Positions 1-64,000 of a DNA stretch of 64,000 nucleotides are shown piece by piece. The stretch comes from Apostichopus japonicus. Its lineage: Eukaryota; Echinodermata; Holothuroidea; Aspidochirotida; Stichopodidae. Under the pieces are notes generated by a model. That model was not told where the DNA came from. It did no database searches and saw only the letters and a program-made list of their open reading frames with translations. The position numbers and the translations under genes were made by a program. The number at the start of each line of letters is the position of its first letter. Within the stretch, counting starts at the first letter, position 1. The DNA lies in NCBI RefSeq assembly GCF_037975245.1, contig NC_092572.1, forward strand, positions 14,390,269 through 14,454,268, given 5' to 3'.

Positions 1-568
1 AGAAGAAATAAAATTATTTTTTTTTAGCAAACGCATGCGTTATACTAAGCTATAGAACCAAGTTATTGTTTAAAAGTGCCCCAGACAGCATAATTTCATA
101 AGAATAATTTCCCCAGAACATCTCCTTAAAAAGGAGTTCACTGCAATAATCTAATGATCATCCAGCCTTCTTCATAAAATCATTGATCCGCCCGTGATAA
201 TGTGTAATATAATCACCTTGTTAAATGTCCCTTTAAACTGCACTGTACCCCTCAACCCCTCCCCTCCCCGCCCAACACCCTCAATTACTGAACTCTTCAA
301 AAAGGCTCTGCTAACTTCAATATTTCTATAGTTAATGATGAACAATTTCCAACGCCTCTAATATACACTTCATCTGAAGAGCTGTATTTTCAGCAATATA
401 ACAATGTTGCATGTTACTTGGATTTGAGTTAAAGAATTTATTGTTTTTTATCCATGAAAGCAATGATAACTAAGAAAATATCGCATCATTTAGATTAAGC
501 AAGGAAAATAAAACTTCTGGATCATGTATTCAAAACTCAAATAAAACTTGTACATGTATTTAATCTAG
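1..568. other. Non-coding, probably intron 5' of gene A
   Basis: AT-rich sequence with no convincing exon. The first recognisable exon of gene A starts at 569 after a TTTAATCTAG acceptor and enters in phase 1. A signal-peptide exon therefore probably lies to the left of the window, and this stretch is probably the intron between them. Confidence 0.4.
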
Positions 569-880
569 TTGAACCAGGTCTTGCAAACTGGCCAGTATTC
601 TCCGTCGAGAAAGGTGGAACAGCAGTGGTGCCGTGTGTACCGAAAGGCGATGAGACGGCTTACTTCTGGAGTAAAGGAGAAGATTTTGCAACTAGCCAGA
701 GGGTAGCATCAAGAGTGCTTGGCATCCCTAGCTCTGATTCGGAGAAATATTTAGTGAATGAGGATGGTAGTCTCGTCATTTACAATGTTACCCTAGCAGA
801 AGGGGGAAGATATCATTAGAGAATTGTATCAGAAAATACCAACTGTCGCGGGGCTGTGTCGATTGAGGTCACGGTGAATG
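569..880 (+). pseudogene. Gene A Ig1 (V-like) exon with TAG in place of the F-strand Cys
   Basis: Phase 1 to phase 1 exon of 312 nt ending in AATG|GTAAGT. The reading shows a B-strand Cys (AVVPC), a core Trp (AYFWSKGED), and a strand-E/F stretch ending GRYH then TAG then RIVSENTNC. Aligned with gene B (GKYIC RVSSKEISC), the stop falls exactly where the second disulphide Cys should be, and the frame continues undisturbed to the donor. A Cys codon needs two base changes to become TAG. The lesion is therefore either old, a passage through an intermediate codon, or an assembly error. Confidence 0.7.
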
Positions 881-1218
881 GTAAGTACCGTTGTTAATCA
901 TGTGTATCTTGTAACATAGTACTGCAACTCTTAGGTAAATATTTGAAGCATGTTTGAAAATATCTTTCCCTGTACACAATGAACATCCTATCATATTAAT
1001 CTTGTAAACAATTCATCCCTTCTATGAACTGATTGCATGGACGATGAAAGCTCAAAAAACAATTTGCTTGGTAGTGTACATTTTTTAAAGACTGTTTTCG
1101 ACTATTTATGGGTTTAAAATCGTGGTTTTGTAAGTGTTTGTGACACATTCAGTATTAGGTATTTTCGAAAGTTGGAACAAACCTTACATCTTTGATATTC
1201 TGTGAATGAAAGGGTTAA

Positions 1219-1565
1219 GTTTGTAATGTTTCTTACATTCACATTCGGAATCGAACAATGTGAACTCAGTGAAAGTTGCACTCTTCAAGTGGAGCCCTCT
1301 AAGGAAACGAAATTAACTTGTACGGCAAAAGGTGGCGCATCATCGTTATCTTTGAAATGGTTTAATGGTTCAAAAGAACAATGGTTCAGTGAACATCTCT
1401 TGAATGAAGAATCCAGTACAATATCAGAAACAATTACGGTGCCGAATGAGTTTGGATTACCTCTGACATGTGAAGCTATTGTTCGTGAAGATGGACACGT
1501 ATGTGCAAGACTTGCCCATGTCAGACTGGACAAAAAAGATACAGCTAAAGAACAAACACTTGCAA
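1219..1565 (+). CDS. Gene A Ig2 (C2-like) exon
   Basis: The exon is open and 347 nt long as drawn. It carries two N-terminal cysteines (EQCELSESC), then LTCTA, the core LKWFNGS and a second-sheet LTCEA, matching the gene B Ig2 exon in order and spacing. A donor AA|GTAAAC at 1565/1566 leaves phase 1, which joins in frame to the transmembrane exon at 1905. The donor at the position used by gene B is absent here. The acceptor at 1217-1218 (TTAAG) has a poor pyrimidine tract, so the start is uncertain, and the phase balance of the exon depends on it. Confidence 0.55.
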
Positions 1566-1720
1566 GTAAACTAAGGGCGTATATATCAATCCGTTAATCT
1601 ATGTAATATCCTCCCTCGATCCATTCAGTCATCCGTCCGTCTGTCAGGGTGTCCGCCTGTTTGTCTGTCAGCCCAACTGTTTAACACATTCATCCAGCCA
1701 AACAAGTGACCTTCTTTACT

Positions 1721-1748
1721 TGTATATATTTTTAAATGTTTATATATT

Positions 1749-1815
<67 letters not shown>
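1721..1815. repeat. Compound (TA)n(TG)n microsatellite
   Basis: A run of TATA units passes into a pure TG run before 1815. It lies in the intron between the Ig2 and transmembrane exons of gene A. The ATCC/GTCTGT-rich tract just before it (about 1613-1690) is also low complexity. Confidence 0.9.
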
Positions 1816-1904
1816 CATATGATGTCTACTTATGATTCTAAATCAAAATGGGTCGATCGAACAAAGAAAGAATTTTGTTATTTTTTCTTCAGATTAATCA
1901 TCAG

Positions 1905-1979
1905 CTAGATGGATCGTACAGCTCTTTCTGCTTGTAGTTGAAACCTTGTTTACTGTTTTCCTACTGATCTATATATACG
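1905..1979 (+). CDS. Gene A transmembrane exon
   Basis: 75 nt, phase 1 to phase 1, between a TTCTTCAG...ATCATCAG acceptor region and a G|GTATGT donor. It encodes RWIVQLFLLVVETLF followed by TVFLLIYIY, a single hydrophobic segment. The gene B (96 nt) and gene C (102 nt) transmembrane exons have the same phases. Confidence 0.6.
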
Positions 1980-2213
1980 GTATGTAAAGTAAACTACCTA
2001 AACTTACAAATAGTGTTTACGATTTTCATTTTTACTAATTAATTTGCATGTTTATTTCTTTAATTTTAGCAAGAAGGGAAACATATGAAAAAAAGAAAAA
2101 AAAAGTAAGACTTCTGTTATTGGAAGAACTTAAAATTAAACCAGAATTTTGGGTTAGTGGGCTGCAAAATATATAAAGGTTCATATGAGAATCGCTGGAA
2201 TTTGTAAAATAAA

Positions 2214-5200
2214 GAGGTGTACTCTTTATATGGTTTGACTTGACAATATGAAGACATGTGAGATAGCGGATCTTAAATTTGTAAAAAAAGTCTCAAAAGG
2301 ATTTAAGTTGTAATAATCCAGAAGTCTCAGTTCAGATATTGTTCATTGCAGTTGCCGTCATTGTACGCCTTCGTCACCTCGGAGTACATTCTCTTGGATA
2401 CGCACGATTTATCCTCTTGTTTCCCGAAGTGGTGTTTAATAAAGTGTGATCAGTATGCTGATGATCTTCGTCTTGGAAGTTAGAGCTTGATATTCAAAGG
2501 CTTCGTGGTCGAAGCATAACATCAACATCAATGGTGAAGAATGGAAGGTAACAATTGTCTTTTGTAACCGGTGACTAGTAACTAAAAAACACAATCGGCT
2601 GGAGTTTGCTTATCTGGAAATGACTTTATGTAATCATTACGTAATATTTCTATAATCCCAGCGCGGAATACGTTATCCCTTTAAGGTATTTGATTCTACA
2701 TGAGAATGCAAAATTGTATTTTATATGAGCGGGCAAAATGGATCACGTGTAAAGAGAGGCTTTGTATCCGAGCCTTTCTCGTTCAAAAGGTCCTTATCGA
2801 GAGAGTAGTGACCCTACAGAATCGTCATTCCGAAAGTATTGTGTGCTGCATTAATCACGGTGCATAGTGCGAGACTTCTTTTACTATTTTAGAGAAATCA
2901 GATGGTGACATTTGCCCAGCACCGTTGCGTAATGAATGTCACAGACTGTACCATTTTCTCTTGATAATAACGTGTCAGTAACAGAGCGAACCATCCGATG
3001 ACCAAACAATAACACATCCCAGTCATGAATTCCTTTGCTAGCAGATAAATTCATGATTAAGTTCAGGTTAATTGATGACCAAGTGCTCACACGTGCCAGC
3101 TAGGACGTGTTTTCAGTGAAGCAAAGTTAATAATGTAATGTCATGGTTCCTTTTATTTTTATCCATACGAGGTAAACCCGTCATTATTATTTTTTTTTGT
3201 TCTCTGGGACAAAATCAAATGTTACGGACTATTAGTAGCAGAAAATGACACAAAGTCTGAAAGTATTGCAGACTAGCCTAGTACTGTCAAGAAAGAATCA
3301 TTTCGGTTCGTATATTACATTTTGAAAAATAACAACGATTTAAGCAGTTTATTTAACAACAAAATAACGTATTGCAATTTTATTCCTCAAAAAAAAGGCT
3401 TGACGTTATATTGACTCATTTTTTGGTAATACGCAACATGTGATTCCTTTACTAATGTGAGAGTAATGTATTTCCCATGTCCATCCACATATCCGTTTGT
3501 TAAAAAAAACATGAAAACCACATCGGGACAATCTCAAAATAGTAAATTTATATTATTCCTGTTACTTTAAAAAAAAATGTAACTGGATAATGACAATTCC
3601 GTATCCACTAAGCATGCCATTTCCATTATATTGCATGGTAAAACAAATGCTTGTTTAAAAAAATGATAACATCACTTCCCCGTAGCCCTGGCTATACCCG
3701 TAAAGAAGTGACGGGAGAAAGCAATAAAAACAAAAATAAACACTTGATATTATTACTACTAGACGCTATAAAACATAAATTACTCTTCTAAAGAACACTT
3801 TCGAAAACTTGGAATGTTCACTTATTAAGCACTTTAAAGGAGATGCGAACATGTCGTTGGCGGTAAACTGTGTATCCTGTGTTGACGGACTTGGACTGGT
3901 ACTTTAAGCATATACAACGCATATGAACTAGAAAGAACAAAAACAAAATAACACACTCATACAAGTAAATATTCAATCACAATCTTGCTATAATTGAACG
4001 ATGTTAACATCAATAAATGCACACTATAAATTAATCTGCCTTTTTTTTAAGTCAATTGATTGCTTTATTGCCCCACGAAACCATGGTTGATACAGTAGCA
4101 TAGTATCTGTAATTACAGGAAGTGTTTCAGGCTAAGTTGTATCGTCAAACCATATAGATATTGCCCAACAAACCGTTGTTTATACTCATTTCAGTAAGAG
4201 CAGTGGTGTTATTTATTCGAAGTTACTGTTTTGCTGACTGTTAAGACAGAATGCACCTTCATTTATAACGTGTTACTCCAAGAAATGGCAGCTCGACACG
4301 AGAGCTATCGACAATGATCGCATCCTCCATAACAACATCAAAGTCGTTTCACATCAAAGTGATATTACGTAGAGTGAAACATCCTGTATTGGTAATACAT
4401 GTAAGCATCCAATCAAGCTATTGACAGCATCATTTTGTCAGTAACACTGAAAAATGAGCTAGCAAATTTGAATTATTAAAATAAAATGATCATCTCCAGT
4501 CTAAAAAACTACCTAATTATATCAAAAATCAACAAAACCGAAGGAAATAGAGCATAATAAGAAACACCTGCCTGATTCATACATGTACTGTACTGGAGAC
4601 TAGGGGTTCACTAAATAGACATTTTTTAAACATGCTATTAAATAGCTGCTATATCGCGCCCCTTAGTGGATTTGTGTGCATAATTGGATGGTTCCATATG
4701 GTAAAACAATAGCATGGGGACGACTCATTTGTAAATGCGCCCTTTCATACCACTGCCATAATGACATTTTCTACGCTCGTTTCTATGCCTGGCTTGGAGG
4801 ATTGATTAAGTAACACACTCGCTAATGTTTCAGACTGATAACCTTGAAAGTTGCAGAAGTGGCCAGCGGCGAAAAATTAACGGAAGTTTTATACTAAATA
4901 GCGGGTTTTTAAATCTTATTAAAAGGAAGGGATTTTTGTCCCCTAAGAAGTATCACCATGACAAATATCGAAACAATACCAATCTCTCAACCCGTCAACC
5001 ACCCCCCTCCAAGAACTCTGTATACATGCCTGTATAACCGTCGCAAAAAAAAAAAAAAACGAACAACATACCTAAGTTTGATAACATATCTATCACTGCA
5101 AACTAAGGAACACAAATGAGGCATAGTCGCTTGTATCAAATTTTTGTTTATATTTGGGAATTTTTAACTTCCGTTTTAAGATGTATTCATCACATTTGTA

Positions 5201-5551
5201 TGAACTAGCCTACCATTATACATATTACACGTTGTACTTTGTTATACGTGCATTCATTTCAAGCCGCTCTTTTTTTCTCTTTTTTGATTATACACGTTAT
5301 TCCTGTTTCGCCTGACAGTAGTGTATTCACTACAATACCATCAATGCATGCGCACTATCACATGGTGGGACATGTAGCTAATAATGTTAGCCTAAGGCAA
5401 CTGCATTATTTGTGTAAAGTTCCGTACAAGTTACAACACATTTTATTTGAATATCAATGTATTTTCAGTTCCTATTCATAGATTGAACAGAGTGCTAGCA
5501 GAAACTCAGGCCACAACATCTGCTGAACCGAGAAGCTGATTTCTCTTTAAA
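2214..5551. other. Intergenic, no gene recognised
   Basis: AT-rich sequence with short poly-A/T tracts. The reading frames here are short, lack family signatures and have no convincing splice borders. It separates gene A from the signal-peptide exon of gene C. Confidence 0.5.
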
Positions 5552-5630
5552 ATGTCTTTAAAGTGGAGAATATTAGTTTTACTGCGCTTTGTTTTCATAA
5601 TGGCAATTGTTTCTACTCTTACGTTAGTTG
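5552..5630 (+). CDS. Gene C signal-peptide exon
   Basis: Starts at ATG 5552, MSLKWRILVLLRFVF followed by IMAIVSTLTLV: basic residues then a hydrophobic core, typical of a secretory signal. The 79-nt exon ends in phase 1 at G|GTAAGG, like the signal exon of gene B. It lies 187 nt upstream of the Ig1 exon. Confidence 0.65.
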
Positions 5631-5817
5631 GTAAGGAAACGAAAGTCATTAATACATTTCACAGTGCTCCGTCTCGTATTCTTCTTTAAAATTAGAAATG
5701 AAAAGGACACAATCTAATCAAAATACAGAATGAAAACCTAGCTTTGATAAAATATCACCAAACTTTGCGTGTCTTATGATATGATGAGATTATTCCATTC
5801 TAGCATTTTTATTTCAG

Positions 5818-6139
5818 ATTCTTCAAAAAAACAGGATAACAAGGGAAGACAGGAGATAACAACTGGCTAATATTGGTTCTTCGGCAAGGATTAAATGCTC
5901 CTTCGAAACATTTCGTAATCAATATGTAGTACAGTGGTTACACGGAGAGAAAGTAGTAATAGTTGACTTACCATTTAAGAATGAGGAGGACAATACTTGT
6001 GGAACGGAAAGAATTGACACCACCGCGTCACTTATAATTAAGAATACTACCTATCATTACGCAGGAAATTATACGTGTACACAAATAACAAGCGCAGGAG
6101 GAAAATGGGTGGACCAGAACTGGCTGTTAATAGTACAAG
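5818..6139 (+). pseudogene. Gene C Ig1 exon, single-base frameshift
   Basis: Acceptor ATTTCAG, donor CAAG|GTGAGG. In the downstream frame it reads ARIKC, a core Trp (VVQWLHGEK), then AGNYTC and WLLIVQ, a clear Ig fold. The phase-1 frame from the acceptor runs KKQDNKGRQEITTG and meets TAA just before ARIKC. Exon length is 322 nt (one over a multiple of three), so one inserted base near 5865-5872 explains the break. No downstream AG offers the correct frame. Confidence 0.7.
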
Positions 6140-7020
6140 GTGAGGTATGTTGCGATATGTGTCATGTATATTTTTTTCATAAAAACTAAACCTCCTAAGG
6201 TGCTAACAGAATTTCAGGAAACAGTTTACCATGTAATTTCAAGTTTCAACTAAACTTAAAATATATCACATACACTGAACCACTTCGAGTGATGTTTTTT
6301 TGAAGCTTTTCCATTTTATACTTTACAAATTATATAGCAGTATCATTTTGTGTTTGTCAGATGGACCAATTGTTTTAATCAATAACAACGGTTATGCAAA
6401 CTGAATCCATTCCGGCGACATGTTGTGTGGAATTTTCACACGCCGTTTTTCACGTAAAATATCCTTGGTCGATTGATGTCAGGCTAAGATGCACTTTATA
6501 AAAAATTCGCTTAAACATGTGGTATCTTAAAGGTAAAACGCAAACCTTACAATTGTCTTAACGCTGACTTAAAACTTAATCTGACATTTTTTTGCGCACA
6601 GATGTTTTGTTTTTCCTGCTCAAAAATTTGGGTCGTTTGGGATGTAAGGGATTCTGTAGGGATTACACTATGACACCAAATTGAAAACATACATGCTCAA
6701 AACGAGTTTTAAACTCTCACCCCTCCCCCCCCCGCCCTCCCAAAATATATGAACCAAATATATTAGCTAGAGGTTGCAACTTCTGTAAAGATCGAAATAT
6801 GCGTCCACATTTAACATTCTTTAAGCAAGAAATATGTTACAAATAACCTAACAGCATTTATGTATCTAGCTTGGACTGTGTATAACAAGTTAAATTAATG
6901 AATCAACAGCCGGTTCATTGGTGTCATGAATGCTTTACAACTACAATAAGTTCTATTTACTACCGTATTTTAGCTTGGCTGTTCTTAACCTTATACAGTC
7001 CCTGCTACGGTCGTGACATT

Positions 7021-9539
7021 GGCCGGGCCGCGAATATTTTTTTCCCAAACTGAACTGACACTGAAATTATTTCCTCGATTCTGATTGGCTGATCAAAACC
7101 GGAATGGTAGTCGGCGTTTATGAATGAATGTATGTGACACTGTTAGTGTTGATCATACCAATCCTCATACCAATCCCTCCATATACAGGCTAAGTTAAAG
7201 TATGTAGGCCTAAGTGTGCCTACATGTAGATACAATGTGAGGCTTCCAGTTATCAAGAGCTACTGCAAGGGCGGTAGGGCCTATATTACTGAATTTGAGA
7301 TCTCGAACTAGTACGAATACGTATATACGGTTAATGCAGGCCTACTATGTCACCATGTATAAGAACTTCTAATTGTGCAGGTAAACATATGTGTTTCCGT
7401 ACGTATAGGTTATTATGCTATATACAACTAGTTAACAAGTCAAAAGACACAGACATATCGTCAATTGCCATGTTTGTGTACACTCACTGGCTGACACACA
7501 CTCGCTTGCGCGTCTTCATGGCCACTACATATTCGACTAGGCCTATCATGATTCATTGACTGAATACATTTTGAATTTATGATTATAAAACTAAAAGTAT
7601 CGCAACCAAACACCACGGTACATATGTACATCGGCTACATGTATACAATTACAAACGCACTGTGTTTTATTGTGCTGTATACTATACCAGGGACGTAGCC
7701 AGGGGGGAGCAGGGGGAGCGACTGCTCCCCCCCTTTCAGTGTCGATTTTTTTTTTTTTTTAAGCTGTCGTTTTTTTAGCATGGTATTTTGTCAGTGCTCT
7801 TTTGATCTTGAATACTCGCAAGCTCCGTTAAGTCGATTATAATCGTAGTAACATTCACGCCTACTGATTCAGCACTTACTTAGTTTGGCAGATGCAATTA
7901 GCTAAATTTAGTCTATAGCCTATTACAAGTATACAGTTGGCCACTGCGTAATAAAATACATATTGCCTACCTAACCGCACTCTATGGAATGTCACGAACC
8001 GTATGCACAACAACGTCGACAACGTTCGTTCTCATCCTTTCTATGATTCGTCCTAAGTTGTTGCACGAACAGCATATTATGAAGCTAGCTAGCAATCGTA
8101 CGTGATACGCACTTCCTATAATAATTATTACACTGCTAATACACTGCGATAACGATATTTGTTTTTAGGCCACTGCATATCTGGCTATATTACAAAATAT
8201 GAAAGTTTATATTGTCCATCAGTTAAGTTCGTCAAATGTATTAAAGTCCAGACATTGGACAATAAACAAGAATCATCCTACTGGAAAAATTGTAAAAGAG
8301 CGCTATGTTTGTCTTTCTGATATATTATGCAAAAGAACATGTAAAAGAATTCAAACAGGATACAAAATCTGCTGATAATGATATCATATGATCAGGGGCG
8401 TAGCCAGTATGTAGCACTGTAGGCCCGGGCCTACATTTGTTTTTTTTTAAAACACCCATAATTCAAATCCATAAGCTTGCTGGACGAGTTTAAGAGTCTA
8501 TAGACAGGAAAAACTATTGAAATGAACGTAGCAAGAACATGGCTAAATTAGGTGACCTATTCTTCTGTCATCTAGGCTGTCATTTCTATCGCGTGCTGTT
8601 TCATTCAACACTCTAACCGCCGAAAAAGACTAGGATCCGATCTTGTCAGTTTTTTAACATGTAGTTAAGAACCCGTTTACGCAGATAATACGTCAGTTGA
8701 GAAAACAGTTGAGAAATTTGCATCAGATGGCAATCGTCGGATAGCTCTCGCCTTCTCTTATTAGGCTAACTTAAACATTTACTAGCTACAGTTGTATCAA
8801 AGACAATTACTGGCTATAGTTGTATCAAAGACATTTCTGGCCTATCTTTGTATCTACAAGTATCAGAAGTTGAAAAGTAAGACATACTCTGTACATGTAC
8901 CTTGCTAATTTTAATACATTATGTAGTATTGAATTACGTACTATTTTCAATCGTTTGTTTTTTTGGTTTACAAGTGATATTGAATGAGGTGTCTCAAGTT
9001 AGCAAGAGGCCAGGGAACCAGAATGAACACTCGGGAAGGGCTGTTTCCGGCCATCTGGGGGGTTTGTAAAACCAAAAATTTTCTTGTACGCTCCGCGCCA
9101 ACCGATGGTGGCGCTCCGCTCAGATAGTCTTGCATACAACTTTGTAAATCCATATCAATCGCAAAAAGTGCTCCCCCCCCCCTTTCAAATTCCTGGCTAC
9201 GTCGCTGTACTATACACAGTACAATAGGCTACATTACATGTATGTGCTGTGTAGAGCGGAGTCAAGCGAGTAAACAAACGATCGAGGACTGCCTATAATG
9301 GGCGCAGTAGTTGGGAATAGTTGCTTCACTCTATACTTTCGTTCAAATATACCTACTAAAAGTTCTGGAAGGTTGCTAATGTTAATATCTTGAATTTGAT
9401 TGTGTTGATCATACTGATATCGACAGATTATGGAGGATCCATGTTGAAAACTATCACGTGCTCGCTGATAACCAATCAGAATCGAGGAAATAATTTCAGT
9501 GTCAGTTCAGTTTGGGAAAAAAAAATTCGCGGCCGGGCC
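7021..9539. mobile_element. DNA transposon with ~60-bp terminal inverted repeats, inserted in an Ig exon
   Basis: The inverted repeats are 7030-7088 and about 9472-9530 (GCGAA...TTTCCCAAACTGAACTGA), nearly perfect over about 60 bp. Both ends are bounded by GGCCGGGCC (7021-7029 and 9531-9539), a candidate 9-bp target duplication. The motif is itself nearly palindromic, so part of it may belong to the inverted repeat. Without the nested hAT element the outer unit would be about 973 bp, and I see no transposase in it. It is thus non-autonomous. Long inverted repeats plus a 9-bp duplication recall Mutator-like elements, but that is a guess. Confidence 0.75.
7680..9215. mobile_element. Nested non-autonomous hAT-type element
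   Basis: The left end CAGGGACGTAGCCAGG at 7688 matches the inverted right end CCTGGCTACGTCGCTG ending at 9207. Both are flanked by the 8-bp direct repeat TACTATAC (7680-7687 and 9208-9215), the target-site size of hAT transposons. The 1,520-bp interior has no long open frame. Another hAT-like terminus (CAGGGGCGTAGCCAG) at 8394 suggests a further truncated insertion inside it. Poly-G/C tracts next to both ends are typical of this repeat type. Confidence 0.75.
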
Positions 9540-10310
9540 ACTGCATTTCAATATAGGTGATAACGTGACGATAACGTGTGTTAGCTATCGACGTCCAGTA
9601 CCAGACGTTTATCTACAGAAGAATGGTTTTGGCCAATGGGAAACATGGAAAAAATTTCCACCTATTATAAAGAATGCTACCACAACCTAATATGGGAATT
9701 TCATCTAAAAGTGAACCGCGCTAACACGGGACCGTACAGATGTCACGCCAATAACTCTCTAGACACTTTTCACCATAGTAGTGGTTTGCCTTCAGAAATT
9801 TCAAGTAAGTATTGGTAATTTGCACAATGGAACTATTTCAAGATATGAAGTGTTTTCTTCAATGTCTAATCATCATTTTGCATCATCTTTATAAGTCTTC
9901 CACCTTTCTTTAAAGTGAAAAGAACATCTCAAGAAGAGCTTGCGAATGAATACGCGGAAGTTTGTAACCCTTCAAGAAGTACCACCAGCCCTCCCCAAAC
10001 CTCCCAGTGAGAATGACGCCATTGGCGGAACCCGGGCATGGCCCTTTCAAATCATGCACTGGCGATGCCATCACTTTCAAATATTTAATATAAATTGTAA
10101 AATAGTTAGATATTAATTGAAGAATGATATTGTATGGGGGGGGGGCATGGATGGCAGTGGAGGACGTGTTTTCCTATGATGTGTATTATATACAGGTTTG
10201 TAAAATGTTTGCCTTCCAACTGTTTGCTTTGCCCCACTTTCCCCCTCCACTTTGGAATTTCAGATTCCCTGGTAGGTGTCCAATGGTCTTTGTCGGCTGA
10301 TATTTGATTC

Positions 10311-10990
10311 ACAAGATAAGAAAAGATAAACTTTATTGCATCTGATAGGGAAATTACATGCTTGCAGGTAAAACAGTAAGATATAAAAACGATACTATAC
10401 AACAATAAGAGAACAAACAGTAGGACAATAAAAGCATAAGAAATGCTAATAACAAGGAACGGGAACAGATGGGCCGCAGCTCACAGAATGGCAAGGAATA
10501 AAAAGTATAAACAATTCACAAACGGTAAATATGATAAGAACCCAATGAAAGAAGGAAAGACAAAGGCAAGAGATTAGCGATTAAAAGATGCATTAAAAGT
10601 TCTAACAGCTTGTCCCATGAAAGATGAGGGGTAACGATTAGTATGAGCCTTCGGAGGTCTCATCCTCCCACTACGAGGGATAATACAATTATTTAATGGA
10701 GCGTGGAGAGGGTGATCGATATCCTTGAGAACTGAATGAAGCTTATCATTAACCCGACTATCAAAGACCTCGTCAACCATTGGCAAGCGTTTCCCAACAG
10801 CCCTACCTGCCCGTATAACAGTATCATCTAACACTTTCTTGGATGTCTTATTTATGTTACCAACCCAGGAAGTTATGCAGTATGACCAAACACTACTAAT
10901 AATAGAGTTGTAAAAAATGGATAAAATGTTCTGGTTCACGTCAAAAGAGACTAATTTCCTCAAGCAATACATTCGTGGTTTCAAAATAGA
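10311..10990 (-). mobile_element. LINE fragment, 3' end of reverse-transcriptase ORF (minus strand)
   Basis: The minus-strand frame 10574-10984 reads PRMYCLRKL, SSVWSYCI and IIPRSGRMR, which also occur in the + strand LINE at 11.4-13.5 kb (PRLYCLRK, SVWSYCI, IIPRSGRMR). On the minus strand a GATGCAATAAAG tail lies near 10335, as in the other copy. It is a 5'-truncated copy of the same family in opposite orientation, sitting in the large intron between Ig2 and the transmembrane exon of gene C. Confidence 0.75.
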
Positions 10991-11389
10991 GTACCATGTA
11001 GCTCAAGCTTACATCAACGCCTAACATGACTAGTTTTAAAGTTTTCATAAGCTTTTATATGTTTCTTTGTAATGCCATTGCTACAAAAAGTGTTTTGAAG
11101 ATAAGATATTGTACCCTATTGAACACTTTTCTTTCCAGCATAGGGAGTAAAATTGCTGCCCACTTCGCACCATTTCAGGCGCTGTGCTGAAACTCGGTCA
11201 ACTTTAAAAAGGGGGAGGGGTAGGAGTGTACCATCGGCCGACTAGATCCATGGGGTCAAACAATTTTCAAAGTTGGGTAATCATGTAATGTGTGTTTGTG
11301 TGTAAACAAAACGTCACCGTAAGTAAGCCCACATATCTTCAACTATGTAGGGTATGTGGTGCCGTGCATTCGTGACTTATGACATCAAC

Positions 11390-13495
11390 GAGTTCAAGGT
11401 AAAATCAAGGAAAATATCATGTTGGCGAATATGAGAGTACGAAAATGACGATCTGGTCGAAAACAACAGACCCGTGTGGGATATCATACCATGCAATTTG
11501 TCCACGAAATATTTAATCCATAAGAAAAAGGGTGTCTTTGGCCGTGGCAATAGAGATGAGTTGAAGGTGGTACAAAGGGAACTAAAAGAGTGCATTAGGA
11601 AAGAAAAGGCAATATATAAACGTAAAATTGAGAACCATTTTGTTGACAACAACATGAATCAGGTATGGGATGGTATGCGTTTAATGATTGGATAAACCAA
11701 AAGTAAGAAGAGATCATCATTGCCCGATACCTCAGTAGAATATGCAAATGAGCTCAACCAATTTTATAATAGGTTCGACTGCGTTGATATTTTATCACAG
11801 GCTGATGAGCTGACACAAATGTTGGCAGGGCTAGAGAGTACTGAACCATTTTTAAATGTTGCTGAAGACGATGTTCGTAAAGAATTTGCTGACCTGAGTG
11901 CTGCAAAGGCTGCTGGTCCAGACCAGCTTAGTCCCCGGGTATTGAAATACTGCGCCAATCAGCTTGCTTACATTTTTACGTCTAGTTTTAACCTTTCATT
12001 TAGACAGAAAACAATTCCCGCAATGTAGAAACAGTCATGTATCATTCCTGTGCCAAAGAAGGCAAACATCACATGCATGAATGACCTCCGGCCCGTGGCC
12101 CTGACTTCTGTTGCGATGAAATCCTGCGAGCGCATTGTGTTAAGGTACATGAAACCCTTAGTGAGTGAACACCTTGATCCGCTGCAATTTGCTTATCGTG
12201 CAAAGCGCAATACCGAGGACGCAATTCTTTATTGCTTAGAGAAAGTGTATTCCCATCTGGAAAAGTCAAATGCAGGTCATTCTGCTAAAATTACGTATTT
12301 CGACTTTTCCTCTGCATTTAACACGATCCAACCACATGTTTTGGTACATAAGTTGCTAAACATGAACGTCCCGCATAACCTGCTCACATGGTTATTCAAT
12401 TATCTCACTAGTAGGTCGCAGTATGTTAGGATTAACCAGTCCAACTGTGTGTCCAACACATTAGTTTCTGGCACTGGTGCACCACAGGGAACTGTTCTTG
12501 CCCCGTTTTTATTCACTGTTTATACTTTAGATGGTAGATCATCACATGACAGCTGCCCTCTAATTAAATTTGCTGATGATACTGCATTAGTGGGTTTGAT
12601 TACATTAGATGATGGAGGTGAATATTTGTCTCAAATAAATTGGTTTGTAGACTAATGTGATCAAAATTTCCTTGAGCTTAACCTGGAGAAGACAAAGGAA
12701 ATGGTGATTGATTTTAGGAAAGGAGATCATGAACCTCCTCCTGTTGTTATCAAAGACCTGGCTGTAAACCGTGTCTCGTCCTATAAGTACCTTGGCGTAG
12801 TTTTGGATGGTCAGCTGAATTGGCATGACCACATTGATTATTTGGTAAGACGGATCAATCCAAGACTCTATTGCTTGCGGAAATGAATACCTTCAACATC
12901 AGTAGAAAGATTCTTTCTATTTTCTACAATCTGTGATTTTCAGTGTGTGGTCATATTGCATTAATTGCTGGGGAGGTAATGTCAATGGTACCGACAGAAA
13001 ACGGATAGATTCTATTATAAGTCAAGTCAGTCGCATCCTAGGCGAACGTCAGCAGTCAGTGAACACCTCATATCATCTTCACCTTCAAAGTAAACTTGCT
13101 GGGGTTCTCAACAACAGTAGCCACCCTCTACACATAAATTTGGAAAGTGCAATAATACCCCGCAGTGGGCGGATGAGACTACCCCGTGCCGTAACAAATC
13201 CTCTTTTATACATCGTTGTATTAAACGTCATAATGAATCTTTTACTCGTTAGGTCAGTAATCTTGCTCATTGTGCAATCCATTGTTTCACTAGTATCTCT
13301 GGTGCTGTTTTACTGTATTTTGTATTTTACCGTTTTTACGTATCTTGCCAGCTTTGTTTTAAGTCTTATGTCTTAGTATTTGAGAGCCTGATATATTTTG
13401 TGTGTATTTTATGTACTGTACGTATGTTTTATATTGTGAGCATCAATTGCCCAGTTTGGGATGCAATAAAGAGTATCTGAGTCTGAATCTGAATT
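11390..13495 (+). mobile_element. L2/Rex1/CR1-like non-LTR retrotransposon, decayed
   Basis: A single frame through 11474-12886 encodes a reverse transcriptase, broken by stops at 11693, 12026, 12653 and 12884 and then a frameshift before the 12933-13376 frame. Visible RT motifs are AAKAAGPDQLSPRVLK, IPVPKK, YFDFSSAFN, GAPQGTVLAPFLF, the catalytic FADDTALV near 12569 and YLGVVLD. It ends with GATGCAATAAAG and a short TCTGAA-type repeat tail (about 13465-13495), typical of L2-like elements. No endonuclease domain is seen, so it is 5'-truncated. It lies in an intron of gene C and is not needed for that gene's function. Confidence 0.85.
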
Positions 13496-13499
13496 TGCT

Positions 13500-13880
13500 T
13501 TAAGACACCAAAGGTCACGTAATAAAGGAGGTCAAAGTTCAAACTTAGCCAAACCTGGTGGGGATGTAAAAGTCAAATAGTAAAGAAATCAGCATCGTAG
13601 ATATAACTCGTATGCAAAATAAATGTCCCGATCTTACAATACAAGTGCGTTAACAACTATGTAGTTAAAGTACAAAATGGTCAAATGTCATAGAAGAAAT
13701 CATAGAAAACAACAAATATAACAAAATACCAATATGGCCTGAACTCTTACATATTGTCTGCCTAGTATCTAATACAAAATGACAAATATTACGAAATCAA
13801 TGTACGTAAAGGTCAAAGTTGGCCAAACTTGTACACTGTTTCATTTATTTAATTGTGCTGTAAACTATTTTCAAGCTTCA
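13500..13880. repeat. AGGTCAAAG-rich interspersed repeat
   Basis: Several degenerate copies of AAGGTCAAAGTTGGCCAAAC occur between 13510 and 13835. A similar arrangement recurs at about 61770-62200. No coding frame is seen. It is probably a decayed dispersed repeat that abuts the LINE tail. Confidence 0.4.
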
Positions 13881-14112
13881 AGTTAAGGGGATGCCGACCA
13901 TTAAAGGTTATTTATTAACAAAATTGCTATATTAACTAACGATATAATAACTAAGTAGTGCTGTACCCGCGAGGAAGTGCTGTAGTGAAATGCATTGTTT
14001 GTATGAATGTTAATTATTACATATACACCCAAATTCGAAAATTAGATATGAGACTCCATGTATTGCCTACTCATTTTGTTGATATATATATATATACAGA
14101 GTTGGTCTTCCA

Positions 14113-14614
14113 TTATAGATATAGGCGTAGAAGCCCAATATGATTTGGGAGGGGGGGGGGGGGCTGTAACGACTTTCCCGAAAAATATAACAACCAAACT
14201 TTTTCGCGCGATCCGCGCGCGTTTCAACATCTTAATGTACATATCATATAACGCACGTCGGTTATTGCATCGCATGCTAATTGCATACAAGCATTTGCCG
14301 TGTCATTACCCTTCAGTATTGGTTAAAACTGTCGGGGAAGTCGTTACAATAATACTGATAAGTAATATAAGTTTGACAATTGAAAAACACACTGGTGAAT
14401 TACCGAATATATAAAGGTGCTGGTGCAATTCAAATCACCAGGCATTTCACTCACCAACATACCCTCAACCAGTTGTTTTTACTTTCAGTAGGTGCCCGAA
14501 AAATTCTCAGCATATTGCCCGAATTTTCACAAGAATATTTGGTTGTGGGGCTGTAGCCCCCACCCCCCACGCCAGCCCCCTCTCCACCCCCGCCTCCTAC
14601 GCATTTGATTATAG
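14113..14614. mobile_element. Putative MITE-like element with G/C-tract ends
   Basis: The left part reads ATAGGCGTAGAAGCCC followed by a long poly-G run (14150-14162). The right part has the inverse pattern, a C-rich run ending CCTCCTACGCAT. Both sides are flanked by TTATAG (14113-14118 and 14609-14614), a possible target duplication. The inverted repeats are imperfect, so this is tentative. The interior has no long frame with family signatures. Confidence 0.4.
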
Positions 14615-14854
14615 ACACACGTGTAGGTTGTCTATTGCATTCAAATACTAATGAGCAAGGTAACCTGAAGCTACATGAACAGTTCAGACAGTAAATGATT
14701 ATCCATTTTAACCGAAAATGTTAACGTATCACAATCCAAATAACGTTTAGTGACTATTAAGGCTGTAAAAATTCTGTGAAACAAACTTTGAAGCCCTGGC
14801 AGCGTTTGTTGTTAATTTACTTAATATGTATTTCTTTATTTGTCATTTTCACAG

Positions 14855-14956
14855 TCAGCATTTCCACGTTTATCAAGGAATATATCCAAACAGCTGTCAG
14901 CCTACTCGTCGGTGTACTAGTCATCATCATTGTAATAGCAATGGCTATTTGTCAAA
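14855..14956 (+). CDS. Gene C transmembrane exon
   Basis: 102 nt, phase 1 to phase 1, between ATTTTCACAG and CAAA|GTAAGA. It encodes SISTFIKEYIQTA, then a hydrophobic helix VSLLVGVLVIIIVIAMAI and Cys-Gln before the donor. The borders equal those of the transmembrane exons of genes A and B. Confidence 0.75.
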
Positions 14957-15289
14957 GTAAGAATATTATTTTGATAGTTTTACGATCGAGTCTTCTAAGA
15001 AAAGGGTCAGTTAGTTTTTCGAAAGCGAACTTAGCTGTTACAGTTGGCAGTCGGATACGTTTTCTGCAAGTGTCTCTCCGTAACAATATGTTTGTTACGA
15101 CATGTCCTTTAGAGGCTTTGTAATGCTTTATTGCTTTTGAAATTTACCCATTGATGGTTAAGTCCATACCAAACATACATTGCAATATATGCTTGAAGAG
15201 ATTATTATTTATAAATTTGTTTCATCATGATCGTTCTGTTTTTTATACTTCATGGCCGACATCTTATATTTTGTATCCTGCTTTCTTAG

Positions 15290-15329
15290 GGCGCAATGCT
15301 TCGCGACACATCCGTCCTACAATCAGAAG
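15290..15329 (+). CDS. Gene C juxtamembrane exon
   Basis: 40 nt, phase 1 to phase 2, acceptor TTTCTTAG, donor AAG|GTATAG. It encodes the basic stretch RRNASRHIRPTIR just inside the membrane. The matching exon of gene B (29730-29769) is also exactly 40 nt with the same phases, which supports both models. Confidence 0.65.
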
Positions 15330-16016
15330 GTATAGTACTTTCAATAGAACAAATTTTGATATGATAGGCACCAAAAAATGTATATTAAACTATTCTGAAC
15401 GCATAAGCATTTGACAAACATTTATAGAAAACCAAAAACTAACTTATTCCATTAATAGCTTAAGACACTGGATTTTCGATTGATAAACCTGGATTATCAC
15501 ATCAGTGTGGAATATTTACCGTCTTACCTGATTTATCGGTCAGAAATCTTTGTCAACTCTCTAATGGCTTGGGTTAAATATTTGTGATTATAAAGTAACG
15601 TAGGCTCAGGATTTCGGTTAAATGTGAACATAAAGGCAGAAACACCAGACATGGACAAAACGGGAATAAAAAGTTGCAAAGCCTGGACCAGTCACAGTGG
15701 CATTGTAGGGCAGATAATTACTATTATAATTACAGTATTTTAATGAATTAAATAATGGAGATTTTAGTATTACTATAATAGAGATTCCGTCTTTTCACGC
15801 TATGACGATTTGTAAATTGTCTTTCTTTATAGCTAACATTGTCATCCGATAGAGTTGGCATATAATGTTATCAAATAAGAGTTGTAATTAATATATGCTA
15901 CCGTAAGTCTCCACTCAATATAGGACAAGTAGAGATCAACGATGCCATTTTTTATAGTGAAGAAACTACAGAACAAATATCTATGTTCAACATTTGTAAC
16001 ATGCTTTATATTTTAG

Positions 16017-16126
16017 ATATCGGGGGATTATTCGTAATTCTCTCCACTTTGGCAACGATTCAAATCCGATCCCTAATGTTCCCGACGTTTGCCGAAATGT
16101 AGCACCATTACCTCCAGATACAAGAA
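16017..16126 (+). CDS. Gene C cytoplasmic exon 2
   Basis: 110 nt, phase 2 to phase 1, acceptor ATATTTTAG, donor AGAA|GTATGT. It encodes RYRGIIRNSLHFGNDSNP, then IPNVPDVCRNVAPLPPDTR: polar and proline-rich, as expected for a receptor tail. Confidence 0.55.
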
Positions 16127-16852
16127 GTATGTGTACAACCATTCCGACTTTCTTTGTAGACTCCACTCTTCATTAAAGTTAAAGATGCAATTCATTTTGT
16201 TTTAAATGTTAACAGATTTCCTTTATACTTTTTCTAGTATTTTTGTTGTAAATCATTGCAATTATTAAAACGTAAAATGTAATTTTTAGTTTTTAGTTTA
16301 ATTTCATTAATTATCTTTCCACTTGATGGTTACAAATAAATCAGATATCCTCTTTTTCCTTTCTCAAATTCGCTGCCTTGAAACAAGAATACGTTCAAAT
16401 AAGACAGGGATTCACTGTATATTTTTTTCTGACAAAAAAGGGAGGCGAAAACCTCCGTAGAAAAAAAGAAATATATTCCAATGACGATGTTATTACAAGG
16501 CAATAAATCTGTTAACTGCTCTTTGTGAGTAATCTGAATATTGCTAATAGTTTTCCTCATACAAGGTCGCCTTCATCAGTGATTCATTGTTAGAATTAAC
16601 AGACGATTTGAGCAAATATTTGTATCGAGCTTCAGTGATAATAGACAGTCTGTGTACGGTGAGTTGAAGAACTTGACTGTTTGTCAATAGCGCCTTTAGA
16701 TTCTGCGCTATCATAACTTTCTGAAACTTATTTGCCTGAGATATTACGGTAAATATTCATACGTCTTGATCTATTTACCAAGAGGAAGAAACCGAATGTG
16801 TAACCGGTCGTGCATCCCGCCAACAATTTTAAATTATATTATTGCATTGCAG

Positions 16853-16907
16853 ATATACCTGTTTCTGAACGTGGTATCCGAGACGAATTACTTGAAACAT
16901 ATGAAGA
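16853..16907 (+). CDS. Gene C cytoplasmic exon 3
   Basis: 55 nt, phase 1 to phase 2, acceptor CATTGCAG, donor GAAGA|GTGAGT. It encodes NIPVSERGIRDELLETYE and joins to the next exon as ETYEEL, a YxxL element that may be half of a tyrosine signalling or endocytosis motif. Confidence 0.55.
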
Positions 16908-17151
16908 GTGAGTTGCTCCATTGCTTTACCCAAGCCTGGTCTGATTTGAGTAAATCATAATATCGACTCAACACGATCGAGCGGTCCCATGACGCTGGGC
17001 TGAAAGTAGCTGGTAGATTGCTTAGATGAAATCATTACATGTATTAATAGAGGCATCCAGGTCAATTAAAAATAGATGACGTTAGTATTTTATGGACGTT
17101 GGAGAAAGGTTAATTATTTTTCATTTTTTTGCTGTATACTTGAACATATAG

Positions 17152-17248
17152 ACTCCAGGAAAAAGACGACAACAAAGAAGAACAACTGGTCAATCCTCTC
17201 TTGTCCAACGAAATGGTAAACTACGCCGTTGTACTTAAGAAAAGGTGA
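17152..17248 (+). CDS. Gene C cytoplasmic exon 4 with ITIM-like VNYAVV
   Basis: Acceptor AACATATAG. The frame reads ELQEKDDNKEEQLVNPLL, SNEM, then VNYAVVLKK. VNYAVV fits the ITIM pattern [SIVL]xYxx[IVL]. If unspliced it ends at TGA 17246-17248, with an AATAAA at 17477-17482. A donor AAAG|GTGATA at 17244/17245 would instead join, in phase 2, to the exon at 18408. A stretch before the polyA signal (about 17413-17475) can also encode NTSVVDNMYDENFRYCHT and may be a further alternative end, but its phase only fits a join from the 16126 donor. Confidence 0.6.
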
Positions 17249-17934
17249 TAATATTTATTTTAAAAATTCCATATGTAACATATTTGATGATCTGTCGACA
17301 GCATCTGTTCATACTAAGTATTAATTTCTGCTGTGCTCTAATATTTTTGTTATCGTGTTGCTAATGCACAGCCGGTGTTAACAGACAACATAAAGAAAGA
17401 AAAAATCAGATTCTGCAGGAAACACTTCTGTGGTGGACAACATGTATGATGAGAATTTCCGCTATTGCCACACCTAAATAAACCTTTAAGTGGACGAAGC
17501 GCTCTTATGAAACCTAAAATATACCAGTTCTAAGTTCATATTTCTCATTCAGTCATTGTTTATATCATGGAAGCTTATCAACCTAGGATCCTTCATGATA
17601 ATGCTCAACCTACAATATTAAAGCAAATCTGGTTGTAAATTAATTTAAATTTTAACATTCCAATAAAATATGAGAATAGAAGACAAACATGGCTGAAAAC
17701 AGAAGACCGAAATAGAAAATGTACAACCTATTTTGGTGAAAAAACAAATGTATGATTTTTTGGGGGCTGTTTTCGGTAACTCTATCAAGAGAAATGTATT
17801 TCTTTCATCAAAGATATACATGTGCTTCGAGTGCAAAATTATGTTTAAGAAAATATTGATTTTATCTGCAAAATTAAGTAACCTTGTAGTTTAAGAGACT
17901 TGAACAAATCATAATGAACTATTTAAAGGTTTCG

Positions 17935-18060
17935 TATCTCTTTCGTACTTCGGGTCTACAACCCTTATACAACTCCAAAGCTACTGAAACTTGTTGAGCC
18001 TGACGTGTTCAACCTAGGAAGATTTTCATCAGAGGCTGACTGAAACGAAAAGAGACTAAA
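17935..18060. repeat. Dispersed repeat fragment (GCCTGACGT...CCTAGgAaGaTTTTC)
   Basis: The segment GCCTGACGTGTTCAACCTAG with the following GATTTTCATCAGAGGCT closely matches a segment at 31500-31545 and, in part, one at 40680-40695. It is a short decayed interspersed repeat lying between exons 17152 and 18408 of gene C. Confidence 0.5.
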
Positions 18061-18407
18061 GACACATTTGAGAGGGACGGATAGACAAACAAAAAGATAG
18101 CAGTGGATAGGCACATTATGGTTAAAATGAAGGACAAGAAATATTTATCTTGGATGGTATTGATACCTACACAAGCTTTTTGCTTTTTCCTTTATGAACA
18201 GTTTTTTAACAGGTCTTCTTTCCTTTTGTTTATTTCCTTGATTTGCAGTAGTGCGAATCATATAGACTGAAACAGGAATTACAAAATAGTAGCATTAGGG
18301 TGTTTATATTACTACTATAGATATTTACAAAGTAGCAATGTTTGTTCACGACTTGTCATTGAATTACATGTTTTTTTTAATCTGTCTTTCAAAACGTCTG
18401 AAAAAAG

Positions 18408-18513
18408 CACAAAAATCGACCAGCAGAAAGAAATGAAGAATGAAAATGATGATGTTACATTCAACCAGTGTGAGGAATCAGCGAGTTACTCTGTTTTGAG
18501 ACCCAAATATTAA
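18408..18513 (+). CDS. Gene C possible distal terminal exon with YSVL motif
   Basis: Joined from the 17244 donor in phase 2, it reads STKIDQQKEMKNENDDV, then TFNQCEESASYSVLRPKY and TAA at 18511-18513. YSVL near the C-terminus adds a second YxxL/V tyrosine to the tail. The acceptor GAAAAAAG is weak but has a T-rich tract upstream. No AATAAA was noticed close after the stop, so this end is less certain than the proximal one. Confidence 0.45.
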
Positions 18514-21500
18514 CGTTCAATATGCTAAAATATTTAAGAAAGAAGTTAATTACTTTAAAGCCACATGTTGTGTTGGGTTATTAATCTGGATCATATCCAC
18601 CATGGTATGTACTTTATACATCATTTCATCATAGTGCATCGGGCGCTAACAGAAATTCAATCAATCAATTTTATTTTAAACCATGTACTTGAAACAATCA
18701 ACTAATGAATTGTATATTGTTAATGAGATTATTTTTGGTTATTTCCTTAATTTAACAACAACACTGTTCAAAGAGGTCCATATACTTATGATGTCTTTCT
18801 TAAATAATGCAAAATATACATGACAAATCTGCATCACATAACTAATTCTATCTAAACTACAGAGTCAATGATTCCTCTGTTCATCGATGCAGAAATTTGG
18901 TTAGGCATCATATACCTACTAGAACACTATGCAATGAGTCACTTGAAATGAAGTCAATGCCTATTGTTCACGCTTTTTGTTTACGCCGATGAGTCTCATA
19001 TTACTAATTTTTTGTACTTGATAATATGTCTTCTATTGATCACTGTATTTGTTAGAATGGTCTGAATCTTGTAGTTAGGTTACTGTTTGAAGGAAATTTC
19101 TTAACATTCGAGACATTATTAATATTTTGTACAAATTCGCTAGTTGTGGGTGTTACTTACAACGCAATGTCACGAATGGAACTATATCACTTTGATTAGA
19201 TATATGGACGATTTGATAATTTATGATCCCTTCAAATGATTATATTAAATCTCGCCAAATCCACATCAGACCGCATGTATACTCTTACTTGATTTAAAGC
19301 AGCATTTTGCGTTTTGTCGCCGTTTTTCACTTTCGTGACAAGTCCATCGAGATTTTCACATATATCAATCACAGCACAGCAAACTAAGATATTAGCCAAG
19401 TTTTTTTCCCCTGCCAGTAGCGTTAATTTGCGAGTAATTAAGGACATTTGCAGATAATCAAAAAAAGGTCCTCCGACAAATTACAAATTTAATGTAAATC
19501 GCATACAGTTCCCCCAACCCCCTAGTTTGAATTCTACCAATCAGAGATGCAGGTTTAGTTAAAAGCCGTTGCTTAACATAGATTCAAGACGTCGAGTTGG
19601 TAACTTGGTACAACCAGCGAGCTGGACTCTAACAGCTCCCTGGTACAACTGCCATAGACAATCTACACAAATCAAGCATAGTGTTGTATTACGTATTGGC
19701 CAATGACCTTCGTAGCTTTTAAATACTCATATTATGGGCGACGTTTATTTGAATCCCAACGGAAAATATCTATGAGAAAAACAAAGTTGAAAGTTGTAAA
19801 TTTTTCGACTTTTATGCCACCATTTGAAGTAAGATTTGAATAGATAAGTTAGTTATGTATGCCGTTATGTCATCGTGGAATCAGTGAGGTTGAGAAAACC
19901 ATAGAAAGGACGCAACATGCTGCTTTAAGTACAAGTCATAGTAAATTTATTTTGAAGGACTGAATCCCAGTTAGAAGGAACGATTGGAAGTTGAAAGGTC
20001 ACTGGCGATGATTATGGGAGCTTGATGCTTGAGTTCTCAAAGCTGGAAGACCTCAAGCGGATGGAAATTTGAAACAGTATGGTTCGTGGAAACTTGCTAA
20101 TTGTAAACATGCAATGAGTAACTCATGTACAGGCTGGGCTGGTTATGTGAAGTGAGCATGTACCAAACGTTATGTTGAATAGCTTGTTAATAGTCATGTT
20201 TAATACCAATAAAAGGGTAAGAGCTCTGCTAATCAACAGCTGTAGCAACTAATTTTACTATTTGTTATTACAGTGAACTAACGGGGCACTGCACCATATC
20301 TTGAATACCGTTCAAGATACATAATATGATAAACATACCATCTTTATGTAAATACAGACATATGCCAGTATATGCTTAGTTTCGTTTTACTATTCAATAG
20401 TTCGAAGTCCAGTTGACGCTCGGTTGGTAGTTTCATTTTAGCGATATCTGAATATGATTGTGCAACTGCCTACAACATACCTCTTTGTCGGGTAAAACGA
20501 AATTCTGTCTTAATGTACTAGAACTTGGTCTTTAAAAGGTAAAGATATTATCAATTAATACTTTAATTAAAATAAATGTTAATATTATTATTATTATTAT
20601 TACTAATGTTTTATTTTTTTATAATTATAATCATTGATATTATTGATTTTTGTGAAACAAGGTAGAATCATATCCTCACTTCTTTTAGTTTTGTAACAAC
20701 TTTTTTTTTAAGCCACGCACGTCATACGATATAATATGCTTCAAGCAATTAACGGAATAATATTGTAAGGAATCCCTGTATATATTTCAAATTTTCAAAT
20801 TATTTGCTAAATTTAATTATATTTCTGTAGTAATTAATTCACAACTGAGATGGAAAACATATATTTTATTTTGATTCTTCCATTTCAAAGCCATGCCTTC
20901 TTTCCCACAATCAGGAAAGGTCTAAAGAATCATTACATAGTTATCTTAGTTACAGCCGTTACGCTTTTGTTTATGAGGGATGTATGTAACGATTGTTGTG
21001 GAGTATCTTTCGATCATTTTGTTTCTTTTGTGTTTCAAAGGATTTTAGCTTACCTTCTTTAACGTAAATGTGTAATAAGTTTGCGGTCATGCTTTCTCTA
21101 TGTATTTTAAAGGACCGTAAAACAATTGAACTAAAACATAAATGGCTGTGTGTATTAACGGACAGAATGGTAAATGTATGGATGCATACTGGATGAATGG
21201 AAGACAAGAAGAGTGGGATGACGAATGAACGAATGGATGAATGGTCTAATGTCCATCCTGGAATAACAACATATCGATTTGTTTCAAATCAAAATTATGA
21301 GTCTTATTTTAATATTGGTAATGTGAACGTGATGTTCATATGATACAAGTATAACTAGTGACAGTGTAAATGTTTTAGTAAAAGAACGTCAGTACCCAGT
21401 TGGTTCTAAGTAAAGTATATTTTACACATTCGAACTGGTTAGTTGATGATACGGGCACTATGAGCTTCATCAAGTTATATCAAATCCCCACACAATTCCA

Positions 21501-23076
21501 TTCCTTCATCGAAGATTCCTAACAGGCCACACAATTCATAAGAAGGAAACGCATGAAAACACGCAACTTGCTGTGGATTACAAATAAAACTATTGTCTAA
21601 TTAATTGTGACGTTCTTTTTATTCTTGTTTCGAACTTTCTTGATTGTACTATTCGTACTTAGTAATTGTGCTACTTATTACTTTGATGGATAACTGCAGT
21701 ATATGATCATGTTAAAACGGTGATTAGCCTTACCCCTTTTCATCTATAACTTGTACGATAGCATGCATCGGTTGTTATAGGTACAAGTCGGCAATGGTTT
21801 GTTATCTGAACGCTGGGTCATAGCCGACCCAATTTTTATATCAAGAATTTACATAACTAAAAGAAAAAGCCTTTGCTACATCAGTGACTCGTGTCTTTTA
21901 ATGGAGAGACGAAAACGGGAGGTTGTGTGAGGGGTGGGGATTTCGAAAGGTTTCACATTTGCTGTGGATGATTTGTGTACATAAACTACAGCAGTACATT
22001 TAACAGTGATTAGAATTCGCTCCAATAGTACTTGCTCCAGAGCAGTCTGTCATTAACACAAAGTACATAACACTTGGTCAAAGTACAAGAATAATCAGCA
22101 ATGTCTAGAACTAGTATGATATGCTTGGTAAAAAATGATAAAAAGAGTTAAAGATTAATTACAGTAGGCTTTTGTATTTACAGAGTTTATATGGAGAACA
22201 ATGATCAATAGAAGGCAAGCAAGAATCTTAACGAGATGAGCGCATATAGAAGCGTTATTTTAATTGATAAGTGGCACCCCAATAATATATTTTTCCCCCA
22301 TTTAGTAAATGAAAAAGAGAATTTTGTTTTAGATTTAAAAAATGTTAAGGTCTTTTAAACATCTCCTTTAAGAGAGTTGAATCATTTTCCTGGCATCCAC
22401 TTCTATTCTGGTGGTACATAGATACACGTGTGCTCCGTGTTCGCACCGCAATACCACTAATGAGTAACGTGTATTACATCTTAGATCCTATCATTTTAGA
22501 TCATATTAGTCACCTCAAATAGACCTCTGACAAGAAAAACTATTTTTAAAATGACCAATATAATGACTTGAAACGTGCTTGGCAGTACAATTCGAAGGTA
22601 CAATGCCAAAAATCGACCTACTAATTGTTTTAGGACTACCACGAAACACTTCGATACACACTGGGTTTTCTCAGTTGTTTTCAAGCTTTCACTCAGGAAA
22701 CCTAACAATTATCGGTGTCGAAAACCAAATACTACTATAAACAGATTCCAACTAGAATAAAAAGTCTATATAGTTTACAAATTGGGCAAAGGCATCTTCA
22801 ACCAAAATTATGCCAATCATACCATTTGATAAGTACGTTTTTGGTAGCAAAATATTTTACAGTTCAGTAATTTATAAATGCCATTATGTTCTTTAATTGA
22901 GGAATTTCTCACCAAGTGTGTAACATGGGTCAAATAGATCACACTCATCCGGACAAAGAGATCAACGCCATCACGAACTCAAAAAGATTTCTTCCTGGCA
23001 AAACCTTGGCCAAGAAGGGCACCCAGGGCAATTTGACGTACCCATGGGTTCATTAGATGGCGCCGCGATCTGTGAG

Positions 23077-23510
<434 letters not shown>

Positions 23511-23735
23511 TTTACCTCCATTGCATTAACATAAAGTCTGTTCAAAGTATCTCTTTCGAGATCCGGCTTTAGGAATCACAAATGATTTCGAGTTGGTTAG
23601 CATCATGTTTGATCTTTAGAGTAAGGCTAAATATGTCACCAAAAACAGAACTAGTATTGTTCGATACAGGTGACAAACGCCTACAGTGGAATTACGACCT
23701 TCCTTACCGGTTTCGAACCTCTGGACATACAATCA

Positions 23736-23853
23736 GCTTCCATAGCCTAGTGGTTAGGGTGTCCGCGTACAGAGCGGAAGGCCCGTGGTTCGAATCCCGG
23801 TGGAGGCTGAAAGTTTCTTCACTGTTCTTGATTTTCCAACTCATTACGATTTC

Positions 23854-23917
<64 letters not shown>

Positions 23918-23920
23918 ATA
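23736..23920 (+). mobile_element. tRNA-derived SINE with (TA)n tail
   Basis: 23736-23807 folds as a tRNA-like cloverleaf. The acceptor arms GCTTCCA and TGGAGGC pair, box A is TAGCCTAGTGGTTAGG, an anticodon-type stem TCCGC/GCGGA has a 7-base loop, and box B is GGTTCGAATCC. The T-stem has a mismatch and there is no terminator directly behind it. A body (GAAAGTTTCTTCACTGTTC...) and a long TA tail follow, so this is a SINE promoter head rather than a working tRNA. Confidence 0.7.
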
Positions 23921-24062
23921 CTAGATGAGACTAGTGGAACACTAGTAGTTGTAACTCGGAGTTTCACAATAAGAAGATCGCAATAAAGCGTGAAACTCCG
24001 ACATATATTCCGCTCTGTCCAATGGACATAGAGCACTCTGCGCCAAGATAGACGCCAACCTA

Positions 24063-24064
<2 letters not shown>

Positions 24065-24128
<64 letters not shown>
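24065..24128. repeat. TA microsatellite
   Basis: Nearly pure (TA)n tract about 60 bp long, close to the SINE at 23.7 kb. Confidence 0.9.
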
Positions 24129-24131
<3 letters not shown>

Positions 24132-26355
24132 CCTCTGTTCGATAAGCACTTAGTCTTTATTCAATTCATTTAATATGTATTTGAAGGTCCTATATTCTAT
24201 TTTTTGGTGCACCTCCCCGTGTCGGCATGATGATTTAAGTAGCAAGTTTGATAAAGTGCTATACAATAAACATTGTGCCTAAGTTTGCCTAATTCTATTT
24301 TTCGAAAACAATTACCGTGTTTTAATAAGGTATTTTATGAAGTATAAATTGATGACATGCCCTGTACAGTTACAGAAGATGTTGTATTACGGGATTTTCT
24401 AAACTGGTTTGATGTTATATACTAAACTATAATCCCCCACCCCATACAATAGTCGGATGGAAAGTATATTGTCAAATCGCCTTGATAAAGAGCACAACAA
24501 ACGACTAACAAAATATAATTCGCCATGTGCCATAGTAAAAACTGGGCCGTGCTGATAAATATTATAAATCTGTAGCATGTGTTATTAGGATTACAGTAAG
24601 AACTGAGGATATGTGTAATTCCAACAAATGCGTCAAACTGGATTTGATAGAATTACGGATATTTTCAGTTCTTACTGTTATCCTAGAAGCACAATATACA
24701 GGCTTACAGTACGATCCAGTTTTTACTCTGGTACAAAACTTTTTAGATTTTCAATAGTTATTGTGTTCTCTTTGTGTATCGGGTGGCATGTGAGGCGTGC
24801 TTATGTTGCATCACCAAATCAACAAAGGGGTCGGTACCAAATCCGACCCAACCTCTTACTATATTACATTCCACAGACCCACGACCAGCGGTATCCTCAA
24901 TTGGAGATGGAGCTATTTTTTAATTAAAATTAATAGTTGCTGTTTTTCCTGTTACATAGATCATTATAAGAGATAATTTTATGAATTAAGCATGGTTATT
25001 CAATTAAAGCTATCTATAATTCATTGAAACTATGATTTGACTACATAACGAAATTTGAAGTCATTTTTACTTAAATGAATCAATTGACGATATCTGTGAT
25101 GTATTCATGTAGCGTTGCCACATTAAATTACATTCTCATCGATGTTCAACAGTATTCTTGTTTGTTATAAATAAAGCAACTTACATTATCTCACTTAACT
25201 CTATAGCGAATCTACTTGATTGTATATAGGTTAAAGTATCACTACTCTTGGTTGATCAGTACTGTAAAACATATATTAAGATGTCTTAAAAGTTCAACAG
25301 CCCACATTAAACAATTTACTTTCTGTTTTGACAAAACAGAAAGAAATTTACATGATGATGAACTGATATGGCGATTTATATTACACCATAAAGTACAACA
25401 TAATCACAAATCGGTAGGCTCCCTGTAAGTGGCGAACTGCACAAATACAAATTTGCTATCACAACTTAAGTCAGTATTTGTAGTACAAAGTTCAAAATGA
25501 TTACAATATTATGAAACCTACGCTCGTTTAGTTTTTTAACTATAACAGTATGGGAATGAATGGGAAAAAACTAAGAAGGATATGCATATTGGTCTATTCA
25601 GCAAGAGACTTTAGTACACGTCATAAAGCAATAGCTTTGGAGTCGTTGTTCACTTTACAGCAACATATTGGTTGTTAGATTCCTTCTGCAGCTTTGCGGC
25701 CGTTTAGCTAAGATCATTTGTAGTATCTTTCATAGGGAAATCGTGATAATTATTTGACAATGAACACACAGTCACATTCTGTATGCAAGGGTACTGGGAT
25801 TGAGAGTGGATATGTAGTGGTGTAGTTTGATTTTCGTGCACAGGTTTTTTTGTTGATTGGTTACATTCATTATAAAATATTAAGACTTACGGCCAATTTA
25901 TTTCATGAAAATCAATTGAAATTAAAACAATATCAATGAAAGTACTATTTTCTTTTCCACCGAGCAAATTCTAAGCAAAATATCCGTTCCAACCAAATTT
26001 ATCAAATAAAGAAGTTTTGTTTTGCAGAGTAATGGATAGTTGATTCTTGTGAATGTTTTACTTGATGTTGTCAATATGTAGTACGTGAATTCTAAGTATA
26101 GTTTAACTTTATGTGAAGGAGCCTTGGCGTACCATGCACAATGAAGGCAATAGTCATTTCTGCACTGATCTTTGCGATCTAAAGCGCAAGATATGGTATC
26201 TATGGTATCTATAACTACTTTCAGTTGCAAATTTTAGAAACACATTTTGACATGTAGTCAGATAATCGATGTGACTTTGCCTCTTTCAAAGTTTGTTTTG
26301 TTTTTATCTTCACAGTGAGACCTGATAAGCATAACGTCAAACGAAATTGCAAAAT

Positions 26356-26410
26356 ATGGACACTTCTTCTTCTGTATTATTCTTTGTAGGTCTTCTTTTG
26401 CGTGTTTCTG
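26356..26410 (+). CDS. Gene B exon 1, signal peptide
   Basis: ATG 26356 begins MDTSSSVLFFVGLLLRVS, a short N-region and a hydrophobic core. The exon ends in phase 1 at TCTG|GTGAGT. The following 1.47-kb intron holds a TA microsatellite and an interspersed repeat. Confidence 0.75.
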
Positions 26411-26759
26411 GTGAGTTTTAAACTTAGTTTATTGAATAACTCAATAACAAGAGGGCAATCCAATGACTTGCAAATTTCCTCGCCAGGAAGACTGATTTCA
26501 AATTAACAAATTTGTTATAAGCTATGCAATCTGGCAATACTGTTTTTGAAGTTAAGATGATTACATTATTCCGTGAAGCCTACACTGAGAAAACCTAGGC
26601 TGGGAGTTTTGAATCCAGAATTACACTTTTAACTGATAAATTTAGTGCAAAAGTTTCCTTGGTTTTGTCTCATTTTATCACCACCTTTAACACTTGAAAG
26701 ATTACCACTCCTTCTAATGACGCGTAAAGGTAATTATACATAAAGGCAGGGAACAGATG

Positions 26760-26831
<72 letters not shown>

Positions 26832-29800
26832 CGATTGTACTCAATTTGACCATTGATCTCTGACCTTTGGTTCCGAGGCCTACGTGACACATGGGTTTTC
26901 CCTTTAGTCCCTTTCCCTTATTTTGAAAAAAAAAACATAATGGTTTGTGACTCAAACAAAATTGAGCTAAAACATACATTGATTTTTAAACACGTGACTT
27001 TTGACCTCGGTTTCCATGACAACCATACATTTTGATAGCATATCCATGTGTCCTCTAAGAGTTATAGCCAAGGAAAAACGATTGAACTAAATGTGATCAT
27101 TGTTCATGGGTCGGGAAACTGCGAGACATTTGGATTCACCCTGGGGTACCTTCCCACCAAGGTTGAAGAAATTCGGTCCAGTCGTTTAGGAGGATGTTTT
27201 GAGACAAAATTGGACACACATACACGCCCCCACAATCACACATACGCACCTGACAAACACGCTCCACTCATACACGGACACGTTTTGACTCCTCCCTAGG
27301 TCATAGACTTCCGTTCACACTGATGTATCATACTTCTCCTGACCCCTTGAAACTAACTACTCGGGAAAACTTATCATTACCATGGCAATTGCTGCTATGG
27401 CAACAGACGTAGCTGTATATTACCCAACTGGCAAAAACCTACAATTTCCCAACCTCCCTATTGGATCGACGAGATAATATCAGTTAAAGTTAAATGAGTT
27501 AAGCTATATACATATATTATATGTAAATTTATGTATAAGTATCCATTATGTATATCTTGTATTTGTGTTTCGTTATGGAAGTGTTATCACTTAGGCTTCC
27601 GTGTCTGGCCAGCTACAGAAAATAAATCCATTGCTGCCCCAATATCCCCTCCTTTCTGCGTTTGTCATATTCACCCATCACTGTTTGGTTTAAACATTTT
27701 GAGTTTTATTCGATCATTCCATAATAATATACCGATGACTACTTGATGATATCACGGTATGAGGTAATGACTGTATGATCTACATTCAGTTAAAAAACTA
27801 CGTACCACAATCATTTTTGACATGTATATATAATATTGACATGTATATATATATATTCAATTTGGTGTTACGTTTGTTTATAGTCGCAGTACCTGCCCAT
27901 TCATGGGATGAATCAGACCTCTCAATGGCTTCAGTAGTGGTGAAAGAAGGGGAATCTGCGGAAATATCTTGCATGTTGAAGGAAAGCAACGTTGCATATT
28001 TCTGGTTAAAAGGCGGATCTCTCGAAAATAGCACTGTAGTTGCCTCTTTCATCAGCGGCCGTCCTACAAACGACCCTGACGAACCTTTCACTGTAACAGA
28101 AAATGGAACCCTTATCATTAAGACAGTAAGCCGTACCGATGAAGGAAAATATATTTGCAGAGTTTCTTCGAAAGAGATCAGTTGTCACGGTGAAGTTTTT
28201 GTATTTGTACAAGGTGAGTTCACTGCATTTTTCATTTATAGTGGTCAGCGGGACAACGGAATCACAATATCACTTAATAAAATAAGTTTGTTCCCAATTA
28301 AACTGCAAAAAAAGATTGACTCGTGCAATACGTTCCACGTTTTGACAAATATGACATGAAAATGTTTTTCTTAACGTGCAGCGAAAAGGGATAACATAGC
28401 ATGTTTAACATATGTTTAAATATGTGCAAATTGTTTTTATTAGATCAAAGCCGGTTTAACAAAAGCTATAAAGATATATGTAGTATATGAATGGAACAGT
28501 TTAACACTTAAAACAATGTAAGCAACAGTGTGAGCAAAGCTTAAATAGTACCAATATGTTACAACAGAAAAATTTTATTTTGTGTCATATTTGCAAGCTC
28601 CTTACAAAGTTACCGTGGTTTGTTAAAAACATTTTAAGCAATCAGCCCATCATTTTATTAGCTAACAAAATTGACAAGTTAAGTTGCATCTTCCTAAAAA
28701 AGGCCAAATATTAAACGTAAAACAATGTTACTGTTGGTACCAGTGTTGAATATCACTAAATTTAATTCTACGTGGAATTACGCTGGGTGTGTATTTTACG
28801 CAAGAACTTCCACACCAAGTTTAATCTTCAAAGATGCTAACCTTCTGTTATGATTATTTTATATTTAGCTGCTCTTCAAGACTTTCAGCTTACAATTGAA
28901 TATTGCGAGCCGGAGAACAGTTGTGTGATAAGCACTGAATCTACAAAACCAACATCGTTGACATGTAAAGCCACCAATGCGTCACCATCGATGAAATTAA
29001 AATGGTTTAATGGATCCCGTGAGATAAAGGTTAACATCGAAGAAAACAGTTTGACAAAGGAAACACCGAGAGAAATCTCTAGTACAATCAAAGACGTCTA
29101 CAAAGCTTCTTCTACGTTGACATGTCAAGCTGTAGATTTCAAGACGAGCAATGACGATGGAATGTTTGCTCATGTCCAATTCCGTACCCCTGGTAAGGAG
29201 CTCAAACAATTTGAAATTATATTATCTAGACTTTCCACGTTATAGCATTTAACCGAATTTGCAATTGTATTCTTAAATTGCCTTTATAAGTTCAATGTTG
29301 ATCAAATTCCTTTCAATTCTATACTAATGTCATATTCCTTTCATTGTCTTCACATACCCAGCTTCAACTGCAGATATATCTCCAGGATGGACTGTGACCG
29401 CCATTTTGTTTATTGTAGGATTTGTAATTGTGTTTCTTTTTGTAATCTTCTTCACAGGTAAGTACCTAGTTCATTTGCAATAATGAATACTTTTTTATTT
29501 ATATATGATTACTTCAAACACTAGAGCATGCAAGTTTTATAGTAAAATCGTACTCATCATTAATGTGCTTAACTTACAGAAACATCAGATATTTTTATTT
29601 AATTTTCGAGGCTATAATTTTTGTATGTAAATTAAGATAGCTACATCAACTTAATTGGTAGGAGTGTGTTTAAACAAGCGTTCTCTAATGTTCTTCAAAT
29701 AATCGATACAATTTATATTTTTCTATTAGTCTGGCCAAAGGTACGGAATGGGAAAGATGTTGAAACACAGTAAGCAAGTGTTATACTTCTTTAATAAAAC

Positions 29801-32800
29801 TATTGCTTTTCGATTGCTCCATTATCACTGCAACTAACGTAATGGTACTCAAAAACTTTGACAAAAATCACAACATTCATATAAAAAGAAAACAATTAAT
29901 TGCTACAGTTTCAAACCAAAAGCAGTTTTAGATTAGTAGTGATTTGATCGCTATTGGTTACCGTAAGCATTACCTTGATTACTTTTCACCAACGGATATT
30001 ACTATCTGTAAAGAATGCATGTCAATATTCTTTGTCGACTATAAAATCTGTGTATGCTCTGCTTAGCTAGTAAATTCATCTAAGCATATTCTATGGTTCT
30101 CCAATAGTGCTATACATTTTTCCAATACTATCCTTCCACTAACCCTACTCTCCCTTGCAATCATCATTTTCTGAACCAAATGGTAAAAAGCACCTGTAAT
30201 TCATATAATTTATTTCTATTTTGCAGGAACAGTCCAGAACAAGTGTCCCTGCTGGTATGCAATTGCCAAAAATACATACACTTTGAGAGTGATATACCAT
30301 TTTGTACTCGCTTATTCGATTCAAGAACATATTTTTGATACGATGAAAGTGCAACGCGAGAACTTGTATTCAAACAGTTCCTATTCTGATCATTTTAGCG
30401 CTTACTCTCTCACACAACGGTATCAATCAGGAAAATGATTAGCATGAGTTAAGACAAATGTTTACAATATTAAGCACCTAATGTAAATTATTGAATCCAA
30501 AACCTTAGTCGCGATTTTTTTAAACTGAGTTTCCCCTCCTTCTGCCGTACTTGCTTTTGAGAGAGTCATTAAACAAGAATTAGGACTCCTCGGCCCGTTT
30601 GGTAACGAGCATGAGTAGTATCCGTCAAAATACAAACATATATTATAAACCAAGATCATGTGCTGTAATTATTCTCTTTTGAAAGGGCTCAACCCTTACA
30701 CCGTTAAGTCTTGATTTAATTGAATTTAAGGGTTGAGAGTTATTTAGCTTTCGTGCTCTATCCTGTATATTATTCTCTCAACAAATTTCAGAAATCCACT
30801 ATGTTTTTCTTTAATCATTGCGCTAAGGGTGTTCTATGAGACTGAATTTAGGATTGCAAGTAAGGTTTGGTGTCAATAACCAAGTTACGTTAATGAAGTC
30901 TTTATTCTAAGTTTGAAAGTCCTTCACGCCGAAGGCCTGATAAGTACTAAACGGTGCGTAAAAGGTAGACTTCCATCTTATGTAACGTTGGTATCTCCCT
31001 TCGCGAGACAAAACCAGATTGGATATTGTAATCGTAGAATAACAGCTCAAGTTAGATTCAAAAGTACACACTTTTTACATGATTTCGTTATCTATTAATA
31101 TAATGAATTGCATACTTCAGCTCATACAGAAACTATCTTCATGTATATCTATTATCCCACAATGAGGTATCTATTATTTGCGTCAGCGTTCTATTTTGTC
31201 TAACATAATGTGAAGTAACATATGCAGAAATGACAAGAAGTATATAAAAGGGGTTATGTATTTTAATTCACAAGTGAATGTCAACATGATCAACATAGTT
31301 TACAATTACTGTTACTTTGCAACATGTATTCAACACCCCATAAATGATTTATTTCAGAGAGAATCGTTACATAATCGGCAACCTCTCAGCCGTTATATTA
31401 CACTGGCGACCAGGTTTTCCGCGCAATCATTCAATAAACATTTAGCACTCCACACTACTGAGCAAATAGCTGTTAAAAAAAAGTATATGTGTAAAAGTAA
31501 GTTGGCCTGACGTTAAGATCCTAGCAGGATTTTCTTCAAAGGCTTTATACACATTTTCCTACACGAGCTCTCTAGTGGATAAGCAGTTTGCTAACAGTTT
31601 TATTTCATTTTGGAAATTGAATATAGTTTAGTGACTATTGTTATGTATTATGAATGTATACGAGAGTTTTCACGGTGATTCCTTACACTAAGAATGGGAT
31701 AAATTTGTTTCTTTCGGCTCAGATGACATATTTAATATTACGATTTACATTATCCTATCAAAGGTTTGTTTTTACTAACGTTATGCTTTTTATGTAATGT
31801 TGTTTCATTTCTACAGAGATCAAAGCAAGATTTGACAAATAAAATTGCAGAATTGGAGGTAAGCATTTACGTCAAAATTATTTACAATTTATTGAACCAG
31901 GTGAAAGAGGATTAACACTACAAACTAAAAAAAAAAGTAGCCGGTATCAAACTGTTTGTATCCCCCCACCCCTCCAAGAAAAGAGAGAATATGGTTCAAC
32001 GACTATTGTAATGTATCTTGAAAGGTATGCGACGCTGATACTGGTAGTAACTTCAAAGTTGCACGAAGTCATTTGTGCTCAACCGAGAGATATGTTAAAT
32101 TATAAAATTAATGTCACACAGGCCATACCTACCATTTTCTTTTTCTTTCGATGAACTGAAATCCTCCCGTTGTGTTGATTGGCATCAAATAATTTGTGGG
32201 TAGATGGCTGGATAGATATTTATGTATGCATATATGAATGAACGGATTGGTGGATAGATGGATGATAGATTGATGGATTGATGGAGTAATGGATTAATGG
32301 ATGGATGGATGGATGAATGAATGGATGGATAAAAGAATGAAGGACCTTATGTATCCTACCAAAGTTTATTATAGAAATCTTATTACAGTTCGGCTTTTAC
32401 TGCTGTAGATGTGATTATTTTCTTATTGTACATTTGCTAAATTTTACATCAAAGCTGCGACGCATCGTCTTGCAAACCCAATCCCTCGGAGTTACCCTCC
32501 TTTCACATGAAATTTTTAAAGAAGTTCCTGACATCAACTTTTCCTAAAATGCCATAACAAGAGAGACAAATATTGCTTCTTACCACTTAAATATTTAGCT
32601 GTTTAATTGACGCTTAAATTCGGAAAAGTCCGGAGAGATTTTCAGTTGATAAGACAATATATTACAATTTCAACACGCAATTTCATATTAAATTTAACAT
32701 TTTGGATCATGCCTTTTTTTATTTGAAGAAATCTTTGGATACCGTTAAAAAAGATCTGTCGAATAAAAATGAAGAAAATCAGGTCAGTGGTAGCCATTAT

Positions 32801-35800
32801 ATTCTGCAATTGTAAAACATATCCATGAAACTGTAATTTTATTGCACATAGCTGAGAAGCAGTTTTTCACTAGAAGTCAATAGATCAGTAGTCACATTTA
32901 TAATTATTCAGCTTGCGCAATTTTAAAGAAATTATTTTTACATTCTTTTGTTAATATAAAGTTTTTACAGTCCCAATTTGCTTCGTATGATACATTCTTA
33001 AACCTTAAGACAAGGCAATTTGTTCCATCAAAATACCAGGAATTTGCTTTTTCGAAACATTTAAGTATATTAAAATTATTACAGTTACTCCAATAATGCT
33101 GATAATTCATTAAATATGATTATATAAGCAATTTATTTCACTGTTGGTAGTGTTTTTTGAGAACCTCGTCGACTAAACATCTCACACTCAATTATTTGAA
33201 TTTAATAATAAGGTTCACTGCAGAACAATATTGCCCGTTCCATATATGTCATAGTAAACTCCATGTTTGGTTAATCAGGTAGCTAGTGTATATTTTTATT
33301 TTGTATTGTATGAACAAATATCCTGCTGTCTTCCAAATTCAGGAACAGAAAGATAATTTTACGAAGAAATTATTAGAAATACAGCAGTTAAAAAGTGAAC
33401 TTAAGGTGAGTATGTCAATTAAGTATGTTTGTAGCAACTACTTACATTTGAATTTTTTGTTGGGAAAACAGTGAAGAATCACTGCCATTGGCGTTACAGG
33501 ATGTCCTTTATTCTTGATAATTGTATTATAAGTTTGATATTCTTTTGAATATTCTTGTTTTGCACAGCATTTAAAGGAGCAACTGACGGAAAAACAGGTA
33601 TGAGAAGTTTCAAGAAATGATTAAAGTTTACTTGACTTAGTCTTAGTTGTTTCTATTATATCATTTTCCAACCGGAAATAAATAATTATTTTCCAACTTA
33701 TATCATAAGGAGCGGATGCGTTTAAAAAACCACTTGTTTTGAGGTCCATATATTTAGTTTGTAGGTATTTAGTTTGTAGGTATTTAGTTTGTATGTATTT
33801 GTTTTCGTTTTTGTCACTAAGGTCCTTTTTCAGCATGTTTCATTGGACTACAATAAATTTATCATCTACGAGTTTTGTTCGATATATTGCTAGCAGTTTG
33901 AAATTATCTGGAGTGATACCTGCCAGCCCTACCAATAAGGGCTCACCTGAAGATAAACCCAAATATCTTAAATGTTGAGGAAAACGAACCTGTGTTTGGA
34001 GGATGGATGACTAAAAAAGTCTGTCAGACGTATGGTTTAGAACAATAATCCATATTTGAAGAGGAAAGATAATGTTAATGCCACCAATATCTAAGTATAT
34101 TGTCCAGTGTTACATTTATATGATATTCTATACTTCTTGTGATAACCAACGTAATTTATTTTTGATAAATCTGGATCTCATTTGATTTTGTATTCTTTTA
34201 TCTGTACATATCACCTTTGAACTAAAATATTTAGCTGTCTAAATGACGTGGAAACTTCCGAAAACTACGAAGAGATTTCAGCTGATAAGACAATTTATTA
34301 TAATTTCAAAACGGATCTTCATTTTAAATGTAATACTTTGATTCATGCTTTTTTTTTTTGATTGAAAGACATCTTTAGGAACCGTTACAGGAAATCTGTC
34401 GAGGACAAATGAGGAAAATCAGGTCAGTGGTGGCCATAATATACTGCAAATGTAAAACATTTCCATGAAACTTTTATTCTTCGAATTTGCCTTAGAAGCA
34501 GCTATTTTACTAGAAGTCATTAGACCAGTAGTCATATTTTGTAATCGTATATCCATTTTTCTGTTAATATAATAAAAAAATACAGTTTCAGTTGGCTTCG
34601 TATGATACATTCTTAAACATTAAGACAAGGTAATTTGTTCCATAACATAATGTATTAAAATACCGTAAATTTGCCCTTTTTTTTAAACATTTAAGTATAT
34701 TCAATTCACAAATGCTTATTTTTTATGATATATTATTATATCAACTTTTCCATATCACTATTGCTAAAGTTTTAGAGAACCGCGTCGACTAAACTTCTCA
34801 CATTCAAGCATATAAATTTGATTAACTACAAAATGCTAATAACTGTTTCATATTTGTCACAGGCTATTCCATTTTGGTCATTCAGATAGTTAGTGTAAAT
34901 TTTATTCTAAATTTTAGTGTAATTTTATAGTAAATTTTATTATATGAACAAATATGTTACTGTTTTCCAAATTCAGAAACAGAAAGATATTTTAGCGAAG
35001 AAAGACTTAAAAATTCAGCAGTTACAAAGCGAACTAACGGTAAGTATGGCAATTATGTATGTTTGTAGCAACTGCTTACATTTGCGTTATTTTCCGATAA
35101 AATATGTTAAAGCAACCCTTAATAGCTATTCTCTCCATAACTTTTTCTTGTATCGAGATGTAAAATTCATTGCTGATGACAAAAAGTATTGCGATAGGCC
35201 CACTAACCCATATGTGTCCTTTTAAAGATCATCATTATGTTAAATATACCAACATTTTCGGAATGACAGTTGTGCTTCGGGATGAGGTTGTTGAAACGGA
35301 AAAGCGCCTACGAACATAAAGGAAGAAGCTTGTGGTGCGTTTGTCAATAGAAACGTGAGTTCATTAACAGTAAAAGTGAAAGTGCTTCTTCAGGATAACA
35401 ATCATGTCAGATAATTGTATCACAAGATTGATATTCTTGTCTTGCACAGCATGTAAAAGAGCCACTGACAAAAATCCAGGTATGAAAAGTTTCAGATAAT
35501 GATTGCAATATTACTTGATGTAGTCTTAGTTGTTTCTATTTATCATTTCTAAAAGGAAATATAATAATCACATTCCAAAGTATATCATATTAAGCGGATG
35601 TCATGTTCTTGTTAACAATGCGTTTAAACTATGAAAATTTCTATATTTCTTATGACAAAAGGAGTTGTTGTAAATTTGCAGAATGCCTTATTTTCAGTAA
35701 AAGGCATTTAAAAGATCACTTCTTCAAGGTTGATCTATTTAGTTTATAGGCCTTTGTTTTTTCTTTGAGTCATTAAAGAGTTTCTTGACTTAGCTGTCTA

Positions 35801-38800
35801 AGACTTTCAATACACTATTCATCTGCGAGAGTGTGCAAGTTATTGCTATTTTGGGGAGGGCGAATGGGGAATATATGTTAAAGATGAGTTTTAGTGCATT
35901 GATGATAAATTCCTCATGTTTGCGCATGTGCAGATAAAATCACGTCAACATGAAGTGTTATGCACAACCTATGAGTTTGTGGCCAGGCTATTGCTCAATT
36001 ATGTTTTTTTACAAATATTATCTTCAGAAAAGTGAGCAAGAAGTCAGTTCCAAGCAAAATAAGTTGACTGAACGGGAAACTAATCTAATGGTTGGTACTT
36101 TTTCTACATACGTTACCTTTTACACTCTTGCTTTAGGGCAAAAACATAATTTAAACGTAAAGAATTATAAGCATTTCTTGACTTCTGTTGATAAAATAAG
36201 TTGTTTTAAATACGCAAAATGCCTTTCTCAGTAGAAGGTACTAAAAAGATCGCTTGTTCAAAGGTTGATCAGTTTAGTTTATAGGCATTTCCTTTTCGTT
36301 TGAGTAAATAATGAGGTTCTTGACTAAACTGTGCTAGACTTTTAATGCACTATTCATCTACGAGAGTGTGACTTAGTTATTGCTATTTTTTTGAGGGAAG
36401 GAGAGATGGGGAATATATGTTGAAGATGAGTTTTAGTGCATTGATAATGAATTGTTCATGTTGGTCGCATGTGCAGCTAAAATCACGTCAACATGAAGTA
36501 TTATGCACAACCTTATCATTCTATGAGTTTGTGACCAAGCTACTGCTAAATTATGTTCTTTAACAAACATTATCTTTAGAAAAGTGAGCAAGAAGTCAGT
36601 TCCAAAGAAAGAAGGCTGACTGAACGGGAAGCTAATCTAATGGTTGGTACTTTCTCTCCATACGTTACCTTTTACACTCTGGCTATAGGGCAATAGCATT
36701 ATTTAAAACGAAAAGAACTATGGGCATTTCTTGACTTCTGTTGATAAAATAAGTTGTTTTAAATACGCAAAATGCCTTTCTCAGGAGAAGGTTTTTAAAT
36801 GATCGCTTGTTCAAAGGCTGATCTATTTAGTTTATAGGCATTCCTTTTCGTTTGAGTAAATAATGAGGTTCTTGACTAAACTGTGTTAGACTTTTAATGC
36901 ACTATTCATCTACTAGAGTGTGACTTAGTTATTGCTATTTTTTGAGGGAAGGAGGAATGGGGAATATACGTTAAAGATGAGTTTTAATGCATTGATAATG
37001 AATTGTTCATGTTGGTCGCCTGTGCAGCTAAAATCACGTCAACATGAAGTGTTATGCACAACCTTATCATTCTATGAGTTTGGGACCAAGCTATTGCTAA
37101 ATTATGTTCTTTTACAAACATTATTTTTAGAAAAGTGAGCAAGAAGTTAGTTCCAAAGAAAGAAGGTTGACTGAACGGGAAGCTAATCTAATGGTTGGTA
37201 CTTTCTCTCCATACGTTACCGTTAACACTCTGGCTATAGGGCAATAGCATTATTTAAAACGTAAAGAACTATGGGCATTTCTTGACTTCTGTTGATAAAA
37301 TAAGTTGTTTTAAATACGCAAAATGCCTTTTTCAGGAGAAGGTTTTTAAAAGTTCGCTTGTTCAAAGGTTGATCTATTTAGTTTATAGGCATTTCCTTTT
37401 CGCTTGAGTACATAATGAGGTTCTTTACGAAACTGTAATAGACTTTTAATGCACTATTCATCTACTAGAGTGTGACTTACTTATTGGGTTTTTTTTTGAG
37501 GGAAGGAGAGATGGGGAATATATGTTGAAGATGAGTTTTAGTGCATTGATAATGAATTGTTCATGTTGGTCGCATGTGCAGCTAAAATCACGTCAACATG
37601 AAGTGTTATGCACAACCTTATCATTTTATGAGTTTGTGACCAAGCTATTGCTAAATTATGTTCTTTTACAAATATTATCATCAGAAAAGTGAGCAAGAAG
37701 TCTGTTCCAAGCAAAATAAGTTGACTGAACGGGAAGCTAATCTAATGGTTGGTACTTTCTCACCATACGTTACCTTTTATACTTTGGCTTTAGGGCAAAA
37801 ACATAATTTAAACGTAAAGAACTATGGGCATTTCTTTACGTCTGTTGATAAAAAAAAAAGTTTTTAAATACGCAACATGCCTTTCTCAGTAGAAGGTACT
37901 TAAAAGATCGCTTGTTCTAATATTGATCAGTTTAGTTTATAGGCATTTCCTTTTCGTTGGAGTGCATAATTAGGTATTTGACGAAACTGCATTAGACTTT
38001 TAATGCACTATTTATCTATGAGAGTGTGACTTACTTATTGGGGTTTTTTTTGAGGGAAGGAGAGATGGGGAAAATATGTTAAAGATGAGTTTTAGTGCAT
38101 TGATAATGAATTGTTCATGTTGGTTGCATGTGCAGCTAAAAGTACGTCAACATGAAGTGTTATGCACAACCTTATCATTCTATGAGTTTGTGACCAAGCT
38201 ATTGCTAAATTATGTTCTTTTACAAACATTATCTTTAGAAAAGTGAGCAAGAAGTCAGTTCCAAAGAAAGAAGGTTGACTGAACGGGAAACTAATCTAAT
38301 GGTTGGTACTTTCTCTCCATACGTTACCTTTAACACTCTGGCTATAGGGCAATAGCATTATTTAAAACGTAAAGAACTATGGGCATTTCTTGACTTCTGT
38401 TGATAAAATAAGTTGTTTAAAATACGCCGTGTGTAAGTATTTGCTGTTTCTTTAGATTTATTAAAGTGTTTCTTTCCAACATACTTATTAAAGTTAATTA
38501 GACTTTAATGAACTTATCAACTACGAGATTGTGTCTAAGTTATTTTCTTTTGCAAATATCTTTTTAAGACACGTGAGCAACAACACAGTTCCAAAGAAAA
38601 AAAGTTGATTGCTGATATGAAGGTTGGTACTTTTCCTCCATACATTATACTCTTGTCAATACCCGACAATGACATTGTCTGAATTCATTTTAATGTTATC
38701 TCTTCAACATTACTACTTTTCCTTACAAAACGTTAAATCAATTAATACAATCCCCCTGCCATGGGTAATGGCTTGGGTTCATGGTCATGCCTTTTTTTAG

Positions 38801-41800
38801 TGCATTGATAATGCGTTGCAGATAAATGACGTCTTCGAGTCGAAGTTTTGTACACGTTATGCTCCTCACACGATTTATTTGTTAAAGCAAGAAGACGTCA
38901 TTCTAATTGTAAATAGTGCAACAATTTTCAACTGGGTTAAATGACGTGTAGTGAATGTAAGGTTGACTGGAACATAGTTATTTAAATCAACATATTTCAC
39001 CAAGCATCATCGGTGATTGTAAACGACATGTTGTATATCAGCAAAAGTAAAGAAGTAGTCGACGTAACACTATCGCATGGAAAAACATGATTGAAAACAA
39101 CTGTTTGCCTAGTATAAGGTGTTATTCAGAATATAAAAGACAATTTCTGAAAAGTTTATTTTGTTTCTCTTGACTGTTTGATACAACACTGGTAAAAGGC
39201 CTACTTTGCTAATGTTAGCGATAAAAACTCTTGACTCCGAAAAAAGAGAACAAACGAAACAAAACGCACAACTGCAAGAAGTGATTTACTTAAACAACAA
39301 AGGAAATAATACCCACGGGAAAGAATATTTCTTTACCTAGATACTACAGGTTCGAAGTGAGTAGACAGTTAAAATTCCACAATATTGCACGAGAAATTTG
39401 ACGCTTAATATAAGGAATTATGTCATACAGTAACTTATAGACACACATTAAAACCAATGATGACGGAGATATGACTGTGTAAAATCTAAAATAATCTCGG
39501 CGAATATGGCTTATCGAACACTAAATTAGGTTTCCCATTAACATTAATGCAACTGATCTTACATTTAATACATGAAATATATAATGATAAAAGGTAAAAC
39601 TTACGACATTGGGCCTCAAAAATGCGATTTCGAAATCGACGAATGAAATGACGTGTGACGAATGCCGGAAGCCGTAGCACAGGGGCAAATTATAACTGAA
39701 CATGGAAGACACCCTCAATATTTATACTATATGCTACCATTACGAGTTTACACCTGAGTTTTTACTCAATTTGATATCTTCTTGTAACTGCTTTGTTTCG
39801 ATGTTAGCAAAATCATAGAGCTGTAGCTTAGAATGCTCTCAAAATGTGATGGAAAATTAAACAGAGGGGGGATGAGAAATCTCCTAAGACCACACCCCTT
39901 ACTTAAAAAATCTGGATGACTATAATTGTTGGTAATTTTATCCCGTCGTTGAAGTCCCCTTAGTTTATAAAAACATCTTCCCTCTCTACTTTGAACTCTC
40001 CAAAATAATATTGGAGAAAAAAAATATATATATTTACATGTCCTAATGGAATAAGATTAATAACTAGTTTCCCTTTGTTTGTTCCATTCATGTCGGGTAT
40101 TCAATGGACTTATAATTAGTGAATTGTAAGCTAGACGCCTGTTATATTGATTCCACAATGGAATCGAATTGAATTCAAAATTATGCTCTGTTGCAAAATT
40201 CTTCCAAAGAAAAGATGGGGATGGCATAAATACCACAAAACAGTTAAGTGATCGTCATACTAAGATAAATGTTAGTACTTCTCTAAGTGTTTCGTCATTC
40301 AATTGCGTATCAATGCTGGACTGTCGAGTAATTTGCATTTTGTCGAAGTGAATATTTTGAACATCACCTTCGTTTACTTAGGAAACACTTCAAACAAGTT
40401 CCTGTCATAGGAATCATTGTTAGTTTGATACAGTTTATTTACATTGCCTAGGTGTATTGGATTGATCATGAACTGGTCATGTCTGTTACATGAGCATAAA
40501 TAACCTAATAAGGAGTATAAAAGTACCGACTAACATTGTTTTATAGATGCCAGGGATTTCATACGAATACTGTCATGCCAAAGAGATATAGTTTTAAATA
40601 TGATAATGCTTTTAGAACAAAAACTGTTAGCAAACTGCATCCACTAAAGAACCGGTTTAAGAGAATGTGTAAAAGTAAGTGGGCCTGACGTTTCGATTAG
40701 ATAATTAGTTGACAAGGATGGAGAGAAGAAAGAAACCAAAAGGGAAAAGAGGAGAGGAAGGAGAAAAACAAATACTGTAGAAGGACAAAGAGAATATTAA
40801 GGAAAAGACAGGAATAAACTGCAAAAGAACAAAAAAGAAAGAAAAGTCTGCAGAAAGGAGGTGGCAGAGAGCTGGGTTATGCCAGGTCGTGATCTAGTAC
40901 GACTCAGCAAAGAAAGACTGTGGATGCAACGCCTACGCACCATTCAACCTCATAAGCTAAACATTCAGGAAGGACATGACTAACCTTTCGTCTGCCCCAC
41001 CTCCATCTCCCCGTGTTCCCTCCATTCCATTGATCAAATAATATTTCAGAAATCTTGATCATTGCCTTAGAAGTGTATATAGTTATTGCAAGAAAGCTTT
41101 GGGACGACCCAGATCCATTTTATATGGGGGTCCTATCCAAAATCCCTCGGACTTTATCCCCCATCTAAAGGCCTGGATCCACTTTCAATATTGTGTTATT
41201 TTATCACGTCGGTGAAGGTCCCTTTGTTTAGAGAGTTGCTTTACCCTCCCCACCCCTCCACCATTTTCTCTCTCTCTTCTTTGAATTTTTAACAAAAGAT
41301 GCCCTCATATTAAATGTATTAACAAAATATGCACAACTTTAACGAGTTGGATTAATTCATTGGTATCTTTTCGTTTGTATCCATGTGGGGTATTTGATTG
41401 TACCGGATACAAGTGCATTGCTTGCAAGACGTATGTTATAATAATATAAATATCCAATCAGATCATATTCCTGAATTATTATTTTGTGTTGCAAAATTCT
41501 CCTTTAGAGTCATGACAATGACATGAATTCGAAAGTATCAAAGTTAAAGGAACAAGAAAAGGTTAGTACCAATCTTTACATTTTAGCAAACCTTCAAGAT
41601 AAAGTATAAATTCTAGCCCTTCGAAGACGAAAGATAAAGGCAGGAAATAACATTGCCCATATCTCATGCATCATCATTGAATAATCTCTTTAGCTTGGCC
41701 GATACCTCTGACTTATATATTATAAATGGTACACAGTTATCATGAATACTGTTAAAACTAATCAATAGCATTGTCTTATGTAATACTATATATTTTATCA

Positions 41801-44800
41801 CTGCTTGATTAATAAGTCAATATATCATGAAAGTAGCAGTACTTATTAAATTTCTAGTTTTTATCATTCATTTGATTTATTCATGCCTTCAAGGAGTTGC
41901 CGTTTGACTCCACATATAAATTTTAATTAAGTTATTATAATCATAACGACAAGAACAAATCAGAAATAGAAGAAGAAAAATGTAGATATATAGAATAAAC
42001 ATATACATAATATTTTAGCCAAATAATTAATCAACGACTTAATAATATTCAACATATATTTAATTTTTGTTCAAATATTGGCACCGCATTTTAGATCATA
42101 TTACATCTTACTATTACAATATGTAATCCAAGTAAACACTGTCAGTATGTATAAGTTGCCTTCCAAATATCGATTAAACTACTTTAACATGATCCGGAAG
42201 AATTGACATCATCTGATGTAATTATAAATTATTTTAGTAATTTCATTAACTTAAAGTTTCAGTATGGTTTCAACGTCGACTCTCAACATAACGTAATGCT
42301 TGTGCTCCTTCCCATTTTTCTACACATTTTTCAAATACTCTCTAGTCATCAATAGCTAGGTTAATAGTTACGTTTATGACCGTCAGACGAAAGTTGCACA
42401 CTGTGTAGGCTACTGGTACTTCAATATTAAGTATCAAAGTCAACATAATCGCTTACATATGCGTCCGATTAATTTTTGGGAATCCTGTCTAAAAACACGG
42501 AAAGCGATCCTTTAGTAGAATTTTTTAATTGCTCGATCTCTTTGCGAATGGATCGCTTCTTGGCAAAAGTGAATAATGAAGATTGCGTAATTATTTGCTA
42601 AACGGTACCAAAATAATAGTAGAGTTAAGGATCGAGTACCGGTACATTGTGTTTGTATTGGAATGCATGTTGAGGCAATAGGGAGCATACAACAATTGCT
42701 ATTCAGCTCGAATGTATAATAAAACAGTAGTATATTGTTAAGGTTAGAGTGATACATATATTTCTCACTCTCTCTACTGAACTATTACTGGCAATGGTGT
42801 AGAAACGGAACTTAGTTAATATGTACGTATATAAAACTATAAATAATAGCATGTTGTTTAACCAACATCTTGAAATCGAAAGTAGAAATAAATTTTAACG
42901 TTTATAAATCTGCCTTCAAGCTACATAAGATAAGCACTTTATTATATTGAATATTGTTCTTAATGCTACTTCTGATTTTATAGAATGTGACTTTAAACTT
43001 AAACTACATTAAGTCTGAAGACATAATAAGTCGATGTTCATGTAATTTTCAATAGATGAGCAATATTGTCACCAGTACATTTACAAATATACTGAAATGA
43101 TTCAGGTTTCGTTTTGGTTTTCAATATGTATACTATTATGGAACAATCATTCAACCAGCAATATTCAAACTGTTACTAAATTATTATCCTAGAAAACGTG
43201 GGAATGTAGTAAATTCCAAAAAAATCATATGGGCTGAACCTGAGCTGGGACAAATTTTGGTAGTTTCTTTTTACTGTTTTTGCCACGGTGCTATCATATT
43301 GAGCTATTTATATATGTGATTTTCTATTTCGGTTTATGACACAAAATTGCTTACCTTCCTGTCGAAAATGTTTCCAGCTCATCCACTGCAAAACTCTCTA
43401 TCTCTTGAACAATTTTGATCAATCTTACTGCTCTTTCCATTATTGTAATTTCCCAAAGTTATTTTACTTTGGCTCATTTCTTATATCAAGTAGCACGTAA
43501 ACAGTTTTACTCAAAATAAATTGTTCAGTATAAATATTATCGTGCATTAAATATTTTCCTCTTTTTTCGAAGAAGACTGAAACAGTTATACTTTCATTTC
43601 ACAGGATCAATTATTGCGCATTGAAAGGAAAAGAAGGGAATTTCGCTTGGATCAAATTTCTGCAAAGGTAATTCTGTTTAACTACAACGTTTCCTGTGTT
43701 GTACATAATTATCATAATATTTGTTTACTCAATACTTACAACGAGCATGATACACACGTACTCAGTCTTACCCAAAATATTATAGACGTTTATTTCTTCG
43801 AGAACGGTAACTCATTTAAATACGACACAGGGATTACTTTATTAACGATGTTTACAACCAACTTTGTTGAAAATCAAACCACAGAATGCTACTTAATTAC
43901 ACCAAAAGTAAGTAGATTTTTATAATAGAAGTGCATAGCTTTGTTTAATAAAAAAACAGTAAACAGCAGATAAGGAATTCCAAACGAATGGTTTCGTTGT
44001 CGAAATACAGAGATATTATTCCATCAACCTAAAAGATTTAATAAATAAATAAATATATGTTTAATGTTCTGTAGTTTATAATGGGTCCTTTCATTGTTGT
44101 GTGCATCTTACGTACATAGGCGTTACACTTTAATATTATTGCCTGGTGGGAGAAACTACTTACATATTTATTATTTGCTTCACTTAATAAATACCATATG
44201 CATTTTTTAGCTTCCTTTGTTATTTCTGCATATTATCCCCAGTCCCAACAACATTAGAAAAATCTCTTTGTACACAGTCCTTGCTGTTGGTGTAAATTAA
44301 CACGACATGTTACAAAATTAGACCTATTTTATAATGTACTGAGCAATAGTCCATAGTTGTCACTTAATTTTCTTTTTTTCCCCACTTTGTTTGCGGAAGT
44401 TACCAGGTTTGAACTGAGGTCACTTCTCTTTGTACTTTGTCGTTATTCATGTTTGACAATTCTGTATATTTACCATGTTTCGTTACTTCGGTTTGATCAT
44501 CATTTCTTGTTATGTTCGGTTTACTTATCTTCATTAAACGTGTTTCTCCCAGGATCCTGTTCGCATCAACTGCAGAGTGATAACGTCAAGGGGTAGCGAA
44601 GATACCCGTGTCGCCACCCAGGAAATATCTGGTCAAGCGACAGTGAAAACGGTAATAATGCTAATGATGAGAAACTATTTTACTTGAATTGTACTAGTGA
44701 TTTACATGCAACGTAATTCTAAAACGAAGTATTCATATGATTTGTATTTCTGAAATTGGAAATACTATTTATTCTCCTACTATTTCTACGAATGAATGTC

Positions 44801-47800
44801 TATACCGTTGTAACATAAGCTAAGTGTTTTATTATCTACATCTTGAAGTTGTTTTTAATGGTATAAAAAATATCAAAATATTCATATTAGCTTACTTATG
44901 TCTTCATACTCGTTGTCGTGCTCGGAACAATGTAGTCTTACACGGTACATTATTGTTATTTGTTGTTCTTTTCAGAAAAGCAAATTATGGTTTCAATCAA
45001 AGGACGCCAAGTTTCATAGGATCTACTCTGCTAGTGAGAAATCGATAGATTTATGTCAATCTATCGTTGACTTAGTTGAGGTACGTTCTTTCCATAATGT
45101 ATTTACCCTGATTCCGTTTGCTTTATTTGTTATATGTTAAGGTTGATCTTTGATTTTTATCTAACAGAATGCAATCGATGGAAAATATTCATGTTTGATT
45201 GCCAATGATTTTATTGGACGTGAACACTGGAAGACAATGTTTGGACCAGACGATGGTGCCAGCGATGCCCTTGTGCCATTTGTCGTCACGAAGATTTTCG
45301 AGAGGACTAAAGAGTTGACAGCATTAGATTATGAGGTTAGAAAAATTCTTGGAAAAACATTCCAATCGTTTTGAAAATGACATATTTCGTACGATAAATG
45401 CAAAAATATTAGCAACTCGAACCTCAAAGTATTATAGATTTTCCGATCAAACCTGAAAACCGTAGTTAATTAACTTCCGATTGAATCCATATTTGTTTTA
45501 TACAATCAATTTTCGTCAACCATTACCCATGTTCTTTGTGGCAGGCAATATATATTACAAATGTAAGATGCAAAACGATAATGACTGTCACCACATAAAA
45601 AAAAAAAAACATTCTCTCGAAGGGGCTCATTCCACGCTCCTTCGACAAGCATCCAAGGAATATCGCCCATGAATGAAGACAGTATTCAAAAAACGGCTCA
45701 GATTACCTGCCAGTTTTAACAATACCACAATCATCATGTCACACAGGCCCATTGACAATGCAAACTGTCCATGAATCATCATCCAATGATCGCAATCGCT
45801 TGATACGCTTGATTTGTAAGGTATATTCCTCGTTCTTATAAGGTAAATTCCCTTTCACTTTTTTGGAGCATCGGAACCGATCAAAAATGTGCCAAATCGC
45901 TGTCCGACAGAGTATCCCCAGCCGGAACAGAAAAAAAACCCATAAAAACGTACTGGGGTAAGGGGCAGACAAATATCAGAAGAAGGTACTGAAGAAAAAA
46001 AAAACACCTTGTGGGGCAAAGGCAGTCGAAGGGGTTAAATAGCAGTACCATTTACCGGATAAGCAAATAATATAGGCACCTGCAGCTTTAACCGACTCTG
46101 TAGGGGGCTCCTGGTACCCCCCCCCCCCGTCGCCTTCCCGACCTACATAAACGTTCCTCTTTGACTTGTACCCAAAACGAAAGCATTGCACCCCATCGGT
46201 TTTAGTGGGTCGGTCATTGGCTTAAGGGCTGGGCGCCTCACATCTGAAACATGTGCGAGGCACATGATTCTCAGTTATTGTGATGCCCAAACAGAATGAC
46301 ATGTACTGAAAGAGTAATGTTCACCTAAAGTTGTGACTTCATACAACACCACGCAATAGCCTTTCTTTATCACAACAAAGTGTAAACTAATAGCTGTATC
46401 GAGCCAGGTACCATCTTCAAGCACCTTGTTACAGGCAAAAATTTATGTCTTATTCTAAGCAATTTTAAGAACGATACTATAAAAATGGTGTATCATTGGA
46501 GTTCTCCAGAATTTCAGCAGAGGATATGGGTCACCGTAACTGATATGTTTAAAACAGTATCGATAACAGTTAAGAGAGCACAAGAAGGTGCATACATGTT
46601 TTGACTGCCGCCAACCCTCCCTTCCTCCTTCCCCTCCCAACCCCCCTTAAAACTTTCAAATAAACTCGTTACGAACGAAAGCTTGTACAACACACATGTA
46701 TTTGAAATCCTCACCCAACAAGTTCAACTGTGGGCGTTTTCGTGATCAATTTATGTTTGTAGCTAATTGTTACTGTTAACAAATGTCAAAACAGATACAG
46801 GCGCCTCCCTGCTTCCGTCCTTGCGTCCAAGGTCATGTTTTCGTTATATACGATCAATTGAGCAGCTGAAGAAACCTACATTTTCGAAACATGTGGTTGG
46901 CAGCAACCCCCTAAAAACTCAACAGCACTTTATGTTGTTTTATTTATTTTTATTCCTTTAGCTAGTTTAATAAAAATGATTAATATATAAGGCGATAAAA
47001 CGACCTGGCATAACATGATTCAATGTTGGGTACTTTGCTCCTTGGAAACATTAAATCTGAAATAAATGTTTCTCTCATATACTGTGGCAAATTCAACACA
47101 TGCAGTAACTTAACCAAGTTCAAATAACTGTGTCGTTTAAGCAATTGGAATGATTTTGTTGTTTTTTTTTGTAGGTTGATGTACAGGCAAGATTCTTGTT
47201 TGGCATGTATATGCTAAAACCAAGTGCCAGTACGCTGCCTTCATTTGCCGATGCTCTTGATAAAGGCGCGAGTTTTGCTAATATCAAGAGTGTTCCTAAA
47301 GTTGCGATAGAAGACGAGGAAAAGGTTATTTTGAATTTGCTTTAACATATCAACCTTGCAGACTCATAAGTTCATATAATTAGTTTCTTTCTCTACTATG
47401 CATGACTATAGTGTGCATTTTACGTAATATACGTAAACACGTAAAATTTTGCGTGACCTTCATCTCCAAAATTTAATTGAGAATTCATCATGGTAGTACA
47501 TGATAGTAATAAAATGATGTTGAGACGGCATTTGCAATGACAAAAGGGGGAAAAACACTTAATGCTGGTATATGATGTAACTTAATTTTACAATATAAAT
47601 GTGAACACAAAGCACACTACGTTTGTACAACCTGTGTGTTATGTTCAATCTTACACAATAGTATGTTACTACATTGATTGACAGAAGTAAAATGCGTTAC
47701 TTTTCTCCCCTTCTCTTGATTAGGCTCTTGAACTATTGAAACAAAGTCGTGGAAAGTATGGAATAGTGGATGTTGACACCGAACACTTTGTCCAGTTTTA

Positions 47801-49934
47801 CATTCAGACCAAACGTAATAAGGAAACACATGCAGGTAACTTATATGTACAACTATTTGCGAAGTAATTTGGCAAACAAACATGTTATAAGCAGTTTACA
47901 GATGTATACAAAAAGTAAGCTAATATACTCTTCTCCTTAGGTGTTCTGCTATTAGGAACTTTCGGAGGTGTGCGGGTGGTTAAGGAGTGCTTTTGTTTGG
48001 TGGATCCATCGTCTCCAGTTACCAAGACAATCTCAGATTTTATCTTTGATGACCGATGCAGAAGGTAAAGTTATTTGACTAACAATACCCCATTCATTAT
48101 AGTTTGATCAAGGTTTTTAATTCATATCAGTGTTTGGCTACTCACATGTTCTCTGGAAAGCGCATCAAGAGCATTCCCTAAATGATTGTTTTATAACTGA
48201 CTGTCTTGTATTTTTAGTTCTCAAAGTCGTATGATATTAGTGATGTGTACGACTCATAGCAATAGTAATATTTACCAGACTACTACAAAGATTATATATT
48301 ATATAACTTATCATCGAAAAATTAGATTTTGAAATCGACAATTTTTTTCACAACATTTGTTTTCCAGTCACAAGTAATACAAAATTTGTCAAAATCGTTA
48401 AAATGTCTTATCTTAAACCTGCATTATTTAGTGAAAGTGAAAATTAAAATTATTCTCGACAATACGGATACTAATTTGAATTCATGAATAAATTAAATAA
48501 GTAAAGGTGCACTAGCACTAGTAAAGGAGAGCTGCAGTTGCTAACCTACCCTACCCTCCATCCCTCCCGCCCCCCCAAAAAATTAACAAAACCATAACAA
48601 TATGTAAACATACATTAGTTTTGTTTCCTACAAAACGTGATCAGTGTTTGAATTGGTCGTTACATTGAATATTTCATGCGTGAGCTGAAAAACACTTCCT
48701 TGAGCAAACGTGCGATCGTAAATAGGATGATCGATTCGAATAGTCGTTATATTTACACGTTAAATATGTTTATCTTATGGTCGTTGACAAATGTGCCTGA
48801 GCAGTATACAACAAACCAATTCTTCTACATGCCATAGTGGTTTTACAACAATTTATAGTTACATTAGTATAAGTCCTTTGTAATAGGATGGAGTTGTCAT
48901 GGAGTTATCTGGTAATATAAGTAGGCCACTGCTTCTTAATACCAGGTCAGCAATAATGATGTTGATAGTAGAAAAAGGAAAACTCAACTGATACCCGATC
49001 TAGATCATTCGTTTTCATTTTTTTTTTTACTTTGAGCAATGTTCGGAATGGCAGTCGTAAATGCACGATGCCAGCTTACGCATTCGGTACACAATGTAAT
49101 TCGAGGAACTGACCGAAGACTATGCCGAACTTTGACCATTGATCTACATCACTCCATATTTGAAATGAAGATGCTTAAACGCATGTAAATATTAAACCGA
49201 CATATACTTTCTTTTGTCAGTATTTCTTCATCAAGGGCATGTAGTGAATGAACTGAGGATTATAGTATTAACATTTAAAAGACATTTCGTAATTATTTTA
49301 ATTCAACACCATATCCTCCTTCTAATGTATTGTTGAAAATGTTTTCTTTCTCCATAGCGTACTTATAACACATATCCATCAAGACCAAGTAAGCGAAGCC
49401 AATGATTGTCTGGCTATAGTCAAAGAGGTAAGACAACATATTGCATTACCCTACATGTTTTATACATATTCCATATTCACAGTACCAAATAACTCTAACC
49501 GTAAGGTATTGTTATCAGTAATTGCGTTTCGTGATGCGTATTTCGTTGTAATTCTTTATAATTTCCCAGATAACATTTACAGGTAAATTGATTTGAGCAT
49601 TAATCCGGATAAGAATGTTTCATAATCATTCCACATAAAGATATTCAGCCTACTGTCGGAAGCGCACCGTGCTGTTTTAAATTTATTTCTCTTGTTAAGG
49701 TTTAATGTAGGAACGCTAAAGCGTTATATATGTTTCTGTTAGTATTGCTAACCAGTAATTCAATCGTATTTCAAAACCTATATCGAAGCAACAATATATC
49801 AAGTGCTTAAAAATGATGTAATATTGCATTTTTTTTTCTATTGATCAATACTTACATGCAAAGTATATGTTAACGTAATTGTTCAACTAACATGAATGCT
49901 CATTTCCTAGATTGGAAAGAAGACCAAGAAATGA
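26356..49934 (+). CDS. Gene B: Ig-Ig-transmembrane-coiled coil-degenerate kinesin-14-like protein (29 exons, 848 codons)
   Basis: Exons: 26356-26410, 27884-28213, 28869-29192, 29362-29457, 29730-29769, 30227-30254, 31817-31858, 32729-32782, 33343-33405, 33568-33597, 34369-34422, 34977-35039, 35450-35479, 36028-36090, 36580-36642, 37131-37193, 37685-37747, 38239-38301, 38569-38622, 41508-41561, 43605-43667, 44553-44651, 44976-45080, 45168-45335, 47175-47324, 47724-47835, 47941-48064, 49358-49427, 49911-49934. All junctions are GT/AG and in phase; total 2,547 nt with stop. Residues: signal 1-18, Ig1 19-128, Ig2 129-236, transmembrane about 247-268, basic/polar tail to 291, coiled coil 292-565, kinesin-14-like region 566-848. 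Predicted topology: Ig domains outside, coiled coil and motor-like domain in the cytosol. The alternative is two neighbouring genes, a short Ig receptor ending after 30254 and a separate kinesin-like gene starting in the coil. The fusion is inferred from phase, strand and the lack of a clear start or stop between them. Confidence 0.6.
26762..26833. repeat. TA microsatellite in gene B intron 1
   Basis: (TA)n tract interrupted once by TATG near its end. Confidence 0.9.
26845..27300. repeat. Interspersed repeat ending in a CACA-rich tail
   Basis: Contains TTGACCATTGATCTCTGACC and GTTGAAGAAATTCGGTCCAG with TCGTTTAGGAGGATGTTTTG, then a CACACATACACGC-rich tail (27217-27275). This layout resembles a SINE or the 3' end of a LINE. 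It has no coding frame of its own, and the class is not certain. Confidence 0.45.
27884..28213 (+). CDS. Gene B exon 2, Ig1 (V-like) domain
   Basis: 330 nt, phase 1 to phase 1, acceptor TTTATAG, donor CAAG|GTGAGT. Ig hallmarks are Cys48 (EISC), Trp59 (AYFWLKGG), TLIIKTV and the D-x-G-x-Y-x-C motif Asp104-Glu-Gly-Lys-Tyr-Ile-Cys110. An extra Cys119 (EISCHG) is shared with gene A. No lesion is present. Confidence 0.85.
28869..29192 (+). CDS. Gene B exon 3, Ig2 (C2-like) domain
   Basis: 324 nt, phase 1 to phase 1, acceptor ATATTTAG, donor CCTG|GTAAGG. Shows Cys141 and Cys147 near the N-terminus (EYCEPENSC), Cys161 (SLTC), Trp174 in LKWFNGS and Cys214 (TLTCQA). The exon is paralogous to 1219-1565 of gene A. 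Confidence 0.85.
29362..29457 (+). CDS. Gene B exon 4, transmembrane segment
   Basis: 96 nt, phase 1 to phase 1. After STADISPGWTVT it encodes AILFIVGFVIVFLFVIFF, a single membrane helix, followed by the basic WPKVRNGK of the next exon, consistent with a type I (N-out) protein. Confidence 0.85.
29730..30254 (+). CDS. Gene B exons 5-6, juxtamembrane tail
   Basis: Exon 29730-29769 (40 nt) and exon 30227-30254 (28 nt) encode VWPKVRNGKDVETQ and NSPEQVSLL. The second ends in phase 0 at CTG|GTATGC, so it joins to the coiled-coil exons without a frame change. If the last donor were not used, the frame would stop 27 codons later, a possible short receptor-only end. There is no tyrosine motif here, unlike the tail of gene C. 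Confidence 0.65.
31490..31610. repeat. Dispersed repeat copy with an inverted half
   Basis: TGTAAAAGTAAGTTGGCCTG (from about 31491) recurs at about 40669. GCAGTTTGCTAACAG (about 31586) is the reverse complement of CTGTTAGCAAACTGC at about 40625. The two copies therefore have one half inverted relative to the other. No coding content is seen. Confidence 0.5.
31817..33597 (+). CDS. Gene B exons 7-10, start of coiled coil (module copy 1)
   Basis: Exons 31817-31858, 32729-32782, 33343-33405 and 33568-33597 (14, 18, 21 and 10 codons), all phase 0. They encode RSKQDLTNKIAELE, KSLDTVKKDLSNKNEENQ, EQKDNFTKKLLEIQQLK... and HLKEQLTEKQ: Lys/Glu/Gln/Leu-rich with heptad character and no proline. The last three exons are duplicated at 34.4-35.5 kb. 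Confidence 0.7.
32196..32340. repeat. (TGGA)n/(ATGG)n-type microsatellite
   Basis: Imperfect TGGATGGATGGATGAATG units in the intron between exons 7 and 8 of gene B. Confidence 0.85.
33756..33803. repeat. Three 15-bp direct repeats
   Basis: TATTTAGTTTGTAGG occurs twice in a row and then once with a change, between exons 10 and 11 of gene B. The right module copy lacks it. Confidence 0.8.
34369..35479 (+). CDS. Gene B exons 11-13, coiled coil (module copy 2)
   Basis: Exons 34369-34422, 34977-35039 and 35450-35479, phase 0, encode TSLGTVTGNLSRTNEENQ, KQKDILAKKDLKIQQLQ... and HVKEPLTKIQ. Compared with copy 1, the first exon has become less helical (LGTVTG) and the third has gained a proline. 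Copy 2 may be a weaker coil or a hinge. Confidence 0.65.
35640..38430. repeat. Five-unit tandem array (~553 bp each), one exon per unit
   Basis: Exon starts at 36028, 36580, 37131, 37685 and 38239 give spacings of 552, 551, 554 and 554 bp. Introns are nearly as similar as exons: TTGACTTCTGTTGATAAAAT, GGCATTTCCTTTTCG and GATGAGTTTTAGTGCATTGA recur in each unit. A diverged sixth exon (38569-38622) follows at a shorter distance. The array is entirely within gene B. Confidence 0.9.
36028..38301 (+). CDS. Gene B exons 14-18, five 21-codon coiled-coil repeats
   Basis: Exons 36028-36090, 36580-36642, 37131-37193, 37685-37747 and 38239-38301, each 63 nt, phase 0, acceptor CAG/TAG, donor ATG|GTTGGT. 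Each encodes KSEQEVSSK followed by QNKLTERE or ERRLTERE and (T/A)NLM. Copies 1 and 4 carry the QNK type (copy 4 also has Ser to Cys), copies 2, 3 and 5 the ERR type. Since 21 residues are three heptads, any number of units keeps both the reading frame and the coil register. Confidence 0.8.
38569..43667 (+). CDS. Gene B exons 19-21, end of coiled coil and kinesin-14-type neck
   Basis: Exon 38569-38622 encodes TREQQHSSKEKKLIADMK, a diverged relative of the array exons with the same GTTGGT donor. Exon 41508-41561 encodes SHDNDMNSKVSKLKEQEK. Exon 43605-43667 encodes DQLLRIERKRREFRLDQISAK, which resembles the neck of C-terminal-motor kinesins (basic RRxLHN-like segment directly before the first motor strand). 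All are phase 0. Confidence 0.65.
39930..40290 (+). pseudogene. Decayed duplicate of gene B exon 20 and its 5' intron
   Basis: 39930-40290 aligns with 41195-41580: ATCCCGTCGTTGAAGTCCC against ATCACGTCGGTGAAGGTCCC, then TGTTGCAAAATTCTTCC against TGTTGCAAAATTCTCC, and the GTTAGTAC donor. The corresponding frame reads KDGDGINTTKQLSDRHTKIN before GTTAGT. From the available AG the phase is not 0, so it would break the frame and is probably skipped. Confidence 0.5.
40560..40700. repeat. Dispersed repeat copy
   Basis: CTGTTAGCAAACTGC then TGTAAAAGTAAGTGGGCCTG and ACGTTTCGAT; related to the copies at 31490-31610 and 17935-18060. Confidence 0.5.
44553..45335 (+). CDS. Gene B exons 22-24, N-terminal half of the kinesin-14-like region
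   Basis: Exons 44553-44651, 44976-45080 and 45168-45335, phase 0. DPVRINCRV matches the first kinesin strand (kinesin-14: GNIRVFCRVRP). KFHRIYSASEKSIDLCQSIV then DLVENAIDGKYSCLIA matches the F-D-R-V-F...I...LV.SALDGYN-C-I-F-A segment. NDFIGREHWKTMFGPDD sits where kinesins have the P-loop GQTGSGKTYTM. Here only Lys-Thr-Met and GPDD remain, so the nucleotide-binding glycines are gone. VPFVVTKIFERTKEL matches the IPRAV..IF helix. Family assignment is by eye. Confidence 0.6.
47175..48064 (+). CDS. Gene B exons 25-27, central part of the kinesin-14-like region
   Basis: Exons 47175-47324 (phase 0-0), 47724-47835 (0-1) and 47941-48064 (1-2). VDVQARFLFGMYM takes the place of V..SFLEIYNE, and SVPKVAIEDEEKALELLKQS fits the VP.L....V.S.EEV..LL segment. 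TEHFVQFYIQT lies at switch I (NEHSSRSH...F.I) without its Ser-Ser-Arg-Ser-His. GVLLLGTFGGVRVVKE lies at switch II (LVDLAGSERV) without Asp-Leu-Ala-Gly. The region after it is shorter than in active kinesins. Confidence 0.55.
49358..49934 (+). CDS. Gene B exons 28-29, end of the kinesin-14-like region and stop
   Basis: Exon 49358-49427 (phase 2 to 0) encodes SVLITHIHQDQVSEANDCLA then IVKE. Exon 49911 adds IGKKTKK and TGA at 49932-49934. Together with DFIFDDRCR from the exon before, this matches the LLQDSLGG.SKTLMFV.ISP...ETL.SL.FA.RV end of kinesin motors, and it stops shortly after, as expected for a C-terminal motor. AATAAA at 50330-50335 is a candidate polyadenylation signal. Confidence 0.6.
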
Positions 49935-50335
49935 AGCTTAAAGGCAAATATGAAAGAAGATCATCAATTGACATAGAAGAGGAAAACAAATTTGAGATAT
50001 GGTGAATTCAAGTATTGTAGGTATTTGGAACTTTGAACTAAATGTTGTGAAGCGTAATGACGATGTGTCTTATGAAAATCCACGAAGGAATGCTATATCG
50101 TTATTTTATATTTTTGCTGATATTGTTATCCAGTGCTTCAATCGTATTAAACAACCGAAGCAACAATTCATCGAGTGCTTAAGAAAGATGTAATCTAATT
50201 TACTCCTATAATTTTTTGTAAGATAGACGATGCACAGATACATGAGTTTACCTTAATACGCAGTGAGTTTTCGAAAAATTAGAAGCCTTCTGCATTATAC
50301 CACATAAATAGTACTTTCTTTGAGGATGAAATAAA
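49935..50335 (+). other. Probable 3' untranslated region of gene B
   Basis: From the TGA to AATAAA at 50330. Part of it (about 50110-50200) resembles 49735-49830 in the last intron (CAATCGTATT...GAAGCAACAAT...GTGCTTAA), a small local duplication around the last exon. Confidence 0.45.
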
Positions 50336-53300
50336 GTTAGGCTACTTCTTAATACTCGTTTCATCCTAATTTTACGTTTCAATAGCAATCACCATGTAAG
50401 TAGTATATGAAAGTATATGTTTTAATGTTGAGATATATCAGACAGATATGATAAAAAAAATATTCGTATCTAACAATAATTCTATAATGATAACAGGAAG
50501 TCATAAAGTTCATGTGGATCCATAAAAATTTAAAACAAGGACAATTAGCATCTTCTTGCAAAAAATAAAGCACTGTGATAAGTGCTAAGATAAGTTGATA
50601 TGAATGAATCTATCTTTTACCATGAATGAACCCACCGAAACTGACCGCAATGGTGGAAATCTTTTCAAACATAAATTACACTTGTGAGCATTTCTGGTGA
50701 TTCTTGAACACATTTGGTTTTAACATTTATAACGTTTTTTTTTTTTGTATATCATACATTAGTCGAACTTTAACTGCGATTTAAACAAGTGAAACTAATG
50801 AATTTGTTGTAAGTGAAGGATATCATGTATTCTACTTTCAATTTGTTGTTTCATTGTTTACTGGCTTTTTTCTTTTTATGGTATCTCTGTAAAATAATCA
50901 TCTTACATTGCATGTAAATATAAGGCTTTATTTCTCATTTAATTAGGCAAATATTGTGAACAAGTATAATTTACGTCAAAACTAGATGTGCGCGGTTAAA
51001 CTGTTTAAGTGATATGTTTGCAAATCAAGTCAAATAAAGACCTTTCTTTAATACTTCGTACTGAATCGCCATGTCATAATGGCTGTTACAGTAAAGACAC
51101 AGAACGATGTGTGATTCCGACAGGAGTTTTTATTTTTTTATTTTTTTTTAGTATTGACTCATAAGAAACAAACCATGGAAGATATTTAAATGGTTTATAA
51201 ATGAGTATTACTGTATTAAAAAATCCACTCAACAAGCACGTGAAATAATGGAAATAAAACAAAACAATTACTTAATTGATAAAGTGTAAATTAAAGATTA
51301 AGAATTGATGGAACTTCAATGTATAAAATAACATAACTATGAACTTGACGTGAAATCTGCGAGCATCGAGGTCGTCGTGTCTTCTTGTTAGGACTAAAGT
51401 AAAATTAAATTCATCGATATCCAGCAGGTTCTAACGTTAAGCTGGAGTCGATACTGATGATGGATCATCCTTAATTGATAGGGAATACACTAAAACATCT
51501 CTAACGTATAAAGAAAGAACACAAAATGTGCCATTCCAAAGTAATAAACATTCTCTAGTCCTGATCAAGCTATTAATAGCAAGATTCCTCAAGATTATTA
51601 ATAATCGCTAAAAGGACTTCTTATTGTGTATAACGGGTCAAAAAAGAGGAAATAATTGGTGAGAGTCGATGTTGTGTCCTTAATGATGATATCAAAACCC
51701 CTGTCTGAAGTATCAGCAATTGCTTCGGTTCTCGCCAATGGAGAGCAGTTGTCATTAGCGTCACTGGCATTTCTTTATTGCATTATATCGTTCTCTCATT
51801 AAATACATCAAAAGTAACATTATTTTTCTCAAATGAATTAATCCTTTCGCCCAAGTAAGTATCTAATTAGATATTTGATTGCAAGCAGACGTTTGCAGTC
51901 CAAGGTATTCCGGTGCCTGAACTAAATTGCATACGTTTTGCAAATGTATGTTAACACCATATCGTTGTAGTATTTTACATGGCACATATACTTTTTTACG
52001 AATCTGATGATATGTGTTGAAGGCATCTTGCAACAGAAGATTGGATAATAGCATTTAAATCAACAGAAAGATTAGTAATCAGAAGGTAAATATATATAAC
52101 AGCACGTGCAGTGATGAAATCCCAAACCACCTACTGTGTTTCACTCCCTGCCAAAAAACAAGGGTTGCTCCCATCAAAGTAAGTTAACTCAATCAACCAT
52201 ATATCGTTATAAGACACACAAATTGAGGAAAGTATGTTAATCAGAACATGTCCTTGACATACCCGACGCTCCTGAAAGGCCTCGTCCGTCTAACAGTGAG
52301 TAGAGGTATACTCAGTCATACTAACAGAAAACGGGAAGCAACCAGAATAACTATCAAATGATTGAATAAAATATGTTGATATTGCATAGCCATTCCCACA
52401 TGTAGGCCTACGGAGAACAATCAACATAGTACAGTGAACCTGTATTATACCTTATGTCGTAAAAAAACGACCACCTTATGCCGTGAAAAAACTTAACTAA
52501 CTGAGAAAGGTTCATCACAATAGAAAAATGTTACATCTTAAGAGACACCTAACAAAGACTATTAATTGTCCATCTCATATCTTGTGATGTTCGTAACAAA
52601 TCCACCACCTTGAAAATATCCTTGTCTAAAATAGCATGATATCATGTAGCCTAATTTTGTAGCCGTGAACAATTTAATTCATTATAAGTTCCATGAGTCT
52701 ATGGTGACATAATAATCTAGGGTAAAATCAGCACTAAAGTTAAATCCGACAAATAAATACAATATTTCATGTTATAGATTAAAAATTTTTACACTGTATT
52801 GAGCCACATTACGTTAGCGTTACAAGAGACTCAATATCTAAGGTTAAAATAAGACATTTGTAATTTCTCATTTTAATACTGTCAATGTTGTGCTACTTCA
52901 GAAAATTCTCATGTTACTAACAATAATTACTAAATAGCAAATTAAAAAAAAATAAGTCTTTTCTACTAATAAAAATGTACATTTTTTGTTCGGTTTGCAG
53001 TTACACATATCGTTTTTAAAAACAACAAAGCAGAAATGAGGACATTGTCTCTATATGTAAAATGTACTTAATAAGGAATGTTTAATACGTGTCGTCTCAT
53101 TATACACTTTATGTGCTTTACAATTAATGAATTAAAAAAAAAACTACGCTTTTTTTGTAGTATCAACATGTCAATTATTAAAAAGAAGAATAACTTAGTA
53201 AAACATAGTATAACTTACTTGGTAAAGACAAAAACATTACTTTTTCTAACATGGTCAAATGGTCTATGTACTATAAATCAACCAATTCAAGCCCTTTACA

Positions 53301-53389
53301 CTTCACGCATATGCGCGTTTGTTCTGATAATGACGTAGTCTCTTAAACGTTTCTCTACCATACGTTTACGTCCATTTTCTTCTCCTTAG
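50336..53389. other. Intergenic, no gene recognised
   Basis: AT-rich, no frame with family signatures on either strand. Further AATAAA sequences occur (for example near 50566 and 51034) and could serve gene B as distal ends. Confidence 0.45.
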
Positions 53390-53452
53390 CTTTATTAATT
53401 TTTCTTGTGTGTTTGGGGACGGTGTTGGTTCTAGTCACATATTCATAGTCAC
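53390..53452 (+). pseudogene. Orphan transmembrane exon of the Ig-receptor family
   Basis: 63 nt between TTCTCCTTAG and AC|GTAAGT, phase 1-compatible at both ends like the other three transmembrane exons. Encodes LLIFLVCLGTVLVLVTYS and then TAG (53446-53448) in that phase. No Ig exons were found directly upstream, so it is probably a remnant of another receptor copy between genes B and D. It could also be a chance match. Confidence 0.4.
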
Positions 53453-54363
53453 GTAAGTTCTGGACTTGTTTTCATTATTCAAACAATAGATATACTTCAA
53501 CCACAAAGTTGAATATCTCATTGTGTATGGAAAGTGAAATCATTATACACTCAACGATCTCAAGATCTTCCGCGCCGTGTACATGTAAGAAACCAACCGT
53601 GGCGCTTCAATGGAGTTCAATTTATGGAGTAATTGCCTCAGATAACTAGCTACTTATGTACTAGAACCAACTTATAGAGCTTACGGCTGAACGGTGACCG
53701 ATATCTTTTTAAATTAAGTTTCTTTCAAGTAACAGAAATTCACCTTTTCCCTTAAATGAAAATTCATTTTTAACAAGAATTAAATCTTATTACACTAAAC
53801 ATTTTCGTTTTCACAACTTTCTTGATTTACTTTATCATAATCAATAAAGCATTAAAAAATGTATTTTGTATATGAATTTCCGTAAATTGAAAAACAATAA
53901 ATTCACTTGTTGCACAAAAGCGAAAGTACGAACAACTTTATGTACTTTGTGAGCAAGATTAGACAATGTACTTTGTGATCAAGATTGCACACAGTGGCGA
54001 ATACAATATGGTTAATAACTCTAGTCAAAGAGGAAACAAAATACTAATTCACGGGAAGACCTAACACACACACAAGCCTTCAACGGACAAAAGTTCTCAA
54101 GAGGTAATGTCAAGTTCGCCATGCGACAATTAGAAGTACATTGTTGCCGCCTATGTCTTTACTGAATCATATTGTTGACAGGCAGATCAAGCATAGCCTC
54201 TTCTGTAAGTATATGCTCATATTTTTTCTCTCTAACATATACTTTCAACTACACCCCCTCCTATCTCTATTTAATTAATTTAGTTAATTACATATGTGTG
54301 GTGCTTTAATTCCCGTGGTTTAATGAATTTATAATAGGCCTACATAATTACTTTTCTTACCAG

Positions 54364-55628
54364 AAGTCAACAATGACATGTCAACAACGTTATATGATTT
54401 GGGAGGTATGGCCTCTGTAACTTGCTACTTCGAGGTAAAAAAGATGTGAGACTTTATAATAACTTGGCAGTTAAAGGGGCCCGTGCTTTGTCATGACTCC
54501 AACGATTATTCTTCGAAAGTTGTGGGCCTACATAATTCTGCAATTAGCGAATATGGAAGAGTTGCAGAGCTAAGCATTGTGGATATCACATTTGAAGACT
54601 CAGGTTCTTACACTTGTGCCAAATCATATATTATTGAGGGATTAACAGAGGAATATAAATGGATTTTACATGTACAAGGTAACTATGATATCAGTGTATG
54701 TCCTTCTGATCAACTCAATTTGATTTATAAATGTTTATTGTTTATATGTATGAAACACTCAGTTTACTAATGTTGAACAGTCAACTAATCAAACTTACAT
54801 AATGATCAATTATTTGAAAGAGAATTATATTCAAAACGCATGTTCTTGCGTGTAATGTTAGCTTATTTTAAACTGTACAGGTTATCGTGTAGACCACAAC
54901 GTGGCAAATCAACGTTACAGCTTGGCTAACTTCATAACCTCTTTGTACTCTCTATAGCGATGATACAAATTAACAGTTAAGTTTTTAAGCTCTGTACCAA
55001 AGACTTTTTCCAACAACATATGTAAATGCAATTTATTGAACAATAAATAAATGCTTCATATATGAGTCTTGTAACTTAAGTTGTTTATATATTAGCTTTC
55101 TGTACAATACCTTAAGTCTTGTTTGAGGTTTGTTACATAATTTGCATTTCAAACACAAGCACCTGTTTTGATTTAAATATTTCAAAAATGCTTACCAGAA
55201 ATATCGTTCGTCAAATTGTATTTTATTTTATTTTATTTCATGTGCTCTCTATAAACGCTGCACGATACTACCCATGCTGCTAGGTGAGACATGTATTTCC
55301 TTTATGTCACTCTAAGATTTGACACCTTCGTATTTAAAATTATTCAATAGTACACAATTAGTGTAACGTTCTTACATACGTTACAGGTAAACCAGAAATA
55401 GAACAAACGAACATTCCCGTCGAGAGTGAAAATGATGTCGTAGCAGGGTTTTGTTTACAATATTCTAACCACGAATACAATACTACGTTTTCACGGTTGA
55501 TAGACAAAAACACATTTCCAAATATATCGTCTACACCAAGGTATACTTATCAGCATGGAATATATACCACTTGCAATGTAATTTCATGTGATTCCAAGCG
55601 AAGTTACAACAGCGGAATTTGGAATTAG
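54364..55628 (+). pseudogene. Gene D: Ig-domain receptor fragment (two Ig exons, both with stops)
   Basis: Ig1 exon 54364-54678 (315 nt, phase 1-1, acceptor TCTTACCAG, donor CAAG|GTAACT) reads ASVTCYFE, TWQLKGPV, then EDSGSYTCAKSY and WILHVQ. It matches gene C Ig1 but has an in-frame TGA at 54447-54449. Ig2 exon from 55387 (acceptor CGTTACAG) reads GKPEIEQTNIPVESEND, GFCLQYS and GIYTTCNVISC, and ends at TAG 55626-55628 with no phase-1 donor. It lacks the core Trp. No signal or transmembrane exon was firmly found. The pair belongs to the C subfamily and appears to be a pseudogene. Confidence 0.6.
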
Positions 55629-57611
55629 GTACAGGTATTTTTCTCCCAGAATCAAAATTACATTCAACTCTAGTTCATGAAACACTTTTTGACTAAAATT
55701 AGGATGTAACTAAATTAGAGAATAAAATATACTAAAGTAAAAAAAAAACTGCTAACAGTCTACACATTAATTGCAAAAGGAGACTTCCTCCATTCTTTTA
55801 TCACCAAAGACCAACTCCACCCACAATAACATGGCTCACTTTCTAATTTTATTTTTATTTTCTACTCGCAATTATACTGGTAACATGGCAACAATTCTAT
55901 TTTGCTATTTTTCACTAAAGGGTTGCACTATAAATGTATTTGTCTTAATTCCTTACTTGTTTCAGTTAATGTAAGCTTGAAAACACCGAACTAAAATGGA
56001 AACTATGTTTTACTTAAGAAGAGGTATGTTGTTAATATTACATGTAGGGCAGAGGTAAATCACGCTCGTAACATATTACCATATGTTCTTACCAACGCAG
56101 GAGTGGCAAAATGCATGTTTATACAATATGACATCTGTAATCATATGATATGTTTCATTTAAAGGTGTAGATCAGCCATCATATTGCGCTGATATCCGTG
56201 TTTATTATTTTCGTAAGTAATAGTGTTTACACTTGTAGAAGTTTGAAATAATTAATTATAATAATAGTGCTTTGTTTATCGATAACATCAGAAATATGTC
56301 GTAAATAATATTGACAGTTTTTGTAAGATTTAATTTATTGGAATGTTTAGCAGGTATGTGAAAAACAAGTACGCAATGTAGGCTGCTGTGAAACCATGAA
56401 CCAAATTGTCTAATTTGTTAGGACTTGAGTTATTTGTGCAGGTTCATTCTTTAAGTTGTTAAACTAAAATTTTTACTTGTTATTTTCAAGCGTGTTACAT
56501 TTTCTCGTGTAATGTTACAAAATATTTTATTTGTGTAATGAGAAAAAAAAAACAGTGTATATAGATTAAGGTTAAAACTCTACTCCAATGACAACGTGAA
56601 ACTTTCCCTAAACGTTGTGCTTACACATATGAATAACAGTGTTAACGTCATTTGCTTGTATTTCCTTCTCCTTTTCTACAGTGGAGGCGAATGTAGACTT
56701 GATTAATACAGAAACAATGAACATGCCTAAAAAATAGGACGTTGATTTTGGTATGCAAGGCAAGTGGTTTCCCAATACCAAATGTAAACCTACAGAGAAT
56801 AAACACCTTATATGAATGAGAAGGTCTGTCTAACAACCACTTATTAATGAGAGCGAGTCACAATGGTGGTATGAGCTAAAGGAATACAGTAAAAAAGAGC
56901 TTACAGATGCTTAGCAAACAACTCGATTGACGAATTTGCAACAAGTAAAGTAGTCGTCTTGAGCGTTATAGGTAAATTTTGTTTTCTTGTGCATCGTTAC
57001 AAAATCGAAATGCGCTACCACACTCTCCACCCCCATCCCCCACCCCCACAATACATCTTGGACGCCAACACATACTCCTCTTGTATCAAAAAGCAAATAT
57101 GTTGCTACTTTCGTCATTGTTGGTTTGAATGGAAAATAACATTCTGAAAACTGGTTTGAATCTTTTGCTAACGATTATTTCATCGCTTGTCCTAACTGTT
57201 TCTCTACTTCCTCAGTCACTTTTCTATATACTTAAATATAGGAAATACAAACATGCATTTACACAACTTAAGAAAGAATAATAAACTGTGTGTGTTAACT
57301 CTTTCTGCTATTTCTTGCCTTTTTTATTGTTTGCATCGTTTATAAATCGAAATGTGCTACCAAAACTTTCGTATGATAGTAATAGAGGACAGAAATTTTC
57401 TCTCGAGTTTCTGTCAGCTCCATATTTTTGAGAGGAGGAGCAAAAAAAAAAAAAAACATCATTATGAATCAGAATAGATACTAGGTAAGACATAACTGAA
57501 AACTAACAACAACATAGAATTGTAATATTGATTTGCAATAACCTGTTCTCTCAAAGGAATTAATGTGGAATCGTGAAATTTTGACCCGATTGATAACATA
57601 CATTGTTTTAG

Positions 57612-57797
57612 GCTGGAAATTTAAACATGGTGTGTAGGCCGTTGAGACCCTTAAGTTTGTGGAAAAACGGACAAATCACAGTAACGGACAGGTTTATTGT
57701 GTCGAATTACCTAGTGACTTTATCCGTTCGAGGGATCACGCATGCGGCCAATATACATAACGAATGCACATGCTTTGCTAAGAAAAACGTCTTTTAG
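57612..57797 (+). pseudogene. Ig-like exon relic
   Basis: After TTGTTTTAG the frame reads AGNLNMVCRPLRPLSLWKNG, a LVTLSV strand, and HNECTCFAKKN before TAG 57795-57797. Cys...Trp-Lys-Asn-Gly...Leu-x-Leu...Cys fits an Ig C2/I-set fold, and KNG is shared with the gene C Ig2 exon. The entry phase is not the phase 1 used elsewhere in the family, so it is probably a dead exon of gene D or of another copy. Confidence 0.45.
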
Positions 57798-57979
57798 TTT
57801 GCGTTTTACTATCTTTACATGGGCTCGACTATAATGAATACAGTTTCAGCTTCCATCAAATATATACACATAAATACAGGTGACCGTGACATTTTTTCCT
57901 TGCAGTACGGTTCATGTTAAACTGAATACTAAAAAGAAGTAGCAATATCCAGGACGAGAGATTGTCGAGAATTTACTGT

Positions 57980-58450
57980 CAATTTACACAGAATATCTTA
58001 TTCATCGTACAATACAGTGTTCTGGGTATAAACATTTGGGTCCAACGTAAGCATACGTTGTATAATTGTCCGTCTCTCATAATTTCGGGGTAATTTCCCC
58101 ATACTAAATGTCCATGTCCTGGTAGTCCAATGGATACCCACTCTCCGCTTTCGACATTGTTCGAATGCATCGTGGTGGCCAATAACTGCGGCTAGCCCGA
58201 TGGCGGAATGTTACTGCGCAAAAACCGAAGTTGTTGCAACAGTGGGGATGCAACGTCGGTTAGCCTTCTGCAACACACCGTTGATCCGAACAGGGAACCC
58301 ACTGGTCCGACGGTGGTTTTTGCGACTGCCAATGCACCATATGTTGCCCACCGGTTGCCCAAATGCGATAAGAAAAGAAAAATTCCATTGAGTATCAATA
58401 CGGAAAGAGTACTCAAAATCAGATCACATCGCGACGTGAAAATGTGTAAA
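57980..58450 (-). other. Unrecognised GC-richer block with overlapping minus-strand frames
   Basis: Less AT-rich than its surroundings, and two minus-strand frames are open (57979-58182, beginning about 58180 with GEWVSIGLPGHGHLVWGN; and 58192-58416). No domain is recognised, and there is no support from splice sites. It may be a gene fragment or part of an old mobile element. Confidence 0.25.
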
Positions 58451-59041
58451 CTCTGCCTTTCTCATTGCCATGTGTAGTGTTTTTTAATAGTTTTTATTAA
58501 GTATAACAATTTACAATTCATCCTTTAACTTTCAATTTGTTTTGCAATTCTTACCGAAGTATTTTACTAAAAAGTTTATACTAAACATTCTCGTCATATC
58601 GAATACCCAATTACTTAAAAACCTGTCCCTTCCTAGATATATAATCTATAATTTTTCTTACTACCACCATTTCCATCCCTGCACCCACTTCCACCCGTTT
58701 TACTCCTACCCCTTTTGACCGCTCCCACAAATGAAACAGTCATCAATTCTTAATTTCAATACATTTATCTGACGCGTTAGCAATACTAAATTGCACCAAA
58801 AATGGTTAATTAGGTGCTATTGTATAAGCAACCTAATACATCGTTGACAATGTTAACAAATTATTACTATTACTGTTTGTTCTGACTTCAACATCTACCA
58901 AATGGCTTTTAACCTTTCACTTTCGTAAAACAAGAAGGTTAAATATTGAGTCTATTTTAATACTGCCAACTAATTTTAGGCACAAAACCAATAGCAGTCT
59001 GCTTGTCTTAATATATTTCGGACGTAGGTTATGTTAGGGTG

Positions 59042-59113
59042 AACCTACAAACTATCCCAGAAGAAAACGAAGATGTGAAACTTGATTCTAGCTTGACATT
59101 TGCGAAAGCATAA
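59042..59113 (+). pseudogene. Possible start of a decayed Ig exon
   Basis: VNLQTIPEENEDVKLDSSLT followed by FAKA and TAA. It resembles the opening of Ig2 in gene D (NIPVESENDVVAGFCL), with the expected Cys replaced by Ser. It is a short match in decayed surroundings, so confidence is low. Confidence 0.3.
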
Positions 59114-60225
59114 ATTTATTCGAAGATATCTTATAGATACTTAGATGGATTTTAACGTTTATTGTTAGTGCTTTGGTTAACACAAATTCCTCAAAACATC
59201 AATTTTTAGCAATATTACCTTCATAACTTTGCGAAATTGCTATGCAAGCTGAATGAAATATACCTAATCCGAAACAAGATAATCCTTCTTCCGTTGTTGT
59301 ATACACAAGTATAGTTGTTGAATTGGGTTAACGATATTTGGCTTACTTAAACTCGTATTATATAGAAAGCAGTCCATGTGAAGTATCGCTAGTAAAAACT
59401 TTGAAGTAAATCCCTTCCCCACGCCACATATGCATTAGTTCACAGTAGTCCAAAGGTGCGATGAACGTATTAGTGTATTAATCAAATTTAATCTTTCAGC
59501 CTTCTTTTGTCACTCCGTCGTTCAAATAAGCTTGTTATAACGTATCCTTCTGTGATTTGCAATTATTATTCAATTTTGTTTATATCTACCTTGAATACTC
59601 TTGTTTGACTGTTTGCTGACGTGGTTTCCTTGCCCCATGCTCCTATTGTTAATCGCTATACAAAGGAACGGGTTGTTTCTTCTTAGTAAGTCCAATGCAC
59701 GCATTTTCCCCGTTTTCCGTTTTGGTCTAAAACATGTTTAAAAAGTATCATACAATATCTTAAGTTTATTTTCCTTTTGATTGGTTTGCATGTTTCAAAT
59801 GTCAAAAAATAATTAAACGTCTAAGAGAAAATGATAGATTGACCTGACATGTTCATCAGATGGATATCCGACGCATACTTTTATGTTACAGCGGTTGGTA
59901 TGCACAAAGGGTTGGAAAATTATGTCGACAAAGGATATATTGAAGAAGTGGGCATGACTGTCACTACGTGTTGTTTTTCATGACATGTTTTACCATGCTC
60001 ATTGTTCCAAAAACGTGTAAGTAAAATGTTTGCTTCAGCAAATGATGTTAAAAGGATACCTCCCAGTCTGGGTGTGATACTGAAAATGACAACACTAACT
60101 CTTTATATTCCACTTCTGGTATCGACTTACATTGATAATGATACCAAGCGGAATATTCCTCCAACAAAACCTTAGGCTATTCGTTTCCTTTTAAATAGCT
60201 AGTCAATTTGATTACACCTACGGAA
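59114..60225. other. No gene recognised
   Basis: AT-rich sequence without a convincing frame or repeat. Confidence 0.45.
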
Positions 60226-60345
60226 GTGATGTGACCGAGTGGATAAAGGCGGTGGCATTTGAAGCAATGAGGTTTAGCAATCGGGGGTTCCGGGCTCGAT
60301 ACCCGGCCGGGTCATAGTCAGGTTAGTTTTCATCCAAGAGCAATG
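60226..60345 (+). mobile_element. tRNA-like SINE head
   Basis: Box A TGACCGAGTGGATAAAGG (60230-60247) and box B GGTTCCGGGCTCGATACCC (60284-60302) sit at tRNA spacing with a long variable region, as in Ser/Leu tRNAs. The acceptor arms do not pair well, so a working tRNA is unlikely. It lies directly before the hAT relic. Confidence 0.5.
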
Positions 60346-60354
60346 TACAGTTTT

Positions 60355-61155
60355 TACTCACGCAGTGGCGGACTGGCCACACGGGCATTTGTAGAAATAT
60401 ATTTTGAACTGTGGGAATCAGTCATGTAAAGACTGTCCTCTCTGCTGCTACAAGGTGCTCCTCAATTTGAACATTTTCACCGATGCTAACAAGAGCATTG
60501 GGCTTGCCTACAAGCTACTGGTAACTTTACCTGTGTCACAGTGGCATGTGAACGTTCTTTCTCTGCATTGAAGAGAATCAAAAACCGTTTGAAGAAGTAC
60601 AATGACACAAGAACATCTTGAGGCGTTCATGTTGATGTCTGTGGAAAAAGGATCTTGTCCAAACTTGACCCTAAAAATATCATTGATAGTGTGGCTGCCA
60701 GAAGCAGTGAACTGTGTAGGCTTCTACTCTCATAGACATGACATGTGCTCGTGTTATTGAACATATATGGTATTAGTGGATTTTATATAGGTTTTTTAAA
60801 ACATGTTGTCTAAAAATGCTTGAAAGACTAATTAAAATTCATTCTAAAACATATATTTTTGTCTAATTTTTCGTTTACGTTTTTAACTTTCCTCAGTATA
60901 ATCAATTGTTGCTTCTGGAAATTATGTTTGGGTTTTTTTTTAAAGCCTGAAAGGATTATTGTAACCTACAAAATTGAGAAATATAGCACTATTTTGGATC
61001 TAGGCATTCATTAACTTAAAAAAATATCTCAATGGGAGGGGGACCCCTCCCCAGGACGGCGAACACTAGTAAGTAACATATCAATGAATAATGGGCCAGT
61101 CTGGGTTAAAAATACCCGGGCCGGTTTTACGACCCAGTCCGCCTCTGCCCTCACG
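60355..61155 (+). mobile_element. hAT transposon relic with transposase C-terminus
   Basis: The left end CAGTGGCGGACTGG at 60363 matches the inverted right end CCCAGTCCGCCTCTG ending 61147. The flanks TACTCACG (60355-60362) and CCCTCACG (61148-61155) agree at six of eight bases, a decayed 8-bp duplication. Inside, the frames CERSFSALKRIKNRLKK and LSKLDPKNIIDSVAARSSEL are the hAT dimerisation (C-terminal) region. They are broken by frameshifts and a stop, and the N-terminal part is deleted. Confidence 0.75.
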
Positions 61156-64000
61156 TGTAAATTGTAATTCATAAGCCCTTGCGGTTTCTCCCACATTTGT
61201 GGTCCCATTAAGCGCACCACAAATTACCGTTGAATGCGAATAAGATTATTTTTAAGTGGATCGTAAAAAGAATGAAGATGTATTTATAAGGTGCCAGACA
61301 CACAGGTACAATTACAACTGTCAAACGATTTATACGAGTTGTTAACTCTTCAACTTGATGCTGAAAACCAGTTACTTTAACCCACAGTCTGTGAATTCCA
61401 ACAACAACAACAACACAGATATTGATGTGGTGATGTTACACATGTGTAACAATATTATAGAAGAGGTGCCGGGCATAATTTCTACCATGTTCAACAAAGA
61501 TTTTTATTTCAACATTCAGTTTTCAAAGTATTACCTAATCTGAACATGTAGTGTACTGGGGATCAGAATGATAGGTTAGTGCATAGGCATGAGGTATTAA
61601 AGCCTGTGAAACTACTAACGCCATACAGTCAAAGTTCAGAAGTCAAAACACATGACCATGAAACGTATACAAAATTAAATATGATCCGAAACTTCGAGCA
61701 CCAGCACGATATCATCGACGACATATCTACAGTATATAGATTCAATGAACATGCCAAAGTTATAGTTGTAAAACAGGTTAAAGGTCAAGCTTGGCTAAAT
61801 GTATGATAGACGGCGTTATGCAAAGCAGTCCAGTACTATCTAGCCGATGAATTTTAAGACTGCAATCTTGATATACATGTGTTCTGGAATAAAATGTATT
61901 TCCTCCGTGACTTATGACGTACAAAATAACATTTTGGAAATTATGCGTTTATGAAAATGACATTATGAGACTCTACAAATAAACAATTGATTAATTATTG
62001 TAAAACTTTTCTTTCAGATGATCAAACAATGTTAAAGGTCAAACTTGTGCTAAGAGTGTTTCGCAAACTACTCTATATAGCTGAAACCTGAATGACATCA
62101 AAGTTGGTGATTATTTGCTGGACATGGGCTGTGGTGTATCAAGTGACGTATGACGTTATACAGTTACAGGTCAAAGGTCAAATAATAAAAACAAAGTATT
62201 AGCCATTACACTATCACTAAAATGACGATACGTCTGAAACCCACAAATAAGTAAAATGTTTCAAGGAATTTTGAAACTTGAAAATTTATCAGAGCTTTTA
62301 TTTTCTTCCATATATCCTCAACCTCCCATATTCCAATGGTTCCATTTAGGTGAACAATAAAATTATTCACCTAACATGAAACTTGGAAACAACTTTAGAT
62401 AAATATTATAGCAGTATTACGACAAAATTCACTGCCTTACCAACCTGTATTAAACAAAAACGACTTTACGGCATTCATACGACAGTTTGTCATTCCTTGC
62501 TATCCTTTACTGCAGGTTATATGTTATATGAATGTTCAGTGAATTCACTAATGGTTTGAGGAAAGTAGTCAAGTTATAGTTATTTTCCTTTTGGATAACC
62601 ATCGTTTGCTATGAAAAGCTTACTTCCCTAAACATGATATTAACAAGGTTAATATATAAAAAGTACAATAAGTACACTCTTTAAATGAGGTGTTGTTTCT
62701 TTATTTCTGATGATATTCTAAGTTAATGCTAGGAGTCCGAACTGAATTTTTAAACCATCACGTATTGGAATGAATCGTCAACAGTCCAAAAGATCTATTT
62801 CACATTCCAAATTTATATGAGGAATTTAGACCTTTTATCGCTGTGGCCTAACCTTCGCAACAGAAACCGGTCTAATATCAGCTAATAACCACTTGAAGAG
62901 TCGTTTACTTAACTTGATTATATGCTGATAAGTCACCTTACTAAATTGATAGTTTGTCCTTGGAGGTTTTTAATGTAAGCATGTGAGAAAATGCCGGATT
63001 TCTTGAACCAATTTTTGAAGAAATGTTCTGTTGACAACTGAGACCACGAAAAAAACCTTTCTAATATGTGGACAAATCGGGATTTACATAAATCAGAATA
63101 ACAAAGAACATGTGACAGAAATTAAGAAGCTTACCAATGAGAGTTATTTTTTTCAAATTCTTAATTACTCTTCTCTTCTAGATGATTCCTTTAGAATTGT
63201 ATTAAGACTGATATAAACTCAGCTAAAATAATACGTTGCGTTTGATATGATTGTAAATAATCCGCCGCAAGATAAAAATAAACCTTACGCACAACACACC
63301 ATACTGCAATTATCGCATTACTTAAAACATACGTTAGTACGCATTTCGTTCCTATGTTTGAACCTCAGTTGGAAGGAATTATTGAACATAGAACAATACA
63401 TAACTCAATTAAGAATGACAATAGGACAATTAAGCTTGATACTGTTCAATGTGTAGCTCTTTAAGTTTGAGTCGTGGTTGACATCCATACGGTATGACAA
63501 ATAAATAAATAAAAATAGATATTATGAATACTGGAATCATACGATAATAACGTGATATGAATCGGTGTGATTTAACGTGGTCCAATCTGCTGATAAAGAA
63601 TAAGTAAAACTACATTCTAATAATATTTGCGAATTTCACAGTTGAAATTTTATAATTTCATATGGTTTTAACGTATGTTCCCGTATTCGAGTCACAACTA
63701 TTTTCTAGCTAAAGAAATACTTTATACGTCTCATCAGGTACTTGAGAGAAACTTCAAAAGGAACCTTTTCTACGGTACCAAGTAAAATATTTATTACAAA
63801 CATCAATATAATTATGTAAACTGACATTGTTGGGCCTTTACTTTAGAACACCATATCGTTGAAGAGTGGTCGACAGATATGGCGACAATTGAGCGCCACC
63901 TATCATTTTATAAGCAACGTATATTCTACACGAGAAAACGTCATCATGTGAAATGGAAATTTGAAAAAAAAAACAATTTATGTACATGCATTGCACAAGT
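61156..64000. other. No gene recognised; AGGTCAAAG-type repeat at about 61770-62200
   Basis: AT-rich. Copies of AAGGTCAAACTT/AGGTCAAAGGTCAAA between about 61775 and 62185 match the repeat at 13.5-13.9 kb. The remaining frames are short and show no known domain. Confidence 0.4.

Follow-up and report, generated by a model that had tools for sequence, protein, structure and literature searches.

A gene of Apostichopus japonicus predicted to join a two-Ig membrane receptor to a coiled coil and a kinesin-14-derived head without an ATP site

A gene of Apostichopus japonicus very probably encodes a type I receptor in which an Ig pair, a membrane helix and a cytoplasmic coil are followed by a C-terminal head derived from a kinesin-14. 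The gene lies in a window of 64,000 nucleotides (the whole stretch of DNA that was analysed) and is called the window gene here. The sequence establishes the exon chain and the domain order, a second gene with that order, the descent of the head from kinesins and the loss of its P-loop. The whole explanation, in which the head also docks to the cytoskeleton, is rated at a little below even odds. The parts are of known kinds, and the combination of an Ig receptor with a kinesin-like head appears to be new; among the matches listed, mainly from the open literature, no title or abstract start described an Ig receptor with a kinesin-type domain. The protein is already public in databases as 'uncharacterized'.

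Results

Exon chain and isoforms of the window gene

The exon chain was rebuilt from the raw sequence before any database search, using stop-to-stop frames, splice signals and direct reading of the DNA, with earlier coordinates of exons 3 and 23 and of both ends as a guide. The rebuilt gene has 29 exons at 26356-49934 (+) and encodes 848 residues and a stop. All introns (28/28) are GT-AG and all junctions are in phase. Exons 2-5 start in phase 1, exon 6 in phase 2 and exons 7-26 in phase 0; exons 27, 28 and 29 start in phases 1, 2 and 0, respectively. The first-pass annotation had described 29 in-phase GT/AG exons on one strand, and rebuilding gave the same chain, with exon 3 (28869-29192), exon 23 (44976-45080) and head residues 566-848 at the positions it had assigned.

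A protein search with residues 555-848 returned four entries, P0001-P0004, which are isoforms X3, X9, X10 and X11 under the name 'uncharacterized protein [Apostichopus japonicus]' and are placed on a 34.6-Mb contig. Each of the four was reproduced exactly by the 29-exon set with a subset of cassette exons 14-18. The annotation, as an independent gene model, makes the same joins, the critical one of exons 6 and 7 among them. All four retrieved isoforms, which are public annotation models, were full length; the P0004 entry stands for seven sequences, one of which was compared. NCBI isoform models are based largely on RNA reads. Chance joining of exons was ruled out by the exact identity to four annotated isoforms. 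The exon chain, the database isoforms and the predicted folds support the order first proposed for this gene, in which an Ig receptor leads through a coil into a C-terminal kinesin-14-like domain. The features are as follows.

26356..26410 (+), exon 1: start codon, with a signal peptide recognised by eye; identical in P0001-P0004
27884..28213 (+), exon 2: Ig domain 1, phase 1-1 (Pfam Ig_3, V-set)
28869..29192 (+), exon 3: second Ig domain, phase 1-1 (another Ig_3 stretch; weak C2-set_2 match, E 0.31)
29362..29457 (+), exon 4: membrane helix (hydropathy 3.28, structure model)
29730..29769 (+), exon 5: juxtamembrane (exon chain; exons 5-6 together 17/23 identical to P0005)
30227..30254 (+), exon 6: juxtamembrane, final exon before the coil (exon chain)
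31817..31858 (+), exon 7: first coil exon (exon chain; 9/14 identical to P0005)
32729..32782 (+), exon 8: coil, block A (exon chain)
33343..33405 (+), exon 9: coil, block A (exon chain)
33568..33597 (+), exon 10: coil, block A (exon chain)
34369..34422 (+), exon 11: coil, block B copy of exon 8 (exon chain, sequence comparison)
34977..35039 (+), exon 12: coil, block B copy of exon 9 (exon chain, sequence comparison)
35450..35479 (+), exon 13: coil, block B copy of exon 10 (exon chain, sequence comparison)
36028..36090 (+), exon 14: 63-nt coil cassette 1, retained in 4/4 retrieved isoforms
36580..36642 (+), exon 15: coil cassette 2, variable inclusion (isoform comparison)
37131..37193 (+), exon 16: coil cassette 3, variable inclusion (isoform comparison)
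37685..37747 (+), exon 17: coil cassette 4, variable inclusion (isoform comparison)
38239..38301 (+), exon 18: coil cassette 5, variable inclusion (isoform comparison)
38569..38622 (+), exon 19: coil (exon chain)
41508..41561 (+), exon 20: coil (exon chain)
43605..43667 (+), exon 21: coil end or neck (exon chain)
44553..44651 (+), exon 22: start of the kinesin-like head (exon chain, Pfam)
44976..45080 (+), exon 23: kinesin-like head, helix 1 region (exon chain, Pfam, alignment, model)
45168..45335 (+), exon 24: kinesin-like head, with IANDFIGREHWKTM at the degenerate P-loop position (exon chain, alignment to KAR3)
47175..47324 (+), exon 25: kinesin-like head (exon chain, fold comparison)
47724..47835 (+), exon 26: kinesin-like head, at the position of switch I, whose motif is lost (alignment)
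47941..48064 (+), exon 27: kinesin-like head, at the position of switch II, whose motif is lost; next segment apparently shortened (alignment)
49358..49427 (+), exon 28: kinesin-like head, with its final strand and helix (exon chain, model)
49911..49934 (+), exon 29: final seven codons and stop (exon chain)

Pfam scans of single genomic frames covered 43001-50502 (+), 50001-59702 (+), 1-9902 (+) and 54299-64000 (-). No Pfam domain was found at E <= 10 in single frames of 43001-50502 (+), because the exons are short and the spliced head is required.

Ectodomain, membrane helix and coiled coil

Pfam reported Ig_3 (3.3e-12) and V-set (1.8e-11) on the full model, and the 19-residue hydropathy peak of 3.28 starts at residue 251. 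With Ig domains, one membrane helix and a signal peptide recognised by eye, the protein has the features of an immunoglobulin superfamily type I membrane receptor. The heptad periodicity of the coil was 0.98; shuffles averaged 0.38 (sd 0.08), and 0/500 reached the observed value. The AlphaFold model of P0004 predicted a helix at 287-543 with one break.

Within the coil, a tandem array at 36028-38301 (+) holds five units of ~552 bp, and every unit carries a single 63-nt coil exon in phase 0 that encodes three heptads; successive introns of the array are 488-491 nt long and ~91-94% identical. The retrieved isoforms kept cassettes 14+18, 14 with 15 or 16, 14+15+16, and 14 with 15 or 16 plus 17+18. 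Since a cassette encodes 21 residues, exactly three heptads, skipping can preserve the register, which fits a real coil. Such near-identical cassettes could mislead read mapping. A three-exon coil block is also duplicated in tandem (32729-33597 and 34369-35479, both +), with 685/810 aligned bases identical. The exons of blocks A and B are 121/143 identical, a conservation not above that of the whole block. In the coil duplicates, exon conservation is no better than that of introns, so the coil sequence is weakly constrained.

A second gene with the same domain order

An Ig search returned P0005/P0006, of 761 residues, on a contig that is also 34.6 Mb long. Both P0004 and P0006 carry the isoform label X3 and their sequences differ, so they were taken as separate genes. 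By tblastn, no P0005 coding sequence was found elsewhere in the 64-kb window. The second gene (P0005) has the same domain order as the window gene. In the 5' part, the two are identical at 13/18 positions of the signal peptide, 98/109 of Ig1 and 101/108 of Ig2. In the middle, identity is 24/32 in the membrane exon, 17/23 in exons 5-6 and 9/14 in exon 7. In the 3' part, it is 52/172 in the rest of the coil and 76/268 in the head. The Ig exons are therefore 90-94% identical, against 28% for the head. The heads are nevertheless related, with a score of 215 against a maximum of -1 in 300 shuffles. The coils, which scored 71 against a shuffle maximum of 74, were not significantly alike, and the periodicity of the P0005 coil is weak (reached by 60/500 shuffles).

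The drop in identity past exon 7 points to a 5' half that was duplicated or homogenised later than the 3' half, or that is under far tighter constraint. Judged from the sequences, the contrast between Ig exons and head would fit either unusual constraint or a gene conversion that took in the 5' half.

The second gene also bears on whether the annotation merges two neighbours, namely an Ig receptor with its end near 30.3 kb and a distinct coil/kinesin-like gene. Such a merger would agree with the status of the isoforms as annotation models and with the frame of exon 6, which is open to a stop just after 30335. It is very improbable, as the four retrieved isoforms are full length, coil exons 7-13 contain no methionine, and the second gene has the same order, with a recognisable counterpart of exon 7 (9/14 identical).

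Other A. japonicus relatives were found on another contig (32.4 Mb). P0007, P0008 and P0010, named 'cell adhesion molecule 1-like' or uncharacterized, are two-Ig receptors 41, 42 and 46% identical to the window gene in the ectodomain. They share the same two Ig domains. Unlike the window gene, they have 275-319 residues, short tails and no kinesin match at E <= 0.1. These short-tailed relatives make the coil and head look like a tail that may have been added.

The head search (~467-1484 residues) found four proteins among 2597 candidates, 4/4 from A. japonicus, and the Ig search found eight among 511, 8/8 from A. japonicus. No shorter head relative (199-632 residues) was found among 1632 candidates at E <= 10. 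The head, short-head and Ig protein searches thus returned no relatives outside A. japonicus. P0005/P0006 were missing from the head search despite their fitting length and were recovered by the Ig search. The word-based search therefore misses relatives with heads that are ~30% identical, and absence from other species does not follow.

Kinesin ancestry of the head

Residues 566-848, which the first-pass annotation had named for a profile comparison with the Pfam families Microtub_bd and Kinesin, matched Microtub_bd. The head alone scored 29.7 bits with Microtub_bd (7.3e-07), over the cut-off of 27, and the full protein scored 26.6 bits, just under it. Kinesin stayed below its cut-off, at 18.1 bits against 29.3 (E 0.0014) for the head, and was not reported for the full protein; the region is nonetheless not without a kinesin-type match. 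Microtub_bd was the top-scoring Pfam family on both the window gene and P0005 heads. This family is built on non-catalytic kinesin-14 heads of the Vik1/Cik1 type.

Homology to the kinesin motor domain extends over the head, as in the kinesin superfamily. As in kinesin-14, the head is C-terminal and follows a coiled coil, according to the exon order and the coil periodicity. Kinesin-14s (Kar3/Ncd/KIFC/KCBP) were the best sequence matches and the best Foldseek matches of the heads, so that the assignment is one by best matches; in the Z ranking of the window gene's fold they were not separated from other kinesins. The AlphaFold models had low confidence (mean pLDDT 48.0 and 45.4, pTM 0.32), with alignments of three and five sequences, all from A. 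japonicus, and with the head modelled within a longer chain. Foldseek superpositions gave rmsd values of ~8-11 A and, among the matches listed, TM-scores of <= 0.46 by target length. In these models, a kinesin fold is recognisable across most of the head.

The C-terminal half of the window gene's head was not significantly similar to two kinesin stretches, its scores being reached by 268/1000 shuffles for the switch region and 847/1000 for the later stretch. Its score against the C-terminal half of P0005 was reached by 0/1000 shuffles. This half is tied to kinesins only through P0005. At the level of sequence, the kinesin ancestry of the head is established, with a kinesin-14 motor domain as its probable source.

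Loss of the ATP site and of a microtubule-contact segment

In the alignment, KAR3, whose P-loop is GQTGSGKT, has AYGQTGSGKTFTM where the window gene has ANDFIGREHWKTM; at this position, P0005 has AFGNSRRHDQMKTM. The ATP P-loop of a functional motor is therefore lost in both genes. P0005 aligned to KCBP around switch I and switch II (0/1000 shuffles), with neither motif intact, and the window gene has diverged further; switch I (SSRSH) and switch II (DLAGSE) as they occur in KCBP were not found. The reading as an active motor was rejected, the P-loop being gone, and motor activity of the head is very unlikely on this evidence. The head lacks a nucleotide site and is preceded by a coil, which is the arrangement of the Vik1/Cik1 type.

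The gap from the switch II position to a post-helix-4-like stretch was ~13 residues in P0005 versus ~48 in Ashbya Kar3. The post-helix-4 alignment of P0005 was itself weak (-2.0 bits) and was supported by the shuffle test (0/1000). Most of loop 11, helix 4 and loop 12 therefore seems to be absent from both genes. The loop 11/helix 4 region of canonical kinesins is a main microtubule contact, and its apparent shortening argues against a canonical microtubule grip. Microtubule binding by the head is possible. The direct link to a microtubule-binding module that had been claimed for this gene is unsupported as stated, given the P-loop lost in both genes and a helix 4 stretch that is apparently mostly missing.

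One alternative is that the architecture is real but the head was repurposed as a platform for protein interaction or signalling, with no part in the cytoskeleton. The lost P-loop and switch motifs and the apparently shortened helix-4 region fit such a platform, and heads that fell to 28% identity while the Ig exons stayed at 90-94% suggest that the catalytic and main microtubule surfaces were not what selection retained. We consider this somewhat unlikely, in view of a predicted kinesin fold that is still recognisable over most of the head and of the retained kinesin-14 layout, a coil and then a C-terminal head; no alternative partner is known. That the head is a decaying, functionless relic would agree with the lost motifs and the very fast divergence between the two genes. 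We find this highly doubtful, because both heads, at 28% identity, retain ~280 open codons and a kinesin-like predicted fold, and diverged neutral sequence should contain stops.

Discussion

Kinesin-14 motors (Kar3, Ncd, KIFC1 and KCBP) resemble the window gene in that the coil precedes the head and the protein ends right after it. Unlike them, the window gene has no P-loop and no switch motifs, no ATPase is expected, and the head is joined to a receptor. Yeast Vik1 and Cik1 are closer, with a coiled coil and then a C-terminal kinesin-14-type head without an ATP site. They are not membrane receptors; in the window gene, by contrast, the coil is attached to a membrane Ig receptor, the helix-4 region is apparently shortened, and a Kar3-like pairing is hypothetical.

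This likeness raises the prospect that the receptor coil pairs with a catalytic kinesin-14 chain to form a membrane-anchored heterodimeric motor like Kar3-Vik1 or Kar3-Cik1. We regard it as improbable: no partner was identified, a homodimer is simpler, and the helix-4 segment of Vik1 is unlike the shortened one seen here. It draws on the coil and dead kinesin-14-like head, which the window gene has as well, and on yeast. According to the sources (PMC8699970, PMC13133943 and PMC4338441, cited jointly for the yeast and A. japonicus proteins), Cik1 and Vik1, each with a non-catalytic kinesin-14 head, function in heterodimers with Kar3, and the head can bind microtubules and modify the partner motor.

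The same sources describe AjNLRC4 and AjNLR-new, A. japonicus receptors with Ig, membrane helix and NACHT, as acting on actin or microtubules, with roles in remodelling both in Vibrio phagocytosis; the Ig part of AjNLR-new is reported to be intracellular. By this reported layout, they resemble the window gene as Ig-bearing membrane receptors of the same species with an unusual second module, which is NACHT in their case and kinesin-like in the window gene.

In the reading that we prefer, the signal peptide and two Ig domains would lie outside, followed by a single membrane helix and a predicted cytoplasmic coiled coil of ~270 residues, whose length would vary by skipping of repeated cassettes. 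The coil may hold two receptor chains together, or join one such chain to a partner, and would keep the head tens of nanometres under the membrane; an extended coil reaches up to ~38 nm from it (257 residues x ~0.15 nm). As the head is not expected to hydrolyse ATP, it is most likely a binder. It could serve as an ATP-independent docking module, as do the non-catalytic heads of yeast Vik1/Cik1, so that an outside contact would be linked through it to microtubules or to a kinesin partner. The setting is perhaps coelomocyte adhesion or engulfment.

Receptors usually connect to microtubules via adaptor chains. A receptor with a built-in kinesin-derived head would be a direct microtubule link, and would show that a motor domain can be domesticated as a receptor tail after loss of its ATP site. 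The usual receptor pattern is also inverted, with Ig exons 90-94% identical and an intracellular head 28% identical between the two genes. We tentatively suggest a new class of animal receptor with its own non-catalytic kinesin-14-derived head, in which recognition would be coupled directly to microtubules in coelomocytes, with splice-tuned reach, a fast-evolving head and a conserved ectodomain. The reported action of A. japonicus Ig-bearing receptors on actin and microtubules in phagocytosis offers a ready assay.

Other features in the window

A related Ig pair at 604-870 and 1238-1525 (+) is ~36% identical to the Ig domains of the window gene and has an in-frame stop in its first domain; no convincing match to a coil or head was found beside it. 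Another Ig gene appears to start at about 5552-6140 (+), with an exon at 5552 that by eye may encode a signal peptide and, at ~5830-6081 (+), an Ig domain (Ig_3 1.6e-12). An Ig domain at about 54360-54617 (+) contains an in-frame stop (Ig_3 5.8e-07, stops read as Q) and may be a decayed copy. Open frames at 12029-12655 (+), 12906-13376 (+) and 10574-11002 (-) resemble, by eye, pieces of LINE-type reverse transcriptase. A tRNA family match of 52.9 bits at 23736-23808 (+), near AT repeats, could be a gene or a tRNA-derived repeat.
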